From NCBI RefSeq assembly GCF_027942865.1, contig NC_134509.1, forward strand, positions 30,512,197 to 30,576,196: 64,000 nt of DNA, in the 5' to 3' direction. Positions 1-64,000 of the stretch are shown here, piece by piece. The translations under genes and the position numbers were made by a program. The number at the start of each line of letters is the position of its first letter. Position 1 is the stretch's first letter. The DNA comes from Odontesthes bonariensis (Eukaryota; Chordata; Actinopteri; Atheriniformes; Atherinopsidae). The notes under the pieces are model-generated. The model worked only from the letters and a program-made list of their open reading frames with translations, had not been told where the DNA came from and did not search any database.

Positions 1-336
1 GTAATTCTCTATCAACGTATCTCAGTACATTTCAATCCTCATAACCACATTTTAAACAAGTCTATCCATTGCCTGTAAAAAATGAATCGGTTTCAATATT
101 AAAACATACATTTAGTATCAGTAGTGACTCATGATTAAACCTACCATGACTCCATGAAATAAATACATTGCTAAATGTATTATAATTTGTTACCTTAGAT
201 AAATTAGCCGTGAAATAAGGGGGTCGGATTTTGCTAGATTTAATAGTGATTTTTAGCCAATCCAGACTAAATCTGACCCGACAACAATGGTTGTAAATGA
301 ACGTTTTGGGTGAGCCTGCAGCACTGTGTGATGTAC

Positions 337-462
337 CTTCATATTCTCTGTATGGCTGCCTCCAGGTTTGATTGTGACAACGATGACAGGCGTGTAGAAA
401 GCCTCTCCGTTCACAGACACAAGGCCACACACAAATTCTTGCTCCTTTCTGGTGTTTTTCAT
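337..462 (-). CDS. Possible first coding exon, unknown gene (copy 1)
   Basis: A 42-codon open stretch begins with ATG at 462 and runs to a gtacat donor-like site below 337. The same stretch is kept open in copy 3 (52466-52591), although the sequence just upstream differs there by a 6-bp change in a GAT run. The peptide starts MKNTRKEQEFVCGLVSVNGE and shows no motif I recognise. It points away from the plus-strand zinc-knuckle gene, so it could be exon 1 of a head-to-head neighbour. Preservation between young duplicates is weak evidence, and it may be a chance ORF. Confidence 0.25.
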
Positions 463-638
463 GAGATAATAATATGATGATGATGATGGCAGGAAAAGGG
501 AAGGTAAAAAGGCTGCATGTGTCTAAGGTGAACTCGTCTGCCTGAGAGTGAAATTTAGTTGCTCTGCCAAAAATAAGAAATTAAAAGTATAGACCTATGT
601 TTCTGAGAGTTATGTCCATTTCAGCTGTTAAGTCTCCT

Positions 639-660
639 GTGTGTGTGTGTGTGTGTGTGT
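639..660. repeat. (GT)11 microsatellite
   Basis: Dinucleotide run just upstream of exon a. The matching site in copy 3 (52765-52782) has nine units, so the tract changed length after duplication. Confidence 0.9.
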
Positions 661-693
661 TTTTAATTCTTCAGACTGTGTGTGTCGTTGCAG

Positions 694-3600
694 TTATTTT
701 CCGACCAAATCAGCCGAGACTTGAAAGGCCCCCTTCAACTGAAAGCTGGTGAGGGCGCCTGTGTGTAAAAGTTTTATACAGTCCTTCCTCCTTATTTACT
801 GATAAAATTACTGCTTTCTATCTGATAAACAATCACATCCTTTCTTCTATTGTACTTTTATACAATTGAATAATTATGACAAATACTAAAAAAAAGTATT
901 TGTTGTTTTTTTTTTTAAGTAAAAGTGTGCATGAAGACCTGTTTACAATGAGTTCAAACGAAGCTGAGCAGGACACAGCTCCTTCTACACAGCCTTCAAC
1001 AATTGAGGTAAATCTGAACGTCTGAGCACTCTGAGAGTTGAAAGGATTAGTCCATCAATTAATTACTTTATTTCTTAGTAAAATAAAAACGTATTTTTCC
1101 GCTACCTTTAAAGGGACATTCCACCAGTGGAGACATGAATATGTATTGAAAGTGGGCCATATATGTAGTAGAATAGTAGCATAAATTTCTAATTTGGTGC
1201 CTTCTTGACCGAGAAAAGGCAGAAAATGACTTTTTTGTGCTTGTGGATTGCAGACAACAATCCCCATAGTGCATTGCAATGCTCAAGATCCGCAGGCCAC
1301 TCCCCCGAGAGTGTACTAGCTCCACCCGACTCTACGCTACCTGGAAATCATGTCACACAATTTCTAGTGAAGAGTTAGTTTGCAAAATCATTAGTGAATT
1401 ACTCCTCGTTTGTGTTTCGAAATGGTGTGCACTTGCATGGTACCGGGATGTTCAGCCAGCACAAGGAAAATACACGGAGTAAGTTTTCATAGATTACCCA
1501 AAGAGTTGGACTTGTGCAAAAAGTGGCTACGGGCCATCAATAACCCGAAGTTCGGAGAGGACACGGCCATTGAAGCACTAAAAAATCTGACGGTGTGCAG
1601 TCTACATTTCAAGCCAGAAGACTTCGAACCCAACCCCTTAGGAGTGAAGAGACCCGCGCTTGTGAAAACCGCAATTCCGTCGATATTGCCAGATGATGTC
1701 GACGAACAGCCAGGAACTTCTGGAACTGCTAGCAGTGCTAAACGCATTTGCCTGGAGGTAAGGTTTTTTCTAACTCGACTCTAGCGGCAAGAAAGTGCCG
1801 GTAGGCTGTTAGACGAAATTGTCTAGACAAAACATTGATCACAAAGTGAGTGATGGCATTTGAGCCTAGCGTGCCACAGTATCTTGCATAACTGCAAGCT
1901 ATTTGTGCAATGAACATGCCACGTTAGCGTGTTAGCAAGAGTACTCCTTGACATAGTAACAAAGAAAACAAACTTACTTTACAGAAAGACGTCCATTTGG
2001 CCCTGTAGGCTTTGGCTGTCGTTTCCAGTTGACTTTAGGTATTCTAAAGTAGGTCTCCAGGACGCCACTATCCATATGAGGTGCGAAACTCGGGTGATCA
2101 GCTTCAGCCGCCTCCTGTTCCTCCATAGCCCTCAGCTGCTCGTCGCTATATTGTGGCTCAAAAAGATAGCCACGAACATCCGTTTCTACCATATCTTCTT
2201 CAAAATCCCAGTCCTCCGTATTGCATCCGTCTGAGTATTCGGTACCTTCGACCATGTTAGCTGCAGCTCTCTGCCAGTGACTTCAAAAGCACTGGCACTG
2301 ATCTGTGATAGGTCTGTTAGCGCATTAGGTCCAACCCCCTATGGGCGGTGTTGAAGGGTGGGAACTAGCGCTTGTAGTCTCAACTGAAATCCACCCCTCT
2401 TACTCTTCCTCCTGCAATGACGCAAAATGACGATTTTTGCATCATTGTAGGAGGAAGTGTAAAGAGGTGAATACGGATTTCTCCCGTCTCAGGGGGAAAT
2501 GAGAGAGTGTTGCATGACCATTCAAAAGTATGACTGGGTTTCTAACAATGCAAAGCCTAATGCAAATGGGTGGAGTGTCCCTTTAAGGGATGGTTCGGAG
2601 TAGATTCACCCTAGGGTAATTTGAACCGTGACATCCAGCCAAGTAGCCCACCCGAAGTTTTTCCGATCTTGGCCGAACATCAGCCGAGTTACTGAGTTAT
2701 CCCGAATAGCTTAGTACAAGCGCTAACGGAGCCTGGCAGTATCTCCAAAATTACCACACTAAAATCGCATGCCATGACACCAAACTTCTACAGTAGTATA
2801 AATATGGTCTGTACTCACAAAACGATGCATTTGGAAGTTTGTACATAGTCCAGGAGTTTATTATTATCAACACAAGCCTAATAGCTTCTCTGCTGCTAAA
2901 GCTGCGTTGACGTCACTTCCTTGATCTGGGACGAGCCCGTAAAAGTCCTCATCGAAACTCATAATATGCACAAGGAAAAGTGAATTCAGCGTCAGTATTG
3001 ATAACTAAAATCCTTGTCTAATTGATAGTAGGTAACATTTGAGATATATTTTAAGTGTTGCCTTGAAAATATAAGCCTTTATCACAATTCAGTGAATTTT
3101 TTTTTTTTATACTCTCGTCTGGAACTTTGTTGACGGAAACAACCGTGTACACGTGACTGAGGATAGCCAAACACGGTTACTTCAGGCTACTGCAGCGAAA
3201 GAAGAAGGCTGTTATTTGCTGCTACAGCGCGAGGTGAAAAGATAGGACAAGATGCCATACTCTTGTATCTATCCCGGCTGCGGACTAAAACGCAAACTGT
3301 TCCATCAAGAGAGCTTCCATGAGCTGCCGTATAGACACAATGACCAGGAACTTCTACAGCAGTGGATGGTTGTTCTGAATATGGACATCGCGACGCCGGT
3401 CGAGACGCTGAAGAAAAAGCGCTATCGTGTGTGTAGTCGACATTTCGATAAGGACGATTTCATTCATCCTAAAACTGCCAAGGAGTCTAAAAGGGTGCAC
3501 CGAGTAAGAGTACAGCTAAGAAGAAATGCCATTCCACGAGTGGGGCCACCGGCAACAGACACAGTGGAGGTAAGTTTTAGCAGCAGAGAAGCTATTAGGC

Positions 3601-4745
3601 TTGTGTTGATTATTATAAACTCCTGGACTATGTACAAACTTCCAAATGCATCGTTTTGTGAGTACAGACCATATTTGTACTACTGTAGAAGTTTGGTGTC
3701 ATGGCAAGTGATTTTTAGTGTGGTAATTTTGGAGATACTGCCAGGGTCCGATCGGAAAAACTTCGGGTGGGCTACTTGGCTGGATATCACGGTTCAAATG
3801 ACCCTAGGGTGAATCTACTCCGAACCATCCCTTTAATGTATGAGTACTTTTTTATCTATTGTAAATCATTGTAAACAAACAAAACTATTTGAAGAACTTA
3901 CTTTACACTTTTTAAATAGTAATTGTGTGGTATTTATATACATTAAATAATGTAAATTTAGGCTGTTTGATTTTATGTTAGAAAACAGAGCAGTTTTTGT
4001 TTTCTCTCATGCATATTAAAGTGATGTAATAAGCTCAACATTTCCACTCCCCCCAGAAATCATTATTTTTAATTATAAATGTTAAACAGCAGCCTGTTTC
4101 CACTCCACTTTCTGATGGGTTTCTGTTCCTCGTCTTTAAGGAGCTCCAGAAAAAGAACGCCACTTGTCAAAGATTACCACGCCAAGAAGAGCAGACGAGA
4201 TCAACGCAGTCAGAAAACAAAGAAAATAGAGGTGAGTCAACCTCACACTAGTCCCACTCTGGCAAAAAGAGGCGACTCGCCTACAGGAAAAGTTACTTTT
4301 GAAAGTAACTGTTCGAAATGGTTTCACACAGTTCAAGCAGATGAGGATGAAGAATTCAACACCTCACTGAGCGTGGGTGATGGACACTACATGGTGGATT
4401 TAGGAAGGTACGTGCATGTAAGTCCTACGATCTTTAACATATAACCTCGATTTGCACAATATTTCCTCCGTTCCTGACAGATTTTTCTCCTTCAGCTCCT
4501 CGGAGTTGATCGTCGATGAAGAGTGCATCCTGGAGCTCTTCAAGAAATGCCGGAAATGCAACCGACAGTGCACAGTCAGAAAAAATGTCACAGGACTAAA
4601 GCTCGTCGTTAATCAGACGTGCTGCTTCTGTCAGCATCACTTTCGATGGACCAACCTGCCAGACGAGGACTATGACAAAGACGATAGTGACTCCCAGATC
4701 AACGGGCAGAATGTGGCGATGTCGCCAAGCAGCAATACAAGTTGA
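694..4745 (+). CDS. Zinc-knuckle gene, exons a-e, copy 1 (5' end not seen)
   Basis: Five exons can be joined by canonical sites with consistent phases: a 694-748, b 920-1007, c 4141-4231, d 4341-4407, e 4481-4745 with a TGA stop. Exon c is lysine/glutamate rich and ends near ENKENR; exon d is acidic. Exon e carries four cysteine pairs, seen as CRKC, CTVRK and CCFC followed by a QHHFRW stretch. This resembles the zinc-binding segment that precedes the catalytic part of many fish THAP/Kolobok-type transposase-derived proteins. The reading frame stops soon after it, so no catalytic domain is present. Exons a-b end in phase 0 before exon c, as do the THAP exons of T1 and T2 lying in the b-c intron; either could supply the N-terminus. 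A poly(A) signal lies at 5239-5244. Copies 2 and 3 are at 28667-29271 and 52816-63602. Cellular role unknown; nucleic-acid binding is inferred. Confidence 0.6.
1422..1757 (+). CDS. THAP-domain first exon in T1
   Basis: A 112-codon exon runs from ATG at 1422 to a gtaagg donor after 1757, phase 0. It shows the THAP C2CH layout: CMVPGC near the start, a SFHRLP motif about residue 22, a W in KKWLRAI, VCSLHF for the second Cys-x2-His pair, then a TAIPSI segment equivalent to the AVPTIF box. THAP domains bind DNA and occur in P-element and Kolobok transposases as well as cellular THAP proteins. An upstream in-frame TTG at 1410 is a less likely start. Downstream exons of its own were not found; the phase would allow splicing to host exon c at 4141. 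Confidence 0.82.
1983..2255 (-). CDS. Acidic YLFEP-motif first exon in T1
   Basis: From ATG at 2255 the minus strand is open for 91 codons to a gtaaag donor (an overlapping gtaagt lies 5 bases on). The peptide is acidic and holds GYLFEPQYSDEQL followed by a glutamate-rich run. In fish this N-terminal pattern is common in multicopy proteins whose C-terminus resembles the zinc-binding tail of the P2X7 receptor; that identification is recall, and the cysteine-rich part is not present here. It converges with the THAP exon of the same element. It could be the remnant of a second protein once encoded by the autonomous parent. Confidence 0.5.
2867..2962 (-). CDS. Short ORF in the T2 inverted arm
   Basis: A 31-residue ORF starts MSFDEDFYGLVPDQGSDVN and ends with TGA inside the arm. 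It is open again in T2 of copy 2 on the opposite strand from 22995. It resembles the acidic N-termini seen on the second exon of T1 but is too short to assign. It may be a first exon whose splice site was not identified, or chance. Confidence 0.2.
   Translation of the reverse strand: MSFDEDFYGLVPDQGSDVNAALAAEKLLGLC
3252..3569 (+). CDS. THAP-domain first exon in T2, copy 1
   Basis: ATG at 3252 opens 106 codons that end at a gtaagt donor in phase 0. Motifs in order: CIYPGC (first Cys pair), SFHELP, W in LQQWMVVLNMD, RVCSRHF (Cys-x2-His), DDFIHP, and a basic stretch ending NAIPRV. The exon is intact and differs from its copy at 59613-59927 by one three-base in-frame deletion near the end (ATDT versus ADT). 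It lies in the intron before zinc-knuckle exon c, same strand and compatible phase, so it is the best candidate for an alternative first coding exon of that gene. Confidence 0.85.
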
Positions 4746-5859
4746 AAGGTTCAAGTTAAACGCAGCGGATGAAGCAGCTGGACTTAAGTTCTGCTGCTTT
4801 TCTCTGGATTACAACGGAACCATATAAGTGCCTCATTTGCTGATGAATCCACACAAAGAGGAACCATTCCATGAGTCTTTGAGTGTGGTTACCTCGTTTC
4901 ATGATGGCTGTCTTAGTCATCACTTGTATACTAAGATCATGGAGGAGGATTCGTGCTGGCAGGTAAAGCAGTTACTTAAGTCACTGAGTGAATTAAAATT
5001 TCTCCCGCGTTTCTGGATTTGCTTTGATCTAAACAAGCTTTACTTCTGCCTGATGGTTAAGGAGTGTTTTTACAAAACTACGCTCATACGACATTGACAG
5101 ATTATTGTAAATGCAAAGAAAGCTTCCAGAAGAAAACAGACTATTTTGCCTCTCCCAGATGTTTCCTCCTTTTATGTAAGATTTTTTTCCTTGAATGTGT
5201 TTTTCATCCTTTTCTTTGTCCCAGTTAGCAACACAATGAATAAACTTTAAGCAGTTTTAATAGTTGCTTATGACTGATCATTTCCAGGTTAACAAACGAC
5301 TCCATCATCATCGTGTGTTGGGCTAAGGTGGCAGTGATTGTATTGACTGCAGTAGATTTCTCACACTTAAAGTGTGGTCCTCATTCTTAAAGACTTTCCC
5401 AATTCCCCGTCCTGCTTATGTACGAGTGTAGCAAAAGCTAGGGACGGTAGATTATTTGGATTAAGAGATTCTGAACAGATATGAATATTTTCATGGGCAC
5501 CCATTACCACCTGTGGAATGAATCTTATACATTTCACAATTTGATAATGATGTAAATGGAACCAGTCACATGAACCATGACCATTTAAAAATAAATTGAA
5601 TTTGGTTTCCAGATAATCTCTCTTTGGTGGTTGGAACAGCGTTCATCCCCTCATCCCGGCCTGTTCAGGCAGATGGCTGCTTTACCTGGTTCTGCTGGAG
5701 GGTTCTTCCTCCTCTAAAGGGAGTGGGATTTTATTTCCCTCCCAGTTAATGCCGAGTGCCTTCTCAAAAGGAAACGTTAGGTTTCTTTGTCAAGTAGTCT
5801 TGGTGAACTTTGTGCTGTATGAATAGAACTGTTTTAAGGCCAGCTACAACTTAACTTAA
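4746..5859. other. 3' UTR and flank of the zinc-knuckle gene, copy 1
   Basis: After the stop at 4745 no convincing exon was found. AATAAA at 5239-5244 is a likely poly(A) signal, repeated in copy 2 at 29735-29740. The rest is AT-rich flank shared with copy 2, including a stretch at about 5640-5800 with no recognised feature. Confidence 0.6.
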
Positions 5860-6302
5860 AGGGATAGTTCGCCTCTTTTGACATGAAGCTGTACGACATT
5901 CCATATTAGCAACATCATTTATGAACATTGACTTACCCCCCGCTGCGTCCTGTGAGCGGAGTTCCAGCTGAGTTTTGGAGTCCACGAAGCTAGTCCGGCT
6001 AGTTGGCTGGGGCTTGAAAAAATAAAGCGTTTTGCTTCTCAAAACAATATGCATTCAAAAGAGTAATACATTTGCATCAAAATCATTTTGCATGAAAAAG
6101 TCAGACCTCACTTCGCTTGGCGCTATTTTTGCCTCCCTTGATATCAATGCGTCCAATGTAAAACTGTGCAGACCGAAGAGCAGACCGAGCACTCCCCTGA
6201 TTACGAGCAGCAAACACCGTAACAGGTGCGGCTATCGCTAGGTGGCTAGGGAGTGCTCAGTCTGCTCTTCGGTCTGCATGTCAAAGGAGGCGAACTATCC
6301 CT
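5860..6302. mobile_element. 443-bp TTAA MITE, private to copy 1
   Basis: Flanked by TTAA at 5856-5859 and 6303-6306, with ends AGGGATAGTTCGCCTC and GAGGCGAACTATCCCT. A second, internal inverted repeat pairs the tract near 6171 (accgaagagcagaccgag) with one near 6249. Copy 2 reads straight through at about 30345 (caacttaacttcctgg), so this is an insertion after duplication. No coding exon was found in it. Confidence 0.88.
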
Positions 6303-7203
6303 TTAACTTCCTGGAAGTAAAAATGTATTCTTTTGTTTTGTCAACCATAAATCTTAAAACACTAAATAAATTTGTACGTCATGCAATTCACTGACACATT
6401 GAAACTGCAGTAAAGAGTGAGTCGACACATTTAATGGTTGACAGGGCAGATGGATGCTCACAATGTCAGATAGTGTTTAAATGAACCGGACTCTCGGTCT
6501 AATGGTCCAAAACTCACATTTTAAGGTCATGTTGGGAGTGGAAAACAATCACAATGAAGCAGGTTAAGGTGAAGTTGCGACGGACTGATTATCATTACTG
6601 ATTACCCTTGGTGATCAGATCACACCAGCTTAATTAAAAAACATTAAAGGTAAATAAACAATCCACTGGCATGATTAAAACATTAAAGGATGACATCTCG
6701 TGGAAAAGTACAAAGTCTAGTAGGTTAAGTTTTGTCAGTGTAACATTCATACAAAGCAACTTTGCATCTGGTCTTTTCTTTTTTTTTTGGCAAGAGAAAC
6801 GACAATTTACTGTTTTTCCACAATGAGAGCACACATTTCCTGTACAGTCAGGGAGTTAGAATATTCTTAGTTAGTTTCTTCAACCCAAGGAAAAAGGGGG
6901 ACTTGGTCCAAGGTGTCTTAAGTTCAGGTGTAGCAGCTGAGGTGGGAGGAGGATTTAGCTAAATTAGCAAAAAGCTACATTTTGTTACTGTGTTTAGTTC
7001 ATTAATAATCAGCAATCAGGATTTGTGAGGTCTCATGTAAATTTCCTGCTCCTGTGCAAAAAACTCTGGAGAAAGACGCCCGAGGAGACTGTTCATGCAT
7101 CAGATTCTCGTACCCTTAGTTATGAACAGCTGAGGTCCAGTGCAGCTCTTTCCTTCTACGTTAACCAGCCTTTATTTTGAACACAACGTCTGCAGCTTTC
7201 CCG
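6303..7203. other. Intergenic stretch between the two convergent genes, copy 1
   Basis: AT-rich sequence shared with copy 2 (about 30350-31241). It includes a T-run near 6779-6790 that differs in length between copies. No exon, RNA gene or transposon end was recognised. It separates the 3' end of the zinc-knuckle gene (plus) from the 3' end of the cep95-like gene (minus). Confidence 0.5.
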
Positions 7204-9944
7204 TCAGTGCAGATAGCTGGTGTTGTACTGGAAGGAAGCCATGTGGACCCGACTGCGCAGCCTCTGGACCTCCAGATCCTGGAAATGGTCGTCTTCATCG
7301 TTCTGGACGATGACTCTCTGCAGTTCACCGATCTCATGCTCCATCCGGGAACGCAGCTCTCGCTTCATCTTTACCAGAGCCTGTAAATATAAAAAGATGG
7401 ACGTATTTTAAAACTTTCTCAAAGAGGTTCAGGTGACTAAACCTACAAAAAAAAGGGGGATTAACAATAACGGTTTGGTCGCTCTTATGTTTATGTTCCT
7501 CAAAGCTTCATTCAGACACAGACTCATGATGTGTGGCAAGGACAATCAGATGAAACTTTAATGTCATTCTATTCTATTCTTTGCTGGTTCTACACTTTGG
7601 GTGGCAGGCAAATCCTCAGTTTTTTTTGTCAAAATAGAGTGAGGGGAATCTTAAAAACACTCGCCCTCTGCTGGACTGCAAGGCAAACCACTTGGAATAT
7701 TCTATTTGACACAGAGGGGTCAGATAAGGCCAGAATGTGTATTTTTTTTCCGCTAGCATTTTGAAAGAAAGACTAAAATTTAAAAATGAAAATGATTTAC
7801 TTTTTCTTGAGCCTTTTTCCGAACCTGGATCTCTTCCCGCTCCTGTGCAAGTTTTTCTGCTAGTAGTGAAAACTGAAAAAGAGAAAAGCAACGTCATGCA
7901 ACTCCTGGAAATGAGCAGTCAGTTTGGAAACTACACAAAAGTACGTGCGACTGTTGTGGTTGCGGCTCACTTGGTCTTTGTAGTAGTTCTCCAAGGACTC
8001 GATCTGATCCTGGTGTTGTCTCTGATGCACCAGTCGCTGCTCCTTGGCATAAGCCCTCTGTTCTCTTAACCACATCTTCTGTAACTCCAAACCTTCATCA
8101 AATAGCTGCCGAAACATCTAAAAATACACACAACCACAACTGGGTCATACTGTCGTCTTTTTAAGACGGGGTGCAAACTTGACAAATGATGTTTGGTTTT
8201 AAAAGGAGATGGATGAAATGAATGTTAATGTTCATTAAGTTCCTGTAGTTTGTAGAAACGTTCAGCTTGAGTCTGATAAAAGTGTCTTAGTTCACTTTCT
8301 TTCAATACATTTATTTTAATCTGCTTAAGATCTAAGGAAGCATTGAGCATAAATACACACATGAAACACCTCATAAATTTGACAAATGATGAAAACTGTG
8401 ACTAAGTATTTGTTAGTTGCATGTTTAGTCCAATAACTTTGGTACAAAGTTATGACCGGCCCTTATTACCCACCCTCTCCTCCTTAGTGCGAGCCCTCAT
8501 CAGGCGGGCGCGGTGCTGAACATGGTACTCGCTGTGATACTTCTTGGCGCGGGCGACCTGCTGCCTCTGTTCCCTCAGCTTGTTCTGTAGCGACTTCTGC
8601 TGCTGGATTCGATCCTTAAAATCGCTCTGGAGGAAAAACATTTTAGCTTGTAACTGGTCACCTTAATGAGAAGCACTCCGGTGCAGAGTGTGCCAGGTGA
8701 GGGTGTTCCTGCGTGGACTGCACCTCTTGCTAAACAGGTTTTTACATGTGAACGGATCTGTCTGTGTGCTGATGCTCACCAGGCGTCTGCTGTGGTCCTG
8801 ATCTTTATGGACGAGCTCCACCAGCAGGTCGTATTTCCTCTGGGCTTCTTCCACCTGAAACAGTTTAATGTTTAATGATCCGATTCTAAAGGGATAGATG
8901 CAGCAGGCACTGGCACTCTCATTGAATTCGACCTACCTGACTGGAGAGTTTGCTACGAGGCCGACTGTGAGAGGACGACAGTGCATGGAGTCTGTCCACA
9001 TGCTGCATTTGCTGTTCCCACATCCGACCAAGGGCATGAGGGGAGATGTGAAGGTGAGGCAACTCCTCCCGGAGCATAGGGAGGAGCTCATTCTCCTTCA
9101 CTTTCACTGGAGAAAGAGAGAGAGAGATGGGAACATTTTATACCAGAGCATCGATATCTGTTTATTCCCCAACTATTTTCCTCGCACAAATAAAAACATT
9201 AGAACTAACAAACCCCCCTTTTCTACAACTAGACAGTCCCATTGAGGGACAATGGAAGACAATGACACCAGTAACATGTTCCAGTGAAGCAGGTGACATT
9301 AGCCCAGAAAAGGACAGTCCAGTCTTGCCAAAAATCCCAGCTAAAACCAAGGAGCACACAGCTAGTGATACACAGACAGTAGAGCGAAGTACTGGCTAAT
9401 TAATGCTAGGAGCAACTTTAAGGGCTGGCAAGTGGCTCAGCCAGCCTGAAGCTCTATTTATGGATTTAGGATCATCATTTTGCCACCGAAGGCCATCAGT
9501 GTTGACAATAACAGTCTGAAGGGTTATTGTTTTAGCCTCTGGTAAGAATATTGATTTAGGAAAAAAAAGAAAACACATTCAGAAATGGAGAAAAAGACCT
9601 TAACAGTAAATTCCTGTAGCTAATGTTGAGAAAAACAGCATGAAAATACAGTATGGGCTCACTGTGATGCATCTAGTACTTTATGGGATGATAGAAATAT
9701 TACTCAGGTCTGTTCCTAAGTCCAAGTAAAAATCACTGTGAGACGCGTTTAATATGAAGGAACTCCACACAGTAAACACATCTTTGAACTTACTTGGTGC
9801 AACTTTCCTGGTGGGTTCCTGGTGTCTCTGTCCTCCTGTCGTGTGTGTGCTCTGATGTGTCCTGTGCTGAGTCTTTGTTTTGACTGGCGACCGCCTCGCC
9901 ACTAGGGAAACCTCCCCTAGAATGGCCTCTCTGTACTCTTGCTC
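7204..9944 (-). CDS. cep95-like centrosomal coiled-coil protein, seven 3' exons, copy 1
   Basis: Seven minus-strand exons have canonical splice sites and matching phases: 9794-9944, 8937-9106, 8780-8854, 8474-8626, 7971-8117, 7801-7872 and 7204-7380 with a TGA stop. Together they encode about 309 residues that are mostly charged coiled coil. Landmarks are LREELPHLHISPHALGRMW, a DRIQQQKSLQNKLREQRQQ heptad stretch, ESLENYYKDQ, and a C-terminus with HFQDLEVQRLRSRV and MASFQY. The order and motifs fit the C-terminal half of CEP95 (CCDC45), a centrosome/spindle-pole protein; this is recall, not a search. The N-terminal calponin-homology part is not in this copy, because the duplication breaks at 10053. 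The exons are undamaged, but without upstream exons this copy is probably a 3' gene fragment unless it is fed by other first exons. Confidence 0.65.
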
Positions 9945-10126
9945 CTAAGCATACACACACCACCAAGCTTTAGCCCACTAGAACAAATTGTTTAACTCTT
10001 GGACGCAAACAGCAGACTTGTAACTTTATAATTGCCACTTTGCAGCAGTTTGAACAGATCGTGAACAGTATGTTTTCTTATCACTTCTTCAGTTATTCTG
10101 TATGTCATTGGTTGTCTGGTTACCAG

Positions 10127-11267
10127 GGACATTCCTCTAAGCCATACGTATCAAACTCAAGGCCCGCGGGCAAAATGTGGCCCGCCACGTCATTTCATGT
10201 GGCCCGTGAGAGCTTAATAGGTCTGATTGTCTAAAAATAAATAAGTCAAATACTTGCAGTGACCAAAAACTACAATTCCCACAATGCATGGCAATTATGT
10301 CACGCGCAAAGTGACGGTGCGATCGATGCGATTTTCCCAACAAGGGAAATTGAGAAATACAAATAATGATCCCAAAATGTCCAGGAAGAGAAAGTTTGAT
10401 GCAGATGCCCTTCCATCTGCATCAGTTTTTTCTGTTTCAAGAAAGATTGGAAGGCGAATACGTGTTTGTGCTTCAACGAGAAAAAACGGTGTGTCTTTTG
10501 TGTTATGAGGCGGTTGTCAAAGAGTATGATCTACGTCCGCATTCTGAGACGAAACACGGAGCTCAGAGTGCCAACATCAGGCATCAAGAAAAACAACAAA
10601 ACTGCCCAACAATTAAAAGGCAAACTGCGACCACAGCAGAATGTGTTTGCGGAAGCCACAACCGAAAACAATGCGGCAGTAAATGCTAGCTTTGTTTGAT
10701 ATTTCAAGTAAATGTCATAACTTGTGTTTGATGTTATTTTTCTTTATTCACTTGGATAGTTTGATCGTTGATTTTATGGAGTTGATGTGGGTTTCATAAC
10801 CTGACAAATTAAAAGGATATATATATATATATATGTAATATTTGTAACTTGAATAAGTAATAAATTAAGAATTATTTAACATTAAAGGAGTAGTTACATT
10901 TATTTTACATTGCAATTAGTTACATTTGTTACATCTGGCCCTTTGAGGGCAACGATTATGCTGATGTGGCCCTCGGTGAAAATGAGTTTGACACCCCTGC
11001 TCTAAGTGTTCCAGATCTTGGTGTCCAGCCATTATATACAGAGGAAGCTGTGGATCTTGAAGCAAGGTGATCCCTATATGATGTTATACTGACGGACCAT
11101 AAGATATTATGTGTTTATCAGAGTTCTTTTCTTTACCTGTGATTATTTTGGTATGCCACTTACTTACACTTTGGTGTTTTCCCTGGCTGCAGCATGCACT
11201 CTCTAAGCTTAGAAGAACACCCTGAGTGTCCAGAGGAAGAGGTGGTGGAAGACCTGAGGAACACGAC
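10127..11267 (+). pseudogene. Two exons of an unknown gene, the first split by a hAT
   Basis: An acceptor before 10127 opens an exon that reads TRDIPLSVPDLGVQPLY-like sequence only if the hAT at 10143-10999 is skipped; it ends at a gtgatc donor after 11066. A second exon, 11193-11267, follows a good acceptor, joins in phase, and reads MHSLSLEEHPECPEEEVVED before a gtaagt donor. Composition resembles middle exons of fish THAP-transposase-derived genes, but I do not recognise it. The hAT insertion breaks the first exon, so this locus is likely a pseudogene. Confidence 0.45.
10143..10999 (+). mobile_element. Non-autonomous hAT with BED-finger remnant
   Basis: An 8-bp target duplication CTCTAAGC/CTCTAAGT (10135-10142, 11000-11007) flanks ends CATACGTATCAAACTC and GAGTTTGACACCCCTG. 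The terminus CAGGGGTGTCAAACTC is typical of Charlie-like hATs. Inside, from ATG at 10377, a broken reading frame begins MSRKRKFDAD and continues in another frame with CLLCYEAV and RPHSETKHG, a BED zinc-finger pattern like that of GTF2IRD2-type hAT proteins. The catalytic RNase-H fold is missing. Confidence 0.85.
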
Positions 11268-11394
11268 GTAAGTGTATCATTCTGTCTTTTGCTGCACCTT
11301 TCTGTTTTATGTGAAATACTAATCTGTGTTGCTTTCTGTGTAACCGTTGTCTGCGTTGTGTTAAGCTTTTTTGAAGAAGGACCGACACTCTTAA

Positions 11395-11571
11395 AGGGGA
11401 ACTCCGGGGCATTTGAAGCGCATTTCCATTGCTAGAGGTTGTCAAATACTGATAGTAGGACAGAGAGAGGTGCAAATCTGCGCTCCCTGTGTGGAGATAG
11501 CGCTGTTCGCTCAGCCTGTCATGCGAGGCTAATACGTGGTGGCTAAGGGGCAAGTGCTAACCCTTCCACGT
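11395..11571 (+). mobile_element. Left-end fragment of a T4 element inside the gypsy LTR
   Basis: Starting right after TTAA (11391-11394) the sequence reads AGGGGAACTCCGGGGCATTT and follows the first 177 bp of T4 (23465 onward) with scattered substitutions. In the intact LTR the same TTAA at about 18843 continues into LTR sequence, so T4 inserted at a TTAA within the LTR. Its right side, the rest of this LTR and the end of integrase are gone, consistent with one later deletion. Confidence 0.75.
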
Positions 11572-12430
11572 GTTTGGAAGCTGAAACTTGTGCAACACCC
11601 ATAGCTTCCTTCAGACTCCGTTTCAGAACCTGAACATACTCATCATAACTCATGATCTCAGGGACGTTCAAGACAGAGCCGAAAGCCAAGTCAACAGGCA
11701 GTCTAGGCATCCTCCCAAACATCAGGAGAAACGGGGCATACCCTGTGGTCTCGTGGATGGTGCAGTTGTAAGAAAATGTGAGAGATTTCAGCGCCTGAGG
11801 CCACCTCTGCTTTGACCTTGGGGGCAGGCCCCGAATCATGCTACCCAGCGTCCTGTTCATCCTTTCACATGAGCCATTGCCCATCGGATGATATGGCGTC
11901 GTGTGGGATTTCTGAACACCGGCAATCCTCAAAAGATCAGCAATAAGGGCACTCTCGAAATTAGCTCCCCTATCTGAATGAATGCGCTTCGGAAACCCAT
12001 ACACACAAAAGAAGTTGTGCCACAACTGGTGGGCTACAGCTTTGGTGGATTGGTTAGGACACAGAAACGCATTAGTCATTTTTGTAAAATGGTCTGTGAC
12101 TACAAGCACATCTATTGACCGGTTGTTAGAATCTTCCGCACACCAGAAGTCAATACAAACAAGTTCAAGAGGTTCCGATGTCACAATGTTCTCTAGCGGT
12201 GGCCTTGCTTCCGGTTTGGGAGTTTTGCTCGGCACACACCGCCTACAAAGTTTCACATGCTCCCTTACGTCCTTCTCCAGGCCTGCCCAGTAGAAGCGTT
12301 GTCTCGGAAGGTACAGGGTCCCTTGTTGGCCCTGGTGACCAGCTTCATCGTGAACCCCCTCCAACACTATCGCTTTCAGAGAAGCGGGAACCACATACAA
12401 GAAAGACTTGGTCTTTGTAACAGGACACAC
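11543..12430 (-). CDS. Gypsy integrase (C-terminal part of pol)
   Basis: About 285 residues are recognisable. An N-terminal HHCC zinc finger (HDEAGHQGQ followed by CRRC) leads into a DDE core: D in VCIDFW, D in IHSDRGANFE, and E in GNGSCERMNRTL with the usual spacing. The segment then runs through a GYAPFLLMFGR motif. The frame is offset from the RT-RNase H frame near 12400, so a frameshift separates them. The C-terminus is cut at about 11572 by the T4 fragment. Confidence 0.85.
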   Translation of the reverse strand: MCPVTKTKSFLYVVPASLKAIVLEGVHDEAGHQGQQGTLYLPRQRFYWAGLEKDVREHVKLCRRCVPSKTPKPEARPPLENIVTSEPLELVCIDFWCAEDSNNRSIDVLVVTDHFTKMTNAFLCPNQSTKAVAHQLWHNFFCVYGFPKRIHSDRGANFESALIADLLRIAGVQKSHTTPYHPMGNGSCERMNRTLGSMIRGLPPRSKQRWPQALKSLTFSYNCTIHETTGYAPFLLMFGRMPRLPVDLAFGSVLNVPEIMSYDEYVQVLKRSLKEAMGVAQVSASKHVEGLALAP

Positions 12431-14153
12431 GATACAACACGCCCTTCTGCATGCAAAGCTTTTCCCAACTCTTTAGTAGATGTAAAACATTAGCTGGTTC
12501 TAAAGCACGCTCTCTCCTAGATGGTCTTCGTCCCCTTTCCACAAAGAAGATCACCCTGTTCAGCATTGTGTCGGCTCTCTGCTTATCCATCAGCTGGTCA
12601 TGAGACAGCACATCAGTTCCAACTAATTCCACCGGTAACACTGCCTGCGGAAGCTGTGGCAGCAACAATGCATGGGATGTCATCGAACCTTCCTGCAACT
12701 TATGCGACTGCAGAACAGCTGCCACTTCCTGACAAGACAGAGCCCCAGGCCGGACAACAGCAGCACACTGGCAGGCGACAGAAGGTCCTACCACAGAGGT
12801 CCTCTCAAACGGGTGAGTAGACCACCGAAATACATCCTGCACCTGGTCATTACAAACAGCATCAGCTTCGGCCAACAACGTCTTGTAAGCCACTCTTGTC
12901 AAACGGTGAAGTGCACTTGCATGAACAAAGGGCTCCCTGCTCAGGGCGTCTACAACAATGTTCTTGGGACCCGGAATGTATTTGATGTCGAACTGGTATG
13001 GTGCAAGCTTGGCAACCCATCTCTGTTCGCATGCATCAAGTTTAGCTTTGGACAAAATATATGTTAACGGATTATTATCCGTACACACAGTAAACGGGTG
13101 TCCCCTTAGCCAATGATGGAATTTGTCGCAAACTGCCCATTTCATAGCAAAGAACTCTAACCTGTGTGCCGGATACCTTGACTGTGCATATGAAAGTAAC
13201 TTGCTTGCAAAGGCAATCGGCCGTCCCACTGTCCCCCCGTCTGGCACCTGCGACAAGACAACTCCAAGGCCCTTGCTTGACGCGTCCACTGAAAGAAGAA
13301 AAGGCACCCTGAAATTTGAGTGAGCCAAGACAACTTGATCCAGCAGAGCCCGTTTCAACAAAAGAAAGGCCTGTGTACACTCCTCTGTCCAGTCAGCAGC
13401 CACCATTGTCCGCTGGAGAGGGCGACACTTTCTTCTCTTTCGGAGAGGAGCCTTAGGTCCAGCAGTCAGGCTGAACAGTGGTTTAGCTATTGAGGATAAA
13501 CCCTCAATGAACTGTTGGTAGAACACCACCATTCCCAGAAAAGATCGTATCTTCCGCTGTGAAGGGATCCCTGTTCCGTCTTCCATAAGGTCTGTCTCAG
13601 ATAGGGCAGTAATAGCCCGCACCTTTTCAGGATCAGTGGCAATGCCCTCCGCACTCACAACATGGCCAAGGAACCTCACAGATTTCTGTAAGAAATGACA
13701 TTTCTTTGGAGCAAGTTTCAAATTGTGCTCCTTAAGACGGTCAAAGACCATTTCGAGACGTTCCAAGGCTATATCCTCTGTCGGAGCAAACACTAGGACA
13801 TCATCCAAGTAGCAAAGGAGACTCAGAAAATTCTGATCCCCGAAGATCGACAGCATCATCCGCATGAAAGTTGCCGGACTATTGCACAGACCCTGCGGTA
13901 GGTGGTTGTATTCATACAACCCAAATGGTGATGTAAAAGCCGTATATCTCTTGTCATCTTCATGAACCTCCACATTGTAGTAACCAGATGTGAGGTCCAT
14001 GGTAGAGAAAAAGGCGTTGCCACCCAGTGCCGCGAGAGCATCAGCCTGATGGGGTAATGGATGTGCATCCTTAATGGTGTGGGCATTGATCCAACGAAAG
14101 TCGGTACAGAGTCTCAGGTCCCCAGACTTTTTCCAAAGGTGAAGCAAAGTCAC
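12345..14153 (-). CDS. Gypsy reverse transcriptase and RNase H
   Basis: A 602-codon open frame begins inside the RT fingers (RLCTDFRWINAHT). The catalytic YLDDVLVF box is at about residue 119, preceded by an NHLPQGLCNSPATF motif. The connection leads to RNase H, with SVDASSKGLG at about residue 290 and CTDNNPLTYI, ending with DALSREPF. These are standard Ty3/gypsy features. The RT start lies in another frame upstream (to 14754), so the pol ORF has a frameshift at about 14140. Confidence 0.9.
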   Translation of the reverse strand: MTLLHLWKKSGDLRLCTDFRWINAHTIKDAHPLPHQADALAALGGNAFFSTMDLTSGYYNVEVHEDDKRYTAFTSPFGLYEYNHLPQGLCNSPATFMRMMLSIFGDQNFLSLLCYLDDVLVFAPTEDIALERLEMVFDRLKEHNLKLAPKKCHFLQKSVRFLGHVVSAEGIATDPEKVRAITALSETDLMEDGTGIPSQRKIRSFLGMVVFYQQFIEGLSSIAKPLFSLTAGPKAPLRKRRKCRPLQRTMVAADWTEECTQAFLLLKRALLDQVVLAHSNFRVPFLLSVDASSKGLGVVLSQVPDGGTVGRPIAFASKLLSYAQSRYPAHRLEFFAMKWAVCDKFHHWLRGHPFTVCTDNNPLTYILSKAKLDACEQRWVAKLAPYQFDIKYIPGPKNIVVDALSREPFVHASALHRLTRVAYKTLLAEADAVCNDQVQDVFRWSTHPFERTSVVGPSVACQCAAVVRPGALSCQEVAAVLQSHKLQEGSMTSHALLLPQLPQAVLPVELVGTDVLSHDQLMDKQRADTMLNRVIFFVERGRRPSRRERALEPANVLHLLKSWEKLCMQKGVLYRVSCYKDQVFLVCGSRFSESDSVGGGSR

Positions 14154-15010
14154 TACTGGACTTTCTTATGATCTCTCGTTCTTCCATCTCATTCAATACC
14201 TGTCTGAGTTTCTCATACTGGGTAGGTGCTACGCGTCGGTATGGCAACCGAAAGGGTCTCTCATCACTGAGTCTAATTCGGTGAACACAGCCCTTAGCCT
14301 TTCTACAGTCCAACTTATGCCTGGAAAAGATGGACTCGTACCGAGCTATCAGCTGGACAAGTTTCTCTGTGCAAGCAGAAGACACATCACAAGAATCCAC
14401 ATCAATGTCAGCCAACCCCAGTTCATGTAAAATTGAGGTTGGTCCACCATGAGGCCCACTGGGACCTCCATTCTCGTCACGACAGTCTGGGAGGCTTGAA
14501 TCCTCAGACGTTAGGCGAGAGTCTTTCCCATCGTCAGTTACAGCATCACCTGGCTCTTGCACCTGTTGCTGGACAACACATTGTGCGCCATCACACATAT
14601 CAGGGCAGTCAAAGTCTTCCAACTCTACACAAGGATAAACATCTGCAAGCTTGGTATTTCGTTTCAGTGTCACAGGCTTATCAGAAGGATTTATCACTTT
14701 AAGGGGCAGCCAACCATCACCATGAAGCAATGCCACAGTCCTCCCGATCAACACAGACTGTGGACGTGATCTAGCAGTAGTAGGCTCGATGATGACAGCA
14801 CTACCAACTGCTATGTTGCCAACATGCTGAAGCCAAGCCCAAACCTTTAAGGGAATATTTCCCTTAAAGGTTCAAGAGTCACAGACTTTTTTATCTGTAC
14901 CGTGCCCACCTTTTCGGGGATGTCACTGCCTGACCACACCTCCACGTTAGCCAACAAGTTCAGCAACTTGTGTTGCTCAGCGTCACTGTGTTCAGGGGCA
15001 GGCGTGTGGC
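14071..15010 (-). pseudogene. Gypsy pol, protease-to-RT linker (broken)
   Basis: The stretch from 14754 down encodes the linker and first RT segment, including RIRLSDERPFRLPYRR and VLNEMEEREIIRKS, and shifts frame near 14140. Upstream, 14847-15010 continues the linker in another frame and ends at a stop created by the TTAA-flanked 13-bp palindrome at 14851-14863. The PIF element at 15014 separates this from the protease. Confidence 0.7.
14842..14872. repeat. 31-bp near-perfect palindrome with two TTAAs
   Basis: GGGAATATTTCCC (14851-14863) sits between TTAA at 14847-14850 and 14864-14867. It falls inside the gypsy pol reading frame and adds 17 bases (13 plus a duplicated TTAA). See findings. 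Confidence 0.85.
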
Positions 15011-15013
15011 TTA

Positions 15014-16380
15014 TGCCCCTTTTCCACCGCCAAGCTAGCCCTACTCTACTCGGTTCGATATAGCCCAACACTACACTACACGACACGGCACCAGTAACAT
15101 TTTCTTTTCCACCCAAACTGTGGCCTGGAAGTGGGCGGAGTCGGCCCGTTCACCACTAACGTGACGTCGGTTTCAGGTGACTACAAAGTGTCACGCCGCG
15201 GTTAGTCAAAAGTAAACACAAGATCGAGTGTAATGTGTAATGCAGTTGACAATCCATATTGTTTAGTTAAACCAAGCTCTTTATTAAAAAAGACAGCACA
15301 AAAGTAAACAGCAGGAGTTCTCTCAGATACAGGCGACGCCAGTGTTGGTGCCGGTGGAATGCAGATCAGCTGTTGCCTCAGCTGCAGATTGCGATGCCAG
15401 TGTCGGTTCTGAAGCCTGCAGGATTGGAGGATCTTCGCTGACCTCAGCAACCGAACACTCATCGGTTGCACAAACCGAGTCTTGAGTGAAAAAAAATAAA
15501 AAGTGTGAACATACGAAACGCATACACGTAACCGCATAGGTGAGACACTGTGCTAGCCTTCCAAAACAGCTTTGTTTGCTAGCTCACTCAGAACAACTTA
15601 TGAGACGTCTGTGTAACTTTTTACACAAGTTAAAGACTGAACATGTATTTGTTACGATATAAAACATGCATTTGTTAAGACATATGCGTTGCACCAATGG
15701 GATAAGAACAACTTACCATTTTTCATCGCCTCCAACAAAGACGTCGCCGTATCTATGCCGTTCGCCGGGCTGTGACCGTAAATGCCGTCCATTTGGTCGA
15801 ACCACTTCCATGTCTTTCGGTTTGACCCACTCCGGCTGTTGTGGTCCTTTACCTGCCGGTAATAGCTCTTCAGCTTGTCTCGGCACTGCTGAGAATTCCG
15901 GTGATAGCATGGCTAGCCATCAGCTTGGTTATATCCTGGAACACCTTCTCATTTCATGTCGCTCCGTCCAGTTCCTTCTGCACGCGGTCCTCAGCCACCA
16001 CACACAGAAAGGTCTGCACCTCGCTCACTGTCCATGGGTTGGCTTTCTTTCTCTGGTCTTCCATCTTCACAATTCTGTTTATTCTCTGGTTCTCTCGCAG
16101 TTGTGTTTTCATACATGGCGGGTGTTTCATACATAAAGCTCCCCGAGCTTCGTTGCGTGTATGACGTAATTTCACCTGACCAATCAGTGGACAGCACTGA
16201 TCATGTGACGTTTTAGCACCGACAAGTACCTACTAGACCCACCTCTGAAGCAGGTACTTTCCGGGGCTCAAAATTGTAACGGGTCCCACCTTCAACCCGC
16301 GGTGGAAAAGCTCCCAACCAGGGTAGAGTGGGACCGTGTAGAGCTGTGTTGGTACAAAAATGTTCGGTGGAAAAGGGGCA
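15014..16380 (-). mobile_element. PIF/Harbinger-type element in the gypsy
   Basis: Ends TGCCCCTTTTCCACCG and its reverse complement are flanked by the 3-bp duplication TTA (15011-15013, 16381-16383), the TWA target typical of PIF/Harbinger. It separates the gypsy protease from the rest of pol. Inside are minus-strand exons with a Myb/SANT-like segment, as in the second protein of this superfamily. No DDE transposase was seen. Confidence 0.85.
15713..16175 (-). CDS. Myb/SANT-like DNA-binding ORF of the PIF element
   Basis: The frames 16175-15954 (PWTVSEVQTFLCVVAEDRVQ) and 15910-15713 (KPKDMEVVRPNGRHL) carry a trihelix-like Myb/SANT pattern: a W at the start of helix 1, then charged helices. 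PIF/Harbinger elements encode such a protein, which helps recruit the transposase to DNA. The parts lie in different frames, so the ORF is frameshifted or spliced; the start was not fixed. Confidence 0.45.
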
Positions 16381-16882
16381 TTAAAGTATCCCTTGAAGAT
16401 TTCAAACACCGAATCACGTATTTCAGAAGATTACTCCCCACAATGAGATTGTCATTTTGTGTAGCTACCACTAACGTTGGAACAATCACTGGAAAGCCAA
16501 ACAACTCAATCTCTAGGTCACAAACTCCCAAAGGATTAGTCCGTGACCCTCCACAACCAACCAAGACCACATCTGTGGGTGCCAGAGAGAGGCTCTTCAT
16601 CACTCCCTCTTGTGACAGTCGCTTCCAAACTCTGGAACTCAAGCTGCATGCCATTGAACCACTGTCGAGCATAGCATCCACCTCCACTTTGTTACCAATC
16701 AGTACCTTAGCACGGAAGAGCTCTTCATAAGGGGCAACTCTCTGTGTGTTCTGTAAAATGACTTTACTCTTTAGTTTCAGCTCCTCACATACGCTATCGT
16801 AAACAGATTCCAAATCATCATTTGTTGTGCTTGGGGGTTTGATTACTGGCCCAACACTTGCCCCCCCAAAATGTTGGCCCAC
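16292..16882 (-). CDS. Gypsy aspartic protease (3' end cut by PIF element)
   Basis: The frame follows directly after gag. The active-site motif is AMLDSGSMACSLSS at about residues 70-83, preceded by a linker and followed by a VVLVGCGGS flap-like segment and DNLIVGSNLL. Codons below 16381 belong to the PIF element, so the natural protein continued past the insertion at 15010. Confidence 0.82.
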   Translation of the reverse strand: MGQHFGGASVGPVIKPPSTTNDDLESVYDSVCEELKLKSKVILQNTQRVAPYEELFRAKVLIGNKVEVDAMLDSGSMACSLSSRVWKRLSQEGVMKSLSLAPTDVVLVGCGGSRTNPLGVCDLEIELFGFPVIVPTLVVATQNDNLIVGSNLLKYVIRCLKSSRDTLMPLFHRTFLYQHSSTRSHSTLVGSFSTAG

Positions 16883-18306
16883 TAGTTTCCCTCTTGCTGG
16901 GTGGTGGTTTTACAGGCAGCCCCACCTGCTGGCTGAGGTATTACTGACTTTGGACAATCAGCACGTGTGTGGCCAGAAGCATAACAGAGGAAACAGAGAT
17001 GGTTAGACCGACAATGAAAACGAGTATTGTGCCCCCTGTCTCCACACACTTCACATGGCAGCGAGGTTCGCACTCTGTTCCTGGGGCCCCCCTGTGATTG
17101 GCGTCCCGGTCTGTCATAGTACTGAGCCTGCTGAGGTCCCTGTCTGAGAATGTTCTCCAACATGCTAAGAATACGGTCCAGAGGCTCTGCAAGCTCCTGA
17201 GCCAACTGGCATAAAGCTGGGCCTGTGTTTACATCACTGGCAGGCTTACCAGTAGGTAATGAAGAATGGAGGCCTGGACTAACGTCCTGCCGCAGCACAG
17301 CTACAGCAGTGGTGCTCATAGTCTGAGAAAAGTGCCTTTTATCCCGCCAATGTTCAACCAGTTTCTCATGGACCTCAGCAGCAGTCCACTGTTGCAGAGG
17401 CTTGCACCTGAAAATCAGGGACAGTTCAGAATCAGGACAGTGTCTGATAAACATAGTAGTGAGTTCACGTGACGGATCATCCATTGTCTTATTCTGTCTT
17501 TTCAGACAGTCTTCAGTCACTTCCATAGCCTTGTTCAACCTGAGCCAGTACTCAAAAGGGTCCTCACTAGGGAATGGCAGGGTGGAATAAAAATCAGCCA
17601 ATGGCATGATGGAGTAAACTGTGTCACTGAAATGTTGTTTTAATATGTCAAAAATGGGACCTGGCCCGTCAGACAGAACAAGAAAGGGGTTACTGCGGAC
17701 GCCTACTCTAACCACCTCCCTCGCCTTCCCCATTAGCCTGTTCATGACTTCTTCAGCCTGCTCCATTACAGGTATCGCCTGCTTCCTGAGATATGTCATG
17801 ACCACTGTCTCCCATTCATGGACTGTATAAGCGTCCATGCCGTTCCCCTTAAAGCATACAGGCTCTCTGACATCCGACTTCACTACCCAATTCACGAGAG
17901 AAGGGTCTGCCCCCCTCGATCCAGATGCGTTACTAGCAACATTCGTACTTGTGCCACTACTAAGCTGTGATGCAATGCAGGAAGCAATACTCTCTCCTAC
18001 TGACATTCCAATTTCTTTAGCTATGCTAGCAATAACATGAACTGAAGAATTGCTCACATTTTCGCCAGGTAAATCGTGCCCAACACAGCCAATTTGGGGT
18101 GAGGCAGCAAAAGCATCATCAGTATTTGAAATGTCCTCGAGATTCGGCATAGGGGTGGACGTGATGGGTGGAGACCGGAACCTCGCCCTACCCACAGGTG
18201 TTATAGGAGTGTACATGGACGCACCTCTCCCCCTACCAACACCAGCACCGAAGTCCATGGTTAGTACGGCAGGCACAGGAAAGACAGAATAAGAAATAAA
18301 AATCAA
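16882..18306 (-). CDS. Gypsy gag polyprotein
   Basis: A 474-codon frame. The middle has capsid-like helices (for example TVHEWETVVMTYLRKQAIPV and DPFEYWLRLNKAMEV). The C-terminus has two zinc-knuckle-like units: CEVCGDRGH..C and CFLCYASGHTRADC (CX2CX4HX4C). It ends beside the protease frame, as in gypsy elements that fuse or shift gag to pol. The frame has no visible damage. Confidence 0.85.
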   Translation of the reverse strand: MIFISYSVFPVPAVLTMDFGAGVGRGRGASMYTPITPVGRARFRSPPITSTPMPNLEDISNTDDAFAASPQIGCVGHDLPGENVSNSSVHVIASIAKEIGMSVGESIASCIASQLSSGTSTNVASNASGSRGADPSLVNWVVKSDVREPVCFKGNGMDAYTVHEWETVVMTYLRKQAIPVMEQAEEVMNRLMGKAREVVRVGVRSNPFLVLSDGPGPIFDILKQHFSDTVYSIMPLADFYSTLPFPSEDPFEYWLRLNKAMEVTEDCLKRQNKTMDDPSRELTTMFIRHCPDSELSLIFRCKPLQQWTAAEVHEKLVEHWRDKRHFSQTMSTTAVAVLRQDVSPGLHSSLPTGKPASDVNTGPALCQLAQELAEPLDRILSMLENILRQGPQQAQYYDRPGRQSQGGPRNRVRTSLPCEVCGDRGHNTRFHCRSNHLCFLCYASGHTRADCPKSVIPQPAGGAACKTTTQQEGN

Positions 18307-18327
18307 AAGTGTCTGAATATATGCACC

Positions 18328-18358
<31 letters not shown>

Positions 18359-18806
18359 TAAATCATGTGACAAGCAAAACTTGTAAATGAAACCAACTCA
18401 AATAAAGTAACAGAAAATAGCAGTCATATGATCAAAATCACTGATAATGATGACAAAAAAAATTGAGACTGAAGGCACACAGCCAACAATCCAACAAAAA
18501 CAATTAAAACGCACCAAAATGAGTTGAAATAAACAAAAACAAATAAAATAATGCTCAAATCACTCACAGGTGACAAAATGTCAAAACCTCACTTCAGTAT
18601 GGGAAAACAGTGAAGAAATTTACCCCTGCTGTCACATGAAAAAAAAAAACTCCCGCCCACCTGCTGGCGAAAGGGTGACACTGCACCAAACAAACAATGG
18701 CGCGCTTCAATGACGCAGCTGCAACCATGGTAGTTTTCCCCGGGAAACGATGATCACTCTCCCGACGTGAAGAATCCTGGAGTATGGTCGCGGCACCATT
18801 GTAACC

Positions 18807-19309
18807 GTTGTGTTAAGCTTTTTTGAAGAAGGAACGACACTATTAACTTCAGGACTGGACTTTTATTGCCTGAATAATGATAAAGCATACGACTGGTCAG
18901 CTCACGGTCAAGCACAGCACTCGTTCGGCACAGCATGGGCTCAATCCTCGTGCACTGGCTTGTGTACACAACAACAGGTAAAAATAAATATATAAACAAA
19001 AACACATGTACCTGAATAATGATAAAGCATACGACTGGTCATCTCACGGTCAAGCACAGCACTCGTTCGGCACAGCTTAATGAGAGAAAGTTAGCAAGTT
19101 TAGCTTAGCCTTCGAGCCAAGATCGCTAACAAACATTACATTACAAGATAAAAACACATTTAGTCAAATGCAATGTTGTCGCCATCTTACTGAGCATGAT
19201 ATACAAATAATAATAATGCTAACTGCATTATTACATTAAATACAGTTTCCGTATAACGCTGTGCTTTGTGTAACAACCTTACCATGGGCTCAATCCTCGT
19301 GCACTGGCA
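18807..19309 (-). mobile_element. 5' LTR of the gypsy, internally duplicated
   Basis: Begins tgttaagcttttttgaag and ends gtgcactggca before CTGCG. A 70-90-bp piece (gaataatgataaagcata...) occurs twice (about 18870 and 19012), and the second copy is split by about 200 bp of other sequence before catgggctcaatcctcgtgc. The (TA)n run at 18332-18353 lies inside the element near the gag start. Confidence 0.65.
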
Positions 19310-19658
19310 CTGCGCATGTATCGCAGCCCATATTTATGTACTAAGGAGAGCCCTGCCACAGCCCTTTTACAGACAGCCGTTCCACTTCCTATTCGCCCCA
19401 TTATAAAAAATTTGGCTGCAGTTCAGTTGATTTTCTCTGGGGGCGCTGGCGAGCGAGTGCAGAATGACCATTTTCCATAGGGCTGGCGCTAATAACTAAA
19501 AAAATGTCCCCGCTAGCGGCTGAAACCTGAAAATAATACTGTGATTTCTGACAGAGGGATGTGGATTTATATCGAAAGTACAATAACCTGGGAGTTATAG
19601 CTTTCTGTTTTCTTACAGGTCTGACATTTGCGAGTCAGTATCCGCTAGCATCTAGCTA
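19310..19658. other. No feature recognised
   Basis: Unique-looking sequence between the gypsy LTR and a possible first exon. No splice-bounded ORF or transposon end stood out. Confidence 0.4.
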
Positions 19659-19781
19659 ATGGAATCTGAAGAACGCACGGCTGATTACGACCGGCTGCTT
19701 TACGGCACTCATCCACTGTGCCAGAGTGCTAACCTGGTGCCGCTAACAACAACCAAAGCTAAACCAGAGGCTAGTCAGAGA
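19659..19781 (+). CDS. Possible first coding exon, unknown
   Basis: ATG at 19659 opens 41 codons (MESEERTADYDRLLYGTHPL...) up to a gtatgt donor, phase 0. I do not recognise the peptide. It could belong with the spliced ORF that follows or with a transposon first exon. Confidence 0.3.
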
Positions 19782-20222
19782 GTATGTATAAGGGCTGTGC
19801 TGAAATCTGTAACTATTTGAGCTAACCCCTCTCTACTAGCTCAGCGCTAGGACTGACCATGCCGTAAAGTGATGCCACATGCGTGACGTCACTCGGGATG
19901 CAATACTGACAATAAATGTGTATTTTAAACAAATCTAGTGAGTCTAAAAAATCAAACCAAGTGCCGTTTGAAAGGATAATTTATCCTGCCTTTAGGAAAA
20001 TTAAAATGAAAAAATATAAAAAATTCTATCAAAAGCAATGGCTGCATCTAAGGTGGATTTCATAGTACCACCATAGAGTTCGGCGTGCTCTGCACTGCTT
20101 CGTTGGCGCCCCTAGAGTGCAGTACCACCCGGAAATAGCCGCCAGTTTTCCCTCTCCTCATAATGGAGACTCTCTGGCCCTGCCGACCAGTGAGCATCCA
20201 AGATACATGAACAACAGCAAAT

Positions 20223-20825
20223 ATGATTGGCAGTCACCGTGGAAGTGGAATCAACACTTTACACCCGTTACATCTGCACAGCATCGAGTTTGATGACTTC
20301 GTATCTAGTCCCGCTCAGATGGCTCTGGAAGGAGACAGCTCGGATGAAGATTTTGGGCCTTCTCTTCGTCTGAGGTGTGTTTCTCTTTTTTCTTGGGGAA
20401 AAGGCTGCATTGGTTGAAGAACAGTGTCTTGACAAATAGTACTACTACAACAATTATGTGAGTAAATCACACAAGTGTTATATTGAACTGGGACCGATAT
20501 TTCATGCTAACCAAATGTAAAAATAACGTTATCTAAGAGTATACTTCTGATAGATAATGCTTAAAAATGTAAAAAACGTTTAAAATGCTGTTATTTTATT
20601 AACTTACCTGTAATTGTTCTTGACGAGTAATTGAGGTTAACGGAGCTGCGTCTCTTGTTTGGAACTCTGGCGTCTCCGTGACCCACGTGACTTCCGCATT
20701 CCTTTCTTTCTATAGAAGTCTATGGGAGTGTCGCCACTCTCTTTTTACACCACTCTGCTGTCACTCATCTGTCTTTTGTCCGTTTCAGTTCCCGTCACAA
20801 AAACCGAAGAATAATGCTGTTTTAG
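20223..20825 (+). CDS. Small two-exon ORF with poly(A) signal, unknown
   Basis: Exon 20223-20374 reads from an ATG through IEFDDFVSSPAQMALEGDSS and an acidic DEDFGP stretch to a gtgtgt donor (phase 2). An acceptor before 20789 continues for 12 codons, mostly basic, to TAG. AATAAA follows near 20931. The predicted protein is only about 62 residues. It is not recognised and may be the remnant of a longer transposon gene. Confidence 0.35.
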
Positions 20826-21620
20826 AGGAGTGAAATGTACAGTAGTCACCCACATGCAACTTTGTGTATGTGAGAGAGATGTTTTGAACTGACAGCATTT
20901 GTGAAAAAGTAAAAAGGTTTTAAAAAAGGAAATAAAATGCTGGATTTTCTCACATGCTGTGTGTGTTTGAGAGCATTTTGTCTATGTACAGTAAAATTGG
21001 TTAGGAGTTTTTTTTTTAATTACATGTTTAATTAAGTGTTTGAACATGGTGTGACTGGTGAAATGTATATACAGTACCTTACCAAATCAGGGAATTGTGT
21101 GCAAGGGTGTTGGACAAATACTTGGCCCCCCATGAACACTGTGGCCCCTTAATGGCCCCTTACTCAGAAATATCCTAGATCCGCCACTGTGCATAAATAA
21201 TAGAAGATTGTATTTTATAGACAAAAGATTGTGATTGCTGACATTTATTCATCAAACACGTGCTGCCACCATGACCAGAAAAGGGAGAAGATGTATTAAA
21301 ATGACAAAAGCAGCTTCACAGAGCACCCGCTAACTAATTTACACCAGGACCAGTATCTTTAGCGCCCCTAGTGGCAATAACCACTGGTCCGTGCCAGAGA
21401 CCATGGTCCCAGGACAGACCACGGTTTCGGCTACAACCCCCTCTCGCACTTATTACACTAATTACAATTGAAGTGTTATTAGATTGTGGGTTTGGGCTGT
21501 CATCGTGAAATTAGCATAGTGGTAGAACACGTGTGTCATGGTGCGTTCTTGGAAGTCGGAATTTCGACAATCCAGTTGAACGAATTTGCTGGAACGCCTC
21601 CAGAGGTTGGACTTTGGTTT

Positions 21621-21665
<45 letters not shown>

Positions 21666-21683
21666 TTCCAAACGGATGCTTAA
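20826..21683. repeat. Anonymous repeat shared with 47960-49015
   Basis: From about 21185 the sequence matches 47960-48108 and 48861-49015 (tgtattttatagacaaaag, gaccagtatctttagcgcccc and a CAG tract). In the second location a 748-bp element splits it. Family unknown. It contains a tRNA A-box-like tagcatagtggtagaacac at 21512-21530. Confidence 0.55.
21623..21664. repeat. (CAG)14 trinucleotide repeat
   Basis: Fourteen uninterrupted CAG units with the same flanks (ttttc before, cttccaaacgg after) as a five-unit tract at 48985-48999. All three reading frames give homopolymers, but no gene context supports a coding role. Confidence 0.95.
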
Positions 21684-22965
21684 AGGACCATTTCGGTCGT
21701 CTACAACATCCAGCTGTATTGCCCAATCTACCCATGATTTAGCCATAGCAAAGACGCAAAAAAATGTCATCCGACCCTGACAGTGTTGCTTGCACGGAGA
21801 TTTCGGACTGACAACATAGCCATGGGGGCATGGATTTATATTGTGTTTTAAACGTCTTAACGTGCTCCAAAAATCACCCCAAAAATATGCAAAATCGACA
21901 GACACCTTACAACACTATACTGTAGTGTGAATGACCCAAAACGAGTGAAAAGGTGTTTAAAACATTGTGTAAGTGCTTGCAGCCACATACCGTTTTGTTT
22001 ACATCTCCGTCTTCCGGAAGTCCAAACAAGTCCATCCGTCGAGCAAGCGCATATCCCTCACGAAAACTTGAGTTTTGCCGACAGAAACGTATTCCAGCAT
22101 TTTATTTTTTCAATTCATACATTATGGACCATGTAAGATGTAAGGTCATGTGCCCATTAGCTGTACACTTGAAACTTGAATCCTAGCTTGTCTGCGCATG
22201 CGCATGATTCTTGCCGAGGCAGAGAGGAGGACCCTGTCATTCAGTGATGATCGAAGAGAGTGACTCCAGACAGCGTGAAAATGGTTCGAGTTTGTGCGAT
22301 GCCCAATTGTGGCAATCGAATGCGGAAATATAAGGGTCTGAGCTTTCACCGTTTGCCCCTCTACGAGCCCGAAATATTGCCTTTGTGGCTGGTAGTTCTC
22401 CAGCTTGACATGCAGACTCCGTTTGTAGAACTGCAATCAAAGGACTACCGAGTGTGTGGCGAACACGTCGACAACGATGACTTCTTTCCAACAACAAGTG
22501 AAACATGTCGACTTCGTGTGAAGAAAAATGCTGTTCCAAGACCTGTGGTAATATCATCTGCTAATTTATTTTTTCCGTCTTGGTTTGAGCTTGGAAGGCT
22601 TACAGATGTCATGCTAGCAGCTATGGTTTGAATAGGACAGCTAGTTGTGGCTGTGTGTTTCTTTCTATCTCGGCAACTTGTTAGCCTTCCCAGAGGAGAA
22701 TGTTCGTTGACCCATCGCCCCAACCCAACAGAAATGTGTCTGTGTTTTGTACTATCTGAAGATGGTGGATTTCGTTTTTATTATCTGAAATATGCCACTG
22801 CATAAAAAAAATGCGCGAACAGTTGGTCATTTGGGTACTATACGTAATGTTTATAGTTACCTATGACAAATAGCAGCTACTTTGAATTGTTTACGTGTCG
22901 TCCTCAACCCTGATTTAGTTAACGTCTAACCTCCTAGCCATACATTTTACTAAATGAAATGCATA
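21684..22965 (+). mobile_element. T6: TTAA element with THAP exon, right end missing
   Basis: TTAA at 21680-21683 is followed by AGGACCATTTCGG. The related repeat at 49015 reads past the same TTAA without this sequence, so it marks an insertion. A THAP exon lies inside. No matching right end was found before the T2 sequence of copy 2 begins at about 22966, so the right part was lost, possibly at the duplication breakpoint. From 22548 to 22965 nothing was recognised. Confidence 0.6.
22281..22547 (+). CDS. THAP-domain first exon in T6
   Basis: ATG at 22281 opens 89 codons to a gtaata donor, phase 0. Motifs are CAMPNC, SFHRLP, LWLVVLQLDMQTP, RVCGEH and KKNAVPRPV. The phenylalanine usual after the zinc-binding His is valine here. 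The sequence is clearly related to the THAP exon of T4 (both start MVR and share CGN-M-R, SFHRLPL and QLDM/HLDM), but the element ends differ. Confidence 0.8.
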
Positions 22966-24039
22966 CGCTGAATTCACTTTTCCTTGTGCATATTATGAGT
23001 TTCGATGAGGACTTTTACGGGCTCGTCCCAGATCAAGGAAGTGACGTCAACGCAGCTTTTGCAGCAGAGAAGCTATTAGGCTTGTGTTGATAATAATAAA
23101 CTCCTGGACTATGTACAAACTTCCAAATGCATGGTTTTGTGAGTACAGACCATATTTGTACTACTGTAGAAGTTTGGTGTCATGGCAAGGGATTTTTAGT
23201 GTGGTAATTTTGGAGATACTGCCAGGGTCCGTTAGCGCTTGTAGCCATTCGGGGTAACTCGGCAGATGTTCGGCCAAGATCGGAAAAACTTCGGCTGGGG
23301 CTGGATGTCACGGTTCAAATGACCCTAATCTACTCCGAACCATCCCTTTAATGTATGAGTACTTTTTATCTATTTTAAATCATTGTAAACAAACAAAACT
23401 ATTTGAAGAACTCACTTTACACTTTTTAAATAGTAATTGTGTGGTATTTATATACATTAAATAAAAGGAGAACTCCGGGGCATTTGAAACGCAATCCCAT
23501 TGCTAGAGGTGGTCAAATACTGACAGTAGGACACAGACTGGTGCAAATCGGCGCTCCCTGTGCGGCGATTGCGCTGTTTGCGCAGCCTGACATGCTAGCC
23601 AAATACGTGGTGGCCAAGGGGCAAATTCTAAACCTTCCACGTAAAACAACAACTTGCACACTGCAGAAACGTCACACCACTTTATAAACCATCCGACAAT
23701 AAAGTCACAAGCCTTACCATCAAAACTATATGCATGGTTCTCACATTACTGGCATGGGGACGTTACAAAACAACTTTATAAACAGCATGTCACTTACCTG
23801 TTGTTGGTATGCGCGCGCATGTGAAAGCCCAAAAGAGTCAATAGACGATACTCCCATATACGAAGCAATTATCTTCTCTAGAACAGCCATGATAAACTAT
23901 TTAAAACATTACAACAATATTACTGGGCATGAAACAACATGAAGTAATGCTAACCTAGCAGTATATGGTATTGTTGTTGCACCACAGATTCTATAATAGT
24001 ACAGATTCGCCTCTCACGGTGCATTTCCGGTTTCCAACG

Positions 24040-24785
24040 AGGTGATTTTGGTTGCAGTTCCACCCTCTTTCCACGTGGGGCGCTCAATTTTGGAGACCAG
24101 AATGAATGGAGTCCACTGGAGCTATACGCCCTAGCGTGCCCTTATCTCAAGATATAATTTTTTCTCTAGTAATTCGAATGTTGTGTTCAAAAGAGGATGT
24201 TTAGAAAATACCCATGGCTGAGTTTTAGATTTTTAGAGCCACTCATTTGCTTAAAAAAAAGGATTTGAAGTGTATATGACGTCATACATAGCTTATGACC
24301 GGAGATGCCGCTTTACGGCAACAATCCTGCTTGTTGTTGGTCTCAAAGGCAGCAGCGTTTTCAAGGAAGAGCTGTAGTAAGAGAGAATCTGTGGTAACAT
24401 CACAGATTCTTAGGCTGTGGTAACATAAGCGGAAAAAATCCATCTTAATTCTGTTGTTACTTGGTATGGAGCCAGCCGTCAAGCGGTGCCTCTGGTCGTA
24501 AGTCATTCTTTCGCCGGTCATTAGCACAATGCTAGCGCGTTGTGGACAACAAGAAGCCAACCTGTAAGAAATCAAAGGGATATATGTACTCGTTCAGTAG
24601 ATTTTTGACTTGAAACCCATGTTGATTTCTCAGAAACTACATTCAAATCTGAGCGCTCTTGAGGAGACTTAGGTGAAACTGACCATTTGTAGCATCTAGC
24701 TCTATAGGGCACCATTCATTCTGGTCTCCACCGACGCGCCCAGTGGAATTCTGGTGGAACTGCAGCCAAAAAGCCGGTACAATGG
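24040..24785. mobile_element. Unclassified inverted-repeat element nested in T4
   Basis: About 80-100 bp at each end pair in inverted orientation (ttggttgcagttccacc against ggtggaactgcagccaa, and ggagaccagaatgaatgg against its reverse complement). Exact ends and target duplication were not fixed. No coding exon was recognised. Confidence 0.55.
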
Positions 24786-24792
24786 GGCTTAA

Positions 24793-25444
24793 AGGACAAG
24801 ACCGTTTTTTTGACATTGGGCCCTTGATTTCACATTATAACATGATGTTCTACTCAACCCTGCTTGTTGTTGGTAATTTGGAGCTGTTCCGAAGATTTTC
24901 GAGAGGCGTCTGGCTGCTCTCTTGAGATATTCGGCCATGAAACGGTTTCCTATGGGCAACGTTATACAGGCACAAACTATGCTTTTTATAATTTATTAAT
25001 TACTGTACACTAGCACTGATAACGTGGAGGTGCGTCGCTTACTTAAAAAAATCCGGGTTACTGTAATTTTGATTTTTTGTCGTAAAGTGGGTGTTACTGA
25101 CGTCATCGTCGTGCTACTACCACAGACAGCCCACAGACCTGCTGCCTATTTATTCATTCGGCTAAAATTCAAAATTACAGTAACCCGGATTTTTTTAAGT
25201 AAGCGACGCACCTCCACGTTATCAGTGCTAGTGTACAGTAATTAATAAATTATAAACAGCGTAGTTTGTGCCTGTATAACGTTGCCCATAGGAAACCGTT
25301 TCATGGCCGAATATCTCAAGAGAGCAGCCGCCTCTCGAATATCTTCGGAACAGCTCCAAATTACCAACAACAAGCAGGGGTGAATAGAACATCATGTTAT
25401 AATATGAAATCAAGGGCCCAATGTAAAAAAAACGGTCTTGTCCT
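24793..25444. mobile_element. T3 short form: 652-bp near-palindromic MITE
   Basis: TTAA at 24789-24792 and 25445-25448 flank ends AGGACAAGACCG and CGGTCTTGTCCT. The two halves are reverse complements for about 280 bp each, with a short centre near 25085-25150 (gtgctactaccacagacagc). It is the deletion form of the THAP-bearing T3 in copy 3; a further end fragment is at 33165-33435. Confidence 0.9.
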
Positions 25445-25788
25445 TTAATAGTGAGTGGCAAGGCTGTTAGATATAATGGCTGTGGTTGCACTGATTTGAA
25501 AACGAATACAAGTCTCGTTCCGGTTGTGAAATCACGTGAGAGTTTCGTTGCATGGATCCGAGTGTTTCCCAATATAAATGTATATAAAGTTACAGAGGTG
25601 TAATTGGTCGGATTTGAGTTGATTAATGACATTTACAATTTTTATGGTACCACAAAATAATTGATATTGATCAATGCTTTCATTTCTGTGGATCTCACAA
25701 GTCTTGCGCTGAAGTCACGTGAGTTTAGTTGCAGGAAGTAGGAACTTCACCGGCAGCGAAGCAAAACGGGGGTTGGTAAAGCCACAAA

Positions 25789-27228
25789 ATGGTGCGGGAA
25801 TGCATTTTCCCACACTGTGGCAACAAAATGCGCAGAAATAGAGGCCTGAGCTTTCACCGGCTGCCTCTCAGGCACGGTGACAATGAGAAGCTGCGAATGT
25901 GGATGCTGGTGCTCCATCTCGACATGAATACTTCGCTGGACACCCTCCGAAGCAGAGACTACCGCGTCTGCAGCGAGCATTTCGTGGAGGACGATTTTAC
26001 CTCGTCAAGTGGCAGTCACAGATTCCTGAAGAGAAACGCTATTCCAAACGCTAAGAGCCTTGGGGACAACGCCATGGTAATGTCAAATGTTTATTGATCT
26101 TTGGGTGGGGAAGGCGATGATTGCAAGGTGCTTTTGTTTGCTATTTGACGTGTTCAGTAGGTGATTGTTAGTCAAGTCCTTAGACTGTATGATCATCGAA
26201 TAAAACCAAACTTTGTGCTCTATTTATAGCATTTTACAGCACAAGCAAAGTGAGTAACAATGCCTTCCAATTTGTAAAACACGTTAGGAGGTATGGTTTT
26301 TGGCTTGAGAATGGCTGTAAGTTGTTATCATGGGTGAAATATGTGGGAAATGTGTCGCAAAAAATATTTACACAAGAGAGAACTGAGATATCAGTAGGTT
26401 GTTGTGTAGCCCAGGGGTTCCCAAACTTTACCATGACAAGGCCCCCCATATACTGGTAGATTCCAGACACGGCCCCCTGCCCTGACATGGGTTGTTCACC
26501 CCCTTTCACAACCATAGTCTGTGTGTCAGTGCCCCACTGGTATATATAAAAATAACAGTAATAGTAGTAATGCTCAGAGATGCTCAGATGCAATATATTA
26601 TTGTAATGATGAGGATATTTTAGCTTTTTTGTTTATTTTGTTATACATTAATTATTATTTTTTTGTTTTTGTTTTGCCATACTTTTCCTTCCAAATTGCT
26701 GCGGCCCCCCTAGCACCCCTTCGCGGCCCCCACTTTGAAAACCACTGGTGTAGCCCACTGTCTTGTCACTCCATCCTCTTTTTTGTTTCTCATCTTTAGA
26801 GGAGTGGTGAGTTTCCCACTGTTTCAGGACCAGAATTAGCTGCATGCCCACAGTCTACACCAATGAAGGCTACACACGGGCCCAGGACATCAGGAATATC
26901 CAACTTCCAAGACAGTCTGACTCTACTTCTCACAAGTCCGGAACATTCCACTACACAGACTAGGCGATCGCTTTCTGGGATGTACCTAGCAAGACCTCCT
27001 TCTTGCAAGCAAACAGTGGTAAGTCTGCCATGGTTTCATCCCGTTTCCAAACCCATAATGTGTAAATGGACTCATTGTCATTGATCTCATAAATAAGCGT
27101 GTGTGCATTTTATATTCAAGGATCCCAGTGCCACAACATCAACACAGGGTTTGATGGTCCCCAAGTCCCCAAGACTTGTTTGCCAACATTTGGTTACTTA
27201 CTTTTCTCTCAATAAAAATTGTGTGTAA
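25789..27228 (+). CDS. Three-exon THAP gene inside T4
   Basis: Exon 1 (25789-26076, 96 codons) has CIFPHC, SFHRLP, MWMLVLHLDMNT, RVCSEHF and KRNAIP, a complete THAP domain, and ends with a gtaatg donor. Exon 2 (26800-27018, 73 codons) follows a pyrimidine-rich acceptor and reads a Ser/Thr/Pro-rich linker ending SCKQTV before gtaagt. Exon 3 starts at 27121 and reaches a stop at 27228, overlapping an AATAAA at 27211-27216. All junctions are phase 0. The linker is like that after THAP domains in fish transposase-derived proteins; no catalytic part is seen. A hAT lies in the first intron. Confidence 0.65.
26412..26747. mobile_element. 336-bp hAT MITE
   Basis: A perfect 8-bp duplication GTGTAGCC (26404-26411, 26748-26755) flanks ends CAGGGGTTCCCAAACTT and GAAAACCACTG. 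This is a Charlie-type hAT terminus. It has G/C-rich CGGCCCCC motifs near both ends and no ORF of its own. Confidence 0.9.
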
Positions 27229-28666
27229 AAATGTGTGCAATTTAATTTATGTGTTTCCATTATTGAAGTATTATTTTAAAGATAATGTGTCTTCAGTTTT
27301 ACACGCAGAGAGACTGAACATTTGGTTCCTTATTTTTTTCTAAAACAGCTTCGTCTTAGTTGGGTTGGAAGGTGAGCGTTTGTGAACAACTATCCTTAGA
27401 TCTCTCAAGATTCTCAATTCTTTTAGTTGTCACTAACATCTGGACATGTTTTGTTTAAAACTATTTCATTACAGCCTTAGCTTTACACAGCTTTGTTTCT
27501 TGCTGAAAGATAAAGCATTGTCCCCATCTCAGATATTTTGCAGACTCCAACAGGTACTGCACTGCTCTTGTGATGTGCCATTTTATTTTTTTGCATGTAC
27601 TTGTGGGGTGCTATTGTTACTTCCTTAGTTTTAATTTTTTTTAAATGCCCAATAAAATGGCAAAAACAATTGATTGACTATACTGAACGTAATGCTCTAA
27701 AAATAATACATACATAATGTAAAAGAAAAAAAGTATCTTGCTTGGCTGAGGATTTCCTATTGTTATGCAGTGTTCCATTTTCATAGCGCTTGTAACTGCC
27801 ATGAACTCATCTGATTGATTGCGTCCATCCCCACTTTTTGGGCCTGTAGAACTAGTGTAACCAAAGATTTTCCTAATTGACCGTCTCTGGTGTAACATTC
27901 AGCTTCAGCGCTGAACTCTCGCGTGAATTCGGAACGAGACTTGCATTCGCTTTCAAATCAATGCAACAATACCATATACTGCTTGGTTAGCATTACTACA
28001 TGTTGTTACATGGCCAGTAATATTGTTGTAATGTTTTAAATACTTGAACGCAGTTTTTCTAGAGAAGATAATTGCTTCGTATATGGGAGTATCGTCCATT
28101 GACTCTTTTGGGCTTTCACATGCGCGCATACCAACAACAGGTAAGTGACGGGCTGTTTATAAAGTTGTTTTGTAACGTCCCCATGCCAGTAATGTGAGAA
28201 CCATGCATATGGTTTTGATGGTAAGGCTTGTGATTTTATTGTCGGATGGTTTATAAAGTGGTGTGACGTTTCTGCAGTGTGCAAGTTGTTGTTTTACGTG
28301 GAAAGTTTAGAATTTGCCCCTTGGCCACCACGTATTTGGCTAGCATGACAGGCTGCGCAAACAGCACAATCGCCGCACAGGGAGCGCCGATTTGCACCAG
28401 TCTGTGTCCTACTGTCAGTATTTGACAACCTCTAGCAATGGGATTGCGTTTCAAATGCCCCGGAGTGGTCCTTTAAATAAAGTAAATTTAGGCTGTTTGA
28501 TTTTATGTTAGAAAACAGAGCAGTTTTTGTTTTCTCTCATGCATATTAAAGTGATGTAATAAGCTCAACATTTCCACCCCAGAAATCATTATTTTTAATT
28601 ATAAATGTTAAACAGCAGCCTGTTTCCACTCCACTTTCTGATGGGTTTCTGTTCCTCGTCTTTAAG

Positions 28667-29271
28667 GAGCTCCAGAAAAAGAACGCCACTTGTCAAAGAT
28701 TACCACGCCAAGAAGAGCAGACGAGATCAACGCAGTCAGAAAACAAAGAAAATAGAGGTGAGTCAACCTCACACTAGTCCCACTCTGGCAAAAAGAGGCG
28801 ACTCGTCTACAGGAAAAGTTACTTTTGAAAGTAACTGTTGGAAATGATTTCACACAGTTCAAGCAGATGAGGATGAAGAATTCAACACCTCACTGAGCGT
28901 GGGTGATGGACACTACATGGTGGATTTAAGAAGGTACGTACATGTAAGTCCTACGATCTTTAACATATAACCTCGAATTGCACAATATTTCCTCCGTTCC
29001 TGACAGATTTTTCTCCTTCAGCTCCTCGGAGTTGATCGTCGATGAAGAGTGCATCCTGGAGCTCTTCAAGAAATGCCGGAAATGCAACCGACAGTGCACA
29101 GTCAGAAAAAATGTCACAGGACTAAAGCTCGTCGTTAATCAGACGTGCTGCTTCTGTCAGCATCACTTTCGATGGACCAACCTGCCAGACGAGGACTATG
29201 ACAAAGACGATAGTGACTCCCAGATCAACGGGCAGAATGTGGCGATGTCGCCAAGCAGCAATACAAGTTGA
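28667..29271 (+). CDS. Zinc-knuckle gene, exons c-e, copy 2
   Basis: Exons c 28667-28757, d 28867-28933 and e 29007-29271 are open and keep their splice sites. Exon d has one Gly-to-Arg change (ttaggaag to ttaagaag). Exons a and b are missing because the duplication starts downstream of them, and T4 with its THAP gene occupies the upstream intron. A transcript would need a first exon from T4 or elsewhere. Confidence 0.55.
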
Positions 29272-31241
29272 AAGGTTCAAGTTAAACGCAGCGGATGAAG
29301 CAGCTGGACTTAAGTTCTGCTGCTTTTCTCTGGATTACAACGGAACCATAAGTGCCTCATTTGCTGATGAATCCACACAAAGAGGAACCATTCCATGAGT
29401 CTTTGAGTGTGGTTACCTCGTCTCATGATGGCTGTCTTAGTCATCACTTGTATACTAAGATCATGGAGAAGGATTCGTGCTGGCAGGTAAAGCAGTTACT
29501 TAAGTCACTGAGTGAATTAAAATTTCTCCCGCGTTTCTGGATTTGCTTTGATCTAAACAAGCTTTACTTCTGCCTGATGGTTAAGGAGTGTTTTTACAAA
29601 ACTACGCTCATACGACATTGACAGATTATTGTAAATGCAATGAAAGCTTCCAGAAGAAAACAGACTATTTTGCCTCTCCCAGATGTTTCCTCCTTTTATG
29701 TATCCTTTTCTTTGTCCCAGTTAGCAACACGATGAATAAACTTTAAGCAGTTTAAATAGTTGCTTATGACTGATCATTTCCAGGTTAACAAACGACTCCA
29801 TCATCATCGTGTGTTGGGCTAAGGTGGCAGTGATTGTATTGACTGCAGTAGATTTCTCACACTTAAAGTGTGGTCCTCATTCTTAAAGACTTTCCCAATT
29901 CCCCGTCCTGCTTATGTACGAGTGTAGCAAAAGCTAGGGACGGTAGATTATTTGGATTAAAAGATGCTGAACAGATATGAACATTTTCATGGGCACCCAT
30001 TACCACCTGTGGAATGAATCTTATACATTTCACAATTTGATAGAGATGTAAATGGAACCAGTCACATGAACCATGACCATTTAAAAATAAATTGAATTTG
30101 GTTTCCAGATAATCTCTCTTTGGTGGTTGGAACAGCGTTCATCCCCTCATCCCGGCCTGTTCAGGCAGATGGCTGCTTTACCTGGTTCTGCTGGAGGGTT
30201 CTTCCTCCTCTAAAGGGAGTGGGATTTTATTTCCCTCCCAGTTGATGCCGAGTGCCTTCTCAAAAGGAAACGTTAGGTTTCTTTGTCAAGTAGTCTTGGT
30301 GAACTTTGTGCTGTATGAATAGAACTGTTTTAAGGCCAGCTACAACTTAACTTCCTGGAAGTAAAAATGTATCCTTTTGTTTTGTCAACCATAAATCTTA
30401 AAACACTAAATAAATTTGTACCTCATGCAATTCACTGACACATTGAAACTGCAGTAAAGAGTGAGTCGAAACATTTAATGGTTGACAGGGCAGATGGATG
30501 CTCACAATGTCAGATAGTGTTTAAATGAACCGGACTCTCGGTCTAATGGTCCAAAACTCACATTTTAAGGTCATGTTGGGAGTGGAAAACAATCACAATG
30601 AAGCAGGTTAAGGTGAAGTTGCGACGGACTGATTATCATTACTGATTACCCTTGGTGATCAGATCACACCAGCTTAATTAAAAAACATTAAAGTTAAATA
30701 AATAATCCACTGGCATGATTAAAACATTAAAGGATGACATCTCGTGGAAAAGTACAAAGTCTAGTAGGTTAAGTTTTGTCAGTGTAACATTCATACAAAG
30801 CAACTTTGCATCTGGTCTTTTTTTTTTTTTGGCAAGAGAAATGACAATTTACTGTTTTTCCACAATGAGAGCACACATTTCCTGTACAGTCAGGGAGTTA
30901 GAATATTCTTAGTTAGTTTCTTCAACCCAAGGAAAAAGGGGGACTTGGTCCAAGGTGTCTTAAGTTCAGGTGTAGCAGCTGAGGTGGGAGGAAGATTTAG
31001 CTAAATTAGCAAAACGCTACATTTTGTTACTGTGTTTAGTTCATTAATAATCAGCAATCAGGATTTGTGTGAGGTCTCATGTAAATTTCCTGCTCCTGTG
31101 CAAAAAACTCTGGAGAAAGACGCCCGAGGAGACTGTTCATGCATCAGATTCTCGTACCCTTGAACAGCTGAGGTCCAGTGCAGCTCTTTCCTTCTACGTT
31201 AACCAGCCTTTATTTTGAACACAACGTCTGCAGCTTTCCCG
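29272..31241. other. 3' flank of zinc-knuckle gene, copy 2
   Basis: Shared with copy 1 (4746-7203) without the 443-bp MITE. AATAAA lies at 29735-29740. No other feature was recognised. Confidence 0.5.
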
Positions 31242-31412
31242 TCAGTGCAGATAGCTGGTGTTGTACTGGAAGGAAGCCATGTGGACCCGACTGCGCAGCC
31301 TCTGGACCTCCAGATCCTGGAAATGGTCGTCTTCATCGTTCTGGACGATGACTCTCTGCAGTTCACCGATCTCATGCTCCATCCGGGAACGCAGCTCTCG
31401 CTTCATCTTTAA

Positions 31413-31786
31413 AGCTGCGGTCGGCAACTTTTTTTTAGTTATATTAGCTTGAACTGTCAAGGGATTCTTGAAGTAGAATATTAAATAGGCTGTTTAGGAA
31501 AAATAACTAAATCTGTAGCTCCCTCTGAAGCCTGTAATCATGCTTGCAAAAACCGAGCGCTCCCGGCTGTTTTTAACCAATCAAGTTAGGGTGGAGGAAT
31601 CCTACCTGTCAATCACAGCTTGTGCACACGCTGCTGAGCGTGAGTCTGCCCCAGCTTGTGTGCGCTCACACTGGTGTGAACTCACGTGCACAACCTCGTC
31701 CACAGAGGGGGAGGGACCTGAAAGTTGTATCAGTTCGAATTTTCCGACTTTAGACTCGCAATTTTGAAAACCTGCCGACTGCAGCT
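31413..31786. mobile_element. 374-bp TTAA MITE in the last cep95 exon, copy 2
   Basis: TTAA at 31409-31412 and 31787-31790; ends AGCTGCGGTCGG and CCGACTGCAGCT. Copy 1 reads through at 7371-7374 (ttta). It has no coding content that I recognise. Confidence 0.85.
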
Positions 31787-32085
31787 TTAACAGAGCCTGT
31801 AAATATAAAAAGATGGACGTATTTGAAAACTTTCTCAAAGAGGTTTAGGTGACTAAACCTACAAAAAAAAGGGGGATTAACAATAACGGTTTGGTCGCTC
31901 TTATGTTTATGTTCCTCAAAGCTTCATTCAGACACAGACTCATGATGTGTGGCAAAAAATAAGGACAATCAGATGAAACTTTAATGTCATTTTATTCTAT
32001 TCTTTGCTGGTTCTACACTTTGGGTGGCAGGCAAATCCTCAGTTTTTTTTTTTTTTTTGTCAAAATAGAGTGAGGGGAATCTTAA

Positions 32086-32744
32086 AGTGTTAGTTCGCCA
32101 TTTTGCACATTAAGCCCTGTTTTGGGGGTATTCTGGGATGAGTTAGAGATGTTCTGATCACAATTTGGACATTTGGTGCTGAACGGAGCATTTAGGTATC
32201 CACTGCTGCAGCCCCCCCACCTTTGCATTGAGTCAATGACCACTCAAGCAAACAATCATAAAACGGCATTAAACTTTCGTTTTGCAGAGACATGAAACTC
32301 ACCGTGTGGTCTGTGGTGGACAGCGATACGTTGGCTCGAAAATCACTGCGAAATACGCTTCCAGAGAAGTTATAATACCATTATTGTCCGTCTTCATGTC
32401 TGGATGTCTTGCTGCTGCTATTCAACGGTGTCCGGAAAAATAGGTCCACCAAATGCTAAAACAACTGTTAGAAGGCACATTTCGCTGCGATTTTCGGGTC
32501 AATTTATCGCTGTCCACCACAGACCACACGGTGAGTTCCATGTCTTTTCAAACGAAAGTTTAATGCCGTTTTATGATTGTTTCCTTGAGTGGTCATTGAC
32601 TCAATGCAAAGGTGGGGGGGCTGCAGCAGTGGATACCTAAATGCTCCGTTCAGCACCAAATGTCCAAATTGTGATAGAACATCTATAATTCACCCCAGAC
32701 TACCTAAAAACAGGGCTTAATGTGCAAAATGGTGAACTAACCCT
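32086..32744. mobile_element. 659-bp TTAA MITE, private to copy 2
   Basis: TTAA at 32082-32085 and 32745-32748; ends AGTGTTAGTTCGCCATTTTG and CAAAATGGTGAACTAACCCT. Inverted arms cover most of its length (for example the ccactgctgcagccccccc tract against its complement near 32615). It is in an intron of the cep95-like gene; copy 1 reads straight through at about 7652. Confidence 0.88.
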
Positions 32745-33164
32745 TTAAAAACACTCGCCCTCTGCTGGACTGCAAGGCAAACCACTTGGAATATTCTATT
32801 CGACACAGAGGGGTCAGATAAGGCCAGAATGTGTATTTTTTTCCGCCAGCATTTTGAAAGGAAGACTAAAATTTAAAAAAGAAAATGATTTACTTTTTCT
32901 TGAGTCTTTTTCCGAACCTGGATCTCTTCCCGCTCCTGTGCAAGTTTTTCTGCTAGTAGTGAAAACTGAAAAAGAGAAAAGCAACGTCATGCAACTCCTG
33001 GAAATGAGCAGTCAGTTTGGAAACTACACAGAAGTACGTGCGACTGTGTTGTGTTTGGGTCTCACTTGGTCTTTGTAGTAGTTCTCCAAGGACTCGATCT
33101 GATCCTGGTGTTGTCTCTGATGCACCAGTCGCTGCTCCTTGGCATAAGCCCTCTGTTCTCTTAA

Positions 33165-33435
33165 AGGACAAGACCGTTTTTTTGACATTGGGCCCTTGAT
33201 TTCACATTATAACATGATGTTCTACTCAACCCTGCTTGTTGTTGGTAATTTGGAGCTGTTCCGAAGATATTCGAGAGGCGTCTGGCTGCTCTCTTGAGAT
33301 ATTCGGCCATGAAACGGTTTCCTATGGGCAACGTTATACAGGCACAAACTATGCTTTTTATAATTTATTAATTACTGTACACTAGCACTGATAACGTGGA
33401 GGTGCGTCGCTTACTTAAAAAAATCCGGGTTACTT
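33165..33435 (+). mobile_element. T3 end fragment replacing cep95 exons
   Basis: It starts at TTAA (33161-33164) inside an exon and matches T3 from AGGACAAGACCG to aaaatccgggttact, then switches to sequence equal to 9103 of copy 1. The right half of T3 and about 1.03 kb of host are missing, as expected from insertion followed by a deletion that began at the T3 centre. Confidence 0.85.
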
Positions 33436-34390
33436 TCACTGGAGAGAGAGAGAGAGGGAGAGATGGGGACATTTTATGCCAGAGCATCGATATCTGTTTA
33501 TTCCCCAACTATTTTCCTCGCACAAATAAAAACATTAGAACTAACAAACCCCCCTTTTTCTACAACTTGACAGTCCCATTGAGGGACAATGGAAGACAAT
33601 GACACCAGTAACATGTTCCAGTGAAGCAGGTGACATTAGCCCAGATAAGGACAGTCCAGTCTTGCCAAAAATCCCAGCTAAAACCAAGGAGCACACAGCT
33701 AGTAATACACAGACAGTAGAGCGAAGTACTGGCTAATTAATGCTAGGAGCAACTTTAAGGGCTGGCAAGTGGCTCAGCCAGCCTGAAGCTCTATTTATGG
33801 ATTTAGGATCATCATTTTGCCACCGAAGGCCATCAATGTTGACAATAACAGTCTGAAGGGTTATTGTTTTAGCCTCTGGTAAGAATACTGATTTAGGAAA
33901 AAAAAGAAAACACATTCAGAAATGGAGAAAAAGACCTTAACAGTAAATTCCTGTAGCTAATGTTGAGAAAAACAGCACAAAAATACAGTATGGGCTCACT
34001 GTGATGTATCTAGTACTTTATGGGATGATAGAAATATTACTCAGGTCTGTTCCTAAGTCCAAGTAAAAATCACTGTGAGACATGTTTAATATGAAGGAAC
34101 TCCACACAGTAAACACATCTTTGAACTTACTTGGTGCAACTTTCCTGGTGGGTTCCTGGTGTCTCTGTCCTCCTGTCGTGTGTGTGCTCTGATGTGTCCT
34201 GTGCTGAGTCTTTGTTTTGACTGGCGACCGCCTCGCCACTAGGGAAACCTCCCCTAGAATGGCCTCTCTGTACTCTTGCTCCTAAGCATACACACACCAC
34301 CAAGCTTTAGCCCACTAGAACAAATTGTTTAACTCTTGGATGCAAACAGCAGACTTGTAACTTTATAATTGCCACTTTGCAGCAGTTTGA

Positions 34391-35198
34391 TGTATTTTCA
34401 TCACATCTGAAGGTTTGAACTGCAGTGAAGTGCACTTATAGACAAATTTGCAAGAAATATTTAGGAGACATTGGTGGGACACGGCCCAACTTTGAAGTGA
34501 ATAACTCTTAATGTCTCTGAATGCGATTATGGACAGTTCTTATTTGTTAATACTTGTGAAGATCTCTCAGCCAGGCTAAAGATCTCTACTGTGTAAAAGA
34601 CAATTGTATGTCTTTGTAAATCTGCTCTTTCACTTACTGACAAAGATCAGAAAGAATTTTGAGTTTTAACTTTAAAAAAGTTGCTTTTTCTATCTTTAAG
34701 ATGCTCATAGTTCAACAAAGTGCTGGTGCATTGGCAGACGTGATTGTAAATGGATAATTAGCCAATATTTGTCTTGTATAATTATTGTATTGTACAATTA
34801 TTATATTATAAACAAATCAACGGGATGATTGTCATCAAATCTAAAAGTAAACAATTTACATATTAATGTTAGAAAAAAAATGTTTTAATTTATTCTGCTA
34901 AATCAATATAGAAACTGATTTTTTTCAGAAAACCTTCTAGTACCAGGCTAAAATAACCAGGTTATTTAATCTTATACAGTCTATTTGGTTGCTCTTGTTT
35001 AATTCATTTGTTTATGTTTATTTAGCCTCCAACAGAAGTGTTAAAGTTTAACCTGGTAAAATGATGAAGACGAATTGTCTTTTTCTTTTGCTTTTTCTGG
35101 GGATGCAAGATGTAAATATTTTCCAATTTATTCTTTCAATGACACGGAGGTGTGCTTGCTTTACTCGTACTACAGCAGAAATGACATTACCAATTTAC
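34391..35198. other. cep95-like intron, AT-rich
   Basis: Lies between exons 34131-34281 and 35199-35288. No transposon ends or ORFs were recognised. Confidence 0.5.
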
Positions 35199-35639
35199 AG
35201 CTTTCTGAGCTTTTAGACGAGCCTTGTGTAGTTCTGTCCGTTCTTTGTCCTCGTATCTTCTCAACTCCTCCTCAAAGGCCTTGTTCTCCTGATATCATCA
35301 AAGAGGGTTGTTTGTTTTTCCAAACACAGAACATGAGAAATTTCATCTTCAGGTCAGAGATGATACAGCAGTAAAAAGGTTCTTTAATCTGGATTAATTT
35401 TTACAGGTGCTACAGATTAATAACTACCACTCTTAGCCTTTATTGTCCACAAAATATTAATTCAGTGTAGCATTTAAATCTATTAAGTTGTCTGCCAACT
35501 CTAGCAAGTGTTAATGGCGTACACTGCAGAGATTATGCTGTTATTAAATGAATCTATTTGAAATACATGATGAATTATCTGGTTTATTATTATCTGGCTT
35601 TCAAGCACTGGATGACTAATACCAGAAAAGTCACGAGGA

Positions 35640-38035
35640 ATCCAGCACCTACTCACTTTACTGAGAGGAAGCAGGAGAGCCGGGCAGCAGGACCACAGCC
35701 GGGTAGCGGGGGACCGGCCGTCCTCCAGGAGCAACTGGAGGAACTCCAGAATCCTAGGGACAGGACAGTGCACAGGGTCCTCACCCCTGTCCAAGCACCA
35801 TGTAGTGAACAGCCGCCACCTCTATTCATAAAGCGCCAGGGTAGAAGGCGCCCTCGCGTTTAGGATGGTATGGCAGACCTCGCCAGAGCACTCAGTCAGC
35901 AGCGGGTCGGGCCCTGCAGTGGCCAGACCCACAGCTGCAGGCGGGATGGGTCGGGATGCCAGATCTGACCCTGCCGCTGAGACAGGAGATCCCTCCTGTC
36001 GGGGAGGCGCCACGGGGAACCGCTGCAGAGCCTGTGCAGCAGTGGAAACCACGTCCTCCCTGGCCAAAATGGGGCTACCAACAGCAGCCTGTGGCCCTGC
36101 TGGAGGACCCTCTGTATCGTAGGGACTATCAGAGGGATCGGCGGGAAAGCATAGAGGAGAACATCTGGCCAGTCGTGGGCCAGAGCATCCTGTCCCAGGG
36201 GACTGCTCTCCTCTGTCAGGGAGAACCAGAGGGGGCAATGGGTCGACTCTTCTGAGGCAAAGAGGTCCACGTTTGCTCTGCCGAAGGTGGTCCAGATATT
36301 GAGCACCACCTCCGGATGGAGCTGCCACTCCCCCGGCGGAGGCTTGCAACGGGAGAGCAAGTCCGCCGTCTGGTTGCGTTCCCCGGGCAAATACATTGCC
36401 CTTAGGCTGGCTAAGCGTGGTGCTGCCCACAGCAGGAGGACCCGGGATGCCTGCAGCAGCAGTGCAGACCTGGTGCCACCTTGGTGGTTTATGTGGGAGA
36501 CGGCCGAAACATTGTCCGACCGCACGAGGACATGTCGGCCCCTCAAGAAAGGGAGGAAAGCCTGCAACGCCCTGTGCACAGCCCGCAGCTCTAGTGCGTT
36601 GATGTGCTGTGAGCGGTCCTGCGCCGGCCACAGCCCCTGAGCCGTCCGGTTCTGCCACACGGCGCCCCACCCCGAGAGGGAGGCGTCCGTCGTGACTGCC
36701 TCGCGACGGGATGCAATGGAGCCCATGGGCATGCCCTGGAGGAGAAACGAACAGCTTCCTCCACGGGGCCAGGGCAAGAAGGCAACGGTGGGACACCGCA
36801 AGCCTCCTGTGCCGGTGTCTCTTGGCGTCCAGGTGAAAGCTGTGCAACCACCTCTGGAGGGGACGCAGCGACAGCAATCCTAAGGGGACCACAGCAGCCG
36901 CAGCTGTCAGTTTCCCCAGGACGCGTAAGAACTCCGCGTAGTGGAACCGCCTGCCTTCCCGAAACGGGAGGAGGTGGCGGAGGATGTCGTCCACCCTCGC
37001 CGTGGCGACGGGCAGGCCATCATGGTGACCGCATCGAGGGTCACCCCAAGAAAAACTGTGTTCTGTGATGGGACCAGGCCACTCTTTGTAAAATTCACCC
37101 TGAGGCCCAAACGGGCCACATGGGAAAGAAGACACGTAGTGTCGAGGGCCACCTGAGACTGGGACGGCGCACAGACGAGCCAGTCGTCCAGATACGGCAA
37201 GATCTTCATGCCCCGCGACTGTAGGTGCGAAAGGGCTGCCGTCACACACCTGGTGAACACCCGTGGGGAGAGGGAGAGACCAAACGGGAGCACCCTGAAC
37301 TGGAAATGACGCCCCTGAAAGGCGAATCGCAGAAACTGCCGATGGTGTGGCGCCACAGGAACGTGAAAGTAGGCATCCTCCAGGTCTATGGAGGTAAACC
37401 ACTCCCCTCTGGAGACCGTACGCAGAACCTCTGCAGTGGTCAACATATGGAACCTCAAGACCTTCAGGAACCTGTTGAGGTTCCTGAGGTCGAGGATAGG
37501 TCGGAATCCGCCATCTTTCTTTGCTACCAGAAAGTAAGTCGAGTAGAACCCCCCGGGGTGCAACAGGGGGTCTACCGGTTCGATGGCATCCTTGCCCAGG
37601 AGGACGAACAGCCCCTGGGCGAGGGCTCGGGCTTTCGCCGGGTCGCGGATGACAGTCATCCTGACTCGACCATGGGTCGGGGGCCGACGTCGGAACTGAA
37701 GTTTGTACCCGTGGGTCAAGGTGGAAAGAACCCACGGGTCCCTGGTGGAAGCAGCCCAGTAGCTGAGCTGCTGCTGGGAAAAAAGGCCGACGGTCGGCCC
37801 CGTGGCCTCAGCATCGGGCCCCCCGACCTCTAGAGGCTCCAGGGGCACGACGGGCAGTACGTGAGACCTGAGGTTGCCCAGGGGGCAGTCGCTCAGGCGC
37901 CCGAAAGGACTGCGCCTGCCGCTGAGCAGGCTGTGGGCGTGAGTACTGGGGCCGAGGGAGGCCCCTGGCCCATGAGTGGGTGCCGCGCTGCAGGGCAGCT
38001 GGACAAAGCTATTCATGAGCTGAGACCCAACTAAC
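35640..38035 (-). mobile_element. DIRS-type retroelement fragment
   Basis: Minus-strand RT (38016-36907) carries YSTYFLVAKKDGGFRPILDL and LPYLDDWLV at about residue 275. An RNase H frame (36801-35896) carries TDASLSGWG and ALELRAVHRAL. A third frame at about 35822 begins NARAPSTLALYE, the usual start of the tyrosine recombinase. The recombinase body is missing, and the frames overlap as in DIRS/Ngaro elements. It lies in an intron of the cep95-like gene, antisense to the window and in sense with that gene. Edges are approximate. Confidence 0.82.
36907..38016 (-). CDS. DIRS reverse transcriptase
   Basis: A 369-codon frame with the fingers-palm order NRFLKVLRFHMLTTAE, WFTSIDLEDAYFHVPV, FGLSLSPRVFT and LPYLDDWLV. 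The DIRS form of RT is recognised by DDW after YL. The N-terminus may be chimeric with gag-like sequence. The C-terminus runs into a frame change before RNase H. Confidence 0.8.
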   Translation of the reverse strand: MNSFVQLPCSAAPTHGPGASLGPSTHAHSLLSGRRSPFGRLSDCPLGNLRSHVLPVVPLEPLEVGGPDAEATGPTVGLFSQQQLSYWAASTRDPWVLSTLTHGYKLQFRRRPPTHGRVRMTVIRDPAKARALAQGLFVLLGKDAIEPVDPLLHPGGFYSTYFLVAKKDGGFRPILDLRNLNRFLKVLRFHMLTTAEVLRTVSRGEWFTSIDLEDAYFHVPVAPHHRQFLRFAFQGRHFQFRVLPFGLSLSPRVFTRCVTAALSHLQSRGMKILPYLDDWLVCAPSQSQVALDTTCLLSHVARLGLRVNFTKSGLVPSQNTVFLGVTLDAVTMMACPSPRRGWTTSSATSSRFGKAGGSTTRSSYASWGN

Positions 38036-38158
38036 CTCTGTGAGCTACTAAATATACCTGATCAAGTTCTTCTAGTCGATGGGAGAGTTTCTCAGATATG
38101 TGATGCAGCTCTGTGCTCTGTGAAGATGAGTCCATCTCGTCTTCCATCGCGTGATTGT

Positions 38159-38946
38159 CTGATAAGATTCGCATTCGAGTATGGGGTACACTAAACACCT
38201 ATGATGACTATGATATGAGTGATATGACTGATGTCCCACTGATGTCCCACTATGATGTCATGGATGACATCACTGTTTTGTCATCATCAGTCAAAGATTA
38301 CATAAAGGAGCGTGTGTTAGTTTAGGGCGGAGCTTAAGTTGCTCCGCCTCTAAAGTAATTGTGTGGTTCAACTGAAACTAAAAGGGGATGTTTTTCTGAT
38401 GACATCACACTTCAGTTCCCCTTCCTGATAATTAGAGTCACCACTGCAAGTGCAATTAAAAAAGGGAAGTAAAAATCCAATCATACATCTTTATAAAAAT
38501 GACTTTGTAGGCAGGTGACGCAGTGGCCAGAGGAGTCCCTGAAAAACAAAAAAAGAAGGATGTTTGTTGTCAAGAAGAGACACAAAGTTAAGAAATGGTC
38601 CAGAATAAAATAGAACTCGCATGGTCTCTGATCATAGATAGATACATACATAGATACAATAGAACAGCGGAACAGAACAGAACAGATCTTTATTCTGAGC
38701 AGTTTTACAAAATAATGCAGGAGAGGTTTTTTTTATTAATGAAACACATCTTTATTGAAACTGATTGTAGAATAACTTCAAACATTCAGAGTAACACTCA
38801 AACACGTTTTACAAGAATATTTTGCAAGATATTTTTAAAAGCATCTTATCTCCTCAGAAAATAACTGACTCTGTGCCTTACTAAAATTTTCACCACACAC
38901 GTGAAATTCAAAGTTTTAAAATGAATATATAAAAAGACAAACAGGA
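38159..38946. other. Upstream flank or intron of the cep95-like gene
   Basis: No further exon of that gene was found. It contains short tandem patterns (gatgtcccact repeated near 38230; agata and gaaca units at 38634-38690) and a T-run near 38720. Confidence 0.45.

Positions 38947-39001
<55 letters not shown>
38947..39001 (+). rRNA. 3' fragment of 18S rRNA fused to a LINE
   Basis: CTGAGAAGACGATCAAACTT through GTAACAAGGTT matches, from recall, the nearly invariant 3' end of eukaryotic 18S rRNA, stopping about 30 nt before its end. It joins directly to the LINE 5' end and has the same orientation. It is not a functional rRNA gene. Confidence 0.85.
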
Positions 39002-42000
39002 ACAGCTCCCCGTGAGCTGTCACCTTATCGTGGTGGGGGGGTTTGCGTGCCCCAATGAGTCTGGGAGCTATGTTGTCTGGGGCTTTAAGCCCCTGGTAGG
39101 GTCACCCATGGCAAACAGATCCTAGATGAGGGACCAGACAAAGAACAGCTCACAAGACCTCTATGATGGATGAAACTATTGGACACCGTGTTCCTTTGCC
39201 CGGGCGTGGGTTACCGGGGCCCCCCCCTGGAGCCAGGCCCAGGGGTGGGGCCCGCTGGCGAGCGCCTGGTGGCCGGGTCTGTGCCCGTGGGGCTCGGTCG
39301 GGCACAGCCCGAAGAAACGGCACGGGTCCCCCTTCCCACGGGCTCACCACCCGTGGGAGGGGCCATGGGGGTCGGGTGCAGTGTGAGCTGGGCGGCAGCC
39401 GAAGGCGGGGACCTTGGCGGTCTGATCCTCGGCTACTGAAGCTGGCTCTTGGGACGTGGAACGTCACCTCTCTGCTGGGGAAGGAGCCTGAGCTGGTGCG
39501 CGAGGCTGAGCGGTTCCGGCTAGATATAGTTGGACTCACCTCGACACATGGCTTGGGCTCCGGAACCAGCCTCCTCGAGAGGGGTTGGACTCTCTTCCAC
39601 TCTGGAGTTGCCCGTGGTGAGAGGCGTAGAGCAGGTGTGGGCATACTTATTGCCCCCCGGCTGTGCGCCTGTACATTGGGGTTCACCCCGGTAGACGAGA
39701 GGGTAGCCTCCCTCCGGCTTAGGGTGGGGGGACGGGTCCTGACTGTTGTTTGTGCTTATGCACCGAACGGCAGTTCAGAGTACCCACCCTTTTTGGAGTC
39801 CCTGGAGGAGGCACTGGAGAGTGCTCCTCCGGGAGACTCCCTCGTCCTGCTGGGGGACTTCAATGCTCACGTGGGCAATGACAGTGAGACCTGGAGGGGC
39901 GTGATTGGGAGGAACGGCCCCCCCGATCTGAATCAGAGTGGTGTTTTGTTGTTGGACTTCTGTGCTCGTCACGGACTGTCCATAACGAACACCATGTTCA
40001 GGCATAAGGGTGTCCATATGTGCACCTGGCACCAGGACACCCTAGGCCTCAGCTCGATGATCGACTTTGTGGTTGAATCGTCAGACTTGCGGCCGTATGT
40101 CCTGGACACTCGGGTGAAGAGAGGGGCGGAGCTGTCAACTGATCACCACCTGGTGGTGAGTTGGCTCCGCTGGTGGGGGAGGAAGCCGGTCAGACCTGGC
40201 AGGCCCAAACGTATTGTGAGGGTCTGTTGGGAACGGCTGGCGGAATCCCCTGTAAGGAGGAGTTTCAACTCCCACCTCCGGCAGAGCTTCAACCATGTCC
40301 CGAGGGAGGTGGGGGACATTGAGCCCGAATGGGACATGTTCCGTGCCTCCATTGTTGAGGCGGCCGACCGGAGCTGTGGCCGTAAGGTGGTTGGTGCCTG
40401 TCGTGGCGGCAATCCCCGAACCCGCTGGTGGACACCAGTGGTGAGGGAGGCCGTCAAGCTGAAGAAGGAGTCCTATCGGGCCTTTTTGGCCAGTGGGACT
40501 CTGGAAGCAGCTGATGGGTACCGACAGGCCAAGCGGAACGCAGCCTCGGCGGTTGCTGAGGCAAAAACTCGGGCTTGGGAAGAGTTCGGGGAGGCCATGG
40601 AGAACGACTTCCGGACGGCCTCGAGGAGATTCTGGTCCGCCATCCGGCGGCTCAGGGGGGGGAAGCGGTGCACCGTCAACACCGTGTATGGTGAGGGCGG
40701 GGCTCTGCTGACTTCTACAAGGGACGTCGTGAGTCGGTGGGGGGAATACTTTGAGGGCCTCCTCAATCCTACCGACACGCCTTCCGATGAGGAAGCAGAG
40801 TTGGGGAGCTCGGACGTGGGACCTCCCATCTCTGGGGCTGAGGTCGCCGAGGTGGTCAAAAAACTCCTCGGTGGCAAGGCCCCGGGGGTGGATGAGGTCC
40901 GTCCTGAGTTCCTCAAGGCTCTGGATGTTGTGGGGCTGTCTTGGTTGACACGCCTCTGCAGCATCGCGTGGACATCGGGGGCAGTGCCTCTGGACTGGCA
41001 GATTGGGGTGGTGGTCCCCCTCTTTAAAAAGGGGGACCGGAGGGTGTGTTCCAACTATGGGGGGATCACACTCCTCAGCCTCCCTGGTAAGGTCTATTCG
41101 GGGGTACTGGAGAGGAGGATCCGACGGATAGTCGAATCTCGGATTCAGGAGGTGCAGTGTGGTTTTCGTCCTGGCCGTGGAACAGTGGACCAGCTCTATA
41201 CCCTCCGCAGGGTCCTGGAGGGTGCATGGGAATTCGCCCTACCGGTCTACATGTGTTTTGTGGACTTGGAGAAGGCGTTCGACCGTGTCCCTCGGGGACT
41301 CTTGTGGGGGGTGCTCCGGGAGTATGGAGTGCCGGACTCTTTGATACAGGCTGTTCGGTCCCTGTATGACCGGTGTCAGAGTTTGGTCCGCATTGCCGGC
41401 AGTAAGTCGGACATGTTTCCTGTGAGGGTTGGACTCCGTCAGGGCTGCCCTTTGTCACCGATTCTGTTCATAATTTTTATGGACAGAATTTCTAGGCGCA
41501 GCCAGGGCGTTGAGGGGGTCCGGTTTGGCGACCTCAGAATCGGGTCTCTGCTCTTTGCGGACGATGTGGTTCTGTTGGCGTCCTCAGGCCGTGACCTTCA
41601 GCTCTCACTGGAGCGGTTCGCAGCCGAATGTGAAGCGGCTGGGATGAGAATCAGCACCTCCAAATCCGAGACCATGGTCTTCGGCCGGAAAAGGGTGGAA
41701 TGCCCTCTCCGGGTCGGGAATGAGATCCTTCCCCAAGTGGAGGAGTTCAAGTATCTCGGGGTCTTGTTCACGAGTGAGGGACGAATGGAGCAGGAGATTG
41801 ACAGACGGATCGGTGCGGCGTCTGCAGTGATGCGGGCTCTGCACCGGCCCGTCGTGGTGAAGAAGGAGCTGAGCCAGAAGGCGAAGCTCTCGATTTACCG
41901 GTCAATCTATGTTCCTACCCTCACCTATGGTCACGAGCTGTGGGTAGTGACCGAAAGAACGAGATCGCGAATACAAGCGGCCGAAATGAGTTTCCTCCGC

Positions 42001-42367
42001 AGGGTGTCTGGGCTCTCCCTTAGAGATAGGGTGAGAAGCTCGGTCATCCGGGAGAGGCTCGGAGTAGAACCGCTGCTCCTCCGCATCGAGAGGAGTCAGA
42101 TGAGGTGGCTCGGGCATCTAGTGAGAATGCCTCCTGGACGCCTCCCCGGTGAGGTGTTCCGGGCCCGTCCCACTGGGAGGAGGCCCCGGGGAAGACCCAG
42201 GACACGTTGGAGAGACTATGTCTCTCGGCTGGCCTGGGAACGCCTCGGGGTCCCCCCAGAAGAGCTGGAGGAAGTGGCCGGGGACAGGGACGTCTGGGTC
42301 TCTTTGCTCAAGCTGCTGCCCCCGCGACCCGATCCCCGGACCAGCGGAAGATGATGGATGGATGGAG
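39002..42367 (+). mobile_element. APE-type non-LTR retrotransposon, apparently full length
   Basis: It starts with a structured leader (gagctgtcacc near 39014 and a G-run) that is also at the start of the second copy (42434). One long ORF fills most of it, and it ends in a GATG/GATGG repeat tail. The lack of an upstream gag-like ORF and the very short 3' UTR suggest the RTE/CR1-L2 group; the exact clade was not fixed. AGGAC may be a short target duplication (38943-38947; after 42366). Confidence 0.85.
39163..42354 (+). CDS. LINE endonuclease-reverse transcriptase polyprotein
   Basis: A 1063-codon open frame from ATG at 39163. After a Pro/Gly/Arg-rich N-terminus, the APE-type endonuclease begins [12 protein letters not shown] (about residue 92) with [11 protein letters not shown] (about 230) and [11 protein letters not shown] (about 326). 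The RT follows with [39 protein letters not shown] and the catalytic FADDVVLL (about 798). The C-terminus has RWLGHLVRM and a [10 protein letters not shown] motif common in fish LINEs. No internal stop is seen, so this copy could still code for an active protein that nicks target DNA and primes reverse transcription. Confidence 0.92.
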
Positions 42368-42433
42368 GACAATATGAATTAAATATATATATTTTGAATT
42401 TTATTTAAATTATTGGAGAATAACTTTAAATAT

Positions 42434-45400
42434 CCTCCCCTTGAGCTGTCACCTTACCGTGGTGGGGGGGTTTGCGTGCCCCAATGAGTCTGGGAGCTAT
42501 GTTGTCTGGGGCTTTACGCCCCTGGTAGGGTCACCCATGGCAAACAGATCCTAGATGAGGGACCAGACAAAGAACAGCTCACAAAACCCCCTGAATAATA
42601 TTTTTGGACACCGTGTTCCCTTGCCCGGACGCGGGTCACCGGGGCCTCCCCCTGGAGCCAGGCCCAGGGGTGGGGCCCGCCGGCGAGCGCCTGGTGGCCG
42701 GGTCTGTGCCTGTGGGGCTCGGTCGGGCACAGCCCGAAGAAACCACACACACGGGTCCCCCTTCCAACAGGCTCACCACCCGTGGGAGGGGCCATGGGGG
42801 TCGGGTGCAGTGTGAGCTGGGCGGCAGCCGAAGGCGGGGACCTTGGCGGTCTGATCCTCGGCTACTGAAGCTGGCTCTTGGGACGTGGAACGTCACCTCT
42901 CTGCTGGGGAAGGAGCCTGAGCTGGTGCGCGAGGCTGAGTGGTTCCGGCTAGATATAGTCGGACTCACCTCGACGCATGGCTTGGGCTCCGGAACCAGCC
43001 TCCTCGAGAGGGGTTGGACTCTCTTCCACTCTGGAGTTGCCCGCGGTGAGAGGCGTAGAGCAGGTGTGGGCATACTTATTGCCCCCCGGCTGTGCGCCTG
43101 TACATTGGGGTTCACCCCGGTAGACGAGAGGGTAGCCTCCCTCCGCCTTAGGGTGGGGGGACGGGTCCTGACTGTTGTTTGTGCTTATGCACCAAACGGC
43201 AGTTCAGAGTACCCACCCTTTTTGGAGTCCCTGGAGGAGGCACTGGAGAGGCGTGATTGGGAGGAACGGCCCCCCCGATCTGAATCAGAGTGGTGTTTTG
43301 TTGTTGGACTTCTGTGCTCGTCACGGACTGTCCATAACGAACACCATGTTAAGGCATAAGGGTGTCCATGTGTGCACTTGGTCCCAGGACACCCTAGGCC
43401 GCAGCTCGATGATCGATTTTGTGGTTGTATCGTCGGACTTGCGGCCGTATGTCCTGGACACTCGGGTGAAGAGAGGGACGGAGCTGTCAACTGATCACCA
43501 CCTGGTGGTGAGTTGGCTCCGCTGGTGGGGGAGGAAGCCGGTCAGACCTGGCAGGCCCAAACGTATTGTGAGGGTCTGTTGGGAACGGCTGGCGGAATCC
43601 CCTGTAAGGAGGAGTTTCAACTCCCACCTCCGGCAGAGCTTCAACCATGTCCCGGGGGAGGTGGGGGACATTGAGCCCGAATGGGCCATGTTCCGTGCCT
43701 CCATTGTTGAGGCGGCCGACCGGAGCTGTGGCCGTAAGGTGGTCGGTGCCTGTCGTGGCGGCAATCCCCGAACCCGCTGGTGGACCCCAGTGGTGAGGGA
43801 AGCCGTCAAGCTGAAGAAGGAGTCCTATCGGGCCTTTTTGGCCAGTGGGACTCTGGAAGCAGCTGATGGGTACCGACAGGCCAAGCGGAACGCAGCCTCG
43901 GCGGTTGCTGAGGCAAAAACTCGGGCTTTGGAGGAGTTCGGGGAGGCCATGGAGAATGATTTCCGGACGGCCTCGAGGAGATTCTGGTCCACCATCCGGC
44001 GGCTCAGGGGGGGAAAGCGGTGCACCGTCAACACGTGTATGGTGAGGGCGGGGCTCTGCTGACTTCAACTAGGGACATCGTGAGTCGGTGGAGGGAATAC
44101 TTCGAGGGCCTCCTCAATCCTACCGACACGCCTTCCGATGAGGAAGCAGAGTTGGGGAGCTCGGACGTGGGGCCTCCCATTTCTGGGGCTGAGGTTGCCG
44201 AGGTGGTCAAAAAACTCCTCGGTGGCAAGGCCCCGGGGGTGGATGAGGTCCGTCCTGAGTTCCTCAAGGCTCTGGATGTTGTGGGGCTGTCTTGGTTGAC
44301 ATGCCTCTGCAGCATCGCGTGGACATCGGGGGCAGTACCTCTGGACTGGCAGATCGGGGTGGTGGTCCCCCTCTTTAAAACCGGAGGGTGTGTTCCAACT
44401 ATAGGGGGATCACACTCCTCAGCCTTCCTGGTAAGGTCTTTTCGGGGGTACTGGAGAGGAGGATCCGCCGGATAGTCGAATCTCGGATTCAGGAGGTGCA
44501 GTGTGGTTTTCGTCCTGGCCGTGGAACAGTGGACCAGCTCTATACCCTCCGCGGGATCCTGGAGGGAGCATGGGAGTTCGCCCAACCGGTCTACATGTGT
44601 TTTGTGGACTTGGAGAAGGCGTTCGACCATGTCCCTCGGGGACTCTTGTGGGGGGTGCTCCGAGAGTATGAAGTGCCGGACTTCTTGATATGGGCTGTTC
44701 GGTCTCTGTATGACCGGTGTCAGAGTTTGCTCCGCATTGCCGGCAGTAAGTCGGACATGTTTCCTGTGAGGGTTGGACTCCGTCAGGGCTGCCCTTTGTC
44801 ACCGATTCTGTTCATAATTTTTATGGACAGAATTTCTAGGCGCAGCCAGGGCGTTGAGGGGGTCCGGTTTGGCGAGGTGGTTCTGTTGGCGTCGTCAGGC
44901 CGTGACCTTCAGCTCTCGCTGGAGCGGTTCGCAGCCGAGTGTGAAGCGGCTGGGATGAGAATCGGCACCTCCAAATCCGAGACCATGGTCTTCGGCCGGA
45001 AAAGGGTGGAATGCTCTCTCCGGGTCGGGAATGAGATCCTTCCCCAAGTGGAGGAGTTCAAGTATCTCGGGGTCTTGTTCACGAGTGAGGGACGAATGGA
45101 GCAGGAGATTGACAGCCGGATCGGTGCGGCGTCTGGAGTGATGCGGGCTCTGCACCGGCCCGTCGTGGTGAAGAAGGAGCTGAGCCAGAAGGCGAAGCTC
45201 TCGATTTACCGGTCAATCTATGTTCCTACCCTCACCTATGGTCACGAGCTGTGGGTAGTGACCGAAAGAACGAGATCGCGAATACAAGCGGCCGAAATGA
45301 GTTTTCGCCGCAGGGTGTCCGGGCTCTCCCTTAGAGATAGGGTGAGAAGCTCGGTCATCCGGGAGGGGCTCAGAGTAGAACCGCTGCTCCTCCGCACCGA

Positions 45401-45676
45401 GAGGAGTCAGATGAGGTGGCTCGGGCATCTGGTTAGGATGCCTCCTGGACGCCTGCCCGGTGAGGTGTTCTGGGCCTGTCCCACTGGGAGGAGGCCCCGG
45501 GGAAGACCCAGGACACGTTGGAGAGACTATGTTTCTCGGCTGGCCTGGGAACGCCTCACGGTCACCCCAGAAGAGCTGGAGGAAGTGGCCGGGGACAGGG
45601 ACGTCTGGGCTTCTCTGCTCAAGCTGCTGCCCCCGCGACCCGATCCCCGGAGCAGCGGAAGATAATGGATGGATGG
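42434..45676 (+). pseudogene. Second LINE copy, inactivated
   Basis: The same family in the same orientation, flanked by a perfect 12-bp duplication AACTTTAAATAT (42422-42433, 45677-45688). The ORF is in at least four pieces (42604-43359, 43175-44062, 44020-44475, 44388-45665). Near 43250 a deletion removes the stretch with the GDFNAHVGN endonuclease motif. Near 44876 another removes the FADD catalytic box of RT. A 1-bp loss near 44033 and an 11-bp loss near 44380 shift frame. Confidence 0.92.
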
Positions 45677-45688
45677 AACTTTAAATAT

Positions 45689-45908
45689 TAAGAGACAGAC
45701 AAAAACATGGCAATAAACAAGTTTTAAAATGAGAAGCACAGTACAAATAAAATATATTCAAGATATTTATTTTGAAATATATGAAAATACTTTTGAAAAG
45801 ACAAAAGTAGATCAATATAACTGATTGAAATGTTCAATAGAATTCGCCGCCTCCTTCGTCTTCATTTTAAGGTCTTATTAAAAAAACATTTTATAGATGG
45901 TACAGTTT
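45689..45908. other. AT-rich flank
   Basis: No feature recognised between the second LINE and the retroviral remnant. Confidence 0.4.
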
Positions 45909-47700
45909 CAAGGCTAGCTTGAAACTGTACCATCTTTCCCACCATTCTCCTTAAAGTTGTTTAATCATATAACGAGCACACAGTGCCCTCATTGAAAGGA
46001 AGAGAGAAAAACAGGTGGTGTCTTGCATTGTGTCTTAATTTTCCCCTTACACCCCACCCTTTTGATTATAATAATACCATTATATTAATCAACCCAAAAG
46101 AAGCAAGAAAAATAATAACTTTATCAGTAAACATCAGCCTGCATTCGCACACAACGTGAGTTTAAAACAAAGGCATCATAGTTATAAAGGGTCCAATAAT
46201 AAACAATCAAAACATCAACAGTTAAACAGAAACATCGTCATCCTTAAGGGAGAACCTGAAAGCAAAGGAGTTAATTTAGTCGTTTGAACAACGTGCTGGT
46301 TACAAATAATAAAATACAAACAACAAACAGTTTCTGCCATTGTTCACACGTGTGACGATCACGTCGCTTCATTGCAGGTCTCAGTGAGGATGTCTGAATC
46401 TTCGGTGTCAGAGGTTACTAGCACTTAACACACCGGTGGAGTACAGCTTTTACTGCTGACTCTTTTCTTTGTCCTTCAGGGCGAGTTGGTTAGGTTGATG
46501 TATGTCAGGGTGGAAGTCATCTACTGGTTCTGGCACCTTCTTACAGTGACTGGCTTGAGTCCAGGTTGCTCTTTCTGCGACAGCTGTGTGAGTGACCAGT
46601 AGCACCTGGAACGGGCCTTGCCAGCGTTTGGACTTCAAGTGTTTCCTGCGAAATTCCTTCACCACTATCCAATCACCTGGTTGGAGTGGGTGCAGGGGTG
46701 TGTCTGCTGAGGCTGGAAGTGCTGCTTTCACTGTCTGTGAAACTTGAGAGAGGACAGTGGAAAGGTTTCTACAGTAAGACAACATTGCATCATCACAAAC
46801 AGTTGTGGAGGGGAGGGGTCCCACTCCCAGGTTAGGAGGTCTGCCACATAAAACTTCAAATGGGCTGAGGTTCACTCGAGCTCTAATTCTCATCCTCATA
46901 TAGGTGAGCACAATAGGTAATGCTTTTATCCATGGCAGACCCGTTTCTTCACAGCATTTGGCTAGCTTGGACTTTAAAGTACCATTTTCTCTCTCCACAG
47001 CACCTCCGCTCTGTGGATGATAAGCACAATGTGTACGCAAGCTTATTCCCAGGAACTTACCAACCGCGGTCAATGCTGTGTTTACAAAGTGTCTGCCATT
47101 ATCACTGCTGATCTCTGGAATGCCCCACCTTGGAATGATTTCAGTCAGCAGTGCTTTAGTGACTGTTTGCATGTTTTGCAGGAAAAACTTCAACCCATTT
47201 ACTAAACATGTCCACTACTACGAGTGCATATTTCTTTCCTTCAGCTGGTGTGAGTTCAACAAAGTCCATCATTAAATGTTCAAAAGGCCTTTCTGGTGGA
47301 CCCCGGGAGGGTCAGAAGCCTGAGACTCACTGTTTCCCATTCTCGGACGTGGAATGGGGGAATATATTCCTTTACTTAAAGGACGTCTCCAATGAGCACC
47401 TTAATCTGTACTCACACTTCTTCGGAGTACTTCAGTCACACTTCTTCGGACTGATTTAAGATTCACTTACCCGTGAAATCTTTGTCACACTAATGACACA
47501 ACCGGGAAACCGCCTTTTTCAAATAATAATAGAAAGCAATCTTAGCGCATCTATTTTCCCTCCCTTCCTGCAGCCAAGGCTAGCTTGAAACTGTAGCCTA
47601 CCATCTTTCCCACCATCCTCCTTAAAGTTGTTTAATCATATAACGAGCACACAGTGCCCTCATTGAAAGGAAGAGAGAAAAACAGGTGGTGTCTTGCAGG
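45909..47700 (-). mobile_element. Endogenous retrovirus remnant with repeated flanks
   Basis: Two direct copies of an approximately 120-bp segment (about 45909-46029 and 47576-47699, both containing aaagttgtttaatcatataacgagc) bracket a minus-strand integrase fragment. They may be parts of LTRs, but full LTR edges were not found and most of gag, pol and env is missing. Between 46030 and 46440 nothing was recognised. Confidence 0.6.
46450..47290 (-). pseudogene. Retroviral integrase fragment
   Basis: From 47193 down, one frame of 247 codons holds the second catalytic Asp in ISSDNGRHF and the Glu in AVERENGTLKSK, followed by the C-terminal DNA-binding region (HPLQPGDWIVV, KRWQGPFQVLL). The first catalytic Asp (MMDFVELT) is upstream at about 47260 in another frame, so a frameshift separates the parts. 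The pattern fits gammaretrovirus-like pol. No HHCC finger or RT remains. Broken and old. Confidence 0.75.
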
Positions 47701-48109
47701 AGGTTATTACAGGTTATACACAGTAACACTCAATACAATGCATATAGGAATTAATTTTTCCCAAAATCTCCATGGTGACAACTGTTGTTCATTTCATCGT
47801 GTCTCGATTAACTTGAAGTCATTAAATCAAAGCCAGCAAGTTTCCTGTTGTGCTGTTTATTTCCACTCTAATTATTAGTCTCATTCTCATCTGTGAGGCT
47901 CTTTCTGTTGCTGCAGAAAGTGACCACTGGTCACTACCACTGAGGAGCTGGGCATGGCTACATGGACCCGCATAAATAATACAAACAATAGAAGTTTGTA
48001 TTTTATGGACAAAAGATTATGATTTATTCATCAAACAGTGCTGCCACCACGATCTGAAAAGGGAGAAGGTGTATTAAAATGACAAAAACCGCTTCACAGA
48101 CCACTCACT
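47701..48109. other. Anonymous sequence leading into a shared repeat
   Basis: 47701-47955 has no recognised feature. From about 47960 it matches the repeat at 21185. Confidence 0.4.
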
Positions 48110-48857
48110 AGCCCCTTTCACACTGCGACCCGCTACCTTAGCGGGTCCAAATTGCACCTTCGACCCGCGTCGAGCAACGTGAACGCTTGGCGTGTTAGGT
48201 GACCCGTGTCGCCTGAAGCCGAGTTCAGGGGGCGTTGCCTAGTGGCAGAGTGTCACACGAAACACATAAAATGCTGGGCGTGTACAATGACGTAGGCACA
48301 AGCCATGCGTCGGAGGTAGGGTTAAATACACCTAAAAAAAAAAAGGGTTAAATACACCTTGAGGACTCGTTTTTGCAATTGTATACGCAGTTCATGGAGA
48401 TGTTATTTTACGGGGTGTGGATGGTCACAACGTGGGATGCCGCTGAAGAACATATGCGGAGAATACAAGAGCACCATAGTCCCCGAAATGTGGCGGAAAA
48501 TAACGTCCTCTGCTCGGAGGCTGAGGAGCTCGCGGACCTCCTTGTCTCCCCAGTTGGCCATCTTCAAAAATGTCTCGAACTTGATGTAGGCTAAAACAGA
48601 GTAAAACTTGTCCTCACCTGTCGCTTTTGTTCTGAATCAGCTGTCCATTCTGTCCTCTCTCCTCACGCCACGCCCACGTCCGACCCGGGTCAATTGCTTT
48701 CACACCAAACTCGGCTCGGCAAAAAGACTAGGGTCCGACGCGGGTCGAAAGGCGAGTCGAGTTGACACGCCAGCCCGGGTCGGCAGTGTGAACGCAATCA
48801 GCAGACACGCTAAATTCGCGGATTAAACGCGGTTTATTCCTCAGTGTGAAAGGGGCT
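48110..48857 (+). mobile_element. 748-bp DNA transposon with 3-bp target duplication
   Basis: Ends AGCCCCTTTCACACTG and CAGTGTGAAAGGGGCT are flanked by ACT (48107-48109, 48858-48860). The empty site can be inferred from 21330-21345. A 3-bp duplication suggests PIF/Harbinger-like, although ACT is not the usual TWA. It contains an open stretch at 48373-48594 (QLYTQFMEMLFYGVWM..., rich in Glu/Ala later) ending at a gtaggc donor-like site; not recognised. Confidence 0.75.
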
Positions 48858-48984
48858 ACTGATTCACACCACAAGGACCACGGGACAGACCACTGAGGAG
48901 CTGCAGGACCAGTATCTTTAGCGCCCCTAGTGGTAGTGACCACTGGTCCGTGGTAGTGACCACTGGTCCGTGCCAGAGGTTTTC

Positions 48985-48999
48985 CAGCAGCAGCAGCAG
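48985..48999. repeat. (CAG)5, counterpart of the (CAG)14 tract
   Basis: Same flanks as 21623-21664. Just upstream, tggtagtgaccactggtccg is duplicated in tandem (48931-48970). Confidence 0.9.
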
Positions 49000-49015
49000 C
49001 TTCCAAACGGATGCT

Positions 49016-50238
49016 TAATGCTCAGTCCCTCTGTTTGTACTTGATAAAAGGTTGGTAACTGCTGCAGCGTGTTGCGTTTCAGGAACCTAAGAGCTGTGAT
49101 GGTGTTAGATTGCTGGAGCAGCAGGAGCAGCTGATAATCTCTTCTTCTCTGCACTGAAGCTGCTCAACAGTCTGCAAACCCTTCAACAAAGCTAACCATA
49201 CAACAGTCCTGCTTGTGCTGTTCGATGTGTTTTTATCGTTCACCTAAAAGCAGGTACGCCAATTAATCGTTTCGATTGGACGCCCAACTGTAAAGGTCGT
49301 AGCGTTATTTCCTTAGTTAGCTAAGCTAGAAACTCATCTCAGCCGTGTTGGTTTTCTCTCCGTGTGAATGCTGTGATTATGTAGTTTCAGCTCTTAATTT
49401 TGGCTGATAATGTAGTTTTCAGGGGCGACATTGGAGTGTGGCTCCCGGTATTTGTCGGTATCTGAAGGAGGACGGTACTCGAATCCTCATATTTACGCTT
49501 TATAGGCCGTAAGGTGAACCCCGTTTTCGTTTAGGCTCGCTCCGTGCTCTCCGAACTACATGCCCATTAGCTGATAAAAATGACCAAGTTATTTTGCACT
49601 TATAAAAAAAGTTACGCGTCACAGAATCCTGTACTTTTTTTAAATCGAGACGTTTTCTGAAGAAATATTTTCCTCGGCTGAATGACGATTTTGACGTCAC
49701 AAGACACCACGTGACCGCGCTAGACCAATCACGTTGCCGATTTACGACAACAAACTGGAAAAATGACAACCTGCCTGGTGCTGTCAAATCTAACCTACAG
49801 AAAGGAATCTCGCAAAATATCATTTTAATGTGAACATAAAATAATAATTATCAACGATAATGCTTATTCATGTATTTCTGAATTGAGCCAAATAAATTCT
49901 AAATAGTGCTTTATTTACAGCACGAAGCACAATTATGCAAGTGACCTTTCATGTTGTCATTTTGATCAATTAATGGAATTCCAATAATTATTGATAACCA
50001 TCCACGTGTTTGTAACGTGGGCTAAATTAATTCCAAACAGTGCTTTATTTATAGTACAAACAACTATTGTGCAAGTGGATGATAAGGTTACCTTTTCATG
50101 TTGTCATTTTTTATTAATGAATGGAAATAATTCTAATTATCAATGATAAGGACCATATTCATTTATTGATTTATTCACTAATAACTATGCAACACATAAA
50201 AAAGTCAAAACAAGTAGGGCATACACATCAACTGGCAT
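49016..50238. other. Long stretch without recognised gene
   Basis: Past the TTAA where T6 inserted in the other copy (49015), the sequence is unique and AT-rich. Two diverged direct repeats (aattgatt.../gtgctttatttacagca at about 49907 and 50039) suggest an old tandem duplication. No exon was supported. Confidence 0.4.
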
Positions 50239-50323
50239 TTACATCAACCGGCATAAACTTATATACATAACCATGATAAAAGGAATGATACAAATGGAAT
50301 AGAGGTAAAAAAAAAAAAAAAAG

Positions 50324-50368
<45 letters not shown>

Positions 50369-51364
50369 TTCCTCACTGTCAGTGCTGGATTTCTTGTCAT
50401 CCATGTCACTTGAAGATTTCCATCTTCCAGATGCCAACCATGTCCAGTGGGAGATGGAGTGCCAATCTTTTGCTTTACACATGACCTCATTATTTTAGCC
50501 TGATAATTTGCCCTTTTGCAGTGCTGGTGGAGGGCATCACTTGTTTGGGGGATAGATAATTCTGGCAAGGCTGATGATGCCATACAGAAAGCTTTGTACC
50601 TATCCTCATTGATGTTTTCTGCGGTTGGCTGATCGTACAAATTGCATACATATTTGCAAAGTAATGCAAATGTAGAGTGGTCCAAGTTAAATTCAGTCCC
50701 CAGATTTCTGAAAGCCTTCAGGTAGACATCTTTCTCGCATGCCACAGCAAATGTCTTCTTTTAACCTTGTGGTGTCACACCCAGTGAATGTATGGATCCC
50801 AATCAAGGCTGAACACACACTGGCTCCGAGAGCTGATGACACCTTGGTAATGTCCATTATGCGTGTTCTGTTGCCCGTCCCTGTGAAAAAGTACAAGCTG
50901 CATGGCAAATCTTTCTGCAGACTCACAGCTACATCAGTGTCAGGGCTCTTGATAATGACAGTCTTATGTTCCTGTGCAGCATGTTGTGCATGCAAAAACA
51001 CCAGTGTCACATTCTTCGTGGTCACACTGCAGGTCTTCCACAGCATGAACAGACTGCACACCTTCCAGTACAGTCACACAGTGATATTGGTGTTGGTGTG
51101 CTATGTACAAGCTGAGGTTTCTTCCCACTGCTGTAAGATCAGCATGTGGCCACGCATCGTATAAGAACTCAGCAAGTGCTTCTTTATTTGTTCCTTCTGA
51201 TTCCTTCCATTCCACATTGTGCAGGTGAAATTCTGTGTTTCCTCATGCTTAACAGAGGACATGTGCATGTAACAAATCTTTCGGTCGAAATTTCGCCTTC
51301 TTCGGTACTGCTGGATGATCGCGCTGCTACTGCGGTGCTGTTTGTTTACCAGCTCAGCTGACAT
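50239..51364 (-). pseudogene. Decayed multicopy ORF, probably transposon-borne
   Basis: Three frames in series on the minus strand: 51215-50964 (YDAWPHADLTAVGRNLSLYI, CDHEECDT), 51061-50693 (IIKSPDTDVAV, SALIGIHTFTGCDTT) and 50745-50345 (FALLCKYVCNLYDQP, GHGWHLEDGNLQVTWM). I recall this set of motifs from abundant unnamed ORFs in fish and cnidarian genomes, but cannot name the family. A (CA)n tract at 50328-50368 cuts the end. Frameshifts show that it is dead. Confidence 0.5.
50328..50368. repeat. (CA)20 microsatellite
   Basis: Uninterrupted CA run preceded by an A-run, at the end of the decayed ORF. Confidence 0.95.
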
Positions 51365-52145
51365 ACCAGCTATCCGATTAGTCCATTCTGATGACGTCTC
51401 AACCGTGGCACCTCTCGCGAGCCAAACTGTTATTACGCCTGCCGAATATGTACATACGCCTTGCCAGGCACTAGTTATTCCTTTAAACGTTGCGAACTAA
51501 AAAAGTACTGTGTTCTGAGCGGCGAAACTTTTTTTTAAACCTCAACATAACTCAATCTTTTTATGAGCTGAAGCGTGTTTGGTACGGAGAGCGTGGAACA
51601 AGCCTGGTGTTATGAAGGAGTTTCCGAGGTTCACCTCACGGCCTATTAGTATGGAAGTTTTTATTAGTGTTACACTTGATTCTGTACCCCGATAGATTTT
51701 GTTCCTTGGGAAATTTGCTGGCTGTAGTTATCGCGACATTTACAAGATAAATAACTTTGCGCGTCTTGAACTTGTAATCGCGCTAATTCAACCTCCTTAT
51801 TTTATATTCACGTGATGGATTCACATGTAGGTTTAGGAGAAATCCAAGAAAAAGCGTAGAAAAGTCAGAATTCCTCATTTTTAACGCTTCCCCCCAAAAT
51901 CAGTTTTACACAGTAATGCCAAACCCGCCTCCAAAACTGATTTTGGCACATTGTGGCTCATCTGTCCCTTTTTTGTTGTTGTTGTTGTTGTTGTTGTTGA
52001 TGACAAGCTCGGGAACATAGCAAGCCTGAAAGCAGCCACATTTGATCCCCACAGTGATGTTAACTGCTGAGAAACGCTACGACTGTCTTTTGCGTCCCAA
52101 AAACCCTGAATTCTTACTTTAGGGTGGTGTTTCAACACTCAAAAT
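51365..52145. other. Intergenic, with a (TTG)9 repeat
   Basis: TTG is repeated nine times at 51973-51999. No exon or transposon end was recognised before copy 3 begins. Confidence 0.5.
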
Positions 52146-52465
52146 GTAATCCTCTATCAACGTATCTCAGTACATTTCAATCCTCATAACCACATTTTAA
52201 ATAAGTAAAAATGAATCGGTTTCAATATTAAAACATACATTTAGTATCAGTAGTGACTCATGATTAAACCTACCATGACTCCATGAAATAAATACATTGC
52301 TAAATGTATTATAATCTGTTACCTTAGATAAATTAGCTGTGAAATAAGGGGGTCGGATTTTGCTAGATTTAATAGTGATTTTTAGCCAATCCAGTCTAAA
52401 TCTGACCCGACAACAATGGTTGTAAATGAACGTTTTGGGTGAGCCTGCAGCACTGTGTGATGTAC

Positions 52466-52591
52466 CTTCATATTCTCTGTATGGCTGCCTCCAGGTTTGA
52501 TTGTGACAACGATGACAGGCGTGTAGAAAGCCTCTCCGTTCACAGACACAAGGCCACACACAAATTCTTGCTCCTTTCTGGTGTTTTTCAT
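52466..52591 (-). CDS. Possible first coding exon, unknown gene (copy 3)
   Basis: Counterpart of 337-462. The 42 codons and the gtacat donor are preserved. Confidence 0.25.
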
Positions 52592-52815
52592 GAGATAATA
52601 ATATGATGATGATGGCAGGAAAAGGGAAGGTAAAAAGGCTGCATGTGTCTAAGGTGAACGCGTCTGCCTGAGAGTGAAATTTAGTTGCTCTGCCAAAAAT
52701 AAGAAATTAAAACTATAGACCTATGTTTCTGAGAGTTATGTCCATTTCAGCTCTTAAGTCTCCTGTGTGTGTGTGTGTGTGTTTTTAATTCTTCAGACTG
52801 TGTGTGTCGTTGCAG

Positions 52816-55800
52816 TTATTTTCCGACCAAATCAGCCGAGACTTGAAAGGCCCCCTTCAACTGAAAGCTGGTGAGGGCGCCTGTGTGTAAAAGTTTTATA
52901 CAGTCCTTCCTCCTTATTTACTGATAAAATTACTGCTTTCTATCTGATAAACAATCACATCTTTTCTTCTATTGTACTTTTATACAATTGAATAATTATG
53001 ACAAATACTAAAAAAAAGTATATATATATTTTTTTTTAAGTAAAAGTGTGCATGAAGACCTGTTTACAATGAGTTCAAACGAAGCTGAGCAGGACACAGC
53101 TCCTTCTACACAGCCTTCAACAATTGAGGTAAATCTGAACGTCTGAGCACTCTGAGAGTTGAAAGGATTAGTCCATCAGTTAATTACTTTATTTCTTAGT
53201 AAAATAAAAACGTATTTTTCCGCTACCTTTAAAGGACAAGACCGTTTTTTTTTTACATTGGGCCCTTGATTTCACATTATAACATGATGTTCTACTCACC
53301 CCTGCTTGTTGTTGGTCATTTGGAGCTGTTCCGAAGATATTCGGCCATGAAACGGTTTCCTATGGGCAATGTTATACAGGCACAAACTATGCTGTTTATA
53401 ATTTATTAATTACTGTACACTAGCACTGATAACGTGGAGGTGCGTCGCTTACTTCAAAACACCCGGGTTACTGTAATTTTGAAATTTGTCGTAAAGTGGG
53501 TGTTACTGACGTCATCATCGTGCGCGGGCTGGAGTGACAGCCCACAGACCTGCTTGTAGCAACCCAACGCGAGCAGTGGTGTCAAAAGTACACACATTTG
53601 TTACTTAAGTAGAAGTATAGATACTGCAGTTTAAAAACATTCTGGTAAAAGTTGAAGTATCAACTTGACCTCTTTACTCAAGTAAAAGTGAAAAAGTATG
53701 TGCTCCAAAACCTATTTAAAGTATAAAAGTATAAAGTAACCTTTAAATAAAAAAAAATTCAATTTTTTTTTATTAAAAACCCACACAAAAAGGTAGATGC
53801 CACTATATGAATTGCAAGCTTAATTTTAAAACTGATTAGTTCTACATGTGGGTCTTGGGTGTGCAGAGTTTGCATTGCATTTTCCACGAGTCATTTTTGC
53901 ACCCGACTATTTCGAAAAATTCTTTGAGATAGGGCCATGGATGAGGAAGGTCTTGTTGGTCTTCGTCTCCATCTCCCGATACGCTCTCGCCATCTTTTTC
54001 TGAATCCGATATTGTGGCGTGGCATACACTTTGCGCAGCTTCGCGTTTGCAGTTTGTAGAACACCTGCTTGCTTCTGACGAATGACGATTTCCTTGTGTG
54101 TCAGCACAAATTTGACAAATAGCCTAACCGATGAGTGTTTGCGTTATATGATCCATCAAATTACACTCGTTCTCACTAGGTGTGGATGGCGCACATGACG
54201 TGAAATACATAAACATTAAACTGAAGCCAAGAGTTAAAAAAAAAACTAAAAAAAAACTGAAGCCAAGAGTTAAAAAAAAAAAAAAAAAAACTGAAGCCAA
54301 GAGTAACGAGGCTGTTTGTTTTGAAAATGTAAGGAATAGAAAGTACAGATACTTCTGTGAAAATGTAATGAGTAGAAGTCAGAAGTAGGCAGAAAAATAA
54401 GTAATGGAGTAAAGTACAGATACCTAAAAAGTGTACTTAAGTACAGTAACGAAGTACAAATACTTCGTTACTTGACACCTCTGAACGCGAGTGCTTACCG
54501 GATGTGAGTACTCCGGATATCCGGGCGAGTATTTATATGCCCAGATGTGCTTTTTGAACATCACGAATGCTTTGCGCTACCACTGCTACCCGATGTGAAT
54601 CACGCTGTAATCTCACGGTTGACACGAAACAATAACAATATAAGATTAGTACGACGCCGTTTGGTGCTATTGTCTACCATTAGCCTAGCTGTTCTCTGCC
54701 GTGAATGATTCTTCATTACCACTACACACGCGCTGTCAAGCAGACTGGACTGAAAGTCTTATAAACACCATTGTTTTAAAACTTTAGGATTACACTAATC
54801 TATGTTGGGAGTCAAGCACAAGACCAACCAAGAGCTGAATGCGCGTAGTCAATATTGAAATTATAGTAGTAAAAAAAAAACAAAAAAAACATTTTCATTT
54901 CAAAATTAAGGGGAAATAAACAGTAGACTAACTGGTTTTATACGATTACTTTTGCATACATTGGTGAATGACAAAAAAAAAATATATATATACACACACA
55001 CACACTCACTCTCTGTTCCAGCCACTCCATCCAAGGGCAGACAGTGGAGCACGTGGAAGTTTTTAGGTACCTGGGCACCGTCTAATGTCTGTGAGAAAGA
55101 CCGGAGCCACACCAAAGACAATTTTCTGTTTTTGTGCCACCTGACATTTTTGGGGACAATCTGTCTTTACTTCTGTATGCTACAAAAAAAAAAAAATTAA
55201 CGCTATTTGAAATTCCACTAACCGTTAAGTATCAACAAGTGTCTAACTTATGAAAACCTGGTGCATGTGTAACCAGGGGATGTTACACAGGTCAAAACTT
55301 TGACTACGCCAGTCTCATTAAGGGTGAGGCATCACTAGGGCTGCTGTACACAAACAATTTCCCCTGCAGGTTTGAAAGAACTTGAGGACACAGTTGTTGC
55401 AAAACATATACTTTCCTTTATTTTCTTCTTCTTGTATAAAACATTCTAAATGTGCAGAGTTGCAGAGAGGGCAGGCGAGTAATAAAAGCACAGTGCTACT
55501 CTGATATTAACATGTATAGTACACATTGCGAACTTGAAGCACAACAAACAAAGAAAACCAACACAGAAGTTAGTCCACTGCTATGCAGTAAGATACATTG
55601 AGACAGTCACTAGGTTCAACCTTACTCTGTCAATTGTGCCAGAAGTATATTATATGCAAACCGGAAAAACACTGGCAATTAGATTCAGACAAGGTATAAA
55701 ATAAAATCCACAAGAGTCAGAAGGCCTAGACCAAAAACAAGTGGTATATAGTCATAAGGAACAGGGTGTTCAGATGCAGCCCCTGGTGGCAACAGGGGTG

Positions 55801-58800
55801 AGGAAAAACTCCCTTTTCACTTGATTTGATATTTTTCTTGGGATAAAATCTCAGTATAGTCTGAGGAAAAAAAACAAACCCATGAAGTCAGGAAGAAACC
55901 TCAGGCAGAGACCGACGGCCACCAAGGGGAGCCCCCTGCCAGGGCTGGTTACGAACAGGTTAAAGGAAGAGGGAGGTATTTAATTTAATAATAAATAATC
56001 TTTTCAGAAGTCACTTGCCAGGGCATCCTGAAAAGGACCTGCGTCTTTGGCCCATTTGTCACCCAACCAGGCGTATCCATGGTCTTGCTTCAGGGAACAG
56101 GAATTGTATCCATGGTGGTCATGATAGACTGACAGCCTCTGAGTAGTACATAGTAGTAGACATAATACAATAGTCATTGTAGGCCTGGCTAAAACACACC
56201 TATTCTGATCATCACCTATTGTCTTTAAGAACTGACCTTCTCGTTCACCGCTTTCATTTTATTGACCGCACTGTCAATGTCCTCCTCTGGATTGCCCAAT
56301 TCAAAGTCTGTCAGGGGACAGGCGTTATGCACCTCGGGCAACACTGGATGGCGGTGGAACATCAGATAGAAAGGTGTATGCCTTGTGGATGCCTAGACAC
56401 ATAGCACATTTACATTAGGATTATAAATAGACAACAGGAAACAGAAAAAAGCTAGAACGAATAGCCACCTGTGAAGATGTGTTGATGCCATAGATGACAG
56501 CATCGAGGTGCAGATCCCAGTCATCATGAGCATCGTTCACATATTTCCTTAAGGCACGCTTGATGTTTTGGTTAGTCCGCTCATCCTTCACATTAATAAA
56601 AAGTACAAATTAAAATGCAATAAATTATTTTTTTAAAGCATAAATTCCATGCACGGTATGTACAAAAAAAAAAAAAAACATATTTTTTATTACCTGGCCA
56701 TTCGTCTGGGGGTGATAGGCACTGGAGACCGAATGCTTAATGTGGAGCATGTCAAAAATTCTCTCATTTAACTGTGGACAAATTATGTAAAAAAGATTAT
56801 GGTTCCATGAATGATGAATGATTTCATTCATGGAGAAGTATGATGAGCCACAAGTTTGTAAATGGGCCAGAATGACAACAACTGAACTGGATTGAAGGCA
56901 GTTCTACTGATGTAAAAAGCTTCTCACCTTGTTTACAAACTCCTTCCCTTGGTCAGTTATTATTCTTTGGACCATACCGAACGTGTACATGATTTTTACA
57001 AGTGCTCGGCATACCTCCACCGCTGTCTTCGAAGGAAGAGGGGCGGCAGCGACCCACTTACTGTACAGGTCGGTCATGGACATAATGTACTTATGTCCTC
57101 TTTCCGTTTCCTTCAGTGGACCAACAAGGTCCAGCCCGATGACGGTCCAGGGATCTGTAACCTGACAAAAATGCCTCATATTTATGTCACCTACATTTTG
57201 CAGATGGATACATAAAAGTAACACACATTGTGTATGTTTTTTCTTAAAAGAATGCAAACCGCCTGCTTGAATTGAATAAAAACTCGCTACCTTTATGGGA
57301 TGCAGGGCTGGGGCATCCGTTTGGATGGGGTCATTGAGCTGACACTTGTGGCAGCATCTCACCTTAGACAAATAATAACAACACATAGGAGACTTCTTTC
57401 CACTCACATTTTTACTGCGTGTGACGACAAAATCAGACACAATGAGGAACTAGGCATACAAGATGATATGAATAAAATTCTGAATAAAAGTAGGCTTCTT
57501 ACTTACCCAGCTCTCGACGTCCTTTGCCTGGCCTTCCCAGAAATAGCCAGCAATAGTTTTGTTTCTAGTACCCCTTACACCTCTGTGGTTGCCAGACCCA
57601 GGGAGATTGTGGCACTCGTTAAGGACGGCAGTTTTTTCCGCGTCACTGGTCACCACCAGCCGCATGTACTGCCGCTTTGGTCCGACATAAAATATGCGAC
57701 GATCTATTAAAACAAGAAAAATTAAAGGCCTAACGAATTTAGACTTTTGGATAAGTCCTGGTTAAGTCCTGATCGCGAATCATCTCCTTGGCTCGCTGCC
57801 AAGTGCTAGTCAGCATCAAGTGAATTCCACACTGACATTCTGACAAAACAACAGAGTAAAACAACAAAAAAGTCTTGATCGCACATCATCTCCTTGGCTC
57901 GCTGTCGTGAACGCTGCCTTTATAAGTGCTAGTCAGCATCAAGCGACAGTTCTGACAAACATTGACATTCTGACAAAACAGAGTAAATTAAACAACAAAA
58001 TGTAATAACATGATTAATGACAGTAATAAATGCGCCTCCGCTTCCGAGCAAGCGGATAGGTAGGCTTATAATTGCTGACATAAATTAAGTTTATTATTTA
58101 TATCTCGAGTAAGATTGAAAAAAATGTCAAGTCGGGAATGTGATGAAATTGGGCTTACCTTTCAGTACAAAGTTTTTCGATGCGCGGCGAACCTTCCATC
58201 TTTCCTCCTTCCCCCATAGGGGCAAAACTTGCCCCGTCTTTAAAAACGTTTTTACGTTCTCATAAAACTGAGAGCCTTCCATCTTCTGTCAGGAGTCAGA
58301 CCTGTCAGGAGTCTGACCACATATTCTCTCCTCCTACTCAACTAGGTTTGTGCTACTCAAATTAAGTAGTTGAAGTAAAACTGTCGTAAATACGCGCCCG
58401 GATATCCGGAATACGCGCCCGGATATCCGGAGTACTCACATCGGGTTAGCGCCTCTGGTAAGCACTCACGTCGGGTCGCTACACTGCTGCCTTATTATTC
58501 ATTCGGGTAGCTAACCTGAATTCGCACAGCAACTTCAGAAGAAGCCGAGAGAAGACTAGTGAAAATCCTATTTGGTTACAATGGGTCGAGTGTGCGCATA
58601 TCCAGGATGCGAAAATAAAATGTCAACTTGGACGAAGTACAGTTTTCACCGGCTTCCTCTCCGTAATCGTGACATTTTGAAGCTCTGGCTCGTTGCCTTG
58701 AAGATGGACCCGAACATCACCGTTCCACGGTTACGACGCTTGGACCATCGGGTGTGCAGTGCGCATTTCTCCCCAGAGGCCTTCAATCCTCTAAGGGAAA

Positions 58801-61800
58801 AGAAAGAGGGACAGAAGTTTCAACACCAGCATATAAAAAAGAATGCTGTGCCGATGGCCGCGGAGGAGCCCACACAGAAAACGGAGGTAAGATGGTCTTA
58901 CCTGTTTGAATGTGTAGACGTGCTCATTTTGATGGGAGCTAGCACTCGCACTTAGATCAGTGCAGTGGCCTGAACTAAACCCACAAAGCTTGAATGTAGA
59001 ACTTACCTCCGCATCCGAATACTCTGGCTCAAATCGATATGGTCCAAATGCTCCAAATGACCAACAACAAGCAGGGGTGAGTAGAACATCATGTTATAAT
59101 GTGAAATCAAGGGCCCAATGTCAAAAAAACGGTCTTGTCCTTTAAGGGATGGTTCGGAGTAGATTCACCTTCTACAGTAGTATAAATATGGTCTGTACTC
59201 ACAAAACGATGCATTTGGAAGTTTGTACATAGTCCAGGAGTTTATTTTTATCAACACAAGCCTAATAGCTTCTCTGCTGCTAAAGCTGCGTCGACATCAC
59301 TTCCTTGATCTGGGACGAGCCCGTAAAGGTCCTCATCGAAACTCATAATATGCACAAGGAAAAGTGAAATCCTTGTCTAATTGATAGTAGGTAACATTTG
59401 AAATATATTTTAAGTGTTGCCTTGAAAATATAAGCCTTTATCGCAATTCAGTGAATTTTTTTTTTTTTTATACTCTCGTCTGGAACTTTGTTGACGGAAA
59501 CAACCGTGTACACGTGACTGAGGATAGCCAAACACGGTTACTTCGGGCTACTGCAGCGAAAGAAGAAGACAGTTATTTGCTGCTACAGCGCGAGGTGAAA
59601 AGATAGGACAAGATGCCATACTCTTGTATCTATCCCGGCTGCGGACTAAAACGCAAACTGTTCCATCAAGAGAGCTTCCATGAGCTGCCGTATAGACACA
59701 ATGACCAGGAACTTCTACAGCAGTGGATGGTTGTTCTGAATATGGACATCGCGACGCCGGTCGAGACGCTGAAGAAAAAGCGCTATCGTGTGTGTAGTCG
59801 ACATTTCGATAAGGACGATTTCATTCATCCTAAAACTGCCAAGGAGTCTAAAAGGGTGCACCGAGTAAGAGTACAGCTAAGAAGAAATGCCATTCCACGA
59901 GTGGGGCCACCGGCAGACACAGTGGAGGTAAGTTTTAGCAGCAGAGAAGCTATTAGGCTTGTGTTGATTATTATAAACTCCTGGACTATGTACAAACTTC
60001 CAAATGCATCGTTTGGTGAGTACAGACCATATTTGTACTACTGTAGAAGTTTGGTGTCATGGCAAGGGATTTTTAGTGTGGTAATTTTGGAGATACTGCC
60101 AGGCTCCGTTAGCGCTTATACTAAGCTATAAGCTATTCTAGCCTGATTAACATAGACTTTCAAATCTCTTCGAGATTCTGGTCTGACCAAGACCATAACG
60201 AATACGATTCGAAATGGCCTGGTCAACCCGCCTCCCTCGGGTTGCTACTGGTTGTGGCCAGAAAAGGCTGTGCCTAAGCTCAAGCCAATCACACCACTCT
60301 TTCCTCTGACGTATGATTTAGCTACCAGCTGGGCTAATTGGTAGATTAAACTCTTACCAAAGCCAGTAGGGAGCAAGCCAGGCGAAAACGTCTTTCCTGT
60401 CAAGAAACGATTCAAGGGCTGTTCTTTGCTCGATTTTAAACAAGAATCTCCCGTCGAACACTTTCATTACAGCATCTACAGCAGTGTCAAAAGCTTGATG
60501 CTGCTCCATGTTGATATTGAATGAAGCGCTTCCGTGTACAATCCATGGGTTGAGTGGCAGTTCAACCACGTCACTACCTTGAACCCGCCTTGGTTGGCGC
60601 TGCTCAAAGTTGATTGCTTCCCGACAAAGTGGGTGGAGTTCCCATTTTTTCGGGAACTCGAATCCACCTGAATGAGCAGTTGGCCTGAGTAAGTGTAGCA
60701 GAGCCGAAGGTGTTGCGTCACTGCGAGGGCGGAGCCTGGGTAAAGCTATTCGGGATAACTCGGTAACTCAGCTGATGTTCGGCCAAGATCGGAAAAACTT
60801 CGGGTGGGCTACTTGGCTGGATGTCACGGTTCAAATGACCCTAGGGTGAATCTACTCTGAACCATCCCTTTAATGTATGAGTACTTTTTATCCATTTTAA
60901 ATCATTGTAAACAAACAAAACTATTTGAAGAACGTCTCAAATTACACTTTTTAAAGGGATACGCCACCCCCAGGCCAAATTAAGTGTATCCCCGCATTCC
61001 AGAGACATAAATAAGTGTGTGGGAGCGTTTTCCTGGCGACCCAGGCATTGTCCGAATCTCACAGCACTGACCACTGCTTGGTTTCGCGTAATATCTTCAT
61101 GCTAGCGTCGCCGATCGAAATATTTCGCCCAACGTGAATTAATTTACTTGATTTACCTTCTAATTACTGTGTGAGTGGTGTACTTTCACATCGAGTGCAA
61201 ATGACTGTGTAAATCAACACGGAAGGCTTGGGTGCCGTTTACACATACCCGGGTATTTTGAAAAACGAAGACCTTTCCCTTCGTTTGTGCCTTTCGTTTA
61301 CACACAAACGGAGTTTTTTCCTCCGAAAACGAAGCTAAAAAAAAACTCCGGCAAAAGTGGAGATTTTTTAAAAACTCCGTTTAGCGTTTGTGTGTAAACT
61401 GGTTGAAAGACGAAAACGGAGTTTTCAGAATGGAATGCGGAGTTGTCGTCATAGTACAGAGCCCCGCCCCTATCCACCATAGTGGCAGGATAACGCCATT
61501 CATTGTTTATCTGGCAAGCATGGAGGTACTAGCAGCATTTATTTTGTTGAGAGCTATACTCGCTTGTGTGATTTTGAAAATTACACTCCTACAAAGTATT
61601 GAACAACAAAGGCGCATTACGGCGCGGAGGGCAACAATTGCGGAGCTTCTGTTGGCAGACAGAGCCTGGCCATACCACCGCCAGCGACGGCGATTCTGGA
61701 TTAGACCCGGACGGACTGCTTTATGGTGGGAAAATTTTGAAAATGGCTTTGTTGTCCCGGAGGAATGGAGGGAAAATTTCAGGATGTCACGATTTTCACT

Positions 61801-63602
61801 CCTTTCCCTATCAGAACTGCTACGCCCGCACATCCAGGGTGAGAGTACTCACATGCGCGCTTCTGTTGATGTTGTGAAGAAAGTTGCCTGTCAGCGGTTC
61901 TCTATTAGGCTTCTGATTGGCTTGTGTGGAATTCTCATTGTTCTAACATTGCCACCGTCAGGCTTGGCGTAATTTAACAGCTCCTGATAGCGTATTTCTC
62001 CGGATCAATGTAGACGGGGTTTTTTTAAAAAACGGGGCTGTGTGCACGGTTTTTTTTTTTTTTGAAAACGAAGGTTAGAAAATATGCGTTTTTCAAAATA
62101 CCCGGGTATGTGTAAACGGCGCCTTGGTTTGCTCATGTCGGTTTGGGAACTAGTTTCCGGTGCAGACAACACAGCCGACGCACACTCCCCGCTACGTCAT
62201 TGGGAATCCCCACCCCAGACTTCCTCAAACAAACCAGCGTGAAGCAGCCAGGGACAACCCAGACAACCGTGGCTAGCTAGCTAGAGTATTGGTGTGGTTT
62301 GAATCAGTGTGGTTACTACGGTAGTTGTTTGATTTCACTGAGAAAAATAGTGAATACGTGCATAGCAAGGGGCTGCGAGAACATGCAGAAGAGACACCAA
62401 AAGACAATGTTCCACAGAATTCCGAAGGATGAGCAAGGAAGAAGACTTTGGCTGGCTGCCCTCGGAATTCCTGAGACAACACCGGGTTTGCGAGGAGCAT
62501 TTCAAGCCAGAAGACTATGACCAAAAAATGGCCCACGCTTCGCAAAGGATGGTGCTAAGACTGAAACATACAGCTGTCCCATCTGTGTTCGAAACAGAGG
62601 TTGAGCGGAGTAATATTTCGATCGGCGACGCAAGCATGGAGGTATTACGCGAAACCAAGCAGTGGTCAGTGCTGTGAGATTCGGACAATGCCTGGGTCGC
62701 CAGGAAAACGCTCCCACACACTTATTTATGTCTCGGGAATGCGGGGATACACTTAATTTGGCCTGGGGGTGGCGTATCCCTTTAAATAGTAATTGTGTGG
62801 TATTTATATACATTAAATAAAGTAAATTTAGGCTGTTTGATTTTATGTTAGAAAACAGAGCAGTTTTTGTTTTCTCTCATACATATTAAAGTGATGTAAT
62901 AAGCTCAACATTTCCACCCCAGAAATCATTATTTTTAATTATAAATGTTAAACAGCAGCCTGTTTCCACTCCACTTTCTGATGGGTTTCTGTTCCTCGTC
63001 TTTAAGGAGCTCCAGAAAAAGAACGCCACTTGTCAAAGATTACCACGCCAAGAAGAGCAGAGAGAGTCAGAAAACAAAGAAAATAGAGGTGAGTCAACCT
63101 CACACTAGTCCCACTCTGGCAAAAAGAGGCGACTCGCCTACAGGAAAAGTTACTTTTGAAAGTAACTGTTGGAAATGGTTTCACACAGTTCAAGCAGATG
63201 AGGATGAAGAATCCAACACCTCACTGAGCGTGGGTGATGGACACTACATGGTGGATTTAGGAAGGTACGTGCATGTAAGTCCTACGATCTTTAACATATA
63301 ACCTCGATTTGCACAATATTTCCTCCGTTCCTGACAGATTTTTCTCCTTCAGCTCCTCGGAGTTGATCGTCGATGAAGAGTGCATCCTGGAGCTCTTCAA
63401 GAAATGCCGGAAATGCAACCGACAGTGCACAGTCAGAAAAAATGTCACTGGACTAAAGCTCGTCGTTAATCAGACGTGCTGCTTCTGTCAGCATCACTTT
63501 CGATGGACCAACCTGCCAGACGAGGACTATGACAAAGACGATAGTGACTCCCAGATCAACGGGCAGAATGTGGCGATGTCGCCAAGCAGCAATACAAGTT
63601 GA
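52816..63602 (+). CDS. Zinc-knuckle gene, exons a-e, copy 3
   Basis: Exons a 52816-52870, b 53041-53128, c 63007-63088, d 63198-63264 and e 63338-63602. All splice sites and phases match copy 1. Exon c has a 9-bp in-frame deletion; exon d has one Phe-to-Ser change; exon e is unchanged at the protein level. The b-c intron is about 9.9 kb because of T3, T2 and T5, which place two intact THAP exons and one broken one between b and c. The lack of frame damage fits either a recent duplication or some constraint. Confidence 0.6.
53574..54483. mobile_element. 910-bp hAT MITE in the Ginger terminal repeat
   Basis: A perfect 8-bp duplication AACGCGAG (53566-53573, 54484-54491) flanks ends CAGTGGTGTCAAAAGTAC and TTACTTGACACCTCTG. 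This terminus and the aagtagaagtatagatac motif are typical of a very common fish hAT MITE. An internal tract repeats ctgaagccaagagttaaaaa three times. Confidence 0.92.
54992..55085 (+). repeat. CA run and a LINE RT scrap
   Basis: After a (TA)(CA) run, about 55030-55085 reads GQTVEHVEVFRYLGTV, a motif near the end of RT in L2/RTE-type LINEs. Only this scrap is present. Confidence 0.4.
55380..56224. other. 3' region of the Ginger element, with repeat-like sequence
   Basis: No exon downstream of the transposase stop was recognised. The stretch ggcaacaggggtgaggaaaaactcccttttc...ggaagaaacctcaggcag (about 55785-55905) resembles a common dispersed repeat in fish genomes (recall). Confidence 0.35.
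56225..58282 (-). CDS. Ginger integrase-like transposase, seven exons
   Basis: Exons: 58159-58282 (ATG start), 57507-57703, 57291-57362, 56928-57161, 56694-56771, 56469-56585, 56225-56392 (TAA). All introns have GT..AG; the first is phase 1 and the rest phase 0. The product is about 329 residues without a stop. It has an HHCC finger (ECHNLPGSGNH then CCHKC), then the core: Asp in IGLDLVGPL, Asp in IITDQGKEF and Glu in DERTNQ. Counted across the junctions, the last two are 35 residues apart (DD35E). It ends with TPFYLMFHRHPVLPEV, a motif I associate with GIN2 proteins. It would cut and join the element's ends in the nucleus. Intact termini make it a candidate autonomous element. Confidence 0.8.
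58581..58886 (+). CDS. THAP-domain first exon in T3
   Basis: ATG at 58581 opens 102 codons to a gtaaga donor, phase 0. Motifs are CAYPGC, SFHRLPL, KLWLVALKMDPNI, RVCSAHF, EAFNP and KKNAVPMA. It lies in the b-c intron of the zinc-knuckle gene in copy 3, same strand. Confidence 0.83.
59613..59927 (+). CDS. THAP-domain first exon in T2, copy 3
   Basis: 105 codons, identical in protein to 3252-3569 except for one residue lost near the gtaagt donor. Start, zinc ligands and donor are intact. Confidence 0.85.
60139..60742 (-). mobile_element. 604-bp unclassified insertion with 9-bp duplication
   Basis: AAGCTATTC at 60130-60138 and 60743-60751 flanks it; the uninterrupted T2 arm has one copy. The ends begin tagcctgattaac and end ggagcctgggta with little inverted symmetry. 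The minus strand from about 60490 reads FLFKIEQRTALESFLDRKDVFAW, like the Q-motif region before the Walker A of RecQ-type helicase ORFs found in fish transposons; it stops before the ATP-binding loop. Class unknown. Confidence 0.55.
61231..62123 (+). mobile_element. PIF/Harbinger fragment nested in T5
   Basis: TTG (61228-61230, 62124-62126) flanks ends GGTGCCGTTTACACATACCC and its near complement. It carries the first part of a Harbinger transposase. Confidence 0.8.
61388..61972 (+). CDS. PIF/Harbinger transposase, N-terminal part
   Basis: An open frame of up to 194 codons. The recognisable part is RRRFWIRPGRTALWW, VVPEEWRENFRMSRFSLLSL, LRPHIQGESTHMRASVDV and VKKVACQRFS, the HTH-bearing N-terminus of PIF/Harbinger nucleases. 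The DDE catalytic part is missing. The true start is probably the ATG at 61521 (MEVLAAFILL). A non-autonomous remnant. Confidence 0.75.
   Translation: MCVNWLKDENGVFRMECGVVVIVQSPAPIHHSGRITPFIVYLASMEVLAAFILLRAILACVILKITLLQSIEQQRRITARRATIAELLLADRAWPYHRQRRRFWIRPGRTALWWENFENGFVVPEEWRENFRMSRFSLLSLSELLRPHIQGESTHMRASVDVVKKVACQRFSIRLLIGLCGILIVLTLPPSGLA
62347..62641 (+). pseudogene. Broken THAP exon in T5
   Basis: The expected ATG is ATA at 62347. The first half (CIARGCEN, MFHRIPKDEQ, LWLAALGIP) and the second half (RVCEEHFKPEDYD, LKHTAVPSVF) lie in different frames. About 20-25 codons of the usual middle are missing near 62480. Possible donors are at 62600 (gttgag) and 62642 (gtatta). Confidence 0.75.
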
Positions 63603-64000
63603 AAGGTTCAAGTTAAACGCAGCGGATGAAGCAGCTGGACTTAAGTTCTGCTGCTTTTCTCTGGATTACAACGGAACCATAAGTGCCTCATTTGCTGATG
63701 AATCCACACAAAGAGGAACCATTCCATGAGTCTTTGAGTGTGGTTACCTCGTCTCATGATGGCTGTCTTAGTCATCACTTGTATACTAAGATCATGGAGA
63801 AGGATTCGTGCTGGCAGGTAAAGCAGTTACTTAAGTCACTGAGTGAATTAAAATTTCTCCCGCGTTTCTGGATTTGCTTTGATCTAAACAAGCTTTACTT
63901 CTGCCTGATGGTTAAGGAGTGTTTTTACAAAACTACGCTCATACGACATTGACAGATTATTGTAAATGCAAAGAAAGCTTCCAGAAGAAAACAGACTATT
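63603..64000. other. 3' flank of zinc-knuckle gene, copy 3
   Basis: Continues like copies 1 and 2. The window ends before the poly(A) signal and the cep95-like exons. Confidence 0.6.

Follow-up and report, generated by a model that had tools for sequence, protein, structure and literature searches.

Why do exons encoding THAP domains, carried by TTAA transposons of several families, stand together in one neighborhood of the Odontesthes bonariensis genome, and what becomes of them there? We addressed this question in a stretch of 64,000 nucleotides, referred to below as the window, for which an earlier note made from the letters alone had described seven THAP exons in six families of TTAA elements. 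Six-frame motif searches and Pfam bore out that description, all seven exons lying on the plus strand. Those at 1422, 3252, 22281, 25789, 58581, and 59613 match Pfam PF05485 above its curated cut-off, and the broken exon at 62347, which has lost its ATG (now ATA) and its frame, matches in two pieces, one above the cut-off (62435-62605) and one just below it (62350-62433). The elements and their exons are as follows, with the evidence in parentheses.

1112..2585, + strand: E1, TTAA element AGGGACATTCC, set in a host TTAA at the left edge of E2 (ends, TTAA)
1422..1757, + strand: E1 THAP exon, phase-0 donor GTAAGG (Pfam; identical to residues 1-112 of P0065)
2582..3836, + strand: E2, TTAA element GGGATGGTTCGG with long TIRs (ends, TTAA)
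3252..3569, + strand: E2 THAP exon of copy 1, donor GTAAGT (Pfam)
21684..22964, + strand: E3, TTAA element AGGACCATTTCGG, left end only, right border approximate (left flank identical to the native exon as far as TTAA)
22281..22547, + strand: E3 THAP exon, predicted donor GTAATA (Pfam)
22965..23351, - strand: inverted E2 fragment without the THAP exon (self-comparison)
23464..28474, + strand: E4, element AGGAGAACTCC, derived by internal deletion from a THAP transposase element (ends; longer copy L063)
25789..26076, + strand: E4 THAP exon 1 (Pfam; exact splicing)
26800..27018, + strand: E4 exon 2, the kept second transposase exon (exact P0002; 94.5% to L063)
53229..59148, + strand: E5, TTAA element AGGACAAGACC, long, with other repeats inside (ends, TTAA)
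58581..58886, + strand: E5 THAP exon, donor GTAAGA (exact P0003)
59139..60873, + strand: second copy of E2, in host copy 3, with a further insertion inside (self-comparison)
59613..59927, + strand: E2 THAP exon of copy 3 (exact P0001)
60950..62785, + strand: E6, TTAA element AGGGATACGCC (ends, TTAA)
62347..62605, + strand: E6 THAP exon, decayed (Pfam pieces)

The elements had also been said to differ at their ends and all to use TTAA. The six families do differ at their ends, which stand next to TTAA. E1, E2, E5, and E6 have TTAA on both sides; the left target site of E4 carries 4 extra bases, and E3 shows its left end only, no second match to that end having been found, and its inner part adjoins the inverted E2 fragment. 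AG or GG stands beside the TTAA (5'-RR termini), together with similar inverted ends, in E1, E2, E4, E5, and E6. The five intact THAP types are 31 to 52% identical to each other and are scattered over the THAP tree, of whose 25 inner branches only 5 have good support. The possibility that the seven exons represent seven independent insertions was rejected, E2 being common to host copies: the exons at 3252 and 59613 both belong to E2 and were probably copied with the host segment described below, so that seven exons correspond to six families and about six insertions. Further pieces of the E5 family, up to 99.6% alike, lie at 24788-25448, 33158-33434, and 53229-53554, and a motif search found no THAP motif in them.

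A first scan of the 945-Mb genome turned up 1545 THAP candidates, of which 150 were scored, and this corresponds to ~0.1 per 64 kb as a rough lower bound. At this density the probability of six independent THAPs in 64 kb is ~2e-9, and at ten times the density (one per window) it is 6e-4, both values being after the fact, as the window was picked for its cluster. The sense orientation is shared by 7/7 exons and by 6/6 families (two-sided p=0.03 for the families).

The tripled zinc-ribbon gene

What the earlier note had missed is that the THAP exons lie toward the 5' side of a tripled zinc-ribbon gene, to whose exons several of them are joined in annotated isoforms. Self-comparison showed that the window is made up of tandem copies of one segment, namely host copy 1 (1-1114 plus 3836-10053), host copy 2 (23351-23464 plus 28473-34390), and host copy 3 (52146-53235 plus 60873-60955 plus 62781-64000). 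Beyond the insertions, on their downstream side, the longer matching blocks of the host copies are 93 to 98.5% alike. Copy 2 has kept an extra upstream piece (20986-21683) that matches L011, the DNA left of the window, and window-like DNA extends into L011 on the left and up to L012:6349 on the right. A small plus-strand zinc-ribbon gene is present three times in tandem in the O. bonariensis window, and a DNA query made of host exons 2 to 4 found 3 places in the 945-Mb genome, all in the array, a search that diverged relatives would escape. The host exons are listed below.

L011:9071-9110, + strand: host start exon (MLNAQ..), copy 1 (exact splicing of P0004)
694-748 and 920-1007, + strand: native 5' exons of copy 1 (VIFRPNQ..ESC and KSVHEDLF..PSTIE) in the region 692..1008 (exact P0004 splicing)
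4141-4231, 4332-4407, and 4496-4742 plus stop (to 4745), + strand: exons 2-4 of host copy 1, zinc ribbon in exon 4 (exact splicing)
28667-28757, 28858-28933, and 29022-29268 plus stop (to 29271), + strand: exons 2-4 of host copy 2 (exact splicing)
49011-49050, + strand: host native start exon MLNAQSLCLYLIK (MLNAQ..), copy 3
63007-63088, 63189-63264, and 63353-63599 plus stop (to 63602), + strand: exons 2-4 of host copy 3 (exact splicing)

Second copies of the 5' exons at 694-748 and 920-1007 lie at 52813-52876 and 53037-53133, and no counterparts of these two exons were found in host copy 2.

Pfam searches gave no name for the host zinc ribbon. HHalign comparison of a profile of 15 orthologues with 9 Kolobok-type proteins, some of them truncated, matched the ribbon of host exon 4 to that of Kolobok-type transposases (probability 97.8, E 6.7e-13, 26% identity over 65 columns), in which the matching ribbon stands behind the THAP domain. 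An AF2 model of the fusion protein P0001 (see below), built from 24 sequences and with a mean pLDDT of 66 and a pTM of 0.33, contains a confident THAP domain (~1-73) and zinc ribbon (~165-215) joined by a disordered linker. Foldseek searches with this model placed the zinc ribbons of ZPR1, NrdR, and polymerase subunits nearest, none at E<=0.001, and a sequence search of the PDB returned two matches at E 0.29 only and none at 0.01.

Orthologues in other fishes have exons 2 to 4 in common and differ in their starts. The host-type C terminus was present in 79 of the 115 proteins compared, five of which are from O. bonariensis, four of these five with THAP. The 74 entries from outside O. bonariensis include isoforms, clusters, and unnamed contigs, some perhaps missing the true 5' end, and THAP is absent from 72 of them; the THAP domains of the two carriers, Sebastes P0043 and Archocentrus P0060, are only 26 to 32% like those of the window. 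With THAP in 6/79 host-type proteins, four of them from O. bonariensis, the proposal that the gene is THAP bearing across fishes was rejected.

Annotated fusions and the history of the insertions

In each of the six intact THAP exons the distance from ATG to GT donor is a multiple of 3, giving phase 0 (the E3 donor is predicted), and an in-frame stop lies 2 to 10 codons upstream of the ATG. Host exon 2 likewise starts in phase 0, and the E2 THAP exon was therefore joined to exons 2 to 4 and the chimera used as a search query. The top match of this query, which was made before the annotation had been seen, was P0001 (PAE49_004488 isoform 1; 97% over 100%), the query consisting of copy 1 letters and P0001 belonging to copy 3; further PAE49 isoforms followed. 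Five annotated isoforms, four of them element started and one native, were exactly reproduced by splicing genome DNA. Letter for letter and with GT/AG boundaries, P0001 is the E2 THAP exon plus host copy 3, P0003 the E5 THAP exon plus host copy 3, and P0002 exons 1 and 2 of E4 plus host copy 2. P0065, composed of the E1 THAP exon and host copy 1, is exact with an alternative exon-3 donor that extends exon 3 by 10 bases, so that the frame is shifted and the zinc ribbon is lost. The native isoform of copy 1, P0004, is exact as L011:9071-9110 plus exons 694-748 and 920-1007 plus the exons from 4141 onward.

At the level of annotation, zinc-ribbon fusions start from the THAP exons of E2, E5, and E4, a fusion with a frame-shifted end starts from that of E1, and alternative starts are used on common downstream exons both in copy 3 (P0001/P0003) and in copy 1 (P0065/P0004). 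The four element-started isoforms agree, at that level, with the earlier expectation that such an array would supply several DNA-binding domains to one locus. The E3 THAP exon, though open, appeared in no cluster representative of the chimera protein search, and a separate E2 isoform of host copy 1 was not seen among annotated proteins. The PAE49 names have the form used by NCBI evidence-based pipelines, which may point to RNA support. The locus tags, 4484 for copy 2, 4486 for copy 1, and 4488 for copy 3, follow an order unlike that of the copies in the assembly. An arrangement in which the THAP exons are internal and read from upstream host exons was unsupported, the isoforms starting at the THAP ATG with an in-frame stop before it; an acceptor between this stop and the ATG, allowing splicing into the THAP exon, is possible.

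Copies 1 and 3 both contain E2, and copy 2 retains an inverted remnant of it, so E2 is probably older than the duplication. E1 in copy 1 and E5 in copy 3 occupy the identical host TTAA, directly left of E2, and their sites have a common flank, GCTACCTTTAA, and a common junction, TTTAAGGGATGG. The site of E6 is empty in copies 1 and 2, and that of E4 is empty in copies 1 and 3. E3 interrupts the native start exon in copy 2 (ATGC-TTAA); this exon reads GGATGCTTAATGCTCAG in copies 1 and 3 and GGATGCTTAA followed by E3 in copy 2. As this start exon is broken and the next two native exons were not found, the starts of copy 2 are, as found, only element borne, and its annotated fusion starts in E4.

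Probable exon capture and its alternatives

We consider it probable that one tripled zinc-ribbon gene has repeatedly captured the THAP first exons of transposable elements as alternative starts. On this account the gene, which is small and closes with a Kolobok-type zinc ribbon, has been tripled in tandem in O. bonariensis, and TTAA elements of the Kolobok type have repeatedly landed upstream of the second common exon. With each intact element came an ATG, a THAP exon, and a splice donor in phase 0. The joining of this donor to the phase-0 host exon 2 creates alternative first coding exons that encode THAP-linker-zinc-ribbon proteins with differing THAP domains; in copy 2, one such element interrupts the native start exon. 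The insertions, the exons, their phases, and the exact fit to annotated isoforms can be read directly from the sequence. Transcription would proceed from the elements' own promoters, and the resulting proteins would be made and would bind DNA. Capture may have been made easy because the gene and the donors have an intron phase in common, both being apparently of Kolobok descent. The best-supported conclusion is that host-transposase fusion has apparently been repeated at one gene, as judged from annotated isoforms.

In our judgment belief and doubt are evenly balanced on whether the fusions are spliced but useless, the promoters and donors of young elements trapping the next acceptor and yielding neutral by-products. 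Of the 14 full-length copies of the E1 exon found in the genome, the window's included, 8 are open, so that openness alone means little; the other full-length exons are 93 to 99% identical to the window's (40 of 65 candidates were scored). Also in keeping with neutrality, host copies 1 and 3 differ about equally at coding sites (2/413) and other sites (5/~775), and one annotated isoform, P0065, is truncated. Neutral by-products would not lead one to expect six families all alike in orientation and phase, a copy 2 whose native start exon is broken and for which only element-borne starts were found, or an E4 exon that is open only in the window among 4 full copies, the other three having one common break. 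Of six full-length E2 exons found, the two in the window among them, five are open. The E2 exon argues against neutral by-products in another respect: between host copies 1 and 3 it has no substitution since the duplication (0/315 exon sites versus 17/814 noncoding sites; p=0.0037), one 3-bp in-frame difference apart. The unchanged tract extends past the exon on both sides, and gene conversion is therefore possible. The dN/dS ratios were confined to the E2 family, the THAP domains being too far apart across all seven (31-52% identity). Comparison with the C29 copy gave 4 replacement and 0 silent changes, which speaks against selection, and comparison with two C28 copies gave ratios of replacement to silent proportions of 0.40 and 0.29, which may reflect life as a transposon. 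For selection on a captured THAP domain the sequences give one weak signal (p=0.004).

Pure deletion bias seems to us rather unlikely to explain the array. It would hold that internal deletions spare the ends of elements, that the neighborhood is coincidental, and that the isoforms are chains built by a gene predictor. Deletion is evident in E4. A longer E4-like copy at L063 (C14) contains a THAP exon with a broken frame, exon 2 (94.5%), and transposase exons that are 54 to 68% identical, in pieces, to P0090, a protein whose PF20700 match falls below the cut-off (those of P0088 and P0102 lie above it). Window positions 25670-27172 and 27174-27733 match L063 on both sides of a 4.4-kb stretch with these transposase exons, which makes the window E4 an internal-deletion derivative; the earlier statement that promoter-proximal exons were kept and the catalytic part lost holds for this element. 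In E2, the right repeat begins just after the donor. Such deletions account for exons in elements, not for six sense, in-phase families before one gene, and they leave several annotated isoforms unexplained.

The C14 copies of the E4 family show the left end, and their right end was not seen. Three of these copies lie within 56 kb (G000:C14:4591615-4647533) and share one THAP-exon break, L063 surrounding one of them. That the parents would be THAP transposons, as had been proposed, is supported where it was testable, for E4 by similarity through L063 and for E1 through a protein of Merluccius that carries the PF20700 transposase domain and a THAP 84% identical to that of E1. The E1 THAP is also 99% identical to a truncated O. 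bonariensis protein, P0085, and the best relatives of the E3, E4, and E5 THAPs, in other fishes, are 62 to 64% identical. The E2 THAP is 92 to 93% identical to Eleginops P0006 and to O. bonariensis P0086 (PAE49_001064), in which an E2-like THAP is joined to C2H2 fingers. Two E2-family THAP exons lie 29 kb apart in G000:C28:4931057-4960467, and one of them matches the start of P0086 (98%), so that a further gene may also have acquired an E2 THAP. In Engraulis encrasicolus, P0087 has an E1-like THAP (92%) and P0089 an E2-like THAP (77%). Both proteins are members of a related zinc-ribbon/C2H2 family, and 12 of 40 proteins with the ribbon of that family have a THAP-like start, which suggests, from sequence comparison, parallel THAP swaps on this family.

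The P-element KP-type repressor is a THAP protein without the catalytic part. The window fusions resemble it in carrying THAP without a catalytic part and differ from it in that their C-terminal part comes from the host gene. We think it unlikely that they would act in this way, binding the ends of their own families and keeping them quiet, as the earlier note had suggested. P0001 does have THAP and no transposase domain in Pfam, the relatives of E1 are recent, and other fishes have short proteins made up of THAP and zinc ribbon (P0005, P0006, and P0014); two of the families, however, have few full exon copies (E2 6, E4 4), so that there may be little to repress. Quite improbable, in our estimation, is a wider reading in which the Kolobok-derived zinc-ribbon gene, having inherited its intron phase and exon logic from a common transposase ancestor, would be a standing acceptor for upstream Kolobok first exons, each newly active family donating a DNA-binding domain that recognizes its own ends and family-specific THAP-zinc-ribbon regulators or repressors accumulating.

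Known systems and other repeats

UGT1A and the clustered protocadherins have several start exons and common downstream exons. Host copies 1 and 3 are like them in having alternative start exons (at annotation level) and unlike them in that their start exons arrived by transposition instead of tandem duplication. Host-transposase fusion genes formed by exon capture were reportedly described by Cosby et al. in 2021. As described in one report, the DNA-binding domain of a transposase that has landed close to a host gene becomes spliced to the exons of that gene (PMC12062965). In the isoforms annotated here, too, a transposon exon is followed in frame by host exons. They differ from known host-transposase fusions in that the start exons, interchangeable on one gene, come from several unrelated families and in that the host gene carries a Kolobok-type zinc ribbon and is tripled. 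That transposons, including Kolobok, passed THAP domains to host genomes more than once has been inferred from old and scattered genes (PMC2203978), whereas here there are several young insertions at one gene. Kolobok elements are described in two reports as having a TTAA target, RR termini, THAP plus a zinc-binding module, and multiple domestications (PMC6004289, PMC9587614). The window elements share the TTAA, the RR termini, and THAP, and the fusions have a zinc-binding module. The frog Kolobok domestications are transposase genes (PMC6004289, PMC9587614), whereas the sequences joined to another gene here are first exons of deletion derivatives.

The literature consulted on Kolobok, THAP capture, and transposase fusions, mostly at the level of titles and abstract openings, reports no such array and describes transposase exon capture one event at a time. 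A gene like this one, with young tandem copies, empty sites beside the insertions, and start exons annotated from four transposon families, would allow domain capture to be followed live and would let selection for captured domains, their use as repressors, or mere tolerance of them be tested directly.

Several other features of the window deserve mention. Nested in E6 is a unit with 37-bp inverted ends (61231-62123) that holds a 194-aa open frame, for which Pfam gave no match and which presumably resembles the start of a Harbinger nuclease. Near the right end of E1, the minus strand (1974-2255) contains a 93-aa reading frame, again with no Pfam match, which we take to resemble the start of KolX/P2X7-tail proteins; if this likeness is right, the first exons of two convergent genes both survive in E1. 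Such proteins are encoded by some Kolobok elements (PMC9587614). Between host copies 1 and 2, an LTR-type retroelement on the minus strand (11546-18357) shows frames for reverse transcriptase and RNase H and a protease-like frame, and 39006-45677 is occupied by two adjacent copies of a reverse-transcriptase/endonuclease element that are 95% identical, the frame of the second being interrupted.
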